This document shows positions 1-64,000 of a stretch of 64,000 nucleotides of DNA, in pieces. Location of the stretch: positions 2,294,001 to 2,358,000 of the forward strand of contig NZ_CP016761.1 of assembly GCF_001642935.1 (NCBI RefSeq), read 5' to 3'. Origin of the DNA: Fictibacillus arsenicus. Lineage in GTDB: Bacteria > Bacillota > Bacilli > Bacillales > Fictibacillaceae. Made by a program: the position numbers and the translations under genes. Every line of letters begins with the position of its first letter. The stretch's first letter is position 1. The notes below the pieces were generated by a model, which ran no database searches, was not told where the DNA came from, and worked only from the letters and a program-made list of their open reading frames with translations.

Positions 1-198
1 AGCTAAAGTTAGAGGAGTTGGTCTTCCTGAATAAATAGCAAGTTCGTTTTGAAACCGCTCCTGAAACTCCTTGTCTTTCATGGCTTCTTCAAATGCTTTT
101 TCAAGTTCTTCAAGTGCAAACATTATTGTTTCAGGTACATATTTTCCGCCAAAGTCACCATATCTTCCTCGGTGATCAGGTACGATTGCTGCTGACAT
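1..198 (-). CDS. trpB: Tryptophan synthase beta subunit, N-terminal part (cut by window edge)
   Basis: The first 66 residues (MSAAIVPDHRGRYGDFGGKY...) match the N terminus of TrpB, the PLP enzyme that condenses indole with serine to give tryptophan. The GRYGDFGGKYVPE and SGRPTPLT stretches are typical. The C-terminal part, including the PLP lysine, lies beyond the left edge. The start overlaps the 3' end of trpF by 23 nt, consistent with translational coupling in a trpDCFB operon. Confidence 0.95.
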   Translation of the reverse strand, partial: MSAAIVPDHRGRYGDFGGKYVPETIMFALEELEKAFEEAMKDKEFQERFQNELAIYSGRPTPLTLA

Positions 199-826
199 GT
201 GAAATCATCCTTTCCAGTTTTTTTATCCGTTCACTGCTTTTTTTCCCCTCGTATTCTATGCCTCCGCTCAGATCAACCCCATATGGATCATATTCAAGCA
301 AGGAATTGATGTTTTCCGGGTTGATTCCGCCTGCTATAAAACACGGAACATTTTCTTTTTTTGCCTCTTTTAAAATTGCCGGCACCTGAGTCCAGGAAAA
401 CGAAATACCGGTACCTCCGAATTGCCCTTTCGATACAGAGTCAACTACAATTGCATCTGCATATTTTGCAAATACAGAAATCTGTTCGGAGATCGTGCCG
501 CTATAAGGAATAGCTTTATAGACTAGCTTTTTTGTACGTTTCTTCAGATTAATAATCGTACTAACCGATTCATTTCCGTGGCATTGAATAATATCAAGCG
601 GAACTTCTTTTGCCGCCGAAACCATCTCTTCTATTGAACTATTCTGAAATACACCTGCTAAAAGTTTTCGTTTTTCATGGAAACGAACCCATGACGAGAC
701 TTCTTCAGGGGTTACCTTTCTTTTGCTTTCAGCAAAAACAAAACCAATAATATCAGCTCTAGATGAAGAAAGAAGCTTGTAGTCATCCTCTGACTGGCAG
801 CCGCAATATTTAACGTACATTACCAT
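176..826 (-). CDS. trpF: Phosphoribosylanthranilate isomerase
   Basis: TrpF catalyses the Amadori rearrangement of phosphoribosylanthranilate to CdRP. The 216-residue TIM barrel shows an N-terminal YVKYCG strand with the catalytic cysteine, a GGTGISFSW loop, GGINPEN, and a DLSGGIE phosphate-binding segment. It overlaps trpC by 17 nt and trpB by 23 nt. ATG codons at 826 and 820 are both possible; a GGAG lies just upstream and does not decide between them. Confidence 0.95.
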   Translation of the reverse strand: MVMYVKYCGCQSEDDYKLLSSSRADIIGFVFAESKRKVTPEEVSSWVRFHEKRKLLAGVFQNSSIEEMVSAAKEVPLDIIQCHGNESVSTIINLKKRTKKLVYKAIPYSGTISEQISVFAKYADAIVVDSVSKGQFGGTGISFSWTQVPAILKEAKKENVPCFIAGGINPENINSLLEYDPYGVDLSGGIEYEGKKSSERIKKLERMISHVSSNRT

Positions 827-1586
827 AGATCTCCGTTATTTTCTTTTCAATAGAATCAGCACGCATAAGTGATTCCCCTATCAGCATTCCGTTCACACCA
901 TGATCTGAGAGTCTTTTCACATCAGTACCCGATTTAATTCCGCTTTCACTGATCACTATTGTTTCTTTTTTTATATAGGGAAGCAACGAAAAGGTGTGAT
1001 TGATGCTAGTAGTAAAGTTTTTTAAGTCACGGTTGTTTATTCCGATCATAGAAGGGTTACAAACTTCATAGACTTGATCGATCTCCTCTTTTGTGTGGAC
1101 TTCTATTAAGCACTCAAGACCGCATTCTTCTGCAAATTTATGAAGTGCTTTTAACTTTTCTTTCGTTAAGCAAGCTGCAATCAGCAATATTGCATCTGCT
1201 CCATGTTCAACACTCTCAATAATTTGCCTTTCATCAATTATAAAATCTTTTCTCAGCAACGGAATGGAAACATGCTTTCGAATTTCTTTTAAATATTTAA
1301 GGCTTCCCTGAAAGAACTCATTATCTGTTAGAACCGATAAGCAAGCTGCTCCAGCCTCTTCATACTCTTTAGCAATGCTTACAGGATTAAAATTTTCTTT
1401 AATAATTCCTTTGGATGGTGAAGCTTTCTTCACTTCTGCAATCAATGCTGGCTTATTTTCAGATCTCAGCAGATTCAAGGCAAATGGACGATGGTCTTTT
1501 TCAATAAAATCTAAATTCGCTGATCTCGTGATCGGAGGAAGAACATCGATCTCTTTTTCTTTTTGCTGTAAGATTTTAGTTAACAA
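810..1586 (-). CDS. trpC: Indole-3-glycerol phosphate synthase
   Basis: TrpC closes the indole ring, converting CdRP to indole-3-glycerol phosphate. The 258-residue barrel carries the family landmarks EVKKASPSKG (catalytic lysine near the N terminus), LRKDFIID, INNRDL and ISESGI. The start overlaps the trpD stop by 11 nt, so translation is probably coupled. Length is normal for the family. Confidence 0.96.
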   Translation of the reverse strand: MLTKILQQKEKEIDVLPPITRSANLDFIEKDHRPFALNLLRSENKPALIAEVKKASPSKGIIKENFNPVSIAKEYEEAGAACLSVLTDNEFFQGSLKYLKEIRKHVSIPLLRKDFIIDERQIIESVEHGADAILLIAACLTKEKLKALHKFAEECGLECLIEVHTKEEIDQVYEVCNPSMIGINNRDLKNFTTSINHTFSLLPYIKKETIVISESGIKSGTDVKRLSDHGVNGMLIGESLMRADSIEKKITEIYGNVR

Positions 1587-2604
1587 GAACTTTCTCCTCC
1601 TCTTTATTGATTGATAATAGATGTTTATATGCTTTGCCTGATCTCAGGCAGTTCTCGATCACTTCAACGCCTTCCCTGATCCCGTGAACACGGTTTGATG
1701 CAAACAATGCTGCAGCCGCATTTAGGATAACGATATTTTTTGCTGATTCATTTCCTTGACCTTTTAATATAGCAGTGATTAATTCCGCACTTTCTTGCTT
1801 ATCATTTACAGTAATATCTTTTAATGAACCTCTTTTCAGCCCTGCTTCTTCTGGTGTATATGAAAATTCAGTAATTTCTCCTTTTTCAACTAAAAACATT
1901 TTTGTCTCCCCAGTAATCGAGCATTCATCCAGCCCATCTTTTCCTGTAACTAAAAGTGCTTTCTTAATACCGAGTATTTTAATAGCTTCTGCCATCGCTG
2001 CTGCAGCATTTTCATCACTTACACCAATCAGCTGATAAGATGGCGACATCGGGTTTACTAGAGGACCAATAATATTAAAAATAGTCCTAAAAGATAGCTG
2101 CCGTCTTAAGTGAGCGACTTTTTTCAATGATGGATGAAAATAAGGTGCATGTAAAAATGCTATGTCATATTTATTTAACTGTAAATTTGCTTCATAACTG
2201 TTTGTAGCCACTTTAATTCCGAGAGCTTCTAACACATCAGAACTTCCGCTTTTGGATGTGACCGCTTTGTTCCCATGCTTAGCTACTTTGATGCCAAGAG
2301 AAGATAAGATGATGCTGACCGCAGTAGATATATTAAAGGTGGATGCTCCATCACCGCCCGTTCCGCAAGTATCCATAATTTCATCCGGGCATCTTCTGCT
2401 GACTTGTTTTGAAAGTTTTCGAATCGCCTTTACAAAACCTGTGATTTCTTGAGCGGTCTCACCGCGATAGCTCATAATACTAAGAATAGAAATGGCTTCT
2501 GCATCAGTTACACGTCCATTAACGAGGCTTTCCATAAAATAAAAAGCTTCATTCTCTGTCATCGTTTCATTTTTTACTAATTTTTTATTAAGTGATTGAA
2601 TCAT
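1576..2604 (-). CDS. trpD: Anthranilate phosphoribosyltransferase, first gene of this trp operon
   Basis: TrpD transfers phosphoribose from PRPP to anthranilate. At 342 residues it is full length, with the PRPP-binding DTCGTGGDG motif near residue 79 and KHGNKAVTSKSGSSDVLE near residue 109. An AAAGGGGTG ribosome site sits 5 nt before ATG. Unusually it is the first structural gene after the TRAP leader. In B. subtilis trpE occupies that position, and no trpE is seen here. Confidence 0.96.
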   Translation of the reverse strand: MIQSLNKKLVKNETMTENEAFYFMESLVNGRVTDAEAISILSIMSYRGETAQEITGFVKAIRKLSKQVSRRCPDEIMDTCGTGGDGASTFNISTAVSIILSSLGIKVAKHGNKAVTSKSGSSDVLEALGIKVATNSYEANLQLNKYDIAFLHAPYFHPSLKKVAHLRRQLSFRTIFNIIGPLVNPMSPSYQLIGVSDENAAAAMAEAIKILGIKKALLVTGKDGLDECSITGETKMFLVEKGEITEFSYTPEEAGLKRGSLKDITVNDKQESAELITAILKGQGNESAKNIVILNAAAALFASNRVHGIREGVEVIENCLRSGKAYKHLLSINKEEEKVLVN

Positions 2605-2777
2605 AAGAACACCCCTTTAAACGTTTTGTTTTGTTCTGCACTGAGATAAAACAATCGTTCAAGGCGGGTTATGAAAGGATAAGATCATAAAGCACACCTC
2701 CGCAGATTACGGAGAGTGAGGGGGTAATAAGAGGACGATTCATTTATGGACCATGTACTCCTTACTATAAAAGGATA
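2605..2777 (-). other. Untranslated gap between attenuator and trpD where trpE would be expected
   Basis: This 173-nt stretch has no recognisable trpE remnant. It holds a hairpin (CTCCG/CGGAG around 2698-2714, minus strand) that would cover a good GGAGGTG ribosome site. That site precedes a tiny frame (MILSFHNPP, ATG near 2687). The frame has no tryptophan codon and I cannot say it is translated. Confidence 0.4.
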
Positions 2778-2810
2778 CAAAAAAGCCATGCAGAAATAAC
2801 CCGCATGGCA
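2778..2810 (-). terminator. trp attenuator terminator
   Basis: On the minus strand GCCATGC and GCATGGC form a 7-bp stem around an 11-nt loop, followed by six T. It lies directly downstream of the NAG-triplet array. That fits the TRAP-dependent transcription attenuator known from B. subtilis trp. Confidence 0.85.
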
Positions 2811-2823
2811 TATGTACATTTCC

Positions 2824-2904
2824 ATTCTCGGCTCTGCTCCACTCAAACTCTCTCAACTTGTCTCAACTAAGCTCTAAATACTCTAACCTATTGCTCTAAA
2901 CTTA
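2824..2904 (-). promoter_or_regulatory. TRAP-binding leader (NAG triplet array) of the trp operon
   Basis: Read on the minus strand, this leader contains about 11 to 13 GAG/UAG/AAG triplets, mostly separated by two or three nt, for example GAGTGGAGCAGAGCCGAG. This is the signature of the binding site for the 11-mer TRAP ring. mtrB, encoding TRAP with conserved RNA- and Trp-contact residues, is present at 9562-9780. Tryptophan-loaded TRAP should bind here and favour the downstream terminator. Confidence 0.88.
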
Positions 2905-2910
2905 TCAGTT

Positions 2911-2939
2911 ACATTAAACCATTCATTTTAATCTGTCAA
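2911..2939 (-). promoter_or_regulatory. Sigma-A promoter of the trp operon
   Basis: The minus strand shows a consensus TTGACA at 2939-2934 and TAATGT at 2916-2911, with a 17-nt spacer. Transcription would start just before the TRAP triplets. The promoter lies right after the cheR stop codon and I see no terminator between them. Confidence 0.8.
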
Positions 2940-2971
2940 CTATTAGAAAGTGAAATCCATATAATAATTGA

Positions 2972-3745
2972 TTATTTTTTTCTGTAAAAGAATGGTTCTT
3001 CTGATTCTAATCCGTACAAACCAGGATTAAAGATCTGTTCTGTGCTCCCAACAAATAATACTCCTCCTGGACGCAATGCTTTACTGAATTTTTCATATAA
3101 AACCGCTTTTGCTTCTTCTGTAAAATAAATCATCACATTTCGGCAGACGATTAAATCAAAGTCTTTCCCGAATGGATCGGAAAGAAGGTTTTGCTTTCTG
3201 AATGTTACATGCTTTTTTATATCGTCATTTACTTTTAAACCGAGTTCCTGCTTTGAAAAATAACGCTTTTTTTTCACATTCGGGACATCTTGAGCAGCTT
3301 TTTCAAAGTAAAAACCGTTTTTTGCCTGTTCTAAAACTTGTTCATCTAAATCTGTCGCCAATATAGAAAAGTTGGAGATCCCTTTAATTTCTGAAAGCAT
3401 CATCGAAAGTGTATATGGCTCTTCCCCTGTCGAACATGCTGCACTCCATGCTTTCAAAGATGAACGTTCATCTAAGAGCCTCGGCAAGATCTTTTGTTCA
3501 AGCACTTCCCAGCGAGATGGATTTCTATAGAACTCAGAAACATTAATAGTCATTCTGTCTAAAAATTCATCCAGCATAGTCCTGTCATTTGATAACGATT
3601 GATAATAGTCAGAAAAGGAACCGAAAGATCTCTTTTCTCTTAATGCGATCAGTCGCCGTTTCATTTGTGCTTCTTTATATTTTGAAAGATCAATTCCCGT
3701 CTTCAGCAAAATGTTCTTTTTAAATACCTCATAGTCCAAGTCCAT
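2972..3745 (-). CDS. cheR: Chemotaxis protein methyltransferase
   Basis: CheR methylates glutamates of chemoreceptors with SAM and acts in adaptation. The 257-residue protein has an N-terminal helical domain, then the methyltransferase domain with WSAACSTGEEPYTL (SAM loop) and IVCRNVMIYF. Length equals B. subtilis CheR. In B. subtilis it lies between ndk and aroF; here the trp leader follows directly. Confidence 0.95.
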   Translation of the reverse strand: MDLDYEVFKKNILLKTGIDLSKYKEAQMKRRLIALREKRSFGSFSDYYQSLSNDRTMLDEFLDRMTINVSEFYRNPSRWEVLEQKILPRLLDERSSLKAWSAACSTGEEPYTLSMMLSEIKGISNFSILATDLDEQVLEQAKNGFYFEKAAQDVPNVKKKRYFSKQELGLKVNDDIKKHVTFRKQNLLSDPFGKDFDLIVCRNVMIYFTEEAKAVLYEKFSKALRPGGVLFVGSTEQIFNPGLYGLESEEPFFYRKK

Positions 3746-3882
3746 TTATTTCTCTCCCGTTTGTCATATGCTGCTGCTTTGTTCACCATTCATATCCCTT
3801 ATATCGGTGGACTTTAAACTTTTTTCATGTCCTCATTGAAACGCAAGGTACAGTTATTCATTTGTTTCCATAAAATGTTAAA

Positions 3883-4045
3883 TTATATGATAACCGCTCA
3901 TTTTTATGTGATTGTCACCATTTTTTATGGATTATTGCGACTTTTTATATGATAATGTCTTTTTTTATATGATTATTAAATATGAACTTAAAATTTGTTT
4001 TCTCAGAAGGAATTTCGCGGAAATCGAGCAAACTTGAGCGGAAAT
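3883..4045. repeat. Helically spaced degenerate repeat array, motif TATATGAT
   Basis: In the 397-nt cheR-ndk gap, five units resembling TTTTTATATGATnAT recur with GAT at 3889, 3910, 3930, 3951 and 3971. That is steps of 21, 20, 21 and 20 nt. A second pair, GCGGAAAT at 4018 and 4038, keeps the 20-nt step. No coding frame is supported here. The spacing is about two DNA turns. Function unknown. Confidence 0.6.
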
Positions 4046-4083
4046 TAACTATTTTTCCAAAAAAAATTTTACTAAAACAGTCT

Positions 4084-4113
4084 AAAAAAAAATAACCGGC
4101 CCAAGGGCCGGCT
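4084..4113 (-). terminator. Rho-independent terminator after ndk
   Basis: The minus strand reads CCGGCCCTTGGGCCGG followed by a T-rich tail: a strong GC stem ending the hep/men-ndk transcription unit. Confidence 0.9.
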
Positions 4114-4142
4114 AAAACGCTTTCATTTTCACATAAAAAAAA

Positions 4143-4586
4143 TTAGATCCAAACAGAAACAGCTTTATCGTAAGAAACTAGTTCTTCTTCTTTAAAGAAT
4201 AATCCGATTTCGCGCTCTGCACTTTCAGCAGAATCTGAACCGTGGATGATATTGTTGCTTACTTGTACAGCATAGTCACCGCGGATTGAACCAGGAGCTG
4301 CTTCAGCAGGGTTCGTTTTGCCCATCATGTTACGAGCAGTTAAGATAACGTCTTTACCTTCCCAAACCATTGCAAATACAGGTCCAGAAGTAATAAAGTC
4401 TACAAGCTCTCCGAAAAACGGACGCTCTTTATGCTCACCATAATGTTCTTTTGCAAGATCCTCAGAAATGTTCATTAGTTTCGCACCAACTAACTGAAAA
4501 CCTTTCTTTTCAAAACGGGATACGATTTCTCCGATTAACGCACGTTGAACGCCATCTGGTTTAACCATTAAAAACGTTTTTTCCAT
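4143..4586 (-). CDS. ndk: Nucleoside diphosphate kinase
   Basis: Ndk transfers the gamma phosphate between nucleoside di- and triphosphates through a phospho-histidine. The 147-residue protein begins [15 protein letters not shown] and carries the active site [12 protein letters not shown] with the catalytic histidine near residue 115. It follows hepT by about 90 nt, in the same order as in B. subtilis, and ends at a strong terminator. Confidence 0.97.
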
Positions 4587-4675
4587 GTATTCCCTCTCCT
4601 ATCATCTATGTATAGTATATGTGGGACAAGTTCCCCAGAGAAATCGTACCAAAAATTTTTAAAATTAGCAATGGC

Positions 4676-5641
4676 TCAAAATTTCCGGCAAGCAATATAA
4701 TCTGCTACTTTCAGCAAGCTGTCTCTTGCATCCGTGTCAGGTAAAGATCGTGCAGCCTTTTTAGCACGGTTCAGGTACTTTTCGGAGATTCGGGATGCAT
4801 ACTCAATCCCGCCAAGGCTTTTAATATCTTTTAATAGCTCTGCAAGAAGTTCTGAATCCTTATTTTGATAATAGAGATTCAGCTTTTCTTTAAATTCAGG
4901 ATACTTGCAGATCGTGAATAAAGCCGGAAGTGTTATATTTCCTTGCTTCAAATCACTTCCTGCCGGTTTTCCAAGCTGTTTTTCTGATGCTGTAAAGTCT
5001 AAAATATCATCGGTAATTTGAAAGGCCATTCCAACACAATAACCGAACTCATAAAGCATTTTCTGAAGGGAAACATCCGCTTTTGATGTGATGGCTCCTA
5101 ATTGACAGCTTAAAGCAATCAGCAAGGCCGTCTTACGTTTGATACGCTTAAAATATTTTCTTATGTTCTGATCGGTATCAAATTGTTCGTTAATCTGTTC
5201 TATCTCGCCTAGGCACATCTCTTTCATTCCTTGCGCCAGAATTTGATGTGCACGCGGAATTTCGATATCCGTCATTAACTTTAGAGCTGCAGCAAAAATA
5301 TAATCACCCGTGTACATGGCGATTTTACTGTCATACTTTGCCTTAACCGTCTCTCTTCCTCTTCTCATGTCAGCATCATCTACGACATCATCGTGGACAA
5401 GAGATGCCATGTGGATTAACTCTAATGCTGCTGCAGGTTTTTTTACCTGGTGAATGTTATATGTACCAAACTGCGCAGAAAGCAGAACAAATACAGGGCG
5501 GATTCTTTTTCCCCCTGCTTTTAATAACTCCATGCCGGCAGTATGAATCATAGGCTGGTCAGAACTAACCGACACCGCGAGCTGGTGTTCTATTTGCTGT
5601 AAATCTTTTTTTAAGAATGAGTATAAGTCTTTTAACTTCAC
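4676..5641 (-). CDS. hepT: Heptaprenyl diphosphate synthase component II
   Basis: This is the catalytic subunit of the two-part synthase that makes the C35 tail of menaquinone-7. The 321 residues show the two aspartate-rich prenyl-binding motifs, HDDVVDDADMRRG near residue 84 and ITDDILDF further on. Its partner HepS is encoded at the start of the same gene run. In B. subtilis hepT follows menG directly; here three other quinone genes are inserted between them. Confidence 0.95.
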   Translation of the reverse strand: MKLKDLYSFLKKDLQQIEHQLAVSVSSDQPMIHTAGMELLKAGGKRIRPVFVLLSAQFGTYNIHQVKKPAAALELIHMASLVHDDVVDDADMRRGRETVKAKYDSKIAMYTGDYIFAAALKLMTDIEIPRAHQILAQGMKEMCLGEIEQINEQFDTDQNIRKYFKRIKRKTALLIALSCQLGAITSKADVSLQKMLYEFGYCVGMAFQITDDILDFTASEKQLGKPAGSDLKQGNITLPALFTICKYPEFKEKLNLYYQNKDSELLAELLKDIKSLGGIEYASRISEKYLNRAKKAARSLPDTDARDSLLKVADYIACRKF

Positions 5642-5663
5642 TTTTATTTCACCCTATCGCCTG

Positions 5664-6491
5664 TTACTTATACGAAAACTTTAAGATAGAGGGTATTGTC
5701 TGCAACAATCCGCACTCTTTAGCAAGCTGAAAATAAACACTTAGTCCTTTTTCATGTTCGCCATTAAACCCATAATTTAACCCATTAAAATATGATTCCC
5801 AAAAGGCAGCAGATCCGCCATGCTCCATGACTGCACGTTCAACAACAGGTGCAAAATTTTCTCGGAGACAGCGCTCTTTGCTCTCTGTCATACTTTGGCC
5901 AACATAAGAGAGCAACTCTCTCTTTTCTGTTTCCATCTCTTTACGATAGGCCATCACAGCAAAAACCATCGGAAGTCCTGTTTCTTGATACCAGATCTCT
6001 CCAAGGTCATACACATAATAGCTTCCGTTCTTTCTTTTGGCTGAAATTGCATCATCACCTATCAGGAGACATGCATCATACAGCTCAATCATTCTTTCGA
6101 AGTGCGGTGTTTCCACTTCGAAAGAAGGCTCAATTTTGTAAAATTGCTGCGTGATGATCTTTAATAAGGCAACAGATGTTTCAGAGCTGGACGTTAAAGC
6201 TATCCTTTTTCCGCCTAACTCTTCTAACCGATATTTCGAAAACAAAAAGATAGAATTGACTTTTCCGAAAGCAGAAACAGATAAATCTGGGATAAGGCTA
6301 TAGCGTTCTGCGTTTTTCCCAAAAGAAAAAGAGGAAATCCCTCCTATGTCTACCCTTTTTTCTTCCATCAAACGGTTAATTTTAGAAGGAACGGCATCTG
6401 TTATCGATACACCGTTCTCCTTTAATCTTTCTCTGTCCAAATAAAAATATAGGGGTATGATGTTTGTATAGCTTATTTCCCCAATGTTCAT
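5664..6491 (-). CDS. mqnA: Chorismate dehydratase (futalosine pathway)
   Basis: MqnA/MqnD-family protein of 275 residues, periplasmic-binding-protein fold without signal peptide. It starts MNIGEISYTNIIPLY and has the SSSETSVALLK segment near residue 101 and a DLGEIWYQETGLPMVFA stretch typical of MqnA. MqnA dehydrates chorismate to 3-enolpyruvyl-benzoate, the first committed step of the futalosine menaquinone route. It sits between hepT and ubiX, 6 nt from the latter, so co-transcription is likely. MqnD is a relative, but the N terminus fits MqnA better. Confidence 0.85.
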   Translation of the reverse strand: MNIGEISYTNIIPLYFYLDRERLKENGVSITDAVPSKINRLMEEKRVDIGGISSFSFGKNAERYSLIPDLSVSAFGKVNSIFLFSKYRLEELGGKRIALTSSSETSVALLKIITQQFYKIEPSFEVETPHFERMIELYDACLLIGDDAISAKRKNGSYYVYDLGEIWYQETGLPMVFAVMAYRKEMETEKRELLSYVGQSMTESKERCLRENFAPVVERAVMEHGGSAAFWESYFNGLNYGFNGEHEKGLSVYFQLAKECGLLQTIPSILKFSYK

Positions 6492-6497
6492 AATCTA

Positions 6498-7088
6498 TCA
6501 GTCTCCCCAGCGTGTAAACAATTCATGGTGAACACCTAAGTTATCCAAGACTTTCCCTACAAGGAAATTTACTAAATCGTCCATCGACTTAGGCAGATGA
6601 TAAAAGCCTGGCATGGCTGGAACGATCTTGCCCCCAGCGTCAGTAACCTTTATCATATTTTCCAGGTGAATCTTATGGAGCGGTGTTTCTCTTGGAACTA
6701 AGATGAGTTTTCTGCTTTCTTTCAGCATAACATCTGCCGTACGCTCCAACAGATTGCCAGAAGCTCCATGCGCTATTCCTGACAAAGTACCCATCGAACA
6801 AGGTATGATAACCATTCCGTCATTCTGATAAGATCCGCTCGCGATAGGCGCATTAAAATCGCGAAGCGTATGATAATGGAAGCGTTCACTGCCAAATGAA
6901 GCAAAGCGTTCTTCCAAACAAGCTTCCCGGTCCTCAGTATTCCAAAGAAGCTCTTCTCTAAATACTTGCCATCCTGCTTCAGTCACAACAAGATGCACTT
7001 TGTGTCCGCTCTTCAAAATTTCCTGTACAAGTCTAATACCATATACAGCACCGCTGGCACCGGTAATTCCTATTGTAAAAGTTTTCAT
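6498..7088 (-). CDS. ubiX: UbiX-type flavin prenyltransferase
   Basis: Makes prenylated FMN, the cofactor of UbiD decarboxylases. The 196-residue flavoprotein has GITGASGAVYGI at the N terminus, IIPCSMGTLSGIAHG near residue 95 and LVPRETPLH near residue 130, all family hallmarks. It overlaps the prenyltransferase gene by 4 nt. In futalosine organisms a UbiX/UbiD pair removes the carboxylate from the prenylated naphthoate. No ubiD is in this window. Confidence 0.92.
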   Translation of the reverse strand: MKTFTIGITGASGAVYGIRLVQEILKSGHKVHLVVTEAGWQVFREELLWNTEDREACLEERFASFGSERFHYHTLRDFNAPIASGSYQNDGMVIIPCSMGTLSGIAHGASGNLLERTADVMLKESRKLILVPRETPLHKIHLENMIKVTDAGGKIVPAMPGFYHLPKSMDDLVNFLVGKVLDNLGVHHELFTRWGD

Positions 7089-7948
7089 AATAAAAGGTCC
7101 CCTATTGAAAAAATAAACATAACAACACTTAAAACACCGTTCATCGTAAAGAAAGCAACATCTAGCTTTGATAGATCATGGGGCTTTACCAATGAATGTT
7201 CATATACCATGATAGCACCTGAAATAAAGACGCCAAGGTAATAAATCCATCCCATCCCTGACACTGCACCTAGTGTAATGAAAGCTATGAAACTAGCAGT
7301 ATGAAGCCATCTGGCAGTAATCAGCCCTTTTGCAATGCCAAATGAAGACGGAATAGAATATAGACCATGTGACTTGTCATATTCCGCATCCTGCGTTGCA
7401 TAAATCACGTCAAAACCTGCCGTCCAAAAAAGCACACCGAAAAACAATAGAAACGCTTCCTGACTTAATGTACCTGTTGCACCAACCCATCCGCCGAGGG
7501 GGGCAAGTGCAATTGTAATCCCAAGGACAATGTGGCACAGATAAGTAAAACGTTTCGTATAAGAGTAAATAACAAGAAAAAAGACAGCAAGCGGAAGCAG
7601 TTTTACAGAAAGTGCATTAAGCTGGTAAGCACTAACAAGCAATAACGCTAGAGACACTGCGATAAATAAATATACTTCACCTATCTTTAAAAGCTTTGCA
7701 GGAATAGCCCGAGTCTTTGTTCTAGGATTTGCTCCATCAATCTCTGAATCTATCGCCCGGTTAAGGGCCATCGCAGAACTTCTTGCACCAACCATAGCTA
7801 AAGTGATCCATACCCATTCCGATAGAGATGGCATGGTACCTTCTTCAACAAGGCTCCCCATTATTGTACCTAAATAGGCAAAAGGGAGAGCAAAAATGGT
7901 ATGTTCAAACTTAATCATTTCTAAAATAATCTTAAATTTTTTCCACAC
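7085..7948 (-). CDS. mqnP: UbiA-family prenyltransferase, probably MqnP of the futalosine pathway
   Basis: Integral membrane aromatic prenyltransferase, 287 residues, with about eight hydrophobic segments. The first Asp motif is NRAIDSEIDGANPRTKTRAIP near residue 63; the second is DVIYATQDAEYD near residue 176. It resembles 4-hydroxybenzoate-type UbiA more than MenA. With mqnA and ubiX beside it, 1,4-dihydroxy-6-naphthoate is the likely acceptor (inference). It appears to start with GTG. The ribosome site is weak. Confidence 0.82.
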   Translation of the reverse strand: MWKKFKIILEMIKFEHTIFALPFAYLGTIMGSLVEEGTMPSLSEWVWITLAMVGARSSAMALNRAIDSEIDGANPRTKTRAIPAKLLKIGEVYLFIAVSLALLLVSAYQLNALSVKLLPLAVFFLVIYSYTKRFTYLCHIVLGITIALAPLGGWVGATGTLSQEAFLLFFGVLFWTAGFDVIYATQDAEYDKSHGLYSIPSSFGIAKGLITARWLHTASFIAFITLGAVSGMGWIYYLGVFISGAIMVYEHSLVKPHDLSKLDVAFFTMNGVLSVVMFIFSIGDLLL

Positions 7949-7964
7949 ACTTCAACGCTCTCTT

Positions 7965-8669
7965 CTATTGCGGTTTTTTACCTGTATGCATAGCAGCAGC
8001 ACCTAATGCATACGATTTTACTTCAACTTCGGTCAAACCTGATTTTTGAAATAGATCTTTCAGTTCTTCTTTTGTCAAAAAAGCTTCAGTTGACTCTTGC
8101 AGCCAAGAGTATTCTTGATAGCTTTTGGCGAAAAGCTTACCAAAGACAGGCATTATATACGTAAAATAAAATTTGAAAACCTGTTTAAAAATTGGCACTG
8201 TCGGATGTGATGTTTCCAGGCAAACCACTCTTCCTCCTGGCTTCACTACCCTTGCCATTTCTTTAAGCGCCTGAAAATAGTCAGGTACGTTTCTGAGTCC
8301 GAAACCGATTGTTACAACATCAAAAGTGTTATCTCCAAAAGGGAGCTCCATTGCATTCCCATGTACAAATGCTACTTGGGGAAGTGAGCGTTTCTTTAAT
8401 TTTTCCCGTCCAACCTTCAACATGTTTTCACTAAAGTCCAGACCTGTTACATGACCGCTTTTACCTGCAGCTTCAGCAAGCGCAAATGTCCATTCACCAG
8501 TTCCGCAGCATACATCCAGACAATTGTCACCCGGTTTGACACTGATTCGTTTCATTGTGTCATTTCGCCATCTGTTATGCTGTTTGAAGCTGATCAAATC
8601 GTTCATATAATCATATTGATCTGATATCTTTTCAAATACAGAGTGAACCCGTTCTTCTTTACTCAACAT
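7965..8669 (-). CDS. menG: Demethylmenaquinone methyltransferase
   Basis: The SAM-dependent last step of menaquinone synthesis. The 234-residue class I methyltransferase shows the UbiE/MenG signatures [26 protein letters not shown] (SAM loop), GLDFSENML and a [11 protein letters not shown] segment. It lies 4 nt from hepS, as in B. subtilis (hepS-menG-hepT). Confidence 0.95.
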
Positions 8670-8673
8670 CGGA

Positions 8674-9378
8674 TTAACCCTCTCCTAACATTAAGTCATT
8701 TTCAATACATTTATAAATGCTGCAGTCTTCGCGCTGAAAGATATGAGGCAACTCAACTCTTTTTTCTCGCAAATCTCTTTCAAACGAATTTAAAAATACT
8801 AATTGATCCTCGTTCAGCGACATTCTCTTTTCCTTGCCCTGATAGAGGGATATGAGAAGATATCGCTCTATGAACGGAATATATTTTTGCAGACCAAACG
8901 ATTCAGCAGCTTTTATATACAATAAGCTTTCAATTTGACCTGCAATCTTTAAGTATTCCACGCTGCTTTTTTTGATTTTAATTTGATGCATAGAAGATTT
9001 ATGTTCATTAATTTTTTGGACAGCATTTGACAGCTTTGATATCAAATCTAAATTTTCGCACCGGGACAATAACAGATAGTAGAGGCTGCTAAAATAATCT
9101 CCTGATAAAACAACGAGCTGCCTTCTCTTTTTATGTGAAGCAATGTCTTCATCGAGAATATCTTCATGCCGATCCAGAGCAGACTGTATCAAAAGTATTG
9201 AACTGAAATATTCAGCTTCAACGGCTTCATCCAATTCAAGTTCATTGAGCAGACAGTACACTATAAACACTTTCGCTTCATCAAAAACTGGAGGCTGCAG
9301 AAACTTATCGACATAACTATGCTGCATCAATAAAAGTGTATGCTGTTTTAAACGTTGAATTTTTTCCCTGTTGTTCAT
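8674..9378 (-). CDS. hepS: Heptaprenyl diphosphate synthase component I
   Basis: Non-catalytic partner of HepT that sets chain length. About 234 residues, mostly helical, with no Asp-rich motif, as is normal for this subunit. I place the start at MNNREK (9378), 6 nt after an AGGAGG; upstream in-frame codons have no ribosome site. Identity rests on position (mtrB-hepS-menG, as in B. subtilis) plus general resemblance, since HepS sequences diverge fast. Confidence 0.85.
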
Positions 9379-9561
9379 CATATACCTCCAAAGATACAGC
9401 GAAATGTGCCTCATTATTATAACATAGTCGCCAATTGTTTATGGATTCAATCGTTATTTCGGACATAAAGAAAACTAGGCTGACCGCCTAGCCTGTCCAT
9501 CCGGCATGTATGTATCGAACATTCCTGCCAATGGTAAGTTGATTTTACTTTTAAGCTATTC

Positions 9562-9780
9562 TTATGATTCTGTATCTACTTCACCATGCTTAGTGTATAT
9601 AACTGCTTTTCCTCTTACTTTTACAGCAGAAGTATGCTCGGTAAATTGCGCGATCATCACTTCACCTTTATCTAATTTTTCTGAGTGGTGAAATCTCGTT
9701 TCTGTTCCTCGGGTTAATCCAATTACATTTACACCATTTTCTTTAGCTTTTATAACAAAAAAGTCAAATTCTGATTTCAT
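9562..9780 (-). CDS. mtrB: trp RNA-binding attenuation protein TRAP
   Basis: TRAP forms an 11-subunit ring that binds tryptophan and NAG-repeat RNA. The 72-residue protein keeps [31 protein letters not shown] and KVRGKA. These include the tryptophan-pocket Thr/His residues and the Lys-Lys-Arg set that contacts RNA in B. subtilis TRAP. Its predicted target, the trp leader, is at 2824-2904 in this window. It sits between folE (16 nt upstream) and hepS. Confidence 0.97.
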
Positions 9781-9795
9781 TATTGGAAACCCTCC

Positions 9796-10362
9796 TTAGT
9801 TTTTAATAAGGCTTAATACTTCTGCCCTTGCTGCTGCGTCTTTTTCAAAAACACCTCTAACTGCGGAAGTAACAGTCATGGAACCAGGCTTTTTCACGCC
9901 GCGCATCGTCATACACATATGCTCTGCCTCGATTACTACAATTACACCATGCGGTTCAAGTGTTTCAAGCAGGCTGTTTGCAATCGTTGAGGTTATTCTT
10001 TCCTGCAGCTGCGGTCTTTTTGTTACAGCTTCCACTGCTCTGGCTAGTTTGCTCAGTCCAGTAACTTTACCGCCTTTTGGTATGTAACCTATGTGAGCCT
10101 TGCCAAAAAATGGTACAAGGTGATGTTCACACATTGAATAAAAAGGTATATCTTTCACAAGTACTAATTCTTCGTGATCTTCTCCAAAAATAGTTGCAAA
10201 ATGTTCTTTTGGATCTTGATTCAATCCTTGAAAGACTTCTTCATACATTTTTGCTACACGTTTCGGTGTATCTATTAAACCCTCTCGTTCAGGGTCTTCC
10301 CCAATAGCTTCAAGTATCATTTTTACTGCGGTTTCAATTTTCTCACGTTGAACTTCTGCCAC
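9796..10362 (-). CDS. folE: GTP cyclohydrolase I
   Basis: First enzyme of folate synthesis (B. subtilis MtrA), converting GTP to dihydroneopterin triphosphate. I place the start at a GTG (10362), 9 nt after GGAGG, giving 188 residues in line with the family. Zinc and catalytic motifs are visible: [23 protein letters not shown]. The protein extension further upstream has no ribosome site and crosses the promoter. Confidence 0.96.
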
Positions 10363-10399
10363 GCTCTTTGTCCTCCAATTCCAATAACACAATAGCAAA

Positions 10400-10428
10400 A
10401 TTTTAGCATACTGGTGAAAGAATAGCAA
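10400..10428 (-). promoter_or_regulatory. Sigma-A promoter of folE-mtrB-hepS
   Basis: Minus strand TTGCTA (10428-10423) and TAAAAT (10405-10400) with a 17-nt spacer, about 30 nt before the GGAGG of folE. Confidence 0.65.
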
Positions 10429-10582
10429 AAAGAGAAAACCCTTTCAGCATGAGTGGAAGATAGAAAGTTAAACTGTTTGATGTTTTAAGATCTGAATTGC
10501 ACAAAGTGAGTTTTCGCTGCTTAAATGAAATTTTACTGATGATAGTGATGCAGGAGAACAAAGCTGCCTCATAATGAACAAT

Positions 10583-10616
10583 AAAAAAAGACCGTGAACG
10601 AATCACGGTCTTTTTG
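10583..10616 (-). terminator. hbs terminator
   Basis: AAAAAGACCGTGA/TCACGGTCTTTTT forms a near-perfect stem with T-tails on both sides, 15 nt after the hbs stop. It could work in both directions. Confidence 0.9.
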
Positions 10617-10629
10617 CCCTATGTATTAA

Positions 10630-10902
10630 TTATTTTACAGCGTCCTTAAGGGCTTTCCCTGGTTTGAAAGCAGGAACTTTGCTTGCAGAGATTTCGATTT
10701 CTTGTCCAGTTTGCGGGTTGCGGCCTTTACGAGCTGCACGCTCACGAACTTCAAAGTTACCAAAACCGATAAGTTGCACCTTGCTTCCGCTTTGAAGAGT
10801 GCCAGTGATCGCTTCGAAAACAGCGTCAACTGCTTTAGATGCATCTTTCTTAGAAAGCTGAGCTTGCTCAGATACTGCGTTGATAAGATCAGTCTTGTTC
10901 AT
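10630..10902 (-). CDS. hbs: HU-family nucleoid protein HBsu
   Basis: 90-residue DNA-bending protein. [46 protein letters not shown] and the C-terminal [15 protein letters not shown] match B. subtilis HBsu closely. The start at 10902 is 8 nt after GGAGG; the upstream ATG is only 3 nt from it. Confidence 0.97.
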
Positions 10903-11203
10903 TCCATTCACCTCCTCTCAAGGAATTCTCTACAGGTATATCGGTAGTGAAATATTTTTTTAAAGTATTATTTTCATATGTAATATACAGGATTTTACTT
11001 ATTATATCTGTAACAAGCCTTATATTATACGATTCGTTTAAAGAATTCAATCTTTTTTCGACGTTTTTAGCGATTTAACCCTTAAATTTCCTTATTTTTT
11101 GACCTTTTTTTACAAGAAAACAAGTTTAAAAGGTATAAAAGTCTACCTTTTTCCGAATCCTTTTTACTATTTTTATCATGGAATAAAAGTCCGTAATGTT
11201 TTA

Positions 11204-11332
11204 AGTGCAAGGTGTGTGACTCCTTCAGGAGCAACGTGTCAGGCTAAACCTCTAAATGCACGTTTTCAAGAAAGCCCATGCAGCATGCCCCGCGGAAAGC
11301 GAGCACCTGGAGCGGAGAACAACTACTTTCAA
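11204..11332 (+). repeat. Dispersed structured repeat, copy A (decayed)
   Basis: Begins near GTGCAAGGTG and ends GCACCTGGAGCGGAGAACAACT. The right end is intact, with the GCCCCGCGGAAAGCGAGC core. The left half is degenerate and the internal hairpin is lost. Same orientation as copy B, 75 nt away. Confidence 0.75.
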
Positions 11333-11406
11333 CTACCCACAAAGTCATACACAAACAAGCTACATACATCTTTTGTTTATTGCATTAAATATATTGCTCC
11401 TTGAAT

Positions 11407-11546
11407 AGTTGATTGGAGCAGAAGGTGCGAGACTCCGGCGGGCTCAGCGTGACAGGTGAGACACCTAATGGCGCAAAGTGCCTAGGTGGCTCACCGCATG
11501 CCCCGCGGAAAGCGAGCACCTGGAGCGGAGAACAACTACTTTCAAA
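11407..11546 (+). repeat. Dispersed structured repeat, copy B (short type)
   Basis: Starts AGTTGATTGGAGCAGAAGGTGC and ends GCACCTGGAGCGGAGAACAACT, so AGTTG and AGGTGC are inverted at the ends. The inner hairpin has three stacked stems, GGTGAG/CTCACC, CACCTA/TAGGTG and GGCGC/GTGCC, around an AAA loop. Confidence 0.85.
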
Positions 11547-11575
11547 ACAGCTTAAAGAACCCACAAAAAAACACC

Positions 11576-11606
11576 AAAAAAAAGACTCCTGGTTATAGGA
11601 GTCTCA
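11576..11606 (-). terminator. spoIVA terminator
   Basis: AGACTCCTATAACCAGGAGTCT followed by nine T on the minus strand, just after the spoIVA stop. Confidence 0.9.
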
Positions 11607-11609
11607 AAG

Positions 11610-13088
11610 TTATAAAATAATGGCAATTAAACCGCCTGATCCCTCATTAATAATACGTTCAAGCGTCTCTTTTAATTTATATCTTGCATTTTCCGGCATT
11701 AATGAAATCTTTCCTTGTATTCCTTCTCTTACAATAGAATTTAAGGAGCGTCCAAAGATATCAGAATTCCATATTGACAGTGGATCTTCTTCAAAATCCT
11801 GCATTAAATATCTTAGCATTTCTTCACTTTGTTTCTCTGTTCCAATAATCGGTGCGAATTCGGATTCCACATCAACTTTAATCATATGGATCGAAGGTGC
11901 GATAGCCTTAAGTCTAACCCCGAATCTGGAGCCCTGACGGATAATTTCCGGCTCATCCAAGCTCATATCGGTGATAGCAGGAGCAGCAATTCCATATCCA
12001 GTTTGCTTCACCATTCTTAGCGCATCTGCCACTTGATCATACTCTGTCTTTGCATACGCAAATTCCTGCATAAGTTGAAGAAGATGATCTTTTCCTCGAA
12101 TTTCGACCCCAACAACCTCTTTTAAGATCTGATCGTACAAGTAATCCGGTGCAAAAAGATCGATTTCTGCAATCCCTTGCCCCATTTCAATCCCTGCTAG
12201 TCTTGCATCATCAATAAAGTCATAGTTTGCGAAGAAGCCTACCACTTTATCAACATCGCGCAGACGTTTAATATCTTGAACTGTTTCTCTTACTGCTTCT
12301 TCATAGCTTTCACGCAGCCAATGATTCTCTCTTAGCACCATTACCCAGCTTGGAAGATTCACATTTACTTCTAATACCGGGAACTCGTATAAAGCTTCAC
12401 GAAGTACATTGTTAATATCGTGTTCCGTCATCCCCTCAACACTCATTGCAAGTACTGGAATGTCATACTTCTCACATAGTTCATTACGAAGCTGCTGTGT
12501 ATCCGGATGGTGCGGATGAGTTGAATTGATCAGCATTATGAACGGTTTTCCTACCTCTTTTAACTCATTAACAACACGTTCTTCTGACTCTACATAATCA
12601 TATCTTGGAATTTCTCCGATTGAGCCATCCGTAGTTACGACAACCCCAAGTGTTGAATGTTCTTGAATAACTTTCCTTGTTCCGATTTCAGCCGCTTCAT
12701 GAAACGGAATCGGCTCGTCATACCAAGGTGTATGAATCATTCTAGGACCGTTTTCATCTTCGTACCCTTTTGCACTTGGAACAGCGTATCCAACACTGTC
12801 TACGAGACGGATATTTACATCAAGGCCTTCCCCAACATTAATCTTTACCGCATTGTTTGGAACAAATTTGGGTTCAGTGGTCATAATGGTGCGTCCAGCT
12901 GCACTTTGCGGCAATTCATCCTGAGCTCGCTGACGTTCTGCTTCATTTTCAATGTTAGGCAGGACTACTAGCTCCATAAATTTCTTAATGAATGTAGATT
13001 TACCCGTTCTTACTGCTCCTACTACTCCTAAGTAGATATCTCCGCCCGTCCTTTCGGCGATATCTTTAAAAATATCGATTTTTTCCAT
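11610..13088 (-). CDS. spoIVA: Stage IV sporulation protein A, spore coat morphogenetic ATPase
   Basis: SpoIVA polymerises on the forespore surface, hydrolysing ATP, and anchors coat and cortex assembly. The 492 residues match B. subtilis length exactly. They show Walker A GAVRTGKST near residue 24, a KTIMTTEP-like switch, and the invariant C terminus ending GGLIAIIL. I start at MEKIDIFKDIAERTGG, 8 nt after GGGAGGG. The 18 residues upstream overlap the promoter. Confidence 0.98.
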   Translation of the reverse strand: MEKIDIFKDIAERTGGDIYLGVVGAVRTGKSTFIKKFMELVVLPNIENEAERQRAQDELPQSAAGRTIMTTEPKFVPNNAVKINVGEGLDVNIRLVDSVGYAVPSAKGYEDENGPRMIHTPWYDEPIPFHEAAEIGTRKVIQEHSTLGVVVTTDGSIGEIPRYDYVESEERVVNELKEVGKPFIMLINSTHPHHPDTQQLRNELCEKYDIPVLAMSVEGMTEHDINNVLREALYEFPVLEVNVNLPSWVMVLRENHWLRESYEEAVRETVQDIKRLRDVDKVVGFFANYDFIDDARLAGIEMGQGIAEIDLFAPDYLYDQILKEVVGVEIRGKDHLLQLMQEFAYAKTEYDQVADALRMVKQTGYGIAAPAITDMSLDEPEIIRQGSRFGVRLKAIAPSIHMIKVDVESEFAPIIGTEKQSEEMLRYLMQDFEEDPLSIWNSDIFGRSLNSIVREGIQGKISLMPENARYKLKETLERIINEGSGGLIAIIL

Positions 13089-13140
13089 TCGTTTCCCTCC
13101 CGATCCAAATAAAGTTCCGGATGCTAGTCTTGGACAATAC

Positions 13141-13169
13141 ATCGTATGATTTTGTCCTATTGATTATGA
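13141..13169 (-). promoter_or_regulatory. Candidate sigma-E promoter of spoIVA
   Basis: Minus strand TCATAAT, 14-nt spacer, CATACGAT, ending about 50 nt before the spoIVA start. This fits the sigma-E pattern (ATA-type -35, CATAnnnT -10). B. subtilis spoIVA is transcribed by sigma-E. Confidence 0.6.
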
Positions 13170-13290
13170 CAAAGGAACGGAAATTTTTATTGGAACCTCT
13201 TTTCTCTGTTGTATAGTTCCATTAAAACGGGAGGGCGCACTACTGTGCCTACCGATGAAACTATAAAGCTTGTTTCGTTATAAGGATTTC

Positions 13291-13343
13291 CAAAAAAAAT
13301 CTCTCCGCCTTTTCTATGAATGTATTAGAAAAAGGGAGAGTTC
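13291..13343 (-). terminator. yphF terminator
   Basis: CTCTCC-CTTTTTCTA and TAGAAAAGGCGGAGAG form a long stem, with eight T on the minus strand, immediately after the yphF stop. Confidence 0.85.
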
Positions 13344-13347
13344 ATGC

Positions 13348-14058
13348 CTATTTTATAAAAAAAACAGGCTCATTGTTTTCGACTTTATAGGGAACTGAAT
13401 AGACCGGTACAAAATAGGAATGTTCTGCTAGCAGATGGCGGATATCTTCGTGCTTGTCCAATTCATCTTTATAGCTCTCGATCGCAGGTTTTAAGTCTTT
13501 TCTATAATCTATAAAAATTTTTGCATCGCCGTTTACCATCATAGGCAATTTCTTGCCCGTAAAAGGGCTGGTAACGAAAGGATCTTTTTTAAATCCTAAT
13601 TTTTTATAATCAAGCGTGTATCTTCCTTGTTCCTCAATCTTCTTAAACGGAGGATAACGGTGTTTATCCATATAGATGTTTAACGCAACCTGTACATCCT
13701 GAATTTTATCTGTTAAAACTAGATCTGCCAGTTTAACAGTTGGGTTTGTTTCGACATCTATCAGTACATATTGGAATGTTCCGCCTTTTTCATAAGAATT
13801 ACCAGGCGGTTCCTGCATATATTTTGGAACGAGTTTATTAAAATCAATTAAATATTTTTGATAGATATCTGTGTCCGCTTCTTTTGTTTTAATAGGCAAT
13901 ACACCAGTATCTTTTTGAAAGTTGTCAACAGCCGTCTGTACAGCTGTGATCTGATCCTGATAAGGTATGCGGTTTTGCAGCTTTCGTTCTTCAGGATATA
14001 GACATCCTGAGAGAGTTAAAAGGATAAGCAGTAAAGGAATCAGCCATTTTTTTTGCAA
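13348..14058 (-). CDS. yphF: YphF-like lipoprotein of unknown function
   Basis: 236 residues with a lipoprotein signal: a hydrophobic LLLILLTLSGC lipobox puts the lipid cysteine near residue 19. The remainder is soluble, with no catalytic motif I recognise; it resembles B. subtilis YphF in the same place (spoIVA-yphF-yphE). The start is TTG, 8 nt after GGAGGAG. It forms a pair with yphE 14 nt upstream. Confidence 0.8.
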   Translation of the reverse strand: MQKKWLIPLLLILLTLSGCLYPEERKLQNRIPYQDQITAVQTAVDNFQKDTGVLPIKTKEADTDIYQKYLIDFNKLVPKYMQEPPGNSYEKGGTFQYVLIDVETNPTVKLADLVLTDKIQDVQVALNIYMDKHRYPPFKKIEEQGRYTLDYKKLGFKKDPFVTSPFTGKKLPMMVNGDAKIFIDYRKDLKPAIESYKDELDKHEDIRHLLAEHSYFVPVYSVPYKVENNEPVFFIK

Positions 14059-14072
14059 ATTGATCTCCTCCT

Positions 14073-14273
14073 CTACCCTTGTACAGGTCCGCTAAAAACG
14101 ACGATTATAATTAGTATTCCAGCCACTATCATACAGATCCATGCGAAAAAAGAAACGGCTCCCTGTATAACGCCAGATAGTTTAGAACGGCTGAACATGA
14201 TTGAAAAAACTGCAATAAACATTAGTCCGATGGCTGATAGTGCCACCCACATTTTCAATAAACCTTCACTCAT
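14073..14273 (-). CDS. yphE: YphE-like small membrane protein (DUF2768 type)
   Basis: 66 residues with two hydrophobic segments (MWVALSAIGLMFIAVFSI and ICMIVAGILIIIVVF). Position next to yphF matches B. subtilis yphE. Function unknown. Confidence 0.78.
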   Translation of the reverse strand: MSEGLLKMWVALSAIGLMFIAVFSIMFSRSKLSGVIQGAVSFFAWICMIVAGILIIIVVFSGPVQG

Positions 14274-14468
14274 ATGTATCCTCCTTGTCCACAGCGTACA
14301 TTATAGCATAATTTGATCTATTTCTTTAAACTTCATTTCGTATAGAAATAAAACTGGGCTTATCTCATACGCACTTCCTGGTCAGTTGACGTATTCCTTG
14401 CTTATAAAACAGTTTCAGCTAACGAAAGTGTGTTTTGGTGAAATACCCCTACGGGTAGTGAAACAAGA

Positions 14469-14575
14469 ATTCCCACGGTAACATGCTATAATCCCACGTT
14501 AGTTTATTTTTTTCTCACATTAATTTAAATAATCACACGTTAATTGAAAAATAGCCACGAGTCGACACACCCTGA
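14469..14575. repeat. Second helically spaced degenerate repeat array, motif CCACGTTAA
   Basis: In the 455-nt yphE-spoVIF gap, five CCACGTTAAtt-like units recur, with the CAC(G/A) at 14474, 14495, 14516, 14536 and 14556: steps of 21, 21, 20 and 20 nt. The motif is unrelated to that at 3883 but the spacing is the same. The remainder of the gap (14274-14468) shows nothing else I can support. Confidence 0.55.
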
Positions 14576-14619
14576 CAAATTCCGCGCGTTAGATACCCCT
14601 CACCTCACGCTCATAAGAC

Positions 14620-14650
14620 AAAAAAACACCCGGCAGCAACCGGGTGTTGG
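14620..14650 (-). terminator. spoVIF terminator
   Basis: ACACCCGGTTGCTGCCGGGTGT followed by seven T on the minus strand. Confidence 0.9.
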
Positions 14651-14728
14651 ACTAAATACTCCTTTTTTTCGTTCATTAACTTATTAATCAGACGAAGAAT
14701 AAACTGTTAACAGCTTTAATACAGCCGC

Positions 14729-14989
14729 CTATTTTCCTTCGAACATTTTAGATAGAGTTGCCAAATCTAGAGGGATGTTATTATTCAAAACAGCCTGAAC
14801 GATCTGGTCTTCTTTCTGTTTCGTGACAGCTACCCCAGCCATAGAAGATACTTGGGAAATCAGCATTCGAATCGTGCGCTCATCACGTAAATTAGAACCG
14901 CTTACTGATTGTGCAAGTTTGAAAATATCGTCCTTTTTAACGCTCGTTTTTTTCTCGATCTTGTCAAAAAATTGTTGATCACGTTCCAC
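14729..14989 (-). CDS. spoVIF: Stage VI sporulation protein F-like
   Basis: 86 residues, charged and helical, beginning MERDQQFFDKIEKKTSVKKDDIFKLA. This matches the SpoVIF (YjcC-family) small coat-assembly protein. I use a GTG start at 14989, 7 nt after GGAGGAGG; the frame upstream (MGGGLQ) reads through the ribosome site. It stands alone with its own terminator. Confidence 0.85.
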   Translation of the reverse strand: MERDQQFFDKIEKKTSVKKDDIFKLAQSVSGSNLRDERTIRMLISQVSSMAGVAVTKQKEDQIVQAVLNNNIPLDLATLSKMFEGK

Positions 14990-15100
14990 CTGAAGTCCTC
15001 CTCCCACTTCCTTTTCATCCCTATCGTATGCAGCATTACAAGAAGGGTGAAAAGAAAAAAGGCGATTGCCTAAATATTTTTAGACACCCGCCTATTCGGA

Positions 15101-16126
15101 CTAGCTTTTTAAGGATGAAACATCTTCAACTTCATGTGTTCGAGTTCGCTGCATCAGCTCATCTACGGCCTGCTTTGCGCCTTTGTTGTTAAAAAGGACA
15201 TCGTAAAGCACTTGTGTGATCGGCATTTCAACTTGCTCTCTCTTGCTTAATTCGAAAGCGGCTTGGGTTGTTCTGACTCCTTCAACGACCATTCCCATAT
15301 TATCAAGAACATCGTCGAGTGCCATCCCTTTTCCAAGCATATTGCCTGCACGCCAGTTTCTGCTATGTACACTCGTACAAGTTACAATTAAATCGCCAAT
15401 ACCCGTTAAACCTGAAAAAGTTAGAGGATTAGCTCCCATATGGGTTCCAAGACGTGCAATTTCCGCAAGTCCTCTGGTGATCAATGCTGCCTTAGCGTTA
15501 TCTCCGTAGCCTAATCCATCAGATAGACCTGCCCCTAGAGCGATGATATTTTTTAGCGCACCGCCAAGCTCAACACCAATTACATCAGGGTTCGTGTAGA
15601 CACGGAAATTTTGGTTAATAAACAAATCTTGAACTTTTTCTGCAGTTTCAATTTTTTCAGATGATACAGTAACAGTCGTTGGCTGTCTTAAAGAAACTTC
15701 CTCCGCGTGGCTTGGGCCCGAAAGCACAACCACTGCTTCTAGAAGCGACGCAGGCAGCTCTTCTTCAATGATCTCTGAAATTCTTTTATATGTACCAGGT
15801 TCAATACCTTTGCTCGCGTGAACGATCGTGACTTTACGAGTTAATGAATTCTTCAGCTGGCCGAGGACATCCCTCATCGCTTTTGTAGGAGTAACGAGAA
15901 CGATGATATCTGCACCTTCTATACATTCTTCAAGCTTTACAGAAGCTTTTATACTTTTAGGAAGCTCAATACCAGGCAAGTATTTCTCGTTGCGATGTTC
16001 TTCATTAATCTCAGATACTTGTTCTTCTCTGCGTCCCCATAAGCGGACATTGTGACCATTATCAGCTAATACGATAGCAAGAGCTGTCCCCCAGCTTCCA
16101 GCCCCTAATACAGCAACATTATCCAT
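15101..16126 (-). CDS. gpsA: Glycerol-3-phosphate dehydrogenase [NAD(P)+]
   Basis: Makes sn-glycerol-3-phosphate for phospholipids. The 341-residue protein has the dinucleotide-binding [10 protein letters not shown] at residue 7, SGPSHAEEV near residue 145, and the substrate lysine in [11 protein letters not shown]. It is directly upstream of spoVIF and downstream of plsY, so two successive steps of phospholipid synthesis are adjacent. Confidence 0.97.
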
Positions 16127-16146
16127 TCATGTCACACTCCAAATTA

Positions 16147-16728
16147 TTAAATTTTGCGTTCGGTCCCTTTTAGCAGCCTTTGTATATTTCCCCTATGACG
16201 CCAGACTGAAACTGCTGAGATACAACCGCCCGTTACAATCGCAAAAAATGGCAGGCTATAATGATACAGCATAAAGAAAGGTGTCAGGATTAAAAAGACG
16301 ATCGAACCTAGAGAAACAAACCGGCTAATCCAAATCGTAAGAATAGCAATTATACCTGCTATTAGAGATGGAAAGAAAGATATAGCTGCAAAAACACCGA
16401 TTGTTGTTGCAACTCCTTTCCCGCCCTTGAATCCAAAGAATACTGGGTAATTATGACCAATTACAGCTGCAAAGCCGCACAGTATTGCGATATTTGGACT
16501 AAATCCTAGCCATAATGGTACCAAAACAGATATTATCCCTTTCATACTGTCTAATAGCAAGACAGCGATGGCAGGTCCCTTTCCAAGCACTCGTAATGTG
16601 TTGGTGGCACCTGCATTGCCGCTTCCATGGTTTCTGATATCTTCATTTTTTATCAGCTTTGTAAGCAAATAACTAAAGCTGATGGAACCTAAACAATAAG
16701 ATAATAAGATGAGGAGAATCCACATCAT
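16147..16728 (-). CDS. plsY: Glycerol-3-phosphate acyltransferase PlsY
   Basis: Membrane acyltransferase using acyl-phosphate to acylate glycerol-3-phosphate. 193 residues with several membrane segments and the three family motifs: GSISFSYL, HGSGNAGATNTLRVLG, and GFKGGKGVATT with HNYPVFFGF. It lies 20 nt upstream of gpsA, which supplies its substrate. B. subtilis has plsY elsewhere. Confidence 0.95.
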   Translation of the reverse strand: MMWILLILLSYCLGSISFSYLLTKLIKNEDIRNHGSGNAGATNTLRVLGKGPAIAVLLLDSMKGIISVLVPLWLGFSPNIAILCGFAAVIGHNYPVFFGFKGGKGVATTIGVFAAISFFPSLIAGIIAILTIWISRFVSLGSIVFLILTPFFMLYHYSLPFFAIVTGGCISAVSVWRHRGNIQRLLKGTERKI

Positions 16729-16737
16729 ACTATTACC

Positions 16738-18051
16738 TTAATCATTTTTCTTTCTTGCAAAAATTTTGATTGGTGTACCGACAAACCCGAATGTTTCACG
16801 AATTCTGTTCTCTAAAAACCTCTTATAAGAGAAGTGGAAAAGCTCAGGATCATTAACGAAAATAACAAATGTAGGCGGTTTAGAAGCTACTTGAGTTGCA
16901 TAGTTTATCTTTAACCGTTTTCCATTATCCATCGGTGCAGGATTCATCGCAACTGCATCCATGATAACCTCATTTAATATGTTCGTCTGAACTCTTAATG
17001 AATGGTTTTCGGCAACCTGATTAATCACCGGGAATAGATGATGAAGTCTCTGTTTCGTTAATGCAGATACGAAAACGATCGGTGCATAAGATAAGTAAAG
17101 GAAATGATCACGGATCTTCTGCTCGAATTTCTGCATCGTTTTATCATCTTTTTCGATGGCATCCCATTTATTCACTACAATAACGACCGCTTTTCCTGCT
17201 TCATGAGCAAAGCCAGCGACTTTTTTATCCTGCTCGATGATGCCTTCTTCTGCATCAATGACCATCAAGACGACATCTGAACGTTCAATCGCTTTCATAG
17301 CTCGCATAACGCTGTATTTTTCAGTAGTCTCGTATACTTTTCCGCGCTTGCGCATTCCAGCTGTATCGATAATTACATATTTTTGATCTTCCTTCTCAAA
17401 ACTGGAATCAATTGCATCACGAGTTGTACCTGCAATGTTGCTTACAATAACGCGTTCTTTTCCTAAAATTGCGTTTACTAAAGAGGATTTACCTACATTC
17501 GGTCTGCCGATTAATGAGAAATAAATCGTGTCATCGTCTTTTTCTTCTTCAACAGTTTCAGGAAAATGACTGACAACTTGATCCAGAAGATCTCCAAGTC
17601 CGATTCCATGAGTACCAGACACACCAATCGGTTCACCCATTCCTAGACTGTAAAATTCATATAACAATTCTTTTCTTTCCGGGTTATCAATTTTGTTCAC
17701 ACCTAAAACAACAGGCTTTTTTGAACGGAAAAGCATTTTGGCTACTTCTTCATCGGCTGCTGTAATTCCATTCATGCCATCTACTAAGAACAAGATAACA
17801 TCGGCTTCTTCAATAGCTAGTTCTGCTTGTTCCTTCATCTGGCTCATAAACGGTGCATCACTAATTTCTATTCCACCTGTATCGATCAAGTTAAATTCGG
17901 TATTCAGCCATTCGGCGGAACTATAGATACGGTCACGGGTAACACCTGGCATATCTTCTACAATGGATATGCGGTCACCGGCAATTCTGTTAAATATAGT
18001 AGATTTCCCTACATTTGGTCTTCCTACTATAGCTAAAACTGGTTTAGTCAT
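16738..18051 (-). CDS. der: Ribosome-assembly GTPase Der (EngA)
   Basis: Double GTPase needed for 50S maturation. 437 residues with two G domains, each with GRPNVGKS (residues 9 and about 183), DTGG/DTAGM and NKxD motifs, then a KH-like C-terminal domain. I start at [16 protein letters not shown], after AAGGGAAG; the upstream 13 codons lack a ribosome site. Confidence 0.97.
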
Positions 18052-18199
18052 GTTTGACACTTCCCTTTTTTTCCTGATCAAATCAATCATTTCTTTATGA
18101 ATTCATCATTACTTTGTTAAATTACAATAAAATTAGACAAGTCCACTTATTTTAGCAAATTCTTGAGATCTTAGACAACTTAATAATAATAGGTTTCCA

Positions 18200-18802
18200 T
18201 CAAATCGGCTTTGCTGGATTAACCTTTTTATAAGAGACGCGCCTTAATTTTTTGAACATATCTACCAATATTACCATACAAAATAGAATCATTGTAGTGG
18301 AAGCAAGCAAATCCAATACAAACATCGAACCTATTTCTAAATATCCTGTAAGTCTTAAGATCAATAACTGATATAATGAATCTCCAATAAAAATACCGAT
18401 TAAGGGGACATAAAATAAATCAATATTTCTTTTTAAAATAAGAAACAGCATAGCTGCTAGAAAAATAATCAACAAATACTTTTTATCGATGAACAGTTTA
18501 GCGGGATCATACAGCGCAAAAATCTGAAGCATTACATAGCTTACTGCTATAATAAAACTTACTGCTAAATAATAGAGGAGCTCACCTGTACTGCGGATAA
18601 CATGAACAAGCCCTATGATTAAAAAGTAAGCAAAAGCTGCGTTAATTGTACCCAATGAAAATGAAATATCATAACCAGACAATATTATGCCTGGAAGCAA
18701 AATGAAAATCACTGTATTTCTGAATTGATTTTTTTCAAATAAGAAGGTTGTTACGACCCAGCCGATCCACATGAACCAATAAAAAAGTATGCCATCATTC
18801 AT
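18200..18802 (-). CDS. yphA: YphA-like membrane protein
   Basis: 200 residues with about six hydrophobic segments and no catalytic motif. Length and place (upstream of der, downstream of ypfD) match B. subtilis YphA. The ATG at 18802 follows GAGGTGAAATTC; the alternative GTG lies inside the ribosome site. Function unknown. Confidence 0.8.
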   Translation of the reverse strand: MNDGILFYWFMWIGWVVTTFLFEKNQFRNTVIFILLPGIILSGYDISFSLGTINAAFAYFLIIGLVHVIRSTGELLYYLAVSFIIAVSYVMLQIFALYDPAKLFIDKKYLLIIFLAAMLFLILKRNIDLFYVPLIGIFIGDSLYQLLILRLTGYLEIGSMFVLDLLASTTMILFCMVILVDMFKKLRRVSYKKVNPAKPI

Positions 18803-18849
18803 GAATTTCACCTCGATAGCATTATGCCACTTTCCTCACCCGCTTAACC

Positions 18850-18877
18850 TCTATAAAGAAAACTTGACTGACGTCAA
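18850..18877 (-). promoter_or_regulatory. Probable sigma-A promoter of yphA with palindromic -35 region
   Basis: Minus strand TTGACG and TATAGA with a 16-nt spacer. The -35 lies inside a perfect inverted repeat, CTTGAC-TGAC-GTCAAG (18863-18878). Confidence 0.5.
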
Positions 18878-18975
18878 GCCTTTCTTGTCAGCCATAGTAG
18901 CGCTTATACTATCCACATAAACTTGTTGCCACATCGAAAATCATCGTGCTAACAAGTTATACTTTCTGAAAGTGT

Positions 18976-19009
18976 AAAAAAAGCCCCCGATTAAAATCGG
19001 GAGCTTTCA
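18976..19009 (-). terminator. ypfD terminator
   Basis: AGCTCCCGATTTTAATCGGGGGCT followed by T-run on the minus strand, next to the ypfD stop. Confidence 0.9.
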
Positions 19010-19016
19010 AATAAAA

Positions 19017-20156
19017 TTACTTGTACCCTTTTAGCTGGTCACCAATCATCTCAGCTAACGAAAAACCTTTTTCTTCTTTTGGAAGGTTTTGTTTAAGGTT
19101 TTCTTTTTCTTTTTCATCTTGAACAGCTTTCATACTTAAGCTCATTCTTTTTTCTTTGCTGTTGACATCAAGCACTTTAACAGATACTTGCTGTCCTTCT
19201 TTAACAACTTCACTCGGGTTTCCGATATGGCGGTTTGCCATCTCTGAAATGTGCACGAGCCCTTCAATCCCAGGTGCCACTTCAACAAATGCACCAAAAG
19301 CAACGATTCGTTTCACTGTACCTTCAATGACACTTCCAGGTGTAATAGAAGAACTAGCTTCTTCCCACGGTCCAGGCTGTGTTTCTTTAATTGAAAGCGA
19401 AATTCTGTCATTATCGCGGTCTACAGAAAGTACTTTTACTTTAACTGTTTGACCTTCGCTTAATACTTCTGAAGGGTTATCTACACGATTATGAGAAAGC
19501 TGTGATACATGGACTAATCCGTCGACTCCGCCAATATCCACAAAGGCGCCAAAGTCCGTTAGACGCTGAACTTTACCTTCAATGATTTCTCCTGGAGCTA
19601 GGCTGTCTAAGATCTCTTGCTTTCTTCCCGCTTCTTCCTCTTCAGTTACAGCACGGTGTGATAATATTACACGCCCTTTTTCAGTATCAAGCTCCACAAT
19701 TTTAACCGAAAGCTTCTTACTTTTGTAATCTGAAAAGTCTTCTACAAAATGAGATTCAACCATTGAAGCAGGAATAAATGCACGTACCCCTAAATCTACA
19801 ACGAGTCCGCCTTTTACTACATCGTGAACTGTAACTTCAAACGATTCTTTCGCGTCGTATTTTTCTTGTAGCTCTGACCAGGATTTTTCACTGTCTACCG
19901 CTTTTTTAGATACAAGTAGCTTGTCCTCTGTATGAGAAAGCACTTTAACAGTGATTTGATCTCCTTCATTTAACACATCACTTACCTTTTCAATAAAAAG
20001 ACTCGAAACCTCATTAATTGGTAAAAATGCGTCTTGTTTAGCGCTGATATCAACTAACGCGTGTTTGTCTTCTACTTTCAAAACCGTACCTTTAACGATT
20101 TCGCCTGATTCAGCTTGGGTAGCATTTGTTAAACTCGTGCTCATTTCCTCTGTCAT
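19017..20156 (-). CDS. ypfD: Ribosomal protein S1 homologue with four S1 domains
   Basis: 379 residues, four S1 RNA-binding repeats: about 15-85, 100-170, 185-255 and 270-342, the last two with the clear GxVxRxxxFGAFVxxxxGxxGLVHxSxx pattern. It is shorter than E. coli S1 (six domains), as in other Bacilli. The start MTEEMS matches B. subtilis YpfD and follows AGGAGG. The C-terminal tail is charged. Confidence 0.95.
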
Positions 20157-20237
20157 GTTCGTGGCCTCCTCAAAAAATTAAAAAATAATTTATTGAACTT
20201 TCGCTTTGAAAGAACATTAACATTGTAAAGAACAAAC

Positions 20238-20819
20238 CTATTCGTTATCTTTTTTCAATTGTGCTATATGTTTCATTATAAGCTCTGTAGCTTCTTTAGC
20301 GGAAGCTTTTTGCTCGCGTAAATGTGTGAAGTCTATCGGCTTGCCAAAGATAATTTTTAAGCTTTTGCCCTTTTTATACTGGCCTACTATTGCACAAGGG
20401 ACGATATGTGCTTCGGATTTAAGTGCAAAGAACCCTGCACCTGCCAAACCCTCACCGATCTCACCTGTTTTGCTTCTTGTCCCTTCAGGAAAGAGGCCTA
20501 CTACCTTTCCTTCTTTTAAAAGGTTCATGCCTGTTTTTAAAGCCGTCTTATCGCTCATTCCTCTTTTTACAGGAAACGCATTAATTTTTGGCATTATATG
20601 TTTTAATACTGGGACCGAAAAGAGTTCTGCTTTTGCCATGAAGTGAACTTCCCTTGGTGAAGCAACTCCAACAAGTGGAGGGTCATAGTTGTGAATATGA
20701 TTTGTACACAGCAAAACCCCGCCAGCATCCGGCATATTTTCTGCCCCGATTATTTCAGGTTTAAAAGAACTATTAAAATAAGTACCGCAAAGCCATTTTC
20801 CGAAAGAATAAAGCTTCAT
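20238..20819 (-). CDS. plsC: 1-acyl-sn-glycerol-3-phosphate acyltransferase
   Basis: Acylates lysophosphatidic acid to phosphatidic acid. 193 residues with the acyltransferase motifs CTNHIHNYDPP (HxxxxD), KRG, and LFPEGTRSKTG. I start at MKLYSFG (20819). It abuts cmk, whose stop is 2 nt away, so the two are probably co-transcribed. Confidence 0.92.
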   Translation of the reverse strand: MKLYSFGKWLCGTYFNSSFKPEIIGAENMPDAGGVLLCTNHIHNYDPPLVGVASPREVHFMAKAELFSVPVLKHIMPKINAFPVKRGMSDKTALKTGMNLLKEGKVVGLFPEGTRSKTGEIGEGLAGAGFFALKSEAHIVPCAIVGQYKKGKSLKIIFGKPIDFTHLREQKASAKEATELIMKHIAQLKKDNE

Positions 20820-20820
20820 A

Positions 20821-21495
20821 TTAACGTGCCCTTTCCTCTGCAAAATTAAGAATGCTTGAGACTACTTCTTCGATGGTCATGCTCGTTGTATCTAGTTCAA
20901 TAGCATCTTCTGCTTTTCTTAATGGAGCAGCTTCTCTTTCGCTGTCTCTTTTGTCTCGAAGTGAAATTTCACTTTTTAACAATTCAAAATCTGCCGGGAA
21001 TCCTTTTGCAAGATTTTCTTCATATCTTCTGCGAGCGCGTTCATCTACTGACGCGATCAAGAAGATTTTCAGTTCAGCATTAGGCATCACATGTGTACCG
21101 ATATCCCGGCCATCCATTACTACTCCGCCTGATTCAGCAAGCTGCTGCTGTCTTTTCACCATTTCAATCCGTACTTCTTTTTGCCGGGCAACAAAAGAAA
21201 CATTATTTGTTACTTCTGCTGACCTGATTGCTTCTGATACGTCTTTTCCATCAAGATATACAGCTTGACCTGTTTCTGTCTTCACCAATTCGATCTGTGT
21301 TGTTTGAAGAACTGATTCAAGAGCGATTCCATCATTTAAATCTGCCCCTAAGGAAAGAGCTTTATAAGTTAATGCCCTGTACATGGCACCAGTGTCAATA
21401 TAAATAAAAGAAAGGCGCTCAGCTACTTGCTTTGCTACCGTACTTTTTCCTGCACCCGCAGGGCCATCAATGGCAATCGATAATAATTTTTTCAT
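20821..21495 (-). CDS. cmk: Cytidylate kinase
   Basis: Phosphorylates CMP/dCMP. The 224 residues equal B. subtilis Cmk, with P-loop [34 protein letters not shown] and [10 protein letters not shown] start at [12 protein letters not shown], 4 nt after AGGAGGA; the longer frame upstream runs through a hairpin. Confidence 0.97.
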
Positions 21496-21626
21496 GTTTC
21501 CTCCTACCCCATACCTATGACAATGCATACATAGCAATAAAAGCAGGTAAACTTCCCCCTGCTTTTTTCTGTACATAATCTGAAAATGACAGATTAATTC
21601 TATATCTATCTTATCACAATTCTTGC

Positions 21627-21812
21627 TTAACGGTCTATCGTTTCCAAAGCAGGTTCTCTTTCACCTTTTATGACACCTTCATAATAAATGCTTTTATTCG
21701 TATACATTTTAAACGAAGGGATTTCTAAAAAAACTTGTGCGATCAATAATAATATAAAATGAACGATAGCAAGCTGAATTAATAACCTGTCTAACCTTTT
21801 AATCTTAGTCAC
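21627..21812 (-). CDS. ypfB: YpfB-like small membrane protein
   Basis: 61 residues with one N-terminal membrane helix ([20 protein letters not shown]) and a short soluble tail containing YYEGVIKGE. Place between ypfA and cmk matches B. subtilis ypfB (DUF5359). A hairpin (TTCGGGGAATACTACTCCCGAA) lies just before its ribosome site. Confidence 0.75.
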
Positions 21813-21854
21813 CTTCTTTTCGGGAGTAGTATTCCCCGAAAAAAGATAGCTATT

Positions 21855-22517
21855 CTAAATAGTTGTTTCCTTTTTTTTCATTAAAAGCTGCTGTTCAAAA
21901 CAAAATCTTATAATATGCTGTCTTGATTTTTGATCAATTGATTCGAACTGGAGCGGTGCCCTTTGTCTATCCTTCGCATGTCCATCTAAGATCCTCAATA
22001 CTTTACATTGAAGATCCAGGTAAATTTTCTCACCTGATTGCATTGGAAGAACAGTTAAACATTCCAGCATATCTCCTTTTGACACATTATGTTTTACCGG
22101 AAGAGATAAAAGCATTCCCCCAGCACTAAGGTCAAGCACCACAGAATTAAATGGAGGGTATGAATCATCCACATTGCTCACCGCTGTATCCAATAAGGTT
22201 TCTACCCGGACAAACTCTCTTCGCTGTATCTTATGTATCTCTTCCTCTTTGGGAGAGGCAATTATTAATACTGGTATCTTCTCAATCTTCCTGCCCAGCA
22301 GTTCTGTGCGAAATGTAAAAACATTCTTTTCCTTATCCACAAATGATGCTTTAAACTGCGTGCCATCAAAAAAATATTCTGTACGATTTGTTATTTCATT
22401 ACTTGGATAATCGATATAAATCCGATCATCTTTCACTTCACAAATCTTGCACCTGTATTTATCCTTTTTATCTGAAAATAACGGTTGCAAATATAACGGT
22501 TCCCCAACAGCAATCAT
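21855..22517 (-). CDS. ypfA: PilZ-domain c-di-GMP receptor (YpfA/MotI/DgrA)
   Basis: 220 residues: N-terminal YcgR-like domain, then PilZ at about 100-205 with the c-di-GMP-binding RREFVRVE and DLSAGGM motifs. In B. subtilis YpfA (MotI) binds c-di-GMP and inhibits the flagellar motor stator. The same role is likely here. Start MIAVGEPL follows GGGGGAAG. Confidence 0.9.
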   Translation of the reverse strand: MIAVGEPLYLQPLFSDKKDKYRCKICEVKDDRIYIDYPSNEITNRTEYFFDGTQFKASFVDKEKNVFTFRTELLGRKIEKIPVLIIASPKEEEIHKIQRREFVRVETLLDTAVSNVDDSYPPFNSVVLDLSAGGMLLSLPVKHNVSKGDMLECLTVLPMQSGEKIYLDLQCKVLRILDGHAKDRQRAPLQFESIDQKSRQHIIRFCFEQQLLMKKKETTI

Positions 22518-22572
22518 AAAATCTTCCCCCAAAATTGCGTTTCATTAGCCTTTCCCTTATTATGACAGTTAT

Positions 22573-22612
22573 TAAAAAAAAGAAAAAGCAAAATTTCAAA
22601 AAGCGAAATTTT
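22573..22612 (-). terminator. Terminator downstream of ypeB and repeat copy C
   Basis: GCAAAATTTC/GAAATTTTGC stem with T-rich tail on the minus strand. The repeat at 22633-22843 lies between the ypeB stop and this terminator and so would be part of the sleB-ypeB transcript. Confidence 0.75.
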
Positions 22613-22632
22613 GCTTCTTTTATTTGGATCAT

Positions 22633-22843
22633 TTCTAAAAGATTGTTGCTTTATCATTTATTTGTAGTTTCTTCTTGCCAAGTTGATTGGAGCGGAAGGT
22701 GCGAGAATCCTGCGGGATCAGCGGACAGGTGAGACTCCTAAGGGCGCAAAGCGCGAAGAGGCTCACCGCACGCCCCGCGGAAAGCGAGCACCTGTAGCGG
22801 AAATCAACCACTTCAAATTGAAACAAAGTTTACGAAAACAGCC
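22633..22843 (+). repeat. Dispersed structured repeat, copy C (short type)
   Basis: Outer arms TTTCTAAAAGATTGTTGC and a CAAAGTTTACGAAAACAGCC end; inner ends AGTTGATTGGAGCGGAAGGTGC and GCACCTGTAGCGGAAATCAAC. The inner hairpin pairs GGTGAG/CTCACC and GCGC/GCGC around AAA. Confidence 0.88.
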
Positions 22844-22849
22844 TTTTAT

Positions 22850-24199
22850 TTAGATCTCATTATAAGAAGGTTCTGCTTCTTTCAGCTTTTTAACTTCTTC
22901 TTCGTTTCCATTCTCTGCATTGATGAAAACTTGATAGGTTTCATTTCCAAGTACCCCTAGGAATTCATAGCAGAAAACCTCTTCATTAATATCATTTCTT
23001 ATCAATGCTTTGCTTACTTCTTTTACTTCAAACTTCGGATTCAGATTTGTTCTTGCTTCTTTCTCCGTAATTTTGAATTCTGGAATTCGTCTATCCTGAT
23101 GAGCCAACAGGAAGTCAGTCCCTTCATAACCCATAATATCACCGTTATCGAGGGCGACTTTTACAGTAACCACTTCTGGATAGATTCGCACATCGTCTTC
23201 AAGCCTTGCATAGGTGAATACAGCAATATTGTCATATTGATCACTCGATACCATTTCCATCTTGCTCTCCATGTGCTTTTTTAAGAAGTCTTCAGCCTGG
23301 AACATGGCATCATTCAGTGATATTTTCGGCTTGCCTACACTGCGGTCATAGAGCACGTAAAGCGGGTAACCGCCTTTCTGTGTAATGTCCATATAAGTTG
23401 TACCTTTAGTATCTGGGTTGTAAAGTGTCAGTGAATAAGCATCGTATTTCGCATCTTTACCTGATTTTTCAACTGTTATCTTTACGTTTTTCTTAAGATC
23501 GAAAAACTCGATAGCAATCTTTTTAGCATCTTCTTTCGTAATCTTTTTCCCTTTTAACTGACTTAGATCACGGTTTTTCATCTTCATCATGTTAGATACT
23601 TCAGAACCGAAATTCACTTCTGAATATCCTTCAACATTCTTATCTACTGTTTTAAAACCATCGATTATCGTATTATCTTCCTGCGTTTTATTTGTTGCTA
23701 ACGCCATCTCTACATCCATCCAGCGGAGATTGTTCTTTTGAGCCAATGATTCTGTTCTGCGCAGTTCATTCTGAATTTCTGTTGCGTTAGCGTACAAGTC
23801 CTTCAAAGTCTTATATTCTTTATCAGATAATGGATTTTTATCTAAATCTCGAACTGCTGTTCTGTAACTGAATTCTCCCATTTTAGCTAAGAATTCTTCT
23901 GTTTTATTAAAAGGAAGCAGCGCTAATGGGAGCTGTCCTACATCATTATTAGCTTCAGATGTTAATCTCCAAACTTGAGCTAATGCAGGTGAAAGCTGGT
24001 TTCTGGAGTTCATAGCCAGCGTTTCTCCAATCTTGTCGTGAAGTGCATCAACATGGAAGTTCAGATCATGGAAAGCCCGCTGATAGTTATTTTCCGCCTG
24101 CAGAAGAACAGCATTCTTTTCTTGGTGCTCTGTATAGCCCCAATATCCTGTCCCTGCTACAGCAACGAACAACAGTGCAATAAGGATTGTGCGTATCAT
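22850..24199 (-). CDS. ypeB: Germination protein YpeB
   Basis: 449 residues: N-terminal membrane anchor (ILIALLFVAVAGTGYW), a long helical region, then PepSY-type repeats in the C-terminal half. In B. subtilis YpeB is needed to keep SleB in the dormant spore. It lies 18 nt downstream of sleB, as in other spore formers. Confidence 0.95.
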   Translation of the reverse strand: MIRTILIALLFVAVAGTGYWGYTEHQEKNAVLLQAENNYQRAFHDLNFHVDALHDKIGETLAMNSRNQLSPALAQVWRLTSEANNDVGQLPLALLPFNKTEEFLAKMGEFSYRTAVRDLDKNPLSDKEYKTLKDLYANATEIQNELRRTESLAQKNNLRWMDVEMALATNKTQEDNTIIDGFKTVDKNVEGYSEVNFGSEVSNMMKMKNRDLSQLKGKKITKEDAKKIAIEFFDLKKNVKITVEKSGKDAKYDAYSLTLYNPDTKGTTYMDITQKGGYPLYVLYDRSVGKPKISLNDAMFQAEDFLKKHMESKMEMVSSDQYDNIAVFTYARLEDDVRIYPEVVTVKVALDNGDIMGYEGTDFLLAHQDRRIPEFKITEKEARTNLNPKFEVKEVSKALIRNDINEEVFCYEFLGVLGNETYQVFINAENGNEEEVKKLKEAEPSYNEI

Positions 24200-24217
24200 T
24201 ATATGTTCACCCCTTTA

Positions 24218-25090
24218 TTAGTTACAAAAAATGTGCTTTCCGATTTTCTTGATTTGAGGACGTCCCCAGATCCAGCCTGAAGTTGCTGTATCAGGGTTAA
24301 AGTAATATATGGCTTCACCCGTTGGATCCCAACCATTTAATGCATCCATAACAGCTTTTTTCGCCTGCTTATTCGGGGTTAAGTAAATCTGTCCGTCCGC
24401 AACTGCCGTAAAAGCACCTGGTTCAAATATTACACCTGAGACTGTTTTAGGAAATTGAGAATCCTCCACACGGTTAATAATTACGGCAGCAACTGCTACC
24501 TGTCCGATATAAGGCTCGCCCCTTGCTTCACCGTATACAGCATTGGCCATCAAACTAATATCATTCTGTGAGTATCCATCTGGAATATTTTTCGCAGGTT
24601 TTACTTGTGCCGGCTTAGCTGTAGCTTTTCCTCCGCCCGCTCCGCCTTGTGCAGTGCCTTTTTTAGCTGCTCCGCCTTTAGCACCTCCGCTTTTCGTCTG
24701 TTTGCTCTTTGGAACTCCTCCATAGTATGAAAATTTATTTCCTGAATTAATTTGCTTTGTCACCCAGGCTTTGTCATACTTTGAAGCTTTCACAAGTTTT
24801 TGCTTTGCTTTAGCTCCCGCTAAGCCGTCTATATCCATACCAAATTCATATTGAAAGTTTCGTAATGCCCAATAGGTTCTCCATCCAAAAACACCGTCAA
24901 TGTTTCCTGTGTAAAAGCCTAGATATTGAAGACGGGATTGAAGTTCTACTACATCGTCTCCAGTTGCTCCTTTTTGTATGACTTGGTTCGAAAACGCATG
25001 TGCATTGTTTTGACCAAATCCAGCAAATAACCCAAAACAAAGGGCGATTGCAAAAAATGCTCCCTTTATGTAAGCTGAATTTCTTTTCAT
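24218..25090 (-). CDS. sleB: Spore cortex-lytic enzyme SleB
   Basis: Lytic transglycosylase that degrades cortex during germination. From MKRNSAYIKG (25090): signal peptide ending AHA, a peptidoglycan-binding domain (about 35-100, two LQxxLxxLGF-type repeats), a linker unusually rich in Gly, Ala and Lys (about 125-165), then the catalytic SleB domain with YGEARGEPYIGQVAVAAVI near residue 185. AGGAGG is 11 nt before the start. Confidence 0.96.
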   Translation of the reverse strand: MKRNSAYIKGAFFAIALCFGLFAGFGQNNAHAFSNQVIQKGATGDDVVELQSRLQYLGFYTGNIDGVFGWRTYWALRNFQYEFGMDIDGLAGAKAKQKLVKASKYDKAWVTKQINSGNKFSYYGGVPKSKQTKSGGAKGGAAKKGTAQGGAGGGKATAKPAQVKPAKNIPDGYSQNDISLMANAVYGEARGEPYIGQVAVAAVIINRVEDSQFPKTVSGVIFEPGAFTAVADGQIYLTPNKQAKKAVMDALNGWDPTGEAIYYFNPDTATSGWIWGRPQIKKIGKHIFCN

Positions 25091-25139
25091 GAGAAAGTTA
25101 GCCTCCTGTAATTTTAATCTCCATTTCTTGTTATACATG

Positions 25140-25169
25140 TATCATTTGTAATCCGGTTTTTTTTATTCA
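25140..25169 (-). promoter_or_regulatory. Candidate sigma-G promoter of sleB
   Basis: Minus strand TGAATA, 17-nt spacer, AATGATA, about 50 nt before sleB. This is a good match to the sigma-G pattern (TGnATA / CATnnTA). sleB-ypeB is sigma-G dependent in B. subtilis. Confidence 0.6.
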
Positions 25170-25197
25170 ATTTCAAAGTCTCATTGTAGAAGAAAAC

Positions 25198-25226
25198 AAA
25201 AAAAAGACCGGTTAAATACCAGTCTT
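25198..25226 (-). terminator. prsW terminator overlapping its stop codon
   Basis: AAGACTGGTATTTAACCGGTCTT plus eight T. The left stem arm is the last codons of prsW and the stop sits in the loop. Confidence 0.85.
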
Positions 25227-25892
25227 AGCATCTGCGTTTCGATATGGATTTAATGATGAATTAGCAATCCTTACTTTTCTTAAGGCGAACCACCATAAGA
25301 AAATCATGAACGGGAACATATAGAAGAAGATATACTTGGTGCTTGATAGAAGCAAGAAATTAAATGTTCCATGAAGAAGAACAGGGATTATTAGTGAAAG
25401 ACTTAAATAAATGACTTGTTTCTTTCCGGATGAAAATTTCCCTTTCCCTAGATAAAAGCCCATGATAACACCAAACAATGCGTGCCCACTTACTGGAAGA
25501 AGGGCACGGATCAATGCTTCTTCGATCCCGAACGTATACAGATAAAAAATGTTTTCCAATGATGCAAAGCCGAGTGATAATGCAGTTGCATATACAATTC
25601 CATCATATGGTTCATTAAATTCTTCATGAAGGTACGCACCATAAAAAACTAAGAACCACTTTAAAAATTCCTCAAGAGCTCCGCTGACTAAAAAGGCATC
25701 AGCAAATAAAGGAACGTTCATCTCTTCCTTAAATCCAAATTGCAGGACCGTTACAGGAAATACGAGAAGAACTCCAAATATATAGACCTTTACTACTAAC
25801 GATAAAGGTTCAGTTTCATATTTATCCTTAAGGTAAAAAAATGATAATAGAGCAATAGCCGGAGCCACCGCTGCAGAAATTACAGCTAGCAT
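25212..25892 (-). CDS. prsW: Intramembrane protease PrsW
   Basis: 226-residue polytopic membrane protease. It shows the family's three motifs: EEFLKWF near residue 73 (two Glu), HALFGVIMGF near residue 135 and HGTFNFLLL near residue 175. In B. subtilis PrsW makes the site-1 cut in anti-sigma-W RsiW. Divergent from the asparaginase gene. Confidence 0.92.
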   Translation of the reverse strand: MLAVISAAVAPAIALLSFFYLKDKYETEPLSLVVKVYIFGVLLVFPVTVLQFGFKEEMNVPLFADAFLVSGALEEFLKWFLVFYGAYLHEEFNEPYDGIVYATALSLGFASLENIFYLYTFGIEEALIRALLPVSGHALFGVIMGFYLGKGKFSSGKKQVIYLSLSLIIPVLLHGTFNFLLLSSTKYIFFYMFPFMIFLWWFALRKVRIANSSLNPYRNADAKTGI

Positions 25893-25983
25893 GTCCTGCC
25901 TCTTTTCTACTGTTTTTTTCTATCGTAACATGATATTTTAAGAAGTGGAATAGAGAACAATAAGAACAAGGAGGGCGGCAATA

Positions 25984-26952
25984 TTGAAAAAAATATTATT
26001 GATTCATACAGGCGGAACAATAGCAATGGAAGAGAATAAGAACACAGGCGGTGTCAATACGAAAGAGACACATCCACTTGAAGCCACAATCTCAGAACTG
26101 TCTGATATAGCCGAAATCGTGGTAAAGAACTACGTTAACCTGCCTTCTCCTCATATTACCCCTTTTCACATGCTTGAACTTGCTTCGTTTATTAAGGAGC
26201 AGACAGAAGCAGATCGATATGATGGGCTAGTAATCACACATGGTACAGATACTTTGGAAGAGACAGCTTACGTTCTTGACCTGATTTTAGAAACTCCGAT
26301 TCCTGTCATCGTTACTGGGGCAATGAGATCCAGCAACGAACACGGCTCTGATGGACCTTATAATCTCATTTCGTCTGTAAGAGTTGCCTGCGAGCATCAA
26401 TCATTAGGCAAAGGTGTTCTGGTCGTATTTAATGATGAAATCCACGCTGCTAAAAACGTGACAAAGACGCATACAAGCAACATCGCTACTTTTCAAAGCC
26501 CGCAGTATGGACCAATTGGAATCGTTACAAAAAGAGGAGTACTCTTTCATCATACCCCTCTCCGTTCAAGCCAGTTTCAAGTAAAACATTTTTCTAAAAA
26601 CGTCATATTATTAAAAGCTTATGCAGGAATGGATGGAGAATTGATAAATGCTGCATCAAAATCTGCTGACGGTGTTGTGATCGAAGCACTCGGGCAGGGT
26701 AATTTGCCTCCTGCTACTGTTCCCGCAATTAAAGAGCTTATCTCACGGCAGATACCTGTTGTACTCGTTTCCAGATGCTTCAATGGAATTGCACAGGACA
26801 TTTATTCCTATGAAGGCGGCGGCAAACATTTGAAAGAGCTCGGTGTCATCTTTTCTAATGGTTTGAACGGACAAAAAGCTCGTCTTAAACTTATGATCGC
26901 ACTGGAAATTACTAATTCTGCTGAAAAGCTGCAGCAGCTGTTTCTTGAGTAA
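25984..26952 (+). CDS. ansA: Type I L-asparaginase
   Basis: 322 residues, hydrolyses asparagine to aspartate and ammonia. First catalytic threonine in IHTGGTIAM, second in ITHGTDTLEETA near residue 87. There is no signal peptide, so it is cytoplasmic. The start is TTG, 9 nt after AAGGAGGG. One of few plus-strand genes, ending at a terminator shared with ypdA. Confidence 0.93.
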   Translation: MKKILLIHTGGTIAMEENKNTGGVNTKETHPLEATISELSDIAEIVVKNYVNLPSPHITPFHMLELASFIKEQTEADRYDGLVITHGTDTLEETAYVLDLILETPIPVIVTGAMRSSNEHGSDGPYNLISSVRVACEHQSLGKGVLVVFNDEIHAAKNVTKTHTSNIATFQSPQYGPIGIVTKRGVLFHHTPLRSSQFQVKHFSKNVILLKAYAGMDGELINAASKSADGVVIEALGQGNLPPATVPAIKELISRQIPVVLVSRCFNGIAQDIYSYEGGGKHLKELGVIFSNGLNGQKARLKLMIALEITNSAEKLQQLFLE

Positions 26953-26960
26953 TTAATGAT

Positions 26961-27000
26961 AAAAAAGCCGAAATCCAAATGGATTATCGGCTTTTTTCTC
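26961..27000. terminator. Bidirectional terminator between ansA and ypdA
   Basis: AAAAAAGCCGA..TCGGCTTTTTT stem with T-runs on either strand, between convergent genes. Confidence 0.85.
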
Positions 27001-27970
27001 TATCTAGAATCGTATTAGCTACCATTTCTCCATGAAATCTTCCATTTTCTATAAAGATCTCATTAGCATTGTTTCCTGCTGCGATTACACCTGCTATGAA
27101 TAATCCTTCCACATTTGTTTCCATGGTTTCCTCAGAATAATAAGGACGTCCTGTTTTAGAATCAATGTTTACACCCATCTTTGAAATAAAATCGTGATCT
27201 GGATGATAACCGGTCATAGCAAACACAGCATGAAAAGGGAAATATTTTTCTTCATCCTTTATATCAACAAAGATTCCTTCTTCAGTAATCGCTTTGACAC
27301 AAGCGTTAAAAGTCATTTTTATGGTTCCTGCTTTTTCGCACGCTTCAAATTCTGGAAGCACCCAGGGTTTTATACTTTGAGAATACCCACTGCCTCTATA
27401 AAAAACGTGAGGGCGTGCTCCTGCTTTCTCCAGCTCCAAAGCGGCATCGATCGCAGAATTTTTACCCCCAATTACTGCAACATCCAAATCATAGTATGGG
27501 TGACCTTCTTTAAAATAATGATGAACATGAGGCAAGTCTTCTCCCTTAATGTTCATCATATTAGGATTATCATAGTAGCCAGTTGCAATAATTACATATT
27601 TTGCTTCATATTGAATTTCCTCATTTTTCCGATTAACGGCAGCTATCGTAAACGCACCATTGTTATTCTTAACTACAGATTCTGCCCTCATAAAAGTATG
27701 AATATTAAGCTTATTCCGTTTAACCACTTCTCTATAATAAGTTAACGCATGAATTCTGTTAGGTTTTCGCTGTTCATGAACAAAGGGGAAATCCCCTATT
27801 TCCAGCTTTTCGCTCGAACTAAAAAAGGTTTGATGTGTAGGATACTTATAAATCGTATTAACCACATTTCCCTTTTCTATCACACAATAGGTTATGCCTT
27901 TCTTCTGCAATGCCACTGCAGCTGCTAAGCCGCATGGACCGCCTCCAATTATGCAAACATCTATCTTCAC
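26984..27970 (-). CDS. ypdA: Bacillithiol disulfide reductase-like flavoprotein YpdA
   Basis: About 328 residues, thioredoxin-reductase-like. FAD motif IIGGGPCGLAAA at the N terminus, NADPH-binding VIGGKNSAIDAALELEKAG in the middle, and a C-terminal GLFIAGVIAAG. The CxxC of thioredoxin reductase is absent, as in YpdA/Bdr. I choose a GTG start at 27970, because the longer frame runs into the gudB terminator. Confidence 0.92.
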   Translation of the reverse strand: MKIDVCIIGGGPCGLAAAVALQKKGITYCVIEKGNVVNTIYKYPTHQTFFSSSEKLEIGDFPFVHEQRKPNRIHALTYYREVVKRNKLNIHTFMRAESVVKNNNGAFTIAAVNRKNEEIQYEAKYVIIATGYYDNPNMMNIKGEDLPHVHHYFKEGHPYYDLDVAVIGGKNSAIDAALELEKAGARPHVFYRGSGYSQSIKPWVLPEFEACEKAGTIKMTFNACVKAITEEGIFVDIKDEEKYFPFHAVFAMTGYHPDHDFISKMGVNIDSKTGRPYYSEETMETNVEGLFIAGVIAAGNNANEIFIENGRFHGEMVANTILDREKSR

Positions 27971-28014
27971 TTCTTCACCACTCCAAAAAAACGTCATGTC
28001 TTTATTTTTGCCTA

Positions 28015-28052
28015 AGAAAAAATCTCCTATCATCATATGATAGGAGATTTGC
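28015..28052 (-). terminator. gudB terminator
   Basis: AAATCTCCTATCAT/ATGATAGGAGATTT, a nearly perfect stem followed by T-run on the minus strand. Confidence 0.9.
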
Positions 28053-28098
28053 TCTTGGTTTGTAAAGAAAACCAGACCTTATGGCTAGAGGTGAATTA

Positions 28099-29382
28099 TT
28101 AAATCCAGCCTCTGAAACGGGAAGCCTCAGCCATCTTACGAACACCGACCATATAAGCCGCAAGTCTCATGTTAACTTTTCTGTTCATAGCTGTTGTATA
28201 AACCGTATCAAACGATTTAACCATCACTTTTTCAAGCTTCTCTTCAACTTCTTCTTCAGTCCAATAGTATCCTTGGTTGTTTTGAACCCATTCAAAGTAA
28301 GAAACTGTTACTCCGCCAGCACTTGCTAATACGTCAGGTACAAGCAGGACTCCTCTTTCTGATAAGATTCGAGTTGCTTCAAGAGTTGTCGGCCCATTTG
28401 CTGCCTCTACAACAATTGTTGCTTTAATCTGGTTAGCATTTTTCTCTGTAATCTGATTTTCGATCGCAGCAGGCACTAAAATATCGCAATCAAGTTCTAA
28501 CAGTTCTTGATTTGTTATTGTGTCTTTAAATAATTTAGTAACCGTACCAAAGCTGTCTCTTCTCTCAAGCAGATAATCGATATCAAGTCCTTCAGGGTCA
28601 TGAAGACCTCCATAAGCATCTGAAATCGCGATAACTTTCGCTCCAGCATCGTGCATGAATTTAGCAAGGAAGCTTCCTGCATTACCAAATCCCTGTACAA
28701 CGACGCGAGCGCCTTCAAGCTGAATACCTTTTTTTGCAGCAGCTTCTCGAATACAGATCGTAACACCTTTTGCCGTAGCTGTTTCACGTCCGTGAGATCC
28801 ACCAAGTACAAGAGGTTTGCCAGTGATAAAACCAGGTGAGTCAAACTCTCTGATTCTGCTGTATTCATCCATCATCCAAGCCATAATCTGCGAATTTGTA
28901 AATACATCAGGAGCAGGGATATCTTTTGTAGGTCCTACAAGCTGACTGATAGCTCGTACATATCCGCGGCTCAATCTTTCAAGCTCTCTGAAAGACATCG
29001 TACGCGGATCACAGATGATTCCGCCTTTACCGCCGCCGTATGGCAGATCTACAATTCCTGCTTTTAAACTCATCCAAATTGATAGCGCTTTAACTTCTGT
29101 TTCTGATACATTCGGATGAAAACGAACGCCGCCCTTTGTTGGACCAACAGCATCATTATGCTGGGCACGATATCCTGTAAAAATTGTAGTGCTTCCATCA
29201 TCCATTTTAACCGGTATGCGGACAGTAAGCATACGGATCGGTTCTTTAAGCAACTCAAAAACTTCGGAAGAATATCCTAATTTATCGAGCGCATCCGCGA
29301 TCACGGATTGCGTGGATTTGAGCACATTGTCATTTTCATGATGATTGTCGGATTTTTGGTCTGTAGTATTTTGGGCTGTCAT
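28099..29382 (-). CDS. gudB: NAD-linked glutamate dehydrogenase (GudB/RocG type)
   Basis: Oxidises glutamate to 2-oxoglutarate. From MTAQNTTDQK (427 residues, same as B. subtilis GudB): GYRAQHNDAVGPTKGGVRFHP, catalytic lysine region PYGGGKGGIICDP, and the nucleotide-binding VVQGFGNAGSF. Position beside ypdA matches B. subtilis gudB. RocG is a close paralogue and cannot be excluded by sequence alone. Confidence 0.93.
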   Translation of the reverse strand: MTAQNTTDQKSDNHHENDNVLKSTQSVIADALDKLGYSSEVFELLKEPIRMLTVRIPVKMDDGSTTIFTGYRAQHNDAVGPTKGGVRFHPNVSETEVKALSIWMSLKAGIVDLPYGGGKGGIICDPRTMSFRELERLSRGYVRAISQLVGPTKDIPAPDVFTNSQIMAWMMDEYSRIREFDSPGFITGKPLVLGGSHGRETATAKGVTICIREAAAKKGIQLEGARVVVQGFGNAGSFLAKFMHDAGAKVIAISDAYGGLHDPEGLDIDYLLERRDSFGTVTKLFKDTITNQELLELDCDILVPAAIENQITEKNANQIKATIVVEAANGPTTLEATRILSERGVLLVPDVLASAGGVTVSYFEWVQNNQGYYWTEEEVEEKLEKVMVKSFDTVYTTAMNRKVNMRLAAYMVGVRKMAEASRFRGWI

Positions 29383-29490
29383 TTGTTTACCTCCCATATT
29401 TGTCACCTCTAAAGTTTAGTCAAGCTTCAGTGACAGTATACACCTTTGCAAGACTGTTGAGAAGAAAAATTTAGTGAATTTCACCTAAAA

Positions 29491-29504
29491 AGAAAACGCT
29501 TTCT
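29491..29504 (-). promoter_or_regulatory. Candidate CcpA cre site upstream of gudB
   Basis: AGAAAACGCTTTCT is a near-symmetric match to the cre consensus (TGnAAnCGnnnnCA with end changes), about 110 nt before the gudB start. B. subtilis rocG is repressed through CcpA. Whether gudB here is carbon-regulated is inference. Confidence 0.5.
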
Positions 29505-29625
29505 TAATCACATACTGTTACGAAAATACCTAATATTCTGCCAATATACCTATAACCATTGTCTGTCGAATTTTAAAGAGATATACCCCACCATTCTTAA
29601 TACAGATGGGGTATTGATTTAATCA

Positions 29626-30543
29626 CTATTTCTTTAATGATAGCTCGATTAATTTTTCAATCATAGCAGGATAATCCATGCCTATTTCCTTAGCTGCATC
29701 TGGGAAAAGACTTGTCGGTGTCATACCAGGCAGTGTGTTCACTTCTAAAATAACAGGCTCTGTGCCATCGTAAGGAACGATAAAATCTACACGGGAATAT
29801 ACTTCGCACCCTAGAACTTCGTGAGCAATAACAGCCTGCTTCTGTAAAAGTGCCGTTGTTTCTTCATCTAATCTCGCAGGAACATAGTGTATGCTTCCAC
29901 CCTCAGCATATTTCGATTCATAATCATAATAGGCATTTTTAGGCTCAATCTCTACGACCGGCAATGCTTGCATATGGCCGTGTTCACCCATAACAGCAAC
30001 TGTTACCTCTTTCCCGCTTACAAATTGTTCTACAAGGACAGTATCATCATGCATGAATGCCTCAGCGATCCCTTTAAGAAGTTCTTCCCTGTTTTGAGCA
30101 ATTGTTAACCCTATTGTTGATCCTTCTCTATTTGGCTTAACTACAGCAGGAAAATCGAAAGATAATTCTGTCTGATCTTCTTTATAAGATTTTTTGTATA
30201 ATACCTTTTCTTTTGCTATATTAATGCCTGCTTCTTTAAAGAACTGTTTTGATTTTGCTTTATCCATTGCAATCCCTGAAGCTAAAGCCCCAGATCCTAC
30301 ATACGGGATATTCAACATATCTAAAAGTCCTTGAAGACGTCCGTCCTCACCATACTTACCGTGAAGTCCCAAAAAGACAACATCTGCTTCTATATCGAGC
30401 AACTCATGTAATCGTGATGGATGAAAATCGATACCAATAACGTCATGTCCCTTGCTTTCAAGAGCAGCAATAATTTGTTTTCCTGTAGATAGTGATACTT
30501 CCCGTTCAGCAGATACCCCGCCATATAAGACTGCAATTTTCAT
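29626..30543 (-). CDS. ddl: D-alanine-D-alanine ligase
   Basis: ATP-grasp enzyme making the D-Ala-D-Ala dipeptide of peptidoglycan. 305 residues, starting MKIAVLYGGVSAEREVSLSTG. It has VVKPNREGSTIGL, VEQFVSGKEVTVAVMG, SRVDFIV and LEVNTLPGMTPTSLFP near the C terminus. Shorter than B. subtilis Ddl, more like the DdlB type. It is not in this place in B. subtilis. Confidence 0.93.
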   Translation of the reverse strand: MKIAVLYGGVSAEREVSLSTGKQIIAALESKGHDVIGIDFHPSRLHELLDIEADVVFLGLHGKYGEDGRLQGLLDMLNIPYVGSGALASGIAMDKAKSKQFFKEAGINIAKEKVLYKKSYKEDQTELSFDFPAVVKPNREGSTIGLTIAQNREELLKGIAEAFMHDDTVLVEQFVSGKEVTVAVMGEHGHMQALPVVEIEPKNAYYDYESKYAEGGSIHYVPARLDEETTALLQKQAVIAHEVLGCEVYSRVDFIVPYDGTEPVILEVNTLPGMTPTSLFPDAAKEIGMDYPAMIEKLIELSLKK

Positions 30544-30710
30544 TAATGGTCACTCCTAGCCCAAAAGTTTATGTATTTATTATATTCCCTGACCTTTTTA
30601 CTGTTCAGCGGTTAAAAAATTATTACTAATCATAACACGATTTTTCGGAAATCAGGAAGGTGAAATATAAATGAGGACGCAGAAATTTTGCGCCCTCCTT
30701 CCTGTTTTTG

Positions 30711-31301
30711 TTATTTAAAATAACGATGAAGCTCTTTTACAGCTTCAGCCTTCATTAGTTCTTTTCCATATTCGATTACTCTATAGCTTGTAATTGTTGA
30801 GGAACTTCCGAATTCAGCAAGAATTGCAATAAATAGATCCAGATTAAGTGGTTTAACTTCTTCCTCTTCAAACTTTAAGTAAAAATGATTATTAAAAGAG
30901 AACAATCTGCCACCCTTTATTTCTAGGGAATGAAGACGATTCGCCAATAGAATTACATCTTCAAAGGATGAAAATTCATAAAAAATTTCATCATTCTCAT
31001 CCAAGGTAACTTGCATCTCTATATAATCTTCATCATATTCCTCTTCCAGATCATACTCATTGATACCTTTTGTAACAATAACAACCATACCTTGAGCAGG
31101 AAGTGAAAATACTTCAACCGCAATAGGACCGTCAGCTTTAAACCCTACCTCATCATCAGCTTCAGTCATCATATCACGGAAAAGCTGATGCACTTTCGGA
31201 ATGTCCTGCCATATTTCTTCTTTTGAAATACCACGTTCATTCAAATCATCAAAAGTTAGGAAGATCTTTATTTTATTATAGGTTAACCGTTCTACCCGCA
31301 T
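30711..31301 (-). CDS. mecB: Adaptor protein MecB (YpbH), MecA paralogue
   Basis: 196 residues: N-terminal MecA domain (MRVERLTYNKIKIFLTFDDL), an acidic linker (EYDLEEEYDEDYIEMQV), and a C-terminal ClpC-binding domain. Matches B. subtilis YpbH in length and place. It targets proteins to ClpCP. A weak hairpin (30675-30706) may end the transcript. Confidence 0.93.
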   Translation of the reverse strand: MRVERLTYNKIKIFLTFDDLNERGISKEEIWQDIPKVHQLFRDMMTEADDEVGFKADGPIAVEVFSLPAQGMVVIVTKGINEYDLEEEYDEDYIEMQVTLDENDEIFYEFSSFEDVILLANRLHSLEIKGGRLFSFNNHFYLKFEEEEVKPLNLDLFIAILAEFGSSSTITSYRVIEYGKELMKAEAVKELHRYFK

Positions 31302-31402
31302 CTCTGGTCCCCCTTACGATCGGCGCTATTATGTCTTAATTACAATATATGAGTTTGTGATAAGTTGGTGATAAACAAACAAGCCAATTATAGCGTACAT
31401 CA

Positions 31403-32314
31403 TTATTTATTTTTAAGTCTCTTAGAAATCCAGTCTTCCCATTCTGCTTTTGTGCTGCCGATTAACAGATCACTATATGTCCCCCTAACTTCTGAAGACA
31501 GGTGGCTTACAGCAGATCCACCCACTCCAAAAGAAGTTTCAGGGAACTTCCCAAGAAGATTTTCAGCCCATCTTAATGTTTTTGTTGCTGGCTCCACTAT
31601 GGTACACGATAAAAATACCATCCTAGGTTCTACTTCTTTTATTACAACCTCAAAATCTTTCTCTGGAATTCCGTGACCCAAATAGATCACTTCGAACCCT
31701 TTCCTTCTTAAAAACAGCGTAAACATCTGGAGACCTAATTCATGTTCCTCGTCTATACCGCAGCCTGCAATAACCTTAGGCAAATACGGGTCTGAAGGAA
31801 GCCATTGCATAAGTTGTCCTATTTTAGTCCGTAAAAAGGATGAAGTAAAGTGTTCGTGAGCAACTGTTATTTTTTGATCTTCCCAAAGATGGCCTACCTG
31901 TACTAATAATGTACCCAAAATATCAATTATGACTTTTTCCAAATTATACATGCTGAATGCCTGACTTAATAGATCGTTAGCTTTCTTTTCCTGAAATGAA
32001 AGCAAAGCATCTAAAATCATATTAGACATTTCAGCAGCACGATCAGTATTTTCAATTGAAAAAGGTGCAGGTTCTTTATAGAGTTCCCCATTCTGGGCAA
32101 CGTCGACCGCTTGGCTAATTGTGAATCCTTGATTAACTTTATTCACTAGCCATTTTAATATGTATACTTGTTCATCGGTATATAATCGGTGTCCAGCTTC
32201 ATTCCGATGAGGCTGAACAATAGAATAGCGTCTTTCCCAGGCTCTAAGTGTACCAGCTTGTATGCCGAGCATTTTGGAGACCGCTTTAATGTTGTACTTC
32301 CCTTCACAAGACAT
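31403..32314 (-). CDS. MerR-type regulator with B12-binding domain, CarH/LitR-like
   Basis: 303 residues: N-terminal MerR helix-turn-helix (YNIKAVSKMLGIQAGTLRAWERRY), helical cap domain, and C-terminal B12-binding Rossmann domain. The cap keeps W-x9-EH (W.EDQKITVAH.EH) and the B12 domain keeps ExHxxG (EEHELG, lower-ligand histidine). Both are features of light-sensing adenosylcobalamin repressors CarH/LitR. No carotenoid gene is nearby, so the target is unknown. Start chosen at MSCEGKY after GGAGGAAG. Confidence 0.85.
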   Translation of the reverse strand: MSCEGKYNIKAVSKMLGIQAGTLRAWERRYSIVQPHRNEAGHRLYTDEQVYILKWLVNKVNQGFTISQAVDVAQNGELYKEPAPFSIENTDRAAEMSNMILDALLSFQEKKANDLLSQAFSMYNLEKVIIDILGTLLVQVGHLWEDQKITVAHEHFTSSFLRTKIGQLMQWLPSDPYLPKVIAGCGIDEEHELGLQMFTLFLRRKGFEVIYLGHGIPEKDFEVVIKEVEPRMVFLSCTIVEPATKTLRWAENLLGKFPETSFGVGGSAVSHLSSEVRGTYSDLLIGSTKAEWEDWISKRLKNK

Positions 32315-32346
32315 CTGCACTTCCTCCAAAAAATAAGTTAAGAAGA

Positions 32347-32376
32347 GTATATCTGAAAAAACATTGTACTGTAAAC
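32347..32376 (-). promoter_or_regulatory. Possible promoter of the CarH-like gene
   Basis: Minus strand TTTACA and TATACT with an 18-nt spacer in the 70-nt gap after ypbG. A short near-palindrome (TTTACAGTACAATG) overlaps the -35 and could be an autoregulatory operator. Confidence 0.4.
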
Positions 32377-32384
32377 TTTTTGCC

Positions 32385-33128
32385 TTAATTCAGAGTAATC
32401 AGATGTGCTTCACAAGGCGCTCCAAATCGAAGAGGCAAATGCGTTGCACCAAATCCGTTGCTGACTAAAAGCTTATAATATCCTTCATCGTACCATCCGC
32501 CTCTTTTGGCGATTCCTAGTGGCCCCAGCCTGATCTGGCCACCGTGTGTATGTCCTGACAGCACTAAACGAATCTGATACTCTTTCTTAATTTTCCTGGA
32601 TATATCTGGATTGTGACTAATAAGGATACGGCATGAAGAACTGCAATTCATTACGGCATCTTCCAATCTGTCTTTTCCGAAAGAAAGATCGTTTATCCCA
32701 GCAATATCAAGAACTTCATTATTTCTTTTCAAAGAAATACATGTATTATCTAAAATGATTGCACCATTATCTGATATAGTGTTCTTTAAATAATTTATAT
32801 CTACATCATAATCATTGTTTCCCCATACAAAATGAACAGGTCCAATTTTAGACAGCATCTTTATATTATCTTCCACTCTGTCCATCGGAACTCCTTTTTC
32901 CACCAAGTCCCCTCCGATAATTACAATGTCTGCTTTTTTTGCTTTTTCAACAAGTTTAATTGTAATCGTTCTTCGATGGACGTCTGAAATGAAAAAGATT
33001 TTAAAATTCTTAAAAGAAACAGGGAGTTTGTCTATGTTTACCGTATCTATACTGACACGATTTCTGTGTGCTTCAATATACATATATAGTAAAAGTGTAA
33101 ATGCAGCTAATAAAAAAATGTAAATCAT
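32385..33128 (-). CDS. ypbG: YpbG-like membrane-anchored metallophosphoesterase
   Basis: 247 residues with one N-terminal membrane helix, then a calcineurin-like fold with all metal motifs: SDVHR, GGDLVEKG, GNNDYD, SHNPD and SGHTHGGQ. Related to YaeI/YpbG phosphoesterases; the substrate is unknown. Start MIYIFLLAAF follows AGGAGGC. Confidence 0.88.
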   Translation of the reverse strand: MIYIFLLAAFTLLLYMYIEAHRNRVSIDTVNIDKLPVSFKNFKIFFISDVHRRTITIKLVEKAKKADIVIIGGDLVEKGVPMDRVEDNIKMLSKIGPVHFVWGNNDYDVDINYLKNTISDNGAIILDNTCISLKRNNEVLDIAGINDLSFGKDRLEDAVMNCSSSCRILISHNPDISRKIKKEYQIRLVLSGHTHGGQIRLGPLGIAKRGGWYDEGYYKLLVSNGFGATHLPLRFGAPCEAHLITLN

Positions 33129-33230
33129 TATTGCCTCCTGCAAATGTTTAAATGATCATACACAGAACTGTTTCAGCTCATAAATTGAATAAATGCGGCG
33201 ATAATTTTTTGAATATTTAAAAAGTATTAG

Positions 33231-33259
33231 TTGAAAAATTTGTAAATTTAACGTATGAT
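33231..33259 (+). promoter_or_regulatory. Sigma-A promoter of the 71-residue gene
   Basis: TTGAAA and TATGAT with a 17-nt spacer, about 40 nt before the start at 33300. Confidence 0.7.
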
Positions 33260-33299
33260 TATTTACAAGAATAACAAAAATTTAGAGAGGAATAACATC

Positions 33300-33515
33300 A
33301 TGACATTAACTAAATTAAAGAACAAATCTCTCGTTACTGACCTTGATTTATCATATAGCATGCGACTTGGTTTACCTATTGAAGTGTACTGCCCGGAAAC
33401 ACACCAGACCATTGCCTTTGGCAGAATAGATCACTTCTGTGAAATGACAGTAATGATACAAGGTCAGCGCCACGATAGAGATTCAGTTTTATTTTTCGGC
33501 TGTCCATGCCAGTAA
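33300..33515 (+). CDS. Small protein of unknown function, 71 residues
   Basis: Soluble, no signal peptide or membrane segment. Four cysteines: one in EVYCPETHQ, one in DHFCEM, two in the C-terminal GCPCQ. A clear promoter, an AGAGAGG ribosome site and convergent placement 4 nt from the ypbF stop support a real gene. I do not recognise the family. Metal binding through Cys/His is possible but only a guess. Confidence 0.7.
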   Translation: MTLTKLKNKSLVTDLDLSYSMRLGLPIEVYCPETHQTIAFGRIDHFCEMTVMIQGQRHDRDSVLFFGCPCQ

Positions 33516-33519
33516 CCTT

Positions 33520-33972
33520 CTATTTGTGAAAGATATTAATGTTGTATTCTTTTTTCATAAATTCAAATACGATATGCCTCTGATTCCATTGTTCCTCATC
33601 GCTCCACCATTCTTCATTTCGGTCAATAAAATCTGAACGGATCGCTTCGAAATCATCATCTGCTTTTTTGTACTTTTTTTTCATCCAAATCATTTGAAAA
33701 CTAGAGAAAATAATAAATATTGTACAGATCCAAACCATCTCATCTCCAAAAATCAGGGTTAACGGATTTTCAAAGGATGATGCATCAGGAAGTTTAAAAA
33801 AATAGAGATAAACAAAGGTAGCAATTACAACAAAGATCATTGACGATCCCCATTGATTAATTGCTTTTTTCCATCTGTCTTTTTCTGCTTTCTTTTCTAC
33901 AAGCTGGGCTAAAACGATGCTTGTCAGCTCATTAACAAAAGGCTTTATCCTCCAGTGACTCAATGCGTTCAT
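33520..33972 (-). CDS. ypbF: YpbF-like membrane protein (DUF2663 type)
   Basis: 150 residues with two membrane helices (SMIFVVIATFVYLYFF and MVWICTIFIIFSSFQMIW) flanked by charged segments. Located between ypbG and ypbE as in B. subtilis. Start at 33972 follows AGGAGG by 8 nt. Function unknown. Confidence 0.8.
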   Translation of the reverse strand: MNALSHWRIKPFVNELTSIVLAQLVEKKAEKDRWKKAINQWGSSMIFVVIATFVYLYFFKLPDASSFENPLTLIFGDEMVWICTIFIIFSSFQMIWMKKKYKKADDDFEAIRSDFIDRNEEWWSDEEQWNQRHIVFEFMKKEYNINIFHK

Positions 33973-34030
33973 ACACAAAACCTCCTGTAGAATAACTATG
34001 CCTATACAAGCAGATTCATTCTTTTTAAAA

Positions 34031-34292
34031 TGCTGTTTTGGTATACTTTGTTGCTCTTAAAAGTGGTTAATTTCCGCTCCAGGATTGTCACTTTCCGCGA
34101 GGCGTGCGGTGAGCTCCCTCGGCGCGTTGCGCCATTAGAAGTCTCACCTACAAGGAAGTTTGTATGGTCGCATGCCTTGCAAGAAGTATAATCAGTTGGC
34201 TGGCACGCAGGAGTCTCGCACCTTGCTCTCCAATCAACTTGCAATTGAAGAAATTGAAAATGACCAAAAGCACAATCATTTAGAGAAGTGCC
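34031..34292 (-). repeat. Dispersed structured repeat, copy D (intermediate type)
   Basis: Minus-oriented. Outer arms TGCTGTTTTGGTATACTTTGTTGC and a GCACAATCATTTAGAGAAG end. The inner hairpin (minus strand) pairs GGTGAG/CTCACC and GGCGC/GCGCC around AAC. About 55 nt are inserted beside it (TGCAAGGCATGCGACC, minus strand) that recall the long-type copies. It fills most of the 368-nt ypbE-ypbF gap. Confidence 0.85.
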
Positions 34293-34302
34293 TTCTAACA
34301 AA

Positions 34303-34340
34303 TAAAGACCGTCAAGAATCCATTATGTTCCTGACGGTTT
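34303..34340 (-). terminator. ypbE terminator
   Basis: AACCGTCAGGAA...TTCTTGACGGTCTTT stem directly after the ypbE stop codon. Confidence 0.75.
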
Positions 34341-34640
34341 TTATCGTTCGATCTCAACTTGCTCAACACCCTTTTTATCTTCACTATGGACCGGTGTGGA
34401 TATTTTTTGTGACCAATATTGATAAGTCACAGTCAGACCGATCAATAAAATAAAAGTAAACAGCAGAAGCCTCGTTAGCCAAAACATAGAAATTTTTCGC
34501 TGTTTCTGGTTATTCTCTTTCTTTTTTTTGACCTCTTTTTTCTTTCCATGCACTTCACTCCTGGAAGGAAGTGTACTCGTTTGAATTTCGCTTAAGTCAG
34601 CGGCTTTTATTCTAAGATTCTCTGCCTGATCTTTCTCCAT
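34341..34640 (-). CDS. ypbE: Short YpbE-like membrane protein without LysM domain
   Basis: 99 residues: Lys-rich cytoplasmic part (KKKEVKKKKENNQKQRK), one membrane helix (LLLFTFILLIGLTVTYQYW), and a short outside tail. It is where B. subtilis has ypbE, a longer protein ending in LysM. No LysM is present here, and repeat copy D begins about 50 nt after the stop. Start at ATG 34640. Confidence 0.6.
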   Translation of the reverse strand: MEKDQAENLRIKAADLSEIQTSTLPSRSEVHGKKKEVKKKKENNQKQRKISMFWLTRLLLFTFILLIGLTVTYQYWSQKISTPVHSEDKKGVEQVEIER

Positions 34641-34645
34641 TAAAG

Positions 34646-35248
34646 TCACACTCCATTCTCGGTGTCTTTTTTGCCTTTTTTATGTTCTCTGGCAATCCAG
34701 CAGCCTGAAATAAAATCAATTAAGTAATGAGCAAAAAAAGGAACCCAGATTGTTCCAGATATCTCATATAATAGCCCTAACCAAAAACTTAAAAGGGTCA
34801 CAATACTGAATAATAATGGCTTTTTAATGTACCTGACATGAAGAAGTGAAAAGATAAGGCTTGTAATAACTAAACCTAATAAAGGTTGTAAGACCCCGCG
34901 AAAAAGCCATTCCTCTGCAAATGCAATAATACCTGTCAAAATAAAGATATGAGGATATGACAGAGAACTGAAGATTTTATCATTAATCCCGCCATCATCC
35001 AAATAATGATCAGGAAGCCTTTTTTTTAATTCTATAGATAAAAATGGTAAAAACAATCCGGTTGCTCCGGCTAAAAGCAGATATTTATTCGTTAGGGGAA
35101 TATCCATATTCCACGGAAAAGAAACATCAAAGAAAAAAGCAATTCCAATAGCGATAACTAAAAATAAACCTTGTGAGATATAAACATTCACTAATAATTC
35201 TTTTGGAGTAAAATCATCAATCAACTTTCCTTCTTGGGAATTATTCAT
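34646..35248 (-). CDS. ypbD: CPBP-family intramembrane protease-like protein
   Basis: 200 residues, about six membrane segments, with the CPBP/Abi motifs EEWLFRG near residue 116, a histidine in SLLHVRY and FFAHYLIDFISG. Related to Rce1-like proteases; the substrate is unknown. Located between recS and ypbE as in B. subtilis. Confidence 0.85.
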   Translation of the reverse strand: MNNSQEGKLIDDFTPKELLVNVYISQGLFLVIAIGIAFFFDVSFPWNMDIPLTNKYLLLAGATGLFLPFLSIELKKRLPDHYLDDGGINDKIFSSLSYPHIFILTGIIAFAEEWLFRGVLQPLLGLVITSLIFSLLHVRYIKKPLLFSIVTLLSFWLGLLYEISGTIWVPFFAHYLIDFISGCWIAREHKKGKKDTENGV

Positions 35249-35256
35249 AATTGCTG

Positions 35257-36750
35257 TTACACTTCCTGTCTAAATAACCGTTTAAGTTCATCTTCCCATT
35301 CGTGATAAGTATTTATTTCTTTTTCTTGTTTTCCGTAAAAACGGACCAGTTCACCTTGACAGCCGCTGCAGCATTCATCCATGGCTGCTATTTCTTCTTC
35401 ACCGAAATATTTCAGCAGCATATTTCGTTTACAGCCTTCATCCATAATCCACTTTTCAATCATTCTTAAGGATTTTAACTTTTCTCTTTTTCTTTCCTCT
35501 ATTTTTTTCTTAAGTATTTTTTTCAATAATTCCCTTTTCTCTTCTGGAACACACTTTTCAAAAAGTACTCCTGCATTGTTTAGGTGGTATTCCATAAATC
35601 TTTGGCCAGTTTCAGATATACCAGCTAACTGCAAACGCTCAAATAAGGTATGTTCGGCAAGTGCTTCATAATCCGATAAAATGTAATCTATTTGATTATC
35701 ATCAGGCAGCTCATGTTCAATAAAGTGAAATGGAACCTCTAAATCAGATGGATGATAAAGAAGAATCGCTGCTGACGGCTGCATATCCCGTCCGGCACGT
35801 CCAATTTCCTGAACATATCCTTCTACATTTGCTGGTGCATGATAATGAATTACATACCTGATATCAGGCTTATTTATGCCCATTCCAAATGCATTTGTGC
35901 ATACGATCAGCTGCAGCTGCGAATTAAGGAATTGCTTTTGAACTAGCAGTCTCTCATCCTGTTCCATACCTCCATGATAATAGGATACATCTTGCATCCC
36001 CCTTTCATGAAGAACAGAGACAAGCTGTTCAGCACCTTTTCTCGTATTTGTATAAAGAATTCCCGGACCTTGTAAATCATTTATTAAATCAATTGCTCTG
36101 TCTTGTTTTTTCTCTATTTGAGAAAAGGACTCAACAAAAATAGAGATATTTGGCCGATTCATACTATGTATATGAACTTTCGCATCTCTCATTTCTAAAT
36201 AATTCCGAATGTCTTCTTGCACTTTTACTGTAGCTGTTGCTGTTAATGCAAGACATACAGGGTTTCCGAGCTCTTTCTTAATAATTGCTAAATCCAAATA
36301 ATGCGGGCGAAATTCATGTCCCCATTGTGAAATACAATGTGCTTCATCTACTACAAAGAGCGACCAGTCGATCGATAGTAAAGCAGATCGTACATATTTA
36401 TTCTGCAAGATCTCAGGGCTTACAAAGACAAACTGGTAATCTTTTAAGTGATGCAAAACCGATCGTTTATCTGAATGATCTAAGAAACTGTTTAACGCCA
36501 CCGTTCTCTTAAAGCCAGCCTGTTTGAATTGATCAACTTGGTCCTGCATAAGAGATACTAACGGAGAAACGATTAAAGCTCTTCCTTTCAATAAAACGGC
36601 TCCCAATTGATAGATCAGTGTTTTCCCCGTCCCAGTAGGAAGCATGCCTAGTACATCATGACCTGAAAGAATATCTTCTACTATTTCTTTTTGTCCCGGT
36701 CTGAAATTATTAAATCCGTAATACTGTTTAAGTGCCGTTTCCAACTGCAT
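35257..36750 (-). CDS. recS: RecQ-family DNA helicase, short RecS type
   Basis: 497 residues: 3'-5' helicase with Walker A MLPTGTGKT, VVDEAHCISQWGHEFRP (DEAH box), TATATV, and RAGRD motif VI, then the zinc-binding cysteines (GCKRN, ECCSGCQG). It lacks the HRDC domain of full RecQ, as B. subtilis RecS does. Start MQLETALKQYYGF after GAGGGTGGG. Overlaps ypbB by 23 nt. Confidence 0.94.
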   Translation of the reverse strand: MQLETALKQYYGFNNFRPGQKEIVEDILSGHDVLGMLPTGTGKTLIYQLGAVLLKGRALIVSPLVSLMQDQVDQFKQAGFKRTVALNSFLDHSDKRSVLHHLKDYQFVFVSPEILQNKYVRSALLSIDWSLFVVDEAHCISQWGHEFRPHYLDLAIIKKELGNPVCLALTATATVKVQEDIRNYLEMRDAKVHIHSMNRPNISIFVESFSQIEKKQDRAIDLINDLQGPGILYTNTRKGAEQLVSVLHERGMQDVSYYHGGMEQDERLLVQKQFLNSQLQLIVCTNAFGMGINKPDIRYVIHYHAPANVEGYVQEIGRAGRDMQPSAAILLYHPSDLEVPFHFIEHELPDDNQIDYILSDYEALAEHTLFERLQLAGISETGQRFMEYHLNNAGVLFEKCVPEEKRELLKKILKKKIEERKREKLKSLRMIEKWIMDEGCKRNMLLKYFGEEEIAAMDECCSGCQGELVRFYGKQEKEINTYHEWEDELKRLFRQEV

Positions 36751-37798
36751 GTTTCCCACCCTCTTTTGCCAGAACAAGCCGTATTTGCAAATATGTTAAA
36801 TGCGGAAATGCTTCTTTAATCGGCCTGAGTTTATTTTCTCTTGTTTTATTATAAAAAAGGATAACTCTTTCTTTATCTTCCTCGCTTATGTAAGGATAAA
36901 TCGAAAATTCGGGGATCTCCCGAGCGATTTCTACGAGGTGATCTTCCATTGTACTCAATTTCAAGTTTCTGATTTTCATAATTTCTTGTATGTCTTTTTC
37001 TTTTTGCAGCAGATGATAAGTCTGCAGTGCAGATTTGGTTAAGGCGGGTACAGCAATAAAATCCCTTATAAGTGAACTTAATACAGGATACATCTCTGGC
37101 TGCTCTCTCATGGATTTGAAAATTTGATGGAGTACTGAACGAAACCGAAGTACCGTTTCAATTCTTGTTAATCCCCACTCTCTGGCAGACTGTTCAAATG
37201 TATTTCCAACACGTTTGTAGCCTGACAATTTTTTAACAAAAATTTCAGCACCCTCGGTATCGCATGTTTGCAACACGATATTTAGTTCTTTGTATAAATG
37301 GGATGCAATTTGCATTCTTTGCTGTTCAGATCTAGGAAAAAGGATTTTTACTTTTTCAACAGCTTCCCGGTCTCTTATAACCGGAGAAAAATCAAAGTTA
37401 TTATAAAGCGAGTTTGACAGGGACTGCACAAATAATGTAATGACCTGCCAGCATTTATGTTCGATCGAAGCGTATTTTAGACCATTTAGCTTTTCTATGA
37501 ATAAATAGCGGTCCTTGATCTCCCCGAGGAACTCTACTCCTTTTTTAGTTACAAAAAAGACATTGTCTTCTTTAAGCTTAATCAGTTCATCCTTATATAG
37601 CTCATCTATGATTGAGTTAAAATCATCTAACGTTAACCCTTTTAACGATGCATAATATTGTTCTATCTCAAACCATTGACTATCTGACAATGACTGTGAT
37701 GTTTTCTTTCCAGTTAATATGTAGTAAATACCTGAGCATTTTCTGCTGCCATCTACTTTTTGCAGCATGTCCAATATTATGGCATTGCAAATATCCAT
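36728..37798 (-). CDS. ypbB: YpbB-like protein with C-terminal helix-turn-helix
   Basis: 356 residues, helical, with a C-terminal segment (IKEAFPHLTYLQIRLVLA) that looks like an HTH of the helicase-associated type. Overlapping recS, it matches B. subtilis ypbB-recS. A helper of the helicase is plausible but unproven. Confidence 0.85.
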   Translation of the reverse strand: MDICNAIILDMLQKVDGSRKCSGIYYILTGKKTSQSLSDSQWFEIEQYYASLKGLTLDDFNSIIDELYKDELIKLKEDNVFFVTKKGVEFLGEIKDRYLFIEKLNGLKYASIEHKCWQVITLFVQSLSNSLYNNFDFSPVIRDREAVEKVKILFPRSEQQRMQIASHLYKELNIVLQTCDTEGAEIFVKKLSGYKRVGNTFEQSAREWGLTRIETVLRFRSVLHQIFKSMREQPEMYPVLSSLIRDFIAVPALTKSALQTYHLLQKEKDIQEIMKIRNLKLSTMEDHLVEIAREIPEFSIYPYISEEDKERVILFYNKTRENKLRPIKEAFPHLTYLQIRLVLAKEGGKHAVGNGT

Positions 37799-37919
37799 AC
37801 GTTATCACCACTCTATTTTCTTACATCTATTTTATCAGATTATAGGGAATTGAGAGTAAAAGTGTTATATTTTGAAGGAAGCTGGGTATAAAAGATAAGA
37901 TGAGGATACTAATTTTCTA

Positions 37920-37948
37920 TTGAAATGTAGAGGGATACTTATTACAAT
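37920..37948 (+). promoter_or_regulatory. Sigma-A promoter of fer
   Basis: TTGAAA and TACAAT with a 17-nt spacer, about 80 nt before fer. Confidence 0.7.
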
Positions 37949-38017
37949 ATGATTAGAAGACCCTTTAATAAAAAATGGTTAAATATGTATGACCGGATTA
38001 GTTTTCCAATTCCTTAG

Positions 38018-38278
<261 letters not shown>

Positions 38279-38288
38279 ACAATAGTTA

Positions 38289-38318
38289 CGCGCCCTCTTT
38301 TAAGAGGGTTTTTTTATT
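38289..38318 (+). terminator. fer terminator
   Basis: CCCTCTTTTAAGAGGG followed by seven T. Confidence 0.85.
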
Positions 38319-38465
38319 TATTTTATTAAGGATGATTCTCATTGTCAATTAGTTTCTTTATATTATGAAACCGCTATCTTAAAAAACATGGTTGTACCCT
38401 TATTCAGAATGTGTTAAATTATCAAAATATTGATGCAACTTATAAAGAATTCGAGGGGTGGAAAC

Positions 38466-40040
38466 GTGACAGCAACCGTATTAGTTTGTGATGGCATTAC
38501 AAGTGATGGGATCGAACCTTTAGTAAGACTCGAAGGTATAGAACTCATCTTCGGAAAGATTGATGATATCGAAGATCCCGAAATGATTGAGGGAATAATG
38601 GTAAGAAGTGCTACTAAAATTACCGAATCTGTTCTAGAAAGATTTTCAGGATTAAAAATTATTGCCCGTGCTGGTGTTGGTGTAGATAACATCGACCTTA
38701 CCGCAGCGACCAAAAAAGGGGTTCTGGTTGTTAATGCTCCTGAAGGCAATACGATTTCAACTGCTGAACATACATGGGCAATGATGATGTCCCTTGTACG
38801 TAATATCCCTCAAGCTAACCAATCTGTTAAGATAGGTGAATGGGATAGAAAAAAATATACCGGCCAGGAACTTTATCAAAAAACTCTTGGAATTATCGGT
38901 ATGGGCCGCATCGGTTCTGAACTTGCAAAACGTGCTAAAAGTTTTTCCATGAACGTTCTTGTTTTCGATCCTTATTTTTCATTGGAAAAACAAAAAGAAT
39001 TATCAGTTACTTCTGTTGATCTTGATACACTCATTCAACAAAGTGATATTATTACTGTTCATACCCCGCTTACAAAAGATACTCGCAAACTGTTAAATCA
39101 CGACAACCTGAAAAACACTAAAAAAGGCGCATATCTCCTCAACTGTGCCCGTGGAGGCATCATTGATGAAGAAGCTCTCTTGCATTATTTGAACACTGGC
39201 CACCTATCGGGCTGTGCTCTAGATGTATTTGAACAAGAGCCTCCAATTAACCGTTCATTGATTGAACATCCTAATGTTATCGTCACTCCCCATATAGCCG
39301 CTTCAACCATACAGGCTCAAAAAAATGTAGCTTATATGGCAAGCGATGAGATTAAGTCGTTTATATTAAACAAGCCTTTAAAACATGCTGTTAACTTCCC
39401 GTCATTATCTAAAGACACTTATGAAAAACTTATCGCATATTATGACTTCTCACATGTACTCGGGTCGTTTACCACACAATTTTTCAAAGAGCCAGTCACC
39501 GAAATTTCCATCGGATATGGCGGGTCACTCTCTGAAACAGATACGACATCATTGACCAGAAGCTTTCTTTGCGGGTTCTTAAAAACGAGACTCGGCAGAC
39601 CTGTCAACGATGTTAACAGTATGGTGGCTGCCAACGAACGCGGAATTGTAGTAGGAGAAAAACGAGGTACAGATGACTACGGATACCCAAACATTATTCA
39701 TGTTAAAGTAACCGGACAAAATCACACATTCACTTTATCTGCAACTTTGGTTAAAGGGTTTGGCGGACGCATTATACAATTGAATGGGTACACAGTAGAT
39801 TTTGTTCCACAAGGATCTCTTTTATATATTGAACATCGTGATACACCTGGAATTATAGGAAAAGTAGGTGCCTTTTTAGGGGAACGGAAAATAAATATCG
39901 CGACGATGCACGTAGGAAGAAAATCAGCTGGCGGTGAAGCTATGATGGTATTAACATTCGATTCACAGCTGCCTGAAGAGATTCAAAAAGAACTAGTCAA
40001 CATTGAGGATCTGCTCGTTTGCAAACCTCTCGACCTTTAA
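38466..40040 (+). CDS. serA: D-3-phosphoglycerate dehydrogenase
   Basis: First enzyme of serine synthesis. From a GTG start at 38466 (after GAGGGGTGG), 524 residues. NAD-binding [19 protein letters not shown] near residue 145, catalytic Arg in [13 protein letters not shown], and His in VTPHIAAST. These are followed by an intervening domain and a C-terminal ACT domain ([19 protein letters not shown]). Length matches B. subtilis SerA. A weak promoter (TTGTAC-17-TAAATT) lies near 38393. Confidence 0.96.
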
Positions 40041-40049
40041 ACTGCACAC

Positions 40050-40085
40050 TAAAAAACTTGGCTCTGATAAGCCAAGTTTTTTAGT
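40050..40085. terminator. Bidirectional terminator between serA and the PHP gene
   Basis: AAAAAACTTGGCTCTGATAAGCCAAGTTTTTT, a near-perfect stem with T-runs on both strands. Confidence 0.88.
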
Positions 40086-40897
40086 TATCCTAATTCAACT
40101 TCTTTTCGTTCACCGTCTTTAAAAGTCATCAGTGTTGTATATCCTGTCTTTTTTGCAAGCTCGATAGAAGCTTCATAGTTTTCCCCTACTTGATGAGGTT
40201 CATGGGCATCAGAAGATAAAACGATAGGAATACCCTTTTTATAGCATAGTGAAAGCAGCTCGGGTTCAGGGTATAATCTCCCGACGGGCTTACGTAAACC
40301 CGCTGAAGAAATTTCCACACATGTTTTTGAATTTTTCAAAGCGTCTGTTACCCTCTCATACTGCTCCATTAAAAATTCCTCGTCTTTTGGAACATGATTA
40401 AAAATTTTCACCAAGTCAATATGTCCTACAATATCAAAAAGATTTGATTGTGCCAGTGTTATGATTTGATCGTAATAGGCTCTATATGTTTCGTACAGAT
40501 CCCTTCGATCCCATTCTTTTCTGAATTCAGCAAGATCGATTCCAAAATCGTCAACCCAGTGAACAGAGCCAATCACGTAATCAAAGGGATAAGATGAAAT
40601 GAAGGATTCCATCTCTTCGTGGCGGCATGGGGTATAATCCATTTCAATAGACATTCTTACGTCTAGATCTAACTTTTCTGCTTTCTTAAACAGATTTACA
40701 TAGTCGTCCATCGCATAATAGCGTCTTTCTTCCATCCAAGGTTTAGAAACAATGTTTTTCGTTTCATAAAAATGATAAGCGTGTTCAGATATCCCAAATT
40801 CTTCGATTCCTTTTTGTTTTGCTGTCTCCACAAATTTCGTTAAGTAATCAATCGTTAATGTTCCTTTTTCGAGATGAGCATGGTAATCTGTCAGCAT
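40085..40897 (-). CDS. PHP-domain phosphatase, HisJ-like
   Basis: 270 residues of the PHP family. Metal residues in DYHAHLEKG, GISEHAYHF, MEMDYTP-like EMDYTPCR, GSVHW, GHIDLVK and SSDAHEPHQVG. It resembles histidinol-phosphate phosphatases of the HisJ type, but no his gene is near and other PHP phosphatases look similar. Convergent with serA. Confidence 0.8.
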   Translation of the reverse strand: MLTDYHAHLEKGTLTIDYLTKFVETAKQKGIEEFGISEHAYHFYETKNIVSKPWMEERRYYAMDDYVNLFKKAEKLDLDVRMSIEMDYTPCRHEEMESFISSYPFDYVIGSVHWVDDFGIDLAEFRKEWDRRDLYETYRAYYDQIITLAQSNLFDIVGHIDLVKIFNHVPKDEEFLMEQYERVTDALKNSKTCVEISSAGLRKPVGRLYPEPELLSLCYKKGIPIVLSSDAHEPHQVGENYEASIELAKKTGYTTLMTFKDGERKEVELG

Positions 40898-40960
40898 ATT
40901 GGTCTCCTTTAAAAAAACGTTTAACCATATGTACCACGAATATCTCTTTCAATCAAGCAT

Positions 40961-41050
40961 TTATGCTCCTAGTTTTACTCCGATAAAAAGCACACTGATA
41001 CAGAGTGTTAAAAATAACACCGCAAAAAAACGATTAAGATAGTCTCTCAT
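40961..41050 (-). CDS. 29-residue single-pass membrane peptide
   Basis: MRDYLNRFF then a hydrophobic stretch (AVLFLTLCISVLFIGV) and KLGA. A strong ribosome site, GGAGGACAAA, precedes the ATG directly. Short charged N terminus plus one helix is typical of tiny Bacillus membrane proteins. No close relative recognised. Confidence 0.6.
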   Translation of the reverse strand: MRDYLNRFFAVLFLTLCISVLFIGVKLGA

Positions 41051-41163
41051 TTTGTCCTCCTAAAATTCAAGAATCAACTTTACTATCCTATTCAATTAAT
41101 CAAATTTTTGAACTCGATTTTTAAAATTAGAGTGTGTTATCTTGGCAGACCGTTTTTTCGCTA

Positions 41164-41460
41164 GGCTGTTTTAGCAAACTTTGTTGCTCTTGAAAGTGGT
41201 TGATTTCCGCTCCAGGATGCTCGCTTTCCGCGGGGCGTGCGGTGAGCCCTGGTGAATGAAAGATCTATGAAGTGCTGCTCCTGCGTCTACAAGAATATCC
41301 TGCCGGAGCTAGCTTCCTCGTCGCATGCCTTGCGAGAAGAATACTCAGGTAGCTGGCACGCTGATCCCGCTGGAGTCTCGCACCTTGCACTCCAATCAAC
41401 TTGCAAATGAAGAGAATGAAAAAATGACCCCAAAAGCAACAATCTTTTAGAGAAGAGCCT
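41164..41460 (-). repeat. Dispersed structured repeat, copy E (long type)
   Basis: Outer arms GGCTGTTTTAGCAAACTTTGTTGC and GCAACAATCTTTTAGAGAAG; inner ends TTGATTTCCGCTCCAGGATGC and GCACCTTGCACTCCAATCAACT. It carries the long central insert (around GCATGCCTTGCGAGAAG, AGCTGGCACGCTGATCCCGC). Lies downstream of the ECF gene, inverted relative to copy F. Confidence 0.9.
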
Positions 41461-41515
41461 TTTCGCTAAGGGTGCCGCAGATTTTCTTAACTAAATAATG
41501 AAGTTTAACAGGGGC

Positions 41516-41547
41516 CAAATAAAAAACCGCCTTAATAGGCGGCTGTT
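41516..41547 (-). terminator. Terminator overlapping the stop of the ECF S-component gene
   Basis: ACAGCCGCCTATTAAGGCGG followed by six T; the stem uses the last codons (GCC GCC TAT TAA). Confidence 0.85.
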
Positions 41548-42059
41548 TTGTTAATATTGTTGTTAAGCTGCTTCTCCATAATATATAGGAGAGGTTTGTA
41601 TAGCACTACAAAGAATACCGCATTTCCAATCGCATGGTTCACATCAAATGGAAGACCTGCCAGATAATAAGGCCAGAATTTTTGTGTAATGACCCCGCCC
41701 ATTATTACCGACATTATGAAACCGAACAAAAAGCCGCAGAAGCTTGCATATAAGCTCATGACCCACCATGGCATTCTATGACGGTATTTTTCGAGGAGAC
41801 CGCTTAAAACTGCGATAATCCCCCAAGCGATCATCTGTCCGAATGACCATAGGCCGTGACCTAAAAATAAGTTTGTTGTTAAAGTGCTTAATATAGCTAA
41901 AATAAGCCCTTGAACAGGTCCAAGTACAAATGATGCTAATATTAGAATCGTTGTGTTTGGCTGAACGTTTGGAATCATTGCAAAGGCGATGCGTCCTACA
42001 GTTAAGATCGCTGCAAGCAAAGCAATGATCGTAATCCTTCTGATCGTCAGTTTATTCAT
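41532..42059 (-). CDS. ECF transporter S-component, predicted for cobalamin
   Basis: 175 residues from MNKLTIRR, about five to six membrane helices, with PNVQPNTTILILASFVLGP near residue 30, as in the cobalamin-type S-components. It overlaps the lipoprotein gene by 8 nt and both lie behind a cobalamin riboswitch, which points to B12 or a precursor as substrate (inference). Energising EcfA/EcfT subunits are not here and would be shared. Confidence 0.82.
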   Translation of the reverse strand: MNKLTIRRITIIALLAAILTVGRIAFAMIPNVQPNTTILILASFVLGPVQGLILAILSTLTTNLFLGHGLWSFGQMIAWGIIAVLSGLLEKYRHRMPWWVMSLYASFCGFLFGFIMSVIMGGVITQKFWPYYLAGLPFDVNHAIGNAVFFVVLYKPLLYIMEKQLNNNINKTAAY

Positions 42060-42456
42060 ACTTGTGGAAGTCAAATTCAACGGTATCACCAGGTTTCAAT
42101 GTGATTTCTTTTGCACCTTTCATTGCTTCTTCACCATTAACAGAAAAGAACCATGATGTTTTATCCTGTTCGCTTCCGGCAATCCCTTCAATACTGCTGA
42201 TAAAAGAATCATCAAACTGAGTTTCGATCTTAAAGTTATCCTTCATAACATCCATGATTGTAGTTTCTTCCGTAATTGCTACTTTCTTTTCTGCAACTTT
42301 CTCTTTGCCGTTATCTTTTGTAATCTGGACGGTTACTTGTTCTTTTTTGTTTTCTTCAGTTTTTGGCTGATCAGAAGCCTTCTTTGTCTCAGATGTTCCA
42401 CACCCAGCCATTAACATCATCAATGCTGCAAATACTAAAATAAGTTTTTTCATCAT
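42052..42456 (-). CDS. DUF4430-like lipoprotein, putative B12 capture protein
   Basis: 134 residues. Lipoprotein signal MMKKLILVFAALMMLMAGC, Lys/Glu-rich linker, then a small beta domain (TIMDVMKDNFKIETQFDDSF, KTSWFFSVNGEEAMKGAKEI, LKPGDTVEFDFHKYE). This domain resembles the beta domain of eukaryotic transcobalamin/intrinsic factor. Start at 42456, 7 nt after AAGAAAGAGG. The longer upstream frame runs into repeat F and is rejected. Confidence 0.8.
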   Translation of the reverse strand: MMKKLILVFAALMMLMAGCGTSETKKASDQPKTEENKKEQVTVQITKDNGKEKVAEKKVAITEETTIMDVMKDNFKIETQFDDSFISSIEGIAGSEQDKTSWFFSVNGEEAMKGAKEITLKPGDTVEFDFHKYE

Positions 42457-42490
42457 AAAACCTCTTTCTTGTTGTAATCTTTTTTCTTTT

Positions 42491-42788
42491 AAGCTGTTTT
42501 CTAAAAGATTGTTGTTTTTGAGTCTCGTTTCTCGCTTCATTTGCAAGTTGATTGAAGCGCAAGGTGCGTGCCTACCTCTGAGAAGCTTCTCGCTAGGCAT
42601 GCGACGAGGAAGCTCACATCGGTAGCATTTACTTGTAGACGCAGGAGCAAGGATACTTCCATGAAGCGGTCAGGTGAGACTCCTAATGACGCATAGCGGC
42701 AGGAGGCTCACCGCACGCCCCGTGGAAAGCGAGCATCCTATAGCGGAAATCAACTATTTTAAAAAGCAACAATGGTTGCGAAAACAGC
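42491..42788 (+). repeat. Dispersed structured repeat, copy F (longest type) in a 5' leader
   Basis: Outer arms AGCTGTTTTCTAAAAGATTGTTG and GCAACAATGGTTGCGAAAACAGCT; inner ends AGTTGATTGAAGCGCAAGGTGC and GCATCCTATAGCGGAAATCAACT. It has both the long insert and the hairpin GGTGAG/CTCACC with CTCCT/AGGAG and CGC/GCG. It lies between the riboswitch terminator and the lipoprotein gene. Confidence 0.9.
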
Positions 42789-42807
42789 TTTCTTTTAAAT
42801 CACCAAA

Positions 42808-42840
42808 CAAAAAAATCCCCTTCGACTACGAAGGAGATTG
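42808..42840 (-). terminator. Riboswitch-controlled terminator
   Basis: AATCTCCTTCGTAGTCGAAGGGGATT followed by seven T on the minus strand, downstream of the cobalamin aptamer. Confidence 0.85.
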
Positions 42841-42894
42841 ATAATTTGGTATCCAGGCAGAAAACAGCGGCCGTTTAATGGCACTGCTTTAACA

Positions 42895-43088
42895 CCCCCC
42901 TATCCTCGTAGGCCATGTCATGTACAAAACAGGCAGGTCTCCTGGCTCTTGATCATCGTCCCCTAACGCCTTCCCGTTTTCACAGTGGCAGATCAATTAG
43001 GTTTCTCACAATTACAGTGGCGGGACCGCAACGGAATTTAACCGTTTTCCCTATTATGCTTGTCCGATTAGGACAGCACCTGTTTAAA
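42895..43088 (-). promoter_or_regulatory. Cobalamin riboswitch
   Basis: The minus strand has the B12 box AGCCAGGAGACCTGCC at 42947-42932 and GCCACTG at 42989-42983. It also has GGTCCCGCCACTG at about 43026-43015 and the P1-side AACAGGTGCTGTCC near 43085. All are consensus parts of the cobalamin aptamer. Followed by a terminator, so it probably stops transcription when B12 is bound. Confidence 0.92.
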
Positions 43089-43117
43089 CACTTATGAAAT
43101 TTTCTTTTTACAATCCA

Positions 43118-43145
43118 ATTATAACCGACTGGAGAAAATTGTGAA
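43118..43145 (-). promoter_or_regulatory. Promoter of the B12-uptake operon
   Basis: Minus strand TTCACA and TATAAT with a 16-nt spacer, about 35 nt before the aptamer. Confidence 0.6.
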
Positions 43146-43208
43146 ATCATTTTTTCGATCTGTTCGCTGTTCCTTATGAAACAAGATTAATCGGGAAAGT
43201 ATGATAAT

Positions 43209-44996
43209 TTATTTCACAGTTCGAGGTATTACGAATGAGAATGTCGTACCTTCATTATTTTTACTATGAACATTAATTTGGCCGCCATGTGCTTCCACAA
43301 TGTTTCTGGCGATTGCAAGACCTAGACCAGTACCTCCTGATTTTCCTCTTGTTCTTGCTTTATCGCCTTTATAAAACCGTTCAAAAACAAATGGAAGATC
43401 TTCCTCTTTAATTCCTGATCCGTTATCTTTAATGAAAAACTTAACTGCCATTTCACTTGATTCTATAGTCAGACGAACGAATCCCCCATGTGAAGTGTGG
43501 CGAATGGCATTATCTATTAAGTTTGTTAAAACTTGCTCAATTCGGTCAGGATCGATCTCCATCTCATTACGGATACCAGAAATTTCGAGCGTTAGCTGAA
43601 TGTCTCTGTCTTTAGCAGGACCTTGAAACTTCCGTACTATTCGTTCTGCAAATGGCGGAATTGCTAATAGTGTATAGTGGAGCTTCATATGTCCTGCTTC
43701 TAATCTGGCAAGATCAAGCAATTCATTAACAAGCCTTCCCATCCTTTTTGATTCATCCAAGATGATACCTGCTAACTCCTTCTTTTCCTCTTCTGATTCT
43801 GCAACATCATCTACAATAGCTTCACTGTATCCCTGAAGCATCGCTATTGGTGTTTTAAGCTCATGTGAAACGTTTGCAACGAAATCCTCTCGCAATTTAT
43901 CCATTCGCCGCTCTTCTGTCATGTCGCGAAGAACCGCCACAGCACCTCGAATTACCGAGTGATCATATAAAGGTGTCATAACGATAACCCATGAACGTCC
44001 CTGAATGTCAATTTCAGTCATCTGCTCGCTTTCAAGGGAAACAACTTGCTGAAAAAGCTGAGTAACAGCTATTGGAACAGTTCCTTTCACTTCACTCTTC
44101 ATGCCTGATTCATAATAAAAAGCTTGTAAAAAGCGGTCAGCCGGAGGATTAGTTACAAGGATTTTCATCTTTCTGTCAAACGTAATAACACCATCTGCCA
44201 TTGAACTCAAGATACTCGTAAGTTGTTCTTTTTCCTGGTTCAACGCTGTAATATTATTTTTTAGCTGACGTCCCATCCGGTTAAAGGTCATTCCTAGTTC
44301 ACCGATCTCATCATGTGTTAAGATCGGCACCTTCATATCGAATTCACCTTTTGCAACAGATGTAGCTGCTTCTCTCATTTTTCTTAGAGGAGCTGTAATT
44401 CGTGTAGATAAAAAGAAAGCAAATATGATCGTAAGTATAATTGCTATACCTGCCGCTAAAAAGATAAGGTATTTCGTATGGTTTGTAGTTTTTGTTATAT
44501 TCTCGATCGATTGGTAAACATATACGCCGCCTTTACCGTTTCCTGTTTTATATGGTTCACCGTAAATAATCATTGTATGGGCAGACTCATTGCCTTTCGA
44601 GAGAACCGGAAAATCATCGTTGATATAAATCTTTTTTCCTTCATCCACCACTGAAGATAATTGTTCATTATCACTAAAGACAGAAACTGGAATATAAGGC
44701 GCGTCACTAAAAGAATTTGGTGTGATAAATGATTCTTGATTTTCGTCAATAATCATAATGGACATTGAATAAGCTTCTGCCATTTCACTTGTGATCCTAA
44801 TGGCTTCTTCTTTATTTTCATCATTCTCCATAATCAGAACAAGCCTGTCTGCCATTTTTGTTAGTTGTTCTCTTGCCTGATTATCATAAAAATTTTCGAA
44901 AAACTGGGTAAGCAATATTGTCAGCACTGTCAGTACAACTAAGACCAGCAACAAAATGGTTACCGAAAGTTTGCCTACAACACTTCTCCAAATCAT
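43209..44996 (-). CDS. resE: Sensor histidine kinase ResE
   Basis: 595 residues: two membrane helices flanking an extracellular sensor domain (about 35-170), HAMP, PAS-like domain (about 255-360), HisKA with FVANVSHELKTPIAML, and HATPase with DNAIRHTS, DNGSGIK and GTGLGLAI. Responds to low oxygen and NO in B. subtilis. Overlaps resD by 4 nt. Confidence 0.95.
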   Translation of the reverse strand: MIWRSVVGKLSVTILLLVLVVLTVLTILLTQFFENFYDNQAREQLTKMADRLVLIMENDENKEEAIRITSEMAEAYSMSIMIIDENQESFITPNSFSDAPYIPVSVFSDNEQLSSVVDEGKKIYINDDFPVLSKGNESAHTMIIYGEPYKTGNGKGGVYVYQSIENITKTTNHTKYLIFLAAGIAIILTIIFAFFLSTRITAPLRKMREAATSVAKGEFDMKVPILTHDEIGELGMTFNRMGRQLKNNITALNQEKEQLTSILSSMADGVITFDRKMKILVTNPPADRFLQAFYYESGMKSEVKGTVPIAVTQLFQQVVSLESEQMTEIDIQGRSWVIVMTPLYDHSVIRGAVAVLRDMTEERRMDKLREDFVANVSHELKTPIAMLQGYSEAIVDDVAESEEEKKELAGIILDESKRMGRLVNELLDLARLEAGHMKLHYTLLAIPPFAERIVRKFQGPAKDRDIQLTLEISGIRNEMEIDPDRIEQVLTNLIDNAIRHTSHGGFVRLTIESSEMAVKFFIKDNGSGIKEEDLPFVFERFYKGDKARTRGKSGGTGLGLAIARNIVEAHGGQINVHSKNNEGTTFSFVIPRTVK

Positions 44997-45709
44997 TCAT
45001 TTCCCGCCTCAAATTTATATCCTACTCCCCAAACTGTTGCAATCATCGAGGCTGCATCTGGAGAGACTTTGTTTAATTTTTCACGAAGTCTTTTAACATG
45101 TGTATCTACTGTTCTTAAATCACCAAAAAATTCATAATTCCATACATCCTTCAATAGCTGCTCACGAGCATAAACTTTATCTGGAGTTTTGGCTAAATAG
45201 TACAGCAGTTCATATTCTTTAGGTGTTAAGTTTACTTCTTTACCACCTGCTGTAACACGATGAGCGTCATGATCGATTGTTAGATGCTTGAATACAACCA
45301 CATTTTTTGCAACGGTTTCCGTTTGAAGGAATTTTGTCGGTGAAGATCTTCTCAAAAGTGCCTTAACACGCAGAATGACTTCTCTTGGACTGAATGGCTT
45401 AGCGATATAATCATCTGTACCAGCTTCAAATCCTTGGATCCTGTTTAGCTCTTCACCTTTTGCTGTCAGCATAATTACTGGAGTGGCTTTCTTTTCTCTT
45501 AGTTTTTCACACACCTCAATACCGTCCATACCCGGAAGCATCAAATCAAGCAGAATAAGATCAAAATTAATTGATACTGCCATTTGAAGTGCTTCTTCTC
45601 CATTTTCTGCTTCATGAACTTCATAGTTTTCTCTTTCAAGATACATCGTTAATAATTTGCGAATTCGTTCTTCATCGTCAACCACTAAAATTTTTGCTTC
45701 TGTATTCAT
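44993..45709 (-). CDS. resD: Response regulator ResD
   Basis: 238 residues, OmpR family. Receiver domain with DDEERIRKL, phospho-Asp in LILLDLMLPGMDG and KPFSPREV, then a winged helix ending RTVDTHVKRLREKL and VWGVGYKFE. Directs aerobic/anaerobic respiration genes. It is separated from resC by a terminator, so resDE probably also has its own promoter. Confidence 0.96.
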   Translation of the reverse strand: MNTEAKILVVDDEERIRKLLTMYLERENYEVHEAENGEEALQMAVSINFDLILLDLMLPGMDGIEVCEKLREKKATPVIMLTAKGEELNRIQGFEAGTDDYIAKPFSPREVILRVKALLRRSSPTKFLQTETVAKNVVVFKHLTIDHDAHRVTAGGKEVNLTPKEYELLYYLAKTPDKVYAREQLLKDVWNYEFFGDLRTVDTHVKRLREKLNKVSPDAASMIATVWGVGYKFEAGNE

Positions 45710-45827
45710 TATTTTTCAAGCCTCCACATAAAATCATAGTGAAAAATTTATTCTTATCATATCCTGTTTCTATCATACATGAATTCTTCCTGTTGGAACA
45801 AACAGGATACTCTTCATTTTACTCTAT

Positions 45828-45857
45828 AAAAAAGCCCCTCTTGTTAAAGAGAGACTT
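45828..45857 (-). terminator. resABC terminator
   Basis: AAGTCTCTCTTTAACAAGAGGGGCTTTTTT on the minus strand, just after the resC stop. Confidence 0.8.
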
Positions 45858-45871
45858 TTATGAAACTTCTA

Positions 45872-47056
45872 TTATGCATATGAGTGCAATCCTACTAATA
45901 CTAGATTTACTGCGATAAGGTTGAATGTAATGATCCAGAATCCTAACACGCAAAGCCATGCAGACTTTTCGCCATGCCAGCCTCTTGATAGTCTTAGGTG
46001 AAGATAAGCAGCGTAGAACAAGAAAGTAATTAATGCCCAAACTTCTTTAGGATCCCAGCCCCAGAATCTCGACCATGCCTGTTGAGCCCAAATCATTGCA
46101 AAAATCAAAGCACCAAGGGTAAAAATCGGAAAGCCGATTGCTACCGCACGATAGCTTATTTCATCAAGAAGTTCAGGATTCATATTCACTTTCGGCTGAA
46201 GTGCCGCAGCAATTCTTTTTCTTAAGATTATTCGAAGCAGCCCATACAAGATAGCCCCTGATAAAAGAGACCAAATAAACGTATTTAATTTAATAGATGC
46301 ATTTGCACCATTCATCCATGATGGAGTGGAAAAAAGAGGACCGAATGATTCATCCAGCTGTTCTCCGTTTGCTGGTCCTGCAATAGCAGGCATCTCGTAA
46401 ACAATTTTTTCCGGCTGGTTCTGATCGTTCATGATTTCAAAGTTTGCTTCATAACCTGCACCTTTGAAAGCCATGGATATAATTATGAAACCTACTACAC
46501 TTATTAAGCTGTACAAGATTATCTCAATCCACTTCGTCTTTTTAGAAGAAACAGATTGATCGACAGTACGAATTAAATAAATAAGACCCGAAACAAACGA
46601 AATAGCGAGTATTCCTTCACCTAAAGCTGCAGTAGTTACGTGAATTTTAAGCCAGTCGCTTTGCAGTGCTGGAATAAGGGGTGAGATATCTTTCGGAAAC
46701 ATACTTGCATAAGCAATAACAAGCAAGGCAACCGGCATCGCGAAAACACCTAAACCATTCGTACGGTAAATCAAGTATAAAATGATAAAGGCAAGTACCA
46801 TCATCATCCCAAAGAAAGTTGTGAATTCAAATAAGTTACTTACTGGAGCATGTCCGCTGGCAATCCATCTTGTAATGAAATAGCCAAGCTGCGCTGAAAA
46901 TCCAACGCAAGCACTAATGAAACCCATTTTACCCCACTTTTTTGTATGTGCTGCTTTTTCATTTTTCTTATCTGAAATAGACATCGCAAAAAACAGGGTA
47001 GAAATTAAATATATCATGAATGCGCTATATAATAGCGTACTGCTAATTTCAGCCAT
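45872..47056 (-). CDS. resC: Cytochrome c biogenesis protein ResC (CcsA type)
   Basis: 394 residues, about eight membrane helices, with the haem-handling [14 protein letters not shown] motif and conserved histidines. With ResB it forms the System II haem lyase attaching haem to apocytochrome c outside the membrane. Start MAEISSTLL after AGGAGGG. Confidence 0.95.
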
Positions 47057-47084
47057 CCTAAACCCTCCTGCATGAACTGTACTG

Positions 47085-48689
47085 CTATTTAGTATTAGAT
47101 TCCTTATCAACTAAAGCAGTTAAGCTTGTCTTTTCACTAAGGAAATCTAAATCTTTTTTCAAGCCATACCAGTTCTTATTCGTGTGAGCTGCTGCCCACA
47201 CTCCATCTTGATTTTGTTTGATCCAAATTCTTCTATAGTTCCAATATAATCCTTGCGTAACACCTATCATAAAAATTACTCCGCCAAGAGCAATAATCCA
47301 GAGCGTATGGTCTTTTCTAATCGTCAGAGCCGTTAAGTCCTTTGTCTCTATACCTGCAAAGGACATTTTAAATTGATTCTCACCAGCTTCTATGTTCTTT
47401 TGAATCCCTACAAAAGCTTTTTCACCATTTGGAGTTTCAGGAGAATACATTGAAAATACAAAAGCAGGGTTATCAGGCAAATTATTTACTGTTGAAGGCT
47501 GATTTTGCTCATTAAGAATAAAGTTTGGAAAATACTCCTCAATCTCTACTCTATACCCATTTCCCAAATCATACTTTTTCTCCGGTTCATGAAGATCAAC
47601 AGTCAGCTTTCCAAATTTTTTGCCAGTTGCCTTCTCCTCTAATTCGAAACTCATTTTACTGAATTCATTCAGCTTAAAATCAGTTTGATAGAGAGCAAAT
47701 GAATCAAATTTAAAAGGTTCATTTACACGGATTTCACCGTCTTTTACTTTGACTAACTCAGGCTCCTCTCCTATTGTATGATTAGGCTTTGTTTTGTATA
47801 GTGTCACATTGCTTTGATAGTTTTTAGCTACTTCACCATCTACTGTACTCAGTGCACTATTAAACTTCTTTTCTTCCTTATCATACATTTCGAGAATAAA
47901 TTCTTTGTTTTCTAAGTAATATTGTCCTTCTTCACTCTTTGTCCCAGGGATAGACGCTTTCTCGCCTTCTCTGACCCACAAAATATCATCTACATACATG
48001 CCGGGAAAGAATCTGAGCATTGCACCTGTTAAGAAGATAATTAGTCCGACATGGTTCACATATGCGCCCCACCTTGAAAAACGTCCTTTTTCAGCAAAGA
48101 GATTGCCTTTTTCTTCTCGCACCTTATACCGTAATGATTCGAGCGTATATTTAACGTCTTCTAACTCAACTTCCTTGCTTACAGAGAACAAGCGCTGGTT
48201 CTTCATGAATTCATCATGCCTTGTTACTCTTTGTGTTTTTAAGGCTTTATAAAGCGGGATTCCGCGATCAAGGCTCGCAATTATAATAGAAAGTCCTAAC
48301 ATTCCCAGAAGTATGATAAACCACCATGATCCGTAAAGATTATGGAAGCCCAATAAATAATAGATTAATCCAAGGGTTCCGTATTCGCTTTCATAATGAG
48401 TCGCGGGATCTACATTTGGCGGGATAAACGTTTCTTGAGGAAAAATTGTCCCGATTGCAGCAGCGACCAGTATGATGATAATCAGCCACACTCCAACTCT
48501 TACAGAAGAAAAGAAGTTCCAGGTATGGTCTACAAACGTTTTTTTATACGTTTGCGATCTTCTGGCGCTTCCTTCATAACGCATGCTTGTTAGTACTTCA
48601 ACGTCGTTATCCAGTGGTTTCCCACAGGCTTGGCAAAGGCTTGTACCGTAAGGATTGGAGTGGCCGCATTCACATGTTATTGATTGCAT
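47085..48689 (-). CDS. resB: Cytochrome c biogenesis protein ResB
   Basis: 534 residues. The N terminus has a small cysteine pair module ([18 protein letters not shown]), then three membrane helices, a large extracellular domain (about 230-450) and a last helix ([20 protein letters not shown]). Partner of ResC. It lies 12 nt after resA and 28 nt before resC. Confidence 0.95.
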
Positions 48690-48701
48690 CTTTTCACCCC
48701 G

Positions 48702-49226
48702 TTACGGCTTGATTTTTTCCATAAAGGAAATAATTTTCTCTTCAGACAGTGATTCACTAGTTCGTCCCACCACTTTCCCATTTTTATCAATAAGAATCGT
48801 AGTTGGAATAGGGCCTATACCGTATGCTTTCGTTACTTCTCTTTGTTTATCCATCGGTATTGGAAAGGTCAGACGGTAACGATCTGCAAAGTTTTTTACT
48901 GATACATTTGTTTCACTGACATTTACAGCAAGAATTTCTACACCTTGTTTTTTGTAGGTTTCATATTGTCTTTGCATATAGGGCATTTCCCGTTCGCATG
49001 GCTTGCACCACGTTCCCCAAAAATTTAAGAAGACACCTTTTCCCCGGTAATCTTCAAGTTCAACCCGGTTGCCATTAAGATCAGTAAGTACAAAATTAGG
49101 AGCAGTGTCTCCCTTTTTTATGTAAGTACCATTTTCTTCATAGATACTGTTATAGATTGTATAACCGATCGCTAATACTAAGATGGCAAGCAAAGCAGAG
49201 CGAAACCATAATCTTTTTCTCTTCAA
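48702..49226 (-). CDS. resA: Thiol-disulfide oxidoreductase ResA
   Basis: 174 residues, N-terminal membrane anchor and a thioredoxin fold with GTWCKPCEREMP (CxxC). Reduces apocytochrome c cysteines before haem attachment. Starts the resABC gene run. Confidence 0.96.
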   Translation of the reverse strand: MKRKRLWFRSALLAILVLAIGYTIYNSIYEENGTYIKKGDTAPNFVLTDLNGNRVELEDYRGKGVFLNFWGTWCKPCEREMPYMQRQYETYKKQGVEILAVNVSETNVSVKNFADRYRLTFPIPMDKQREVTKAYGIGPIPTTILIDKNGKVVGRTSESLSEEKIISFMEKIKP

Positions 49227-49267
49227 AAGTTATCCGCTCCTTTTAGCCGCTTCCATTTTACTATAAC

Positions 49268-49296
49268 TTGAAAAAAAAGCCTATCTACGGCTTTTT
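49268..49296 (-). terminator. rluB terminator overlapping its stop codon
   Basis: AAAAAAAAGCCGTAGATAGGCTTTTTTTT; the rluB stop TAG lies in the hairpin. Confidence 0.75.
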
Positions 49297-50027
49297 TTTG
49301 ACGTTTGTGTGACAGCCATATTTCTTAGCTGCTTTATTTCATGTGGAGTTAATTCTCTAAACTCACCTGGATTAAGTCCTCTAAGATCAAGAAATCCATA
49401 TCTTTCGCGCTTCAGCTTCATAACAGGACATCCGATCGCTTCTAGCATTCGCTTGACCTGACGGTTCTTTCCTTCATGTATCGTTAATTCTACGATTGCT
49501 GTTCCTTTCTTCTTATCGATAGAAGTAACTTTCACTTTAGCAGGTGCAGTCATACCATCTTCCAGGCGAATCCCTCGTTCAAGCTGTTTAATCTTTTCTC
49601 GCGGTGGAATTCCTTTCACTTTAGCAATATACACTTTATCTAACTGGTACCGTGGATGCATCAGCACATTCGCGAATTCTCCGTCATTTGTCATGATAAG
49701 TACACCTGTAGTGTCATAATCTAATCTGCCAACCGGAAATACTCGCTGTTCGATGATATCTTTGAAATAATCAGCAACTGTTTTGCGTCCTTTATCATCA
49801 GATACTGCTGTTATTACTCCAGAAGGTTTATACATCAAAAAATAAACGGGCTGTTCCCGTTGAATTTGAATTTCGTTCACTTCAATTTTATCTTTTGTAC
49901 CGACTTTTGTGCCGAGTTCGGTCACAACATTTCCGTTCACTTTCACTTTGCCTTCACGGATTAATTCCTCTGCTTTTCTTCGGGAAGTTATACCGCTCTG
50001 AGCAATCACTTTTTGCAATCGTTCCAT
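49281..50027 (-). CDS. rluB: 23S rRNA pseudouridine synthase RluB
   Basis: 248 residues: S4 RNA-binding domain at the N terminus (MERLQKVIAQSGITSRRKAEELI), then the synthase domain with catalytic Asp in GRLDYDTTGVLIMTNDGE and KNRQVKRMLEAIG. Located between resA and spmB as in B. subtilis. Confidence 0.95.
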   Translation of the reverse strand: MERLQKVIAQSGITSRRKAEELIREGKVKVNGNVVTELGTKVGTKDKIEVNEIQIQREQPVYFLMYKPSGVITAVSDDKGRKTVADYFKDIIEQRVFPVGRLDYDTTGVLIMTNDGEFANVLMHPRYQLDKVYIAKVKGIPPREKIKQLERGIRLEDGMTAPAKVKVTSIDKKKGTAIVELTIHEGKNRQVKRMLEAIGCPVMKLKRERYGFLDLRGLNPGEFRELTPHEIKQLRNMAVTQTSKKSRR

Positions 50028-50087
50028 GATTTCACCTCATGTCTCATCATACCTTCATTATTCGTAATTCTCAACCACGATAAACGT

Positions 50088-50114
50088 AAAAAGAGCCTTA
50101 AAGGCTCTTTTTAT
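50088..50114 (-). terminator. dacB-spmAB terminator
   Basis: AAAAAGAGCCTTTAAGGCTCTTTTT, after spmB. Confidence 0.85.
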
Positions 50115-50119
50115 TCGTT

Positions 50120-50653
50120 TTATGAGTAAAAAAGAAGTGATATCGCAGCGATGGATGCTAAAAATCCGATTAAGTCTGCTAATAGACCAACCTTTAAAGC
50201 ATATTTCATTTTTTTAATTCCCACCGCCCCAAAATACACTGTCAGTACGTAAAATGTCGTATCCGTACTTCCTTGTATGGTTGAAGCCAACCTTCCAATA
50301 AAAGAGTCGGGTCCATGAGTTGCGATGAGATCAGAAGTCATACCAAGTGCACCTGTGCCTGAAATCGTTCTCATCAATCCAAGCGGAACAACTTCTGCTG
50401 GTATATGAAACAATGAAAATATGGGTCGCATAGCGAGCATAACATAATCTAATGCTCCCGAAGCTCTGAAAACAGATATGGCTACTAACATACCAACTAA
50501 GAATGGAATAATATTTATCGCAATGGAAAACCCTTCTTTTCCACCTTCAACAAAAGTTTCATAGGTTGGAACTTTTTTGTAGGTTCCATAGAGCAATATA
50601 AAACCAATCAAAAGAGGAATAAACCAAATCGAAAATGATTGGACGAAATTCAT
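50120..50653 (-). CDS. spmB: Spore maturation protein B
   Basis: 177-residue polytopic membrane protein of the nucleoside-transporter-like Gate family, with ISGTGALGMTSDL and GSTDTTFYVLTVYFGAVGI. Affects spore core dehydration in B. subtilis. Adjoins spmA without a gap. Confidence 0.94.
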   Translation of the reverse strand: MNFVQSFSIWFIPLLIGFILLYGTYKKVPTYETFVEGGKEGFSIAINIIPFLVGMLVAISVFRASGALDYVMLAMRPIFSLFHIPAEVVPLGLMRTISGTGALGMTSDLIATHGPDSFIGRLASTIQGSTDTTFYVLTVYFGAVGIKKMKYALKVGLLADLIGFLASIAAISLLFYS

Positions 50654-51247
50654 CTATTTTCCTCCCTTTTGCAAGGAGCGGTAATAGTAATACCTGTCGA
50701 TCAGAATAGCTCCAACCGTTGCAACAGCTGTCGCTAAAAGAGTCGGGGCTACGATATCAGTTGGAGATTGAGAGTTATAGCTCATTCTTATAGCTATGAT
50801 TGTGGTAGGAATCAATGTAATGCTGGACGTATTAATAGCAAGCAATGTGATCATCGAACGGCTAGCCTCGTTCTTTCCGCCATTAAGTATCTTAAGCTGT
50901 TCCATTGCTTTTATACCCATTGGTGTGGCTGCGTTTCCCAGTCCTAGCAGATTTGCTGCCATGTTTGATAAAATGTATCCCTGTGCCGGATGATCTTTTG
51001 GAATATCAGGAAATAGCCATTTAACAATTGGACGGAAAAGGTATGCAAGGACTTCTAACAATCCGCCTTTTTCTGCTATTTTCATAATCCCAAGCCAAAA
51101 CACGAGAATACTTATCATAGCAAAACTCAAAGTTACTGCTTCCTTTGCACTTGTGAAAATTGCTGCATTTACTTTATCCATGTTGCCATTAAAAGCTGCA
51201 ACAGCAAATCCAATCACCATCATACCGACCCAAATGTAATTCACCAT
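50654..51247 (-). CDS. spmA: Spore maturation protein A
   Basis: 197-residue polytopic membrane protein with NMAANLLGLGNAATPMGIKAM and TLLAINTSSITLIPTTIIAIR, typical of SpmA. Overlaps dacB by 7 nt. Confidence 0.95.
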   Translation of the reverse strand: MVNYIWVGMMVIGFAVAAFNGNMDKVNAAIFTSAKEAVTLSFAMISILVFWLGIMKIAEKGGLLEVLAYLFRPIVKWLFPDIPKDHPAQGYILSNMAANLLGLGNAATPMGIKAMEQLKILNGGKNEASRSMITLLAINTSSITLIPTTIIAIRMSYNSQSPTDIVAPTLLATAVATVGAILIDRYYYYRSLQKGGK

Positions 51248-52410
51248 GAGCCATTATGCTCCCTTGCTGCAAAGAATAGCTGATTCAGCATGTCTTTAAA
51301 TGTTGTCCAAATGCCATCTTTATGAGGTTTTATTAATGCTTTTCCATCATAATAAAGGGGTAAATCTGCTATTCTTAAACCATTTAAATCTATAAAATAC
51401 CTTCCTACGGGCTTAGGAATATCTTCTTCTTCCCATTCACCAGACTTGGGCAATTTATATAAATGAATGGAAGAAGAGATCTGCTTAATCTCTTCTTTCA
51501 TTAACGGATAAGAAAAAGTACGGTTTGCTTCAACTTTTCCTTTATATCCTCTATCTTTAATACTTGATACTTTACCTTCTTTAATAAGCTCGGTCATTTG
51601 AAAAGAGTGAAATCCCCACTCGAACATATTTCTATGATCTTCCCAGTCATCAGGATCATTTAGTGTAACTGCGATAAGCTCCATTCCGTCTTTTTCGGCT
51701 GTTGAAACCAGTGTCCTTTTTGCGCGTTTTGTATAGCCTGTTTTCCCGCCAGTGGAATTTTCATATAGCTTCAGCATTTTATTTTTGTTTCTCCACACTC
51801 TGTCCCACTTTTCACCGGTTTGCTCAGAACGGTATACCTTCGTTGATGATATATCTTTAAACATATCGTTGTTCATAGCATATTTAGTCAAAAGTGCCAT
51901 ATCATAGGCAGTTGAATAATGGTCTTCATGTGTATCGAGTCCATGAGGATTTCTAAAGCGTGTATGTTTCATCCCTATTTCTTCTGCCTTTTGATTCATA
52001 AGATATGCAAATCCATCTAAGCTTCCGCCTACATGTTCTGCAATTGCAACAGCAGAATCATTTCCTGATCTCAGCATCAATCCATAAACCAGGTCTGTTA
52101 ATGGGATTTTCTCACCAGGTTTTAAATAAAGAGAAGATCCTTCTGTTCTCGCAGCATGATCGGTTATGGTTACAGTATCCTGCATCTTTCCTGATTCAAT
52201 GGCAAGGATAGCAGTCATGATTTTTGTTATACTTGCAATTCTCATGGGACGATGTTCATTCCGGCCATATAAAACTCTCCCTGAGGATTGTTCCATCAAT
52301 ACAGCTGCTTTTGCTGATACACCAGGTTCAGCTTTTGCTTCTTGCGGGAAAACTGCAAGTATAAGCGAGCATATTACAATGTAAATATGAGGTGAAATGA
52401 TTTGTTTCAT
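51241..52410 (-). CDS. dacB: Sporulation D-alanyl-D-alanine carboxypeptidase (PBP5*)
   Basis: 389 residues: signal peptide, then S11-family active sites ASITKIM (SxxK), RSGNDS (SxN) and GGKTGYTKRA (KTG), and a C-terminal membrane-associated region. Trims cortex peptide side chains. Forms the dacB-spmA-spmB operon as in B. subtilis. Confidence 0.95.
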   Translation of the reverse strand: MKQIISPHIYIVICSLILAVFPQEAKAEPGVSAKAAVLMEQSSGRVLYGRNEHRPMRIASITKIMTAILAIESGKMQDTVTITDHAARTEGSSLYLKPGEKIPLTDLVYGLMLRSGNDSAVAIAEHVGGSLDGFAYLMNQKAEEIGMKHTRFRNPHGLDTHEDHYSTAYDMALLTKYAMNNDMFKDISSTKVYRSEQTGEKWDRVWRNKNKMLKLYENSTGGKTGYTKRAKRTLVSTAEKDGMELIAVTLNDPDDWEDHRNMFEWGFHSFQMTELIKEGKVSSIKDRGYKGKVEANRTFSYPLMKEEIKQISSSIHLYKLPKSGEWEEEDIPKPVGRYFIDLNGLRIADLPLYYDGKALIKPHKDGIWTTFKDMLNQLFFAAREHNGSW

Positions 52411-52441
52411 TCAAAATCCCGCCCTTTAGGTGTTTTGTAAA

Positions 52442-52469
52442 AGTTTATGCAAACAAGGACAGGTTATGA
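52442..52469 (-). promoter_or_regulatory. Candidate sigma-E promoter of dacB
   Basis: Minus strand TCATAAC, 13-nt spacer, CATAAACT, about 30 nt before dacB. It resembles the candidate at spoIVA. dacB is sigma-E dependent in B. subtilis. Confidence 0.5.
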
Positions 52470-52490
52470 ATGGGATTTACTTCCGCTCTT

Positions 52491-53045
52491 TTATTGACTA
52501 GGAAAGAAACGATGTTTTTCACCATGACTATTTTCATAATCAGTAAGTTCCATTAATGCTTTTTCTTCTGCTGTAATTCTTACACGGAGCATCAAGATAT
52601 TTAATATTGTAAAAATCAAAGCGGTAACATTAGCGCCGAAAATCAATGGGATCACTAAAAGCTCCATTGATACGACTAAGTAATTAGGATGTCTTATAAA
52701 ACGATATGGTCCTTTAGCCACAACTTCAGCACCTGGAAGAAGAATGATTTTTGTATTCCAGAATACTCCTAAAGAGGTGATCGCCCAAACCCGAATTACT
52801 TGTGCAATTAAAAACAATACAAACGGAATCATCCACCATGTAGGAGAAATTGCATTAAAGAACATTACTTCAGTAAATAAAAAGAGAAAAAATGAGGCAT
52901 GCATAGCTACCATCCATTTATAATGGCTGCTCCCGACCTCAACTGCCCCCTTTGATCGGAGAGTTTTTTCATTCTTTTTGGCGATTTTCACTTCTGCAAG
53001 TCTCTGGATTATTAACAAAGTCCAGAAAATGAGAAACCAAGTCAC
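52491..53045 (-). CDS. ypbQ: Isoprenylcysteine methyltransferase-like protein YpbQ (BpsB)
   Basis: 184 residues, five or so membrane helices, with the ICMT-family GPYRFIRHPNYLVVSMELL motif. In B. subtilis the homologue methylates the alkylpyrones made by the type III PKS encoded beside it. GTG start at 53045 after GGAGG, one nt from the bcsA stop, so coupled. Confidence 0.9.
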   Translation of the reverse strand: MTWFLIFWTLLIIQRLAEVKIAKKNEKTLRSKGAVEVGSSHYKWMVAMHASFFLFLFTEVMFFNAISPTWWMIPFVLFLIAQVIRVWAITSLGVFWNTKIILLPGAEVVAKGPYRFIRHPNYLVVSMELLVIPLIFGANVTALIFTILNILMLRVRITAEEKALMELTDYENSHGEKHRFFPSQ

Positions 53046-53046
53046 G

Positions 53047-54126
53047 TTACTTCCTCCATTCAACTAACAAAAGCTCTGAAGAGAAACCAGGGCCAAGTGC
53101 TGCCATAATTCCTAAATCACCTTCGTTTTGTTTTATCTCCATAAATTGCTTCAAAACATAAAATACAGTAGCAGAAGACATGTTGCCGTTTGACATAAGT
53201 ACATCTCGTGAAATATCAGTTTTGGAAAGAGGCAGGCCAAGAGCATCAACATATGCCTGAAGTACTTTTTTTCCGCCGGGATGAGCAATGAAGTTTTTAA
53301 TCTGTTCTCCCGTTAAATGATTTTGGTTTAGAAACTCATCAACGTTGGGTTTTAGCCAAGTTCGTATTACATTAGGAATATCGCGTGAAAAAACAACATA
53401 TAGACCTGTATCTTTTACCTCCCATCCCATTACATCTTCAGAATGAGGCTTTAAAGTAGACATGGTATCTACTATATAAGGCTTTAATTCTGCGGATGTA
53501 TGTGCATCTGATTCGTCTCCGCATATAAGTGCACATGCAACACCATCTGCAAATAAGGAGGTACCTACAAGATTGCTTTTAGAAAAATCCTCATGCTGAA
53601 AAGTCAAGCTGCATAGTTCTACACTCAATACGATCACGTTTGACTTCGGATATGCTTTACAATAATCAAAAGCTCTCGAAAAGCCGGATGCACCACCTGC
53701 ACATCCTAAGCCCCAGATAGGTATTCGTTTCGTATGAGAGGAAAAAGGAAGCATATTCATAATTCTTGCTTCAATACTCGGTGTAGATATCCCAGAACTG
53801 GAAATAAAAAATATTGCGTCAATATTTTCATACGGGATTATTGGACTGTCTGCGGGCCCTATGCATTTTTGTATGCATTCTGCTCCGAGATTCGTAGCAA
53901 AGTCTATGTATAAATCATTTTTTTCCTGAAAACTTCTCTTTTCTTTAAACCATTCAATCGGCATTACAAAATATCTTGATGAAATCTCACCATTTTGAAA
54001 AACTTTTAATAAACGTTCGATATCTGAAAATGCATCCTGAAATAAGTTCCTTGCAAATTCCATCGTTTCTTTTTGCGATAGTTTGTGCGGAGGATTAACG
54101 GTTTCGACTGCTGCTATTCTGGGCAA
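53047..54126 (-). CDS. bcsA: Type III polyketide synthase (BcsA/BpsA, alkylpyrone synthase)
   Basis: 359 residues, chalcone-synthase fold. Catalytic triad visible: Cys in GLGCAGGASG, His in FIAHPGGKKVL and Asn in MSNGNMSSATV; C-terminal GPGFSSEL. Makes aliphatic pyrones from fatty acyl starters in B. subtilis. Starts with TTG after GGAGAGAG. Here the pair lies between scpAB and dacB. Confidence 0.93.
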   Translation of the reverse strand: MPRIAAVETVNPPHKLSQKETMEFARNLFQDAFSDIERLLKVFQNGEISSRYFVMPIEWFKEKRSFQEKNDLYIDFATNLGAECIQKCIGPADSPIIPYENIDAIFFISSSGISTPSIEARIMNMLPFSSHTKRIPIWGLGCAGGASGFSRAFDYCKAYPKSNVIVLSVELCSLTFQHEDFSKSNLVGTSLFADGVACALICGDESDAHTSAELKPYIVDTMSTLKPHSEDVMGWEVKDTGLYVVFSRDIPNVIRTWLKPNVDEFLNQNHLTGEQIKNFIAHPGGKKVLQAYVDALGLPLSKTDISRDVLMSNGNMSSATVFYVLKQFMEIKQNEGDLGIMAALGPGFSSELLLVEWRK

Positions 54127-54207
54127 AAGATCTCTCTCCTTCGACTCGTTATACTTATTTTTAATTTACCCTTAACCCCCTATTTAAAACAGAACGGACT
54201 TCATAAA

Positions 54208-54499
54208 GGCTGTTTTCGTATACATTGTTGCCATTTAAAGTAGTTGATTTCCGCTCCAGGATGCTCGCTTTCCGCGGGGCGTGCGGTGAGCCCCAGTGGA
54301 AGATATATAAAGTGCGGCTCCTGCGTCTACAATAAAACCCTGCGGAACTAGTTTCCTCGTCGATGCCTTGCGAGAAGAATACTCATGTTAGCTGGCACGC
54401 TGATCCCGCAGGAGTCTCGCACCTCCACTCCAATCAACTAGTCGTAGATGCATACTTTAAAAAAAGGTTCAAAAGCAACAATCTTTTAGAAATTAGCCT
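54208..54499 (-). repeat. Dispersed structured repeat, copy G (long type)
   Basis: Outer arms GGCTGTTTTCGTATACATTGTTGC and GCAACAATCTTTTAGAAAT; inner ends AGTTGATTTCCGCTCCAGGATGC and CTCCAATCAACT. The insert closely follows that of copy E (GCGTCTACAA, GATGCCTTGCGAGAAGAATA, AGCTGGCACGCTGATCCCGC). It fills most of the 417-nt gap after bcsA. Confidence 0.9.
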
Positions 54500-54503
54500 A
54501 CAA

Positions 54504-54541
54504 AAAAAGCAGCCTATGACTATTTGGCTGCTTTTAAAAAT
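54504..54541 (-). terminator. scpAB-operon terminator
   Basis: AAAAGCAGCCAAATAGTCATAGGCTGCTTTTTTT on the minus strand, right after the 54544 stop. Confidence 0.85.
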
Positions 54542-54543
54542 AT

Positions 54544-54903
54544 TTATTCAAATGGCTTTAAAAAATTCGTAAATCTTCTTTCATCCGGATCCATAAAAAG
54601 ACTCTTAAAATCTTCATATTCGTTAATGTAAACTCGTTTTCTTTTCAAATATGAATCATTTTTGCTGAGTGCTGCTAATGCTGCTAATTCACGTAGTTTA
54701 TATTTTTGAAGATGCTGCTTCCAGAAATCATGCTGAGTTAATTCATCTTCAAGTTTTTCTTCAAAGTAACGTACATAGAGAAGATGAAAAGTATGTTTTT
54801 CACCATTTAATTCGTAGGATGCTTCTGAACGGTTAAAGAAATCCTCTGATGTATTCGGTTTTTCTTTTTCTAATTCTCTACCATCAATATGATGAATCAG
54901 CAA
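54544..54903 (-). CDS. Unknown protein overlapping or abutting scpB
   Basis: About 119 residues, soluble, charged, with a Tyr/Glu-rich middle (LLYVRYFEEKLEDELTQHDFWKQHL). The frame is open up to 54930, where a TTG overlaps the scpB end. A TTG at 54903 has a good AAGGGGGAA ribosome site 8 nt upstream and is my choice. It is not B. subtilis YpuI, which I would expect nearby. Family not recognised. Confidence 0.65.
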   Translation of the reverse strand: MLIHHIDGRELEKEKPNTSEDFFNRSEASYELNGEKHTFHLLYVRYFEEKLEDELTQHDFWKQHLQKYKLRELAALAALSKNDSYLKRKRVYINEYEDFKSLFMDPDERRFTNFLKPFE

Positions 54904-54916
54904 ATCAGCTTCCCCC

Positions 54917-55510
54917 TTAGTTATCTTCAAAAGATATAGATTCCTGAAACTTCGAAAAGAATAGGTCTGCTTCCTGTTCCACGCTCTCCTCCTGGATGTT
55001 CTCCGGGAGCGGAGGCAGTTCTTTAATCGACTGAAGGCCGAAATGATCTAAAAATGCTTTGGTCGTGCCGTACAAGATAGCTCTCCCAGTTCCTTCTGCT
55101 CTTCCGACCTCTTTTACAAGGCCTTTTGCAGATAAAGTCTGAAGTGGTTTTTCTGTCTTCACGCCTCTGACCTCTTCGATTTCAGACCTTGTAATCGGCT
55201 GTTTATAAGCAATAATCGCCAAAGTTTCAAGAGCCGCTTGTGAAAGAGTGGAGTGACCAGGAGTTTCAACAAGCCGCTCGTAATAAACTGCATGATCTGG
55301 TTTCGTTACGAACTGAAGTGATCCCGCATATTCAACAATCGTCATCCCTCTGTCAGGTGAAAGGTAGCTTTTTTTCAGCTCATCAATAATCTCATTTATT
55401 TCCCCGCTGTCTTTTTCAAGCACTTGTGCAATTTGTTTTCTGTCTATGCCTTCATCCCCGCTGACAAAGAGCAAACCTTCAATAACCGCTTTTATTTCAT
55501 CTCGTTCCAA
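54917..55510 (-). CDS. scpB: Segregation and condensation protein B
   Basis: 197 residues with two winged-helix domains and QAALETLAIIAYKQPITRSEIEEVRGV, the ScpB signature. Binds ScpA in the SMC condensin complex. 6 nt after scpA. Confidence 0.96.
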   Translation of the reverse strand: MERDEIKAVIEGLLFVSGDEGIDRKQIAQVLEKDSGEINEIIDELKKSYLSPDRGMTIVEYAGSLQFVTKPDHAVYYERLVETPGHSTLSQAALETLAIIAYKQPITRSEIEEVRGVKTEKPLQTLSAKGLVKEVGRAEGTGRAILYGTTKAFLDHFGLQSIKELPPLPENIQEESVEQEADLFFSKFQESISFEDN

Positions 55511-55516
55511 ATCCTT

Positions 55517-56260
55517 TTACTCCTCTATCATGGTAATATAAATTTCACTAAAATGGTCTTGCTGCTCACAGTTAATACTTTTTACTTTCATTAATTCCAA
55601 AATGGCCAAAAAAGTAACTACTACAAATTCTTTTGAGCTTTTATCAAAAAGATCGGTAAAACGTCTTTTTCCTCCAACAGAAAGAAGTGATTGTTTAATC
55701 TGGTCCATTCTGGTTTCTATCGGTATTTCTTGCCGTTCTATCGTCGTTTGTCTTGGTGACCGAGTCACTTTTTCCTGAAAGACTTTCTGCATTGCCTGCA
55801 GCATGTCATAAAGCGTTACATTTGTTACCTGCTGAGCTGTTTCATCTTTTTCGAACTGGCTTAAATCAAGCGGTTCTCTAGTATAAACTAAGCTTCTTGC
55901 AGCTTCTCTCTCTTTTAATTCATCTGCTGCAAACTTATATTTCCTGTATTCGATTAACCTTCTCACCAATTCGTCTCTCGGATCTTCTTCCACGTCTAAT
56001 TCCATCTGCTGATCAAGAAAATCATCTTCATGCTTCGGCAGTAGCATCTTGCTTTTTATCGCAAGCAAAGTTGCAGCCATCACTAAATATTCACTGGCAA
56101 CATCCAGTTTAAGCTCTTTCATGGTATGTATATATTGCAAGTATTGCTCCGTAATTATCGCTACAGGTATATCATAAATATCTACTTCGTATGTTTGAAT
56201 TAAATGAAGCAACAAATCAAGCGGACCTTCAAATCCATCAAGCTTCACACTATATTGCAT
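55517..56260 (-). CDS. scpA: Segregation and condensation protein A (kleisin)
   Basis: 247 residues. N-terminal YSVKLDGFEGPLDLLLHLI and C-terminal winged helix (FLAILELMKVKSINCEQ) that bind the Smc head and neck. Links Smc and ScpB for chromosome compaction. Confidence 0.96.
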   Translation of the reverse strand: MQYSVKLDGFEGPLDLLLHLIQTYEVDIYDIPVAIITEQYLQYIHTMKELKLDVASEYLVMAATLLAIKSKMLLPKHEDDFLDQQMELDVEEDPRDELVRRLIEYRKYKFAADELKEREAARSLVYTREPLDLSQFEKDETAQQVTNVTLYDMLQAMQKVFQEKVTRSPRQTTIERQEIPIETRMDQIKQSLLSVGGKRRFTDLFDKSSKEFVVVTFLAILELMKVKSINCEQQDHFSEIYITMIEE

Positions 56261-56396
56261 AACATTTCCCCAGTTTTTATCAACGTTTTTTGTATTATAA
56301 AATTATATCATAATTTCAACATTCAGAAGCTGTATTTTTATTCGTAAGAAGCCTATGTTAAACTAAATGCGTAAAAGCAAAGGGGTGGGGACAAAG

Positions 56397-56909
56397 TTGA
56401 ATTATCCGAAAGCTTGGATTGATTATTTAATTTATTTCCATACTGATCAAGATTTTTTTGAGTGCCATGAAGTACTCGAGGAGCATTGGAAGAACGAAGG
56501 TATGAAAGGAAACCTATGGCCGGGGCTCATCCAGATCGCTGTAGCTCTTTACCACCAAAGACGCAGTAATATGAACGGTGCAAAAAGAATGATAACAAGC
56601 GGAATTCAAAAACTCTATGAAGAAAGAAATGCTTTGATTGAATTAGGATTGGATGTTGATACCTTATTTGAAGTACTAGAGAACAGAAAAAAAGAAATTG
56701 ATCAGCAGAAAGAATTTACTTCTATTGCACTCCCTATGAGCCATCCTCTTCTTCACGCTTGCTTAAAAAAATCAGCAAAAACAGAAGAAGATTGGAAAAC
56801 AAAGAGAATTCCTGATGATCAAATCATTCATAAGCATAGATTAAGAGACAGAACTCCAGTTATCGAAGAAAGAGAAAAACAAAAATTGCAGAAAAAACGA
56901 ACTTTATAA
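56397..56909 (+). CDS. ypuF: YpuF-like DUF309 protein
   Basis: About 170 residues with the DUF309 core FFECHEVLEEHWK and WPGLIQIAVALYHQRRSNMNGA (conserved His/Glu). I place the start at TTG 56397, just after AAAGGGGTGGGG; the ten codons upstream contain the ribosome site. Divergent from scpA as in B. subtilis. Function unknown. Confidence 0.85.
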   Translation: MNYPKAWIDYLIYFHTDQDFFECHEVLEEHWKNEGMKGNLWPGLIQIAVALYHQRRSNMNGAKRMITSGIQKLYEERNALIELGLDVDTLFEVLENRKKEIDQQKEFTSIALPMSHPLLHACLKKSAKTEEDWKTKRIPDDQIIHKHRLRDRTPVIEEREKQKLQKKRTL

Positions 56910-56920
56910 AAAATGTGCTA

Positions 56921-56960
56921 GAATCCTTGCCATTCGCGGTACCCGGCAAGGATTTTTTTG
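56921..56960 (+). terminator. ypuF terminator
   Basis: AATCCTTGCC...GGCAAGGATT followed by seven T. Confidence 0.88.
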
Positions 56961-57082
56961 CATAACGTATAAATTTATGTTTTTTATCAGGGTAATTTTC
57001 AATTTATCCATGGTAATGGCCGCTTTTTCCACATCTAAAATATTTATCGAAATTTCCGACAGACCCTCCTCTTCTATTTCCA

Positions 57083-57113
57083 TAAAAAAAGCTCCGGAGA
57101 CCCGGAGCTTTAG
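57083..57113 (-). terminator. ppiB terminator
   Basis: AAAGCTCCGGGTCTCCGGAGCTTT plus T-run on the minus strand. Confidence 0.9.
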
Positions 57114-57124
57114 TGAACTAATGA

Positions 57125-57559
57125 TTATTCTTCCCAAACCTTAACTTCTTTCATTACATCGCCTTGCTTAATGCGCAAAACAGTATCCATTCCTTCAGTA
57201 ACTTGTCCGAAAACTGTGTGAACACCATTCAAATGCGGCTGAGGCTCGTGTACGATAAAGAACTGGCTTCCACCAGTGTCACGGCCAGCGTGAGCCATTG
57301 ATAGAGATCCTGCTACGTGTTTGTGAGGATTTCCTTCAGTTTCACATGGAATTGAGTAACCTGGGCCCCCTGCGCCAGTTCCAGTTGGATCTCCGCCTTG
57401 TGCTACGAAACCAGGAATTACACGGTGGAATGTTACTCCATTATAAAATCCTTCGTTTGCTAGCTTTTCAAAGTTTTCTACAGTTCCAGGTGCTTCTTCT
57501 TGGTATAGATCAAATAATATCTTTTCACCATTTTCAAATTCGATTGAACCTTTTTTCAT
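57125..57559 (-). CDS. ppiB: Peptidyl-prolyl cis-trans isomerase B (cyclophilin)
   Basis: 144 residues with the cyclophilin core [38 protein letters not shown] and [11 protein letters not shown]. Cytoplasmic, no signal peptide. AGGAGG precedes the start. Sits between scpAB and lysA as in B. subtilis. Confidence 0.97.
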
Positions 57560-57627
57560 TAAAATAGGCCTCCTTATGTTTCATTCACCTACCATTGTAC
57601 GGTGAAATGACATCCTCGTAAACTAAT

Positions 57628-58950
57628 TTACACAAAAACCTTTGATTTAAGGGGTACATCCTGTCTAACTAAGTCTTCGTAAGTTTCTCGCTTAACGACA
57701 AGCTGTTCTTCACCATTTTCTACAAAGACAACTGCTGGACGCTGTATTCGGTTATAATTGTTTGCCATACTGTATCCATACGCTCCTGTACAAGATACAG
57801 AAAGATAATCTTGATCCGTCACTTCAGGCAGCTCCAAATCCCAAATGAGCATATCCCCGCTCTCACAGCACTTTCCTGCAATTGATACTGTCTGGGCAGG
57901 CTTATCGTTCATCTTGTTTGCTGTATATGCGTCATATTTTGCTTGATAAAGGGCTGGACGGATATTATCTGTCATACCGCCATCAACTGAAACATAATGT
58001 CTAACGCCTTCAATCTCTTTTTGTGAACCGATCGAATAGATCGTTGTCCCAGCATCTCCAACGAGCGATCTTCCCGGTTCAATCCATAATTCAGGCATTG
58101 ATTTTCCTTCGAATTGAGCCATTTTACGATTAACTTCATCAATCATTGCCATTACATACTGTTCTGGCTCAAGAGGTGTGTCATCAGAAGTATATTGAAT
58201 ACCGAAACCTCCCCCTAGATTCACTACTCGAGGAAAATATTGATAGCTGTCTTCCCAAATCGCAAAGTGGCTAAACAGCTTATCAATTGCTAACGTAAAA
58301 CCTTCCGTTTCAAAGATTTGAGAACCTATGTGACAATGTATGCCAAGTACCTCGAAAAACTCAGACTCAAGGACTTCTTGCAACGCCTTATCTGCTTGAC
58401 CGCTTCCTAAGTCAAAACCAAATTTAGAATCCTCCTGCCCGGTTATGATGTAATCATGTGTATGGGCTTCAATACCAGGTGTAAGTCGCAATAAGATCTT
58501 GACTTTCTTATTCACTTGTCTGCAAAGTGTCTTTAAAAGATTTATTTCATAAAAATTGTCTACTACAATACAACCTACTCCTGCTTTAAGTGCGAACTCT
58601 AATTCCTCAACACTTTTGTTGTTGCCATGAAAATGGATCCGTTCTGCAGGAAATTCTGCTTGGAGTGCTGTATAAAGTTCCCCGCCGGATACAACATCCA
58701 AACTTAACCCTTCTTGATCCATGAGCTGAATGATCGCGATGGAAGAAAATGCTTTGCTGGCGTATGCTACCTGATATCCAACACCCTTTTCTTCAAATGC
58801 TTTCTTGAATCCTCTCGCTCTAGTTCTTATTAAAGAAACATCATATAGATAAAGCGGTGTGCCATACTTTTTTGCAAGTTCGACCGTATCTGCTCCGCCT
58901 ATCCAAAGATGATTATTTTCTCCGATTTTAGCTGTGCCATGTAAATTCAC
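57628..58950 (-). CDS. lysA: Diaminopimelate decarboxylase
   Basis: Last step of lysine synthesis. 440 residues from a GTG at 58950, 7 nt after GAGAGGGG. PLP lysine in YASKAF near residue 60, GGGFGIQY, EPGRSLVGDAG and CCESGD motifs are present. It has its own promoter and a lysine riboswitch. Confidence 0.96.
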   Translation of the reverse strand: MNLHGTAKIGENNHLWIGGADTVELAKKYGTPLYLYDVSLIRTRARGFKKAFEEKGVGYQVAYASKAFSSIAIIQLMDQEGLSLDVVSGGELYTALQAEFPAERIHFHGNNKSVEELEFALKAGVGCIVVDNFYEINLLKTLCRQVNKKVKILLRLTPGIEAHTHDYIITGQEDSKFGFDLGSGQADKALQEVLESEFFEVLGIHCHIGSQIFETEGFTLAIDKLFSHFAIWEDSYQYFPRVVNLGGGFGIQYTSDDTPLEPEQYVMAMIDEVNRKMAQFEGKSMPELWIEPGRSLVGDAGTTIYSIGSQKEIEGVRHYVSVDGGMTDNIRPALYQAKYDAYTANKMNDKPAQTVSIAGKCCESGDMLIWDLELPEVTDQDYLSVSCTGAYGYSMANNYNRIQRPAVVFVENGEEQLVVKRETYEDLVRQDVPLKSKVFV

Positions 58951-58997
58951 AATTAATCCCCTCTCCATGATGATGGAGAATTCAATCCCGACAATAC

Positions 58998-59031
58998 AAA
59001 AAGACAGCCGTAATTAAGGCAGGCTGTCTTG
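58998..59031 (-). terminator. Lysine riboswitch terminator
   Basis: AAGACAGCC...GGCTGTCTTTTTG stem on the minus strand, between aptamer and lysA. Confidence 0.85.
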
Positions 59032-59035
59032 ACCG

Positions 59036-59222
59036 TGCCCTCATGTCGGAATAGCTCTCCACTACTGTTGTAGTGACAGTCCGCTGCTTGTTCAGCAGCG
59101 GCCCAGCATAAAAAGAAATGGATCTCCTTCTACACTTCGGCAAATTGACCTTTCGTCATATTTCATCGTCTTCCATGAACTCCATATGCTACTTATTCGT
59201 TTTGCGCCTCTACCTCAAATGA
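59036..59222 (-). promoter_or_regulatory. Lysine riboswitch (L box)
   Basis: The minus strand shows GAGGTAGAGGCGC, AATAAGTAGCATATGGAG, GAAAGGTCAATTTGCCGAAG, GCTGGGCCGCTGCTG, GGACTGTCACTAC and AGTGGAGAGCTATTCC in order. These are the conserved blocks of the lysine aptamer. With the terminator after it, lysine should switch lysA transcription off. Confidence 0.93.
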
Positions 59223-59245
59223 GGCATATATTGAATTAATTATGA

Positions 59246-59274
59246 ATTTTAGCATAATTTTTCTTAATCCACAA
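59246..59274 (-). promoter_or_regulatory. Sigma-A promoter of lysA
   Basis: Minus strand TTGTGG and TAAAAT with a 17-nt spacer, ahead of the riboswitch and separate from the sporulation operon upstream. Confidence 0.65.
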
Positions 59275-59286
59275 GGGACAGATACA

Positions 59287-60759
59287 TTAGTTTGGCTGCT
59301 TTTTTCTATTCTGCGGATGTACGATGCTAGGACGCACTTTTGACAGCGGCACGGCAACCCGTACAAGAATCTGCAAAAACGCTTTTGGATTAAATGGTAT
59401 GAACGGCCATAGATATGGCGTGTTTAAATTTTTTATGGTGCTTAAGTAAAGAATAAACAACGTTACTCCAATCATGTAGCCTGGGACCTTAAACAGTACC
59501 ACTAATACTATAAGAACAAGTCTGGCTACTTTATTCGCTACACTAAGTTCATAACTTGGGGTCGAGAACCCACCAATTGCTGCTATGGCCACGTACAACA
59601 TAACCTCTGGAACAAACAAACCAACATCTATTGCAATTTGACCGATCAGAATTGCAGCAATCAGCCCCATTGCCGTTGAAAGTGAGCTTGGAGTATGAAT
59701 GGCGGCCAGCCTTAAAATATCAATCCCAATTTCAGCAAACAAAATTTGCAGGAACAATGGAATATTCGTTGTTTTATTAGGTCCAATAAAGTCTATAAAG
59801 TCAGGCAGCAGCTGTTGTTGCATTGAAAATAAAAGCCACATCGGCACCAAAAAAACGGACATGATTATCCCGCTAAAACGAATCCATCTTAAGAAGGCAC
59901 CGATAAATGGTGTTTGCCGATATTCTTCTGCGTGCTGGACGTGATGAAAAAGTGTAGTCGGTGTGATCATTACACTTGGTGTAGTATCCGTGATGATTAG
60001 TACATGCCCTTCCATTAAATGCTGCGCGGCAACATCTGGTCTTTCTGTATACCGTACGAGTGGAAACGGGTTCCAGCCTTGCTTTACGATAAACTCTTCA
60101 ATGGTCTTATCCGCCATGGGAATCCCATCTATTTCAATTTTGCTTAGTTCTTTTCTGATAAGATCTACCAGACCAGGGTCAGCAACATCCTGGATATATG
60201 AAATGCAGATATCCGTCTTTGATCGTTCGCCTACTTGCAGAATTTCATGTCTAAGTCTTTCATCCCGTATTCTTCTTCTCGTAAGAGCTGTATTAATAAT
60301 GATGTTTTCTGTATAGCCGTCACGAGCTCCCCTTACAACTTTTTCAATATCCGGTTCTTCTGGTGACCTTCCCGGATAGCTTCTCACGTCTACAATAAAC
60401 GCTTCTTCCTCACCATCAAGAAAAATGACGATCAATCCTGAAAGCATACGGTCTACCGCTTCATCAAGTGATTTTGTAAGTTCAACCTGCTGATGGGCCA
60501 GGTGATTATGTACAAGTTCCTTTACTTTCCCAGGAGATCTGTGGCCATGATCCATATCCATAAGCTCGCGATAAAGCATTATAATAAATTCACTGTCGCA
60601 GAGGCCCGTGCAATAGTAAAGCTGAAGCTCTTTTTTAAGCACGAAAATCTTGCGTACCCCAACATCAAAACTGACTCCGATACCAAGACGGTCCTTTAAG
60701 AACTTTTCGTTCTCTTCAATGTTTTTACTGATCGGTGTTTTGTTTTTTGTATTTGCCAT
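59287..60759 (-). CDS. spoVAF: Stage V sporulation protein AF (GerA-family)
   Basis: 490 residues related to germinant receptor A subunits: a soluble N-terminal region (1-280) with GRSPEEPDIEKVVRGARDGYTENII, then about five membrane helices. Last gene of the spoVA operon. In B. subtilis it modulates germination. Confidence 0.94.
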   Translation of the reverse strand: MANTKNKTPISKNIEENEKFLKDRLGIGVSFDVGVRKIFVLKKELQLYYCTGLCDSEFIIMLYRELMDMDHGHRSPGKVKELVHNHLAHQQVELTKSLDEAVDRMLSGLIVIFLDGEEEAFIVDVRSYPGRSPEEPDIEKVVRGARDGYTENIIINTALTRRRIRDERLRHEILQVGERSKTDICISYIQDVADPGLVDLIRKELSKIEIDGIPMADKTIEEFIVKQGWNPFPLVRYTERPDVAAQHLMEGHVLIITDTTPSVMITPTTLFHHVQHAEEYRQTPFIGAFLRWIRFSGIIMSVFLVPMWLLFSMQQQLLPDFIDFIGPNKTTNIPLFLQILFAEIGIDILRLAAIHTPSSLSTAMGLIAAILIGQIAIDVGLFVPEVMLYVAIAAIGGFSTPSYELSVANKVARLVLIVLVVLFKVPGYMIGVTLFILYLSTIKNLNTPYLWPFIPFNPKAFLQILVRVAVPLSKVRPSIVHPQNRKKQPN

Positions 60760-61321
60760 GAGATTCGCTCCTTTCTAAAATGAGATTGATTGCCTTCAAA
60801 GTAATGGGAGCTCCTTTTTCTACGGAATCAAATCCGGCCATTTTGCCGATGTCCCCTACCCCGATAATGAAAGGAAGATTCAATTCATCTAAAATATAGA
60901 CCGTATCCCCATTGATTCTTCCAGTTTCCAAATCAGGCACTCCGCTTTTATCAATCCCAAACTCAGTGAGTTCACCATATCTGTCCATCGAACAATGAAC
61001 CTTTGTCCATTCTGCAAAATGCGTTTTAGATGCGACTGCAACCGCACCGATAACTTCAATGTCCTCTTGTTGATGAATAATTCTCATAGCCTGCTCACCA
61101 GGACCTTCACCTTTAAAGCCACAGTCATCAAACATTACAAGCACAGGATCATGAGGGGTTTTACGGATCATTTCAACAAGTTCTTCACCGCTTTTTTTAG
61201 TCGGATTTCCCCAAGACTGTGAAATACAGCGTCCGCCAATTATTGTGGCAGCATGTTCAACAACCCGAAGCGCATAAAGATCTCCATCAGTTATAAAAAT
61301 AACCCGTTTTTTCACCCTCAA
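60725..61321 (-). CDS. spoVAEA: Stage V sporulation protein AE, long form (SpoVAEa)
   Basis: 198 residues, soluble, starting MRVKKRVIFITDGDLYALRVVE and containing PVLVMFDDCGFKGEGPGEQA. Overlaps spoVAF by 35 nt. Matches the SpoVAEa protein of B. subtilis in order and type. Confidence 0.93.
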   Translation of the reverse strand: MRVKKRVIFITDGDLYALRVVEHAATIIGGRCISQSWGNPTKKSGEELVEMIRKTPHDPVLVMFDDCGFKGEGPGEQAMRIIHQQEDIEVIGAVAVASKTHFAEWTKVHCSMDRYGELTEFGIDKSGVPDLETGRINGDTVYILDELNLPFIIGVGDIGKMAGFDSVEKGAPITLKAINLILERSESHGKYKKQNTDQ

Positions 61322-61672
61322 TCACCCCTTTGGTTCGAAGATAACTGCAACTAAAAATCCAAAAAGAATAGCAGATGATATACCTGCAGAAGTTAATTCG
61401 AAAATCCCCATTGCTATACCGATAAATCCATGTTCATCAGCTGCTGCCATTGCTCCGTGCAGCAATGAGTGTCCGAAGCTGGTGATAGGAACAGTAGCAC
61501 CGGCTCCTGCAAATTTAATGAGGTTATCATAAATACCGAAAGCATCCAGAAAAGCTCCAATTACAACAAATGATGATGTAACATGGGCAGGTGTCAATTT
61601 TAAAATGTCCATCATTAATTGACCAACTACACAAATTAGTCCCCCTACAATAAAGGCCCATAGAAATTCCAT
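61322..61672 (-). CDS. spoVAEB: Stage V sporulation protein AEb
   Basis: 116-residue membrane protein with [20 protein letters not shown] and [16 protein letters not shown]. Homologous to SpoVAC. Part of the dipicolinic acid channel. It ends 1 nt before the start of spoVAEA. Confidence 0.94.
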
Positions 61673-61673
61673 C

Positions 61674-62705
61674 TTACATACCTCCTTCCGCCCGCTCTAA
61701 AACTACTGCATGAGCGACAGTTGGAATTGTTTCTTTTTGCTGGACCATCACAGGATTTAACAGTGCACCTGTAGCGACCATCATCACCTTCTTTAAGTTT
61801 CCTTTTCGTATTTCATCCAGGATATAGCCATAAGTTACGACTGCCGAACATGCACAACCGCTTCCCCCAGCAAACACTTGCTGATCTGAACGATAGACCA
61901 TTAAACCGCAGTCACAGTGATTATCAGAAATGTCATATCCTTGTTCTTTAAGAAGCATTTTTACTATTGGGGCTCCGACACCTGACAGATCTCCCGTAGC
62001 GATAAGATCGTATTCGTCAGGTGAGACATTCATCTCTTTAAAATGGGCAGCAATCGTATCTGCCGCGGCAGGAGCCATAGCTGAACCCATATCAAAAGGA
62101 TCTTTAATACCCAGATCTACAACCTTTCCTACTGTAGCTGAAGTAATCTTTATATCTGATACCTCTTTACTTACTAGTGCCGCACCTGCTCCAGTCACGG
62201 TAAATGTTGCTGTATCTGGTTTTTGCCCGCCATATTCAGTTGGATATCTGAACTGCCTCTCAGCAGTTGCATTATGTGAACTGACCGCCGCAATAACTCT
62301 GTTTGCATAACCGCCGTCTACCAGGGCGGCTCCAAGCGCAAGAGATTCCATAGAAGTAGAACAAGCTCCAAAAACCCCTAAAAAAGGGATACCGTTTCCT
62401 CTGGCTGTATAATTTGAGGATACAATCTGATTTAAAAGATCTCCTGCAAGCAAAAAGTTAATGTCTTCAGGGTTTAGTTTTGATTTCTTTAAACAGAAAT
62501 CAATTGCATCTTCCATCAGCTGCCGTTCAGCCAGCTCCCAATTTTTTTGACCGCAATGTAGATTGTTATAAGTCTTATCAAAATAGCTTCCGAGCGGTCC
62601 TTCACTTTCCATTGGACCAACAGCAGTACCAGCAGCATTCAAATAGATGCTGTTTGCAAATTTCCATGTTTGTCTGCCTAATAAATTCATGAGCTCACTC
62701 CTCAC
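61674..62705 (-). CDS. spoVAD: Stage V sporulation protein AD
   Basis: 343 residues, thiolase-like fold; binds dipicolinic acid. [18 protein letters not shown] near residue 112 and [19 protein letters not shown] near residue 280 mark the family. Overlaps spoVAC by 4 nt. Confidence 0.96.
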
Positions 62706-63157
62706 ATCACATGCTGAAATATATATCTGATCATTCCAAAAATGTAAGCTGCAACCGCTCCAAAAACAATAACGGCACCGGCTAGTTTGAACAGGTTTGT
62801 TGCGACACCTAGTACTAGTCCTTCGCTTTTATGTTCTAGGGCAGCACTCGTTACAGCGTTAGCAAAACCCGTTACTGGTACAACTGATCCCGCTCCACCA
62901 AATTGCCCGATCTTATCATAGACACCAAGACCTGTCAGAAGGGCAGCGATCAAAATCAGGGTTGCAACAGTTGGGTTACCTGCTGTTTCTTGTGAAAAAT
63001 TAAAGAACGTCATATAAAAATTTTGTATCGCTTGGCCGATTAAACAGATTAAACCGCCTACGAAAAATGCTTTTAAGCAATTGATCACATATGGAGGTTT
63101 AGGCTGTATTGGTTTAATTTTTTCAGCATAAGCTTGTTGTTCTTCTTTTGTTGCCAT
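62702..63157 (-). CDS. spoVAC: Stage V sporulation protein AC
   Basis: 151 residues, four membrane helices. VINCLKAFFVGGLICLIGQAI and the KIGQFGGAGSVVPVTGFANA segment are typical. Mechanosensitive-like channel part of the DPA transport system. Confidence 0.96.
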   Translation of the reverse strand: MATKEEQQAYAEKIKPIQPKPPYVINCLKAFFVGGLICLIGQAIQNFYMTFFNFSQETAGNPTVATLILIAALLTGLGVYDKIGQFGGAGSVVPVTGFANAVTSAALEHKSEGLVLGVATNLFKLAGAVIVFGAVAAYIFGMIRYIFQHVM

Positions 63158-63175
63158 GTTGTTTCACTCCACTTC

Positions 63176-63598
63176 TTAATGATTGATATAATAGATCCAA
63201 TGAAACAAGGACCCCGAAATTTTTCCAAACACAATGGCCATTAATATAATGATAATTTTTTCACCAAAGCCCACACGCTTCGCTAAAATCGGCAAAACAT
63301 TTAATACCTCCGTTAATGCAGCGGCAAGCATTCCGACAAAAATACCAGCCAGTAAGCCGACCGGTGCAAGAATTATCGGAGAAAATGAAAATGAAGCATT
63401 TCTCAAGTTCATCCATCCCCCTAAAACCGCACCAAGTATAATGCTTAGCTCGTAACTTCTTATAAAGCTGTAGGTTTTTGAAAGCTGCATAAGCCTTGGT
63501 ACAATCCCCAGAACCGTTATCAATGCAACGAGACCTGAACCTACAGTTATACCTCCGCCAAATCCAATAAAGGCAATAAGCAAAACTTTAATCGTCAT
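63176..63598 (-). CDS. spoVAB: Stage V sporulation protein AB
   Basis: 140-residue membrane protein from [16 protein letters not shown], with [19 protein letters not shown]. Start after AGAGAAG at 63598 rather than 63628. Overlaps spoVAA by 11 nt. Confidence 0.93.
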
Positions 63599-64000
63599 TG
63601 ATTTTCTTCTCTGTTTCTTTATTTTCATGGACGATTACATACTGATCGAGGTCTTGCTGGTAATTGAACATTTCTACTTCGAGCGGACTTGGTTCTTCAT
63701 TAAGCCTTTTTCGAAACAAATGATTAAAAAATAGAATCATTCCGAGCCCCAGGCCAAATGAATAAGGAATCTGCAACAGCAGTGGCTGCTCCTTATAATG
63801 CCCAGTAATCATGTAATAAATTTTCTGATGAACAAGCTGCATGCTGACATCTTCATGAAAATTCATAATGGCAAGAGCCGAACCCGTGAAGAGCAGAAGC
63901 CACACGAGTACAAAATATACTGGAGCTAATGTTTTTTGTTTCATCTGGATTTCCAAGATGGACTGGGCGGGTCCGATCGTCTGAACATCGATCTCTTGGT
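63588..64000 (-). CDS. spoVAA: Stage V sporulation protein AA, C-terminal part (cut by window edge)
   Basis: The frame is open to the right edge ([20 protein letters not shown]... upstream of the first TTG), so the 5' end is outside. The visible 136 residues include two membrane helices and the conserved [27 protein letters not shown] ending, matching SpoVAA. Confidence 0.94.

Follow-up and report, generated by a model that had tools for sequence, protein, structure and literature searches.

A dispersed repeat family of Fictibacillus arsenicus with arms like those of an IS1595 element and a covarying hairpin core found also in other transposons of Bacilli

The window analysed here, a 64,000-nucleotide stretch of the Fictibacillus arsenicus genome (contig NZ_CP016761.1, positions 2,294,001 to 2,358,000), contains a dispersed repeat that the first-pass annotation had placed at seven positions. 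A covariance model, R1, built from 31 copies, including those at 11407 and 22633 (the latter being L001), matches at all seven (22681, 11407, 41198, 54242, 42627, 34065 and 11194) with scores of 146 to 47 bits and E-values between 2e-34 and 2e-9; the R1 window table also contains two antisense self-hits, which were not counted. The repeat occurs in the window as follows:

4015..4056, forward strand: core remnant, right half (inverted match to 34059-34100, 79%)
11194..11324, forward strand: degenerate core (R1 46.6 bits; outer arms not above control)
11407..11537, forward strand: intact core (R1 142.4 bits; outer arms not above control)
22626..22843, forward strand: full element, short form of 218 bp (arms plus core 22681-22809)
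34031..34292, reverse strand: full element, intermediate form of 262 bp (duplication 6/8)
41164..41459, reverse strand: full element, long form of 296 bp (arms and core; site empty in relatives)
42492..42789, forward strand: full element, long form of 298 bp (exact 8-bp duplication TTCTTTTA)
54208..54498, reverse strand: full element, long form of 291 bp (duplication 6/8)

The remnant at 4015..4056 is an eighth, half-length place that was missing from the earlier list, and it gives no R1 match at E<=1. The forms of different length described before are real, and the full elements (218-298 bp) consist of core and arms only, with no transposase inside. The statement that all copies lie between genes holds for long ORFs but not for short ORFs of doubtful reality: three copies, those at 11204, 34031 and 42492, are overlapped by such ORFs (cut-off of at least 80 aa; ORFs only, no annotation). 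Among 74 copies, a crude caller placed an ORF over the core in six and none in 68.

As a description of the family, the number seven was too low. A 400 kb sample contains 27 distinct places with the repeat (30 rows less three antisense self-hits), which extrapolates to about 270 copies in the 4.06 Mb genome, or about one per 15 kb; the earlier estimate of one copy per 9 kb is correct for the window, where the density exceeds the genome average, but not genome-wide. A genome scan with R1 gave at least 150 matches (150 of 1241 candidates were scored, and 150/150 were positive).

The arm pattern of the full element is GGCTSTTTTC-N7-TTGTTGC at both ends. Both arms exceed the 99% level of random windows in five of the seven copies (22626, 34031, 41164, 42492 and 54208), while at 11204 and 11407 no arm does, so that the claim of shared outer arms stands for the former and fails for the latter two; among 34 copies of the genome, nine have no recognisable arms. 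The target duplications of full elements are 8 bp long and AT-rich. Identical 8-bp flanks were found in 7/15 copies with exact GG...CC ends, compared with a mean of 0.67 and a maximum of 5 identical pairs when the flanks of the same 15 copies were permuted (500 permutations); the other 35 of 50 copies, whose GG...CC ends are inexact, were left out of this test, and identical flanks occur in 11/50 when fuzzy arms are allowed. In the window, the element at 22626..22843 (L001) is flanked on both sides by the exact 8-bp duplication TTTTATTT, and the element at 41164..41459 by TTTTCGCTA (9 bp; the 8-bp register gives 3/8). The comparison of orthologous gaps proposed earlier revealed empty sites as well: the element at 41164 is absent from the orthologous place in two relatives (G014 and G006), and that at 42492 from three (G012, G002 and G003), its orthologous site carrying a short form in another relative. 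At one further locus (L314), a 163-bp element with the family arms splits an IS1595 transposase gene, generating an exact 8-bp duplication AAAACAAA; the pieces of the transposase were recognised by C-terminal NF033547 (80 bits) and by the N-terminal IS1/IS1595 zinc domain (45 bits).

A transposase gene between the same ends was found in another family of the order, where a 1612-bp element (L324) encodes a 335-aa transposase (PF12762, 62 bits) between two arms of the type GGCTGTTTTCG..., which match the family arms, with a duplication of 7/8; there is no core inside this element. Target duplications, empty sites, the L314 insertion and the intact transposase between matching arms in L324 together support the non-autonomous mobile element suggested by the first-pass annotation, and the full-length repeats are MITEs, unable to move alone. 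They resemble MITEs of other bacterial insertion sequences in shortness, lack of an internal transposase, high copy number, 8-bp duplication and arms matching those of a transposase-bearing element, but, unlike the matching IS1595 element, they enclose a folded core with strong covariation. A search of the F. arsenicus genome for an IS1595 transposase found none, and only 2/17 other genomes of the genus have one, with arms (GGCTATGTTAAA) that are not of the family type. The family probably depended on an IS1595-type enzyme, as judged from its arms, and since this transposase was not found in its own genome, the local family is probably a relict. The earlier remark that no transposase is present is right for the genome as far as IS1595 and ISL3 are concerned, but the enzyme type can be named as IS1595.

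ISL3 had been considered as the mobiliser, having 8-bp AT-rich duplications and GG ends in common with the repeats, and some ISL3 ends begin with GGCTCT and are accompanied by 8-bp duplications. This candidate was rejected: no ISL3 transposase was found in any of 18 genomes of the genus, including that of F. arsenicus, and none of 20 ISL3 loci (L031-L050) shows the arm pattern in exact form. IS6, considered on account of its ends, was set aside in favour of IS1595.

The inner 130-nt core forms a single long hairpin, whose purine internal loops are conserved. Two-sided changes occur at 37/40 pairs (98 distinct copies), 94.0% of cells are paired versus 78.1% after shuffling, and covariation is 0.392 versus 0.116 in shuffled alignments (0 of 500) and no more than 0.062 once the alignment is slid. 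The structured interior noted before is therefore correct, and stronger than had been claimed. A strand bias is also seen. In 60 genomic copies (four of the 64 distinct cores fell outside 116-136 nt and were dropped), paired columns show 64 wobble-making versus 12 mismatch-making single transitions, compared with 70 versus 56 in unpaired columns; in other genomes, G-U exceeds A-C by 78 to 22 (39 pairs, one column with a non-Watson-Crick pair being dropped). The forward strand gives the stabler fold in 55/60 and 82/95 copies. Part of this bias may be mutational, since unpaired columns carry more C-to-T than G-to-A changes per column (44 over 7 columns versus 30 over 16), and counts made within groups of other genomes are weak (26 versus 18 paired, 57 versus 97 unpaired). 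The favouring of G-U on one strand suggests that this strand functions in a folded state, probably as RNA.

The core is not confined to this family. It was found in 69/299 genomes of Bacilli, belonging to 27/119 genera, and in five frames with different ends; at least three further arm types are represented among the MITE-like elements that carry it. The tip pattern D is short and the two-mismatch scan is loose (L180, L224 and one L263 pair), and only checked ends were used. A candidate sixth frame in G176 (AGAGGGTGTCCCAAAAG, by eye) showed no paired ends in the scan and was not counted. The second transposase family is IS1182 (NF033551), which adjoins the core at several loci. IS1182 ends enclose the core in L257, L260, L275 and L278 (of 24 loci scanned), as well as in L252 and L088, while 19 of the 24 have no core within 1.5 kb and one more has a core only outside the IS ends. 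Wherever a core lies within 400 bp of the transposase, it points outward (13/13), as it does at four more junctions in L252 and L088 inspected by eye (total 17/17); two cores of F. arsenicus, at distances of 502 and 780 bp from an IS1182 transposase, are directed inward, the one at 502 bp sitting outside the IS ends. In L252 and L275 the cores are subterminal and inverted on both sides. The position between the left tip and the start of the transposase is a slot that is filled in L275 and L257 and empty in L258. Because the L324 element and most of the scanned IS1182 loci have no core, the module is dispensable. The phage collection gave no core match, whereas 14 plasmid records contain partial matches; in three plasmid regions no annotated transposase directly adjoins the match; L161 has a Tn3-family transposase at a distance of about 3 kb.

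No match to any of 4227 Rfam families was found at the element places (E<=1), and open-access literature searches revealed neither the sequence nor the family, so that the copies do not appear to be remnants of a known annotated family. Repeats of the REP/BIME type, mobilised by RAYT enzymes, are likewise high-copy, hairpin-forming and non-autonomous, and single-copy Y1 genes track many carriers of the core. Here, unlike there, no core lies near these genes (0/24 Y1 loci within 1.5 kb), and the Y1 gene of F. arsenicus is surrounded by other repeats, as seen by eye; 8-bp duplications, moreover, do not fit this enzyme type, and RAYT was rejected as the mobiliser.

Similar in form is MRSC-65-2, which has a conserved UYCCGG repeat and occurs in diverse phyla (PMC11109978). 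As described there, this class of "mobile/repeat sequence candidates" is likewise multi-copy, with a single long stem, strong covariation and transposase genes sometimes nearby, and is left undetermined between RNA and DNA (PMC11109978). TYCCGG is present inside the core at 2/30 loci of F. arsenicus (L001-L030) and 9/20 loci of another genus (L187-L206), and all three matches among 299 genomes of the phylum belong to Bacilli; judged from the published text, a distant relation may exist. Other dispersed, stem-loop forming repeats of Bacillaceae, namely the bcr repeats of the B. cereus group and families such as Bhal-1, differ from the present ones in size (Bcr1 147-167 bp, Bhal-1 74 bp) (PMC2267715).

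Several explanations of the core were weighed. It might act as DNA and have no role as RNA, aiding transposition or excision either by extruding a long, imperfect cruciform or by binding proteins in the subterminal region. The inverted subterminal cores of L252 and L275 do resemble subterminal binding sites, and changes within groups are mostly two-sided and complementary (144 versus 44 one-sided transitions); but on one strand G-U is tolerated and A-C avoided, the conserved 3x3 purine loops resemble, in our reading, RNA motifs, and the core accompanies two transposase families with unrelated ends, so that it is not the site of one transposase. We regard this explanation as rather unlikely, though it is the strongest of the alternatives. 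Less probable still is an independent mobile element prone to inserting into other transposons, which would account for the five frames, for the copies without recognisable arms and for the single IS1182 position that is either filled or empty. Such an element should not have produced 17/17 outward junctions by random insertion, no duplication lies directly at the core edges (60 loci, flanks inspected by eye), and the target duplications are found outside the arms and not at the core.

A regulatory, terminator or nucleoid element recruited by the host, similar to REP, would agree with a copy number of about 270 and with the 68/74 cores free of called ORFs, and the first-pass annotation had allowed for a recruited regulatory or structural element. 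This found no support: among 74 copies the orientation to flanking ORFs is unbiased (++21, --27, -+12, +-12, two undecided), which makes a host regulatory role unlikely; both sites examined are empty or carry another form in close relatives; and RAYT-like genes, although present in single copy, have no core within 1.5 kb at any of the 24 loci. We consider recruitment by the host very improbable.

The explanation preferred here, which we hold to be fairly probable, is that the repeat is a MITE with arms recognised by IS1595 that carries a portable folded module, probably an RNA, serving transposons. An IS1595-family transposase would recognise the two arms in trans, duplicating 8-bp AT-rich targets; the arms and duplications are observed in the repeats, and from them we infer the activity of the transposase. 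The 130-nt module between the arms would be a portable long hairpin of the forward strand, probably retained because it helps the elements that carry it. It would act as a folded RNA, transcribed outward to the tip of the element, at a step independent of the type of transposase used, which might consist in shielding the element ends from transcription running across them, or in controlling such transcription, or, alternatively, in the use of a host RNA-binding factor. The copies in the host genome would then be the residue of transposon spread and not host regulatory sites. All that is said here of RNA is deduced from sequence.

The noncoding-region RNA of IS110/IS1111 is the guide RNA of one IS type. 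The present module likewise lies in a noncoding region within insertion sequences, but, unlike that RNA, it is common to two DDE families and MITE-like elements, and nothing suggests a guide function. More tentatively, and as a possibility that falls somewhat short of probable, it may represent a new class of structured noncoding RNA owned by transposons and not by hosts: a portable module common to the unrelated DDE families IS1595 and IS1182 and to several MITE-like families across Bacilli, facing outward at the ends of its IS1182 carriers, whose spread it would protect or even require.

The R1 model gives genome annotators a means of detecting the family, and with the enzyme type named, mobilisation of the repeats becomes directly testable. 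About a quarter of the Bacilli genomes sampled carry the module, yet it has neither an Rfam family nor a name in the papers searched. If the module works as RNA, it would be one that transposons carry without being tied to a single transposase, a situation for which we know of no example among IS-associated RNAs.

The seven intergenic places at which the first-pass annotation had reported a dispersed repeat do hold one: R1, a covariance model of the folded core (132 positions, 40 pairs, built from 31 copies that include 2 of the window's 7), matches 7/7 with E values of 2e-34 to 2e-9. The outer arms, reported as common to all seven, stood for five, where both score higher than 99% of random windows, and did not stand for 11204 and 11407.

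Repeat elements and neighbouring features in the window
Near 4015, half-core remnant, additional to the seven copies
22626, full element, 218 bp
34031, full element, 262 bp
41164, full element, 296 bp
42492, full element, 298 bp
54208, full element, 291 bp
42915-43098, minus strand, cobalamin riboswitch, complete Rfam match, 125 bp from the 42492 element
59044-59220, minus strand, lysine riboswitch, complete Rfam match

An element consists, in order, of the left arm GGCTSTTTTCTAAAAGATTGTTGC, a spacer, the core NGTTGATT...AATCAACN, a short spacer and the right arm GCAACAAAGTTTGCGAAAACAGCC. In 34 copies (27 from a genome sample and 7 from the window), both arms were present in 11, the right only in 9, the left only in 5 and neither in 9. 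The long forms (41164, 42492, 54208 and the G006 and G014 orthologues) carry about 100 nt in place of about 20 nt on the 5' side of the core. The host genome (4,055,461 bp) was sampled in 20 spaced 20-kb stretches; these 400 kb gave 27 distinct repeat places (30 rows less 3 antisense self-matches), corresponding to about 270 per genome. In a whole-genome R1 search 150 of 1241 candidates were scored, and all (150/150) were matches. The outer-arm pattern (<=1 mismatch) occurs in 18/18 same-genus genomes including the host, with 2 to 115 matches each, and its reversed control gave 0 matches in the 18.

The copies bear traces of mobility. Identical 8-bp flanks were found in 7 of the 15 copies with exact GG and CC ends (out of 50 with fuzzy arms), against a permutation mean of 0.67 and a maximum of 5 (500 permutations); identical flanks of 7 and 9 bp numbered 0 and 1 in the same 15, and 11 of the 50 fuzzy-arm copies are bordered by the same 8 bp on each side. 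At 42492 both flanks read TTCTTTTA, and at 41164 they share 9 bp, TTTTCGCTA. One query spanning both sites located the orthologous places in the genus. The 41164 element is absent from G014 and G006; in G014 the adjoining 58 bp are also absent, and the site is not perfectly clean. The 42492 element is absent from G012, G002 and G003; its place is occupied by a long form in G006, a short form in G014 and an element in the opposite direction in G009. The short form in G014 indicates that the forms interconvert or were exchanged.

The host genome has no match to PF12762, a transposase model. Among 60 relatives, 11 had a match, including 2/17 other same-genus genomes, those with GGCTATGTTAAA arms. 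One locus from this search (L324) is a 1612-bp element encoding a 335-aa transposase, with both ends GGCTGTTTTCG...ATTGTGGC/ATTGTTGC and flanks TTTATAAA/TTTTTAAA. The arms of the window repeats are therefore those of an IS1595-family element, and an IS1595-type enzyme probably moved them. GGCTNTGTTAA ends enclose other IS1595 transposases in L323 and L327. ISL3 was tested as the mobiliser and rejected. A related arm type, GGCTCTGTTAAAG-N3-ATTGTTG (<=1 mismatch), occurs in 70/199 genomes of the order and 48/98 genera. An element of this type with GGCTCTGTTAAA ends (L314) contains two ORF pieces matching the IS1595 models NF033547 (80 bits) and NF050000 (45 bits); between them lies a 163-bp GGCTGTTTTC element with AAAACAAA at both flanks. 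The host also carries a single-copy RAYT-like Y1 transposase (L181, 3685349-3685681), likewise one per genome in 4 other same-genus genomes tested; the GGGG..CCCC repeats that adjoin it by eye are unrelated to the core.

With strict filters, R1 found the core in 69/299 genomes of Bacilli (27/119 genera) and in 3/299 genomes of a phylum draw, all three Bacilli, the number of Bacilli in that draw not being listed in full. Among the matches listed, an exact core word occurs in Pseudalkalibacillus, Priestia, Peribacillus, Metabacillus, Cytobacillus, Neobacillus, Mesobacillus, Lederbergia, Sporosarcina and Alkalihalobacillus. Three tandem cores with 226-bp spacing lie at G262:C1:2228487, 2228713 and 2228939. 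Partial matches occur in 14 plasmid records, and the phage collection gave no core match. In Bacillus and Paenibacillus plasmids (L160, L161, near 4001-4091) a partial core lies between gnd and a hypothetical gene; it covers model positions 28-106 in L160, and the annotation of L161 places a Tn3-family transposase some 3 kb from it.

The core is shared as a module by several transposon frames. In other genera it lies within GGCTCTGTTAAAG arms (L318-L322, L315) or GAGGCTGGGACA arms (L101, L102, L249, L250). In L189 the arms are TGAGTCAATTTCAT, with two mismatches at one end, and in L088 and L257 the ends are of IS1182 type, matching CAGACTGTAGACAAA or close to it. The element in L315 (774-2846, 2073 bp, GGCTCTGTTAAAG ends) has an exact 8-bp duplication, TAAAAATA, and contains the core and a 217-aa passenger ORF, with no further ORF >=100 aa within. 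IS1182 transposases are enclosed by GAGGCTGGGACA ends in L263 and L265 and by TGAGTCAATTTCAT ends, one of them carrying two mismatches, in L270. One transposase fragment adjoining a core matches NF033551 (IS1182) with 84 bits, as a fragment under the whole-protein cut-off. Of 24 IS1182 loci scanned, 4 have the core inside the IS (L257, L260, L275, L278), 19 lack it and 1, in the host (L258), has it outside the IS ends. This host element (1397-2910) sits inside a terminator-like hairpin with AAAAGCCCCTGAAAAGGGGCTTTT at both flanks.

Where core and transposase lie within 400 bp (at least 13 junctions), the core points away from the transposase in 13/13 listed, from six genomes (G249 5, G176 3, G342 2, and G155, G271 and G229 1 each); four further junctions in L252 and L088 of G249 are, by eye, outward too. 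Two of the three G176 cores abut internal gene parts, and these may be deletion derivatives. In two host pairs, with distances of 502 and 780 bp, the core faces inward, the 502-bp core lying outside the IS ends. In L257, L260 and L275 the upstream core is between the IS tip and the transposase start, and in our reading this tip can fold as a terminator-like hairpin.

The fold of the core is conserved. In 104 copies taken from other genomes, 98 of them distinct, standard pairs fill 94.0% of cells vs 78.1% when shuffled, two-sided changes affect 37/40 pairs, and the covariation score is 0.392 vs 0.116 shuffled (0 of 500) and <=0.062 for slid structures, in an alignment that was fitted to the structure and leans towards it. 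A MAFFT alignment of the 31 own copies has two-sided changes at 6/40 pairs. Near-constant unpaired positions include GGA opposite GGA, GNA opposite GGA and AC opposite AAG; to us these resemble sheared G-A RNA motifs.

The two strands differ. In 60 own-genome copies, which like the others are not fully independent, one-sided transitions at paired columns gave G-U on the forward strand 64 times and A-C 12 times, the same classes numbering 70 and 56 at unpaired columns (Fisher p 3e-5); G-U was favoured at 19 pairs and A-C at 3. In other genomes (39 pairs) the counts are 78 vs 22, with 20 pairs leaning to G-U and 6 to A-C, and within groups 26 vs 18 paired and 57 vs 97 unpaired (p 0.015). The forward strand is folded more stably than its complement in 55/60 and 82/95 copies. 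Mutation may account for some of this asymmetry, because C-to-T changes are common at unpaired C as well, relative to the number of columns (44 over 7 vs 30 G-to-A over 16, own-genome copies). The core may also work as DNA, as a structured subterminal site. If it acts as RNA, as we infer, this RNA would be made from the element interior towards the tip and, in IS1182 elements, be closed by the tip hairpin. The RNA core would help elements with different transposases, which makes a host factor or the transcription machinery a likelier partner for it than a transposase.

Rfam gave no match to the core, and searches of open-access literature found no description of its family. As described in the text of PMC11109978, which presents a class of mobile/repeat sequence candidates, MRSC-65-2 is a single covarying stem with a UYCCGG hallmark. 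This hallmark is in the core of 2/30 own-genome loci and 9/20 loci of another genus (L187-L206), and a distant relation may exist, as judged from that description. Comparison with descriptions in PMC8632094 and PMC2267715 gave no named family matchable to the core.

Selection would act on copies that are still moving, with the many host copies as residue; this fits with the lack of orientation preference to flanking ORFs in 74 copies (++21, --27, -+12, +-12, 2 undecided), a called ORF covering the core in 6/74. A MITE as such is nothing unusual; the novelty lies in the shared, strand-specific folded module.
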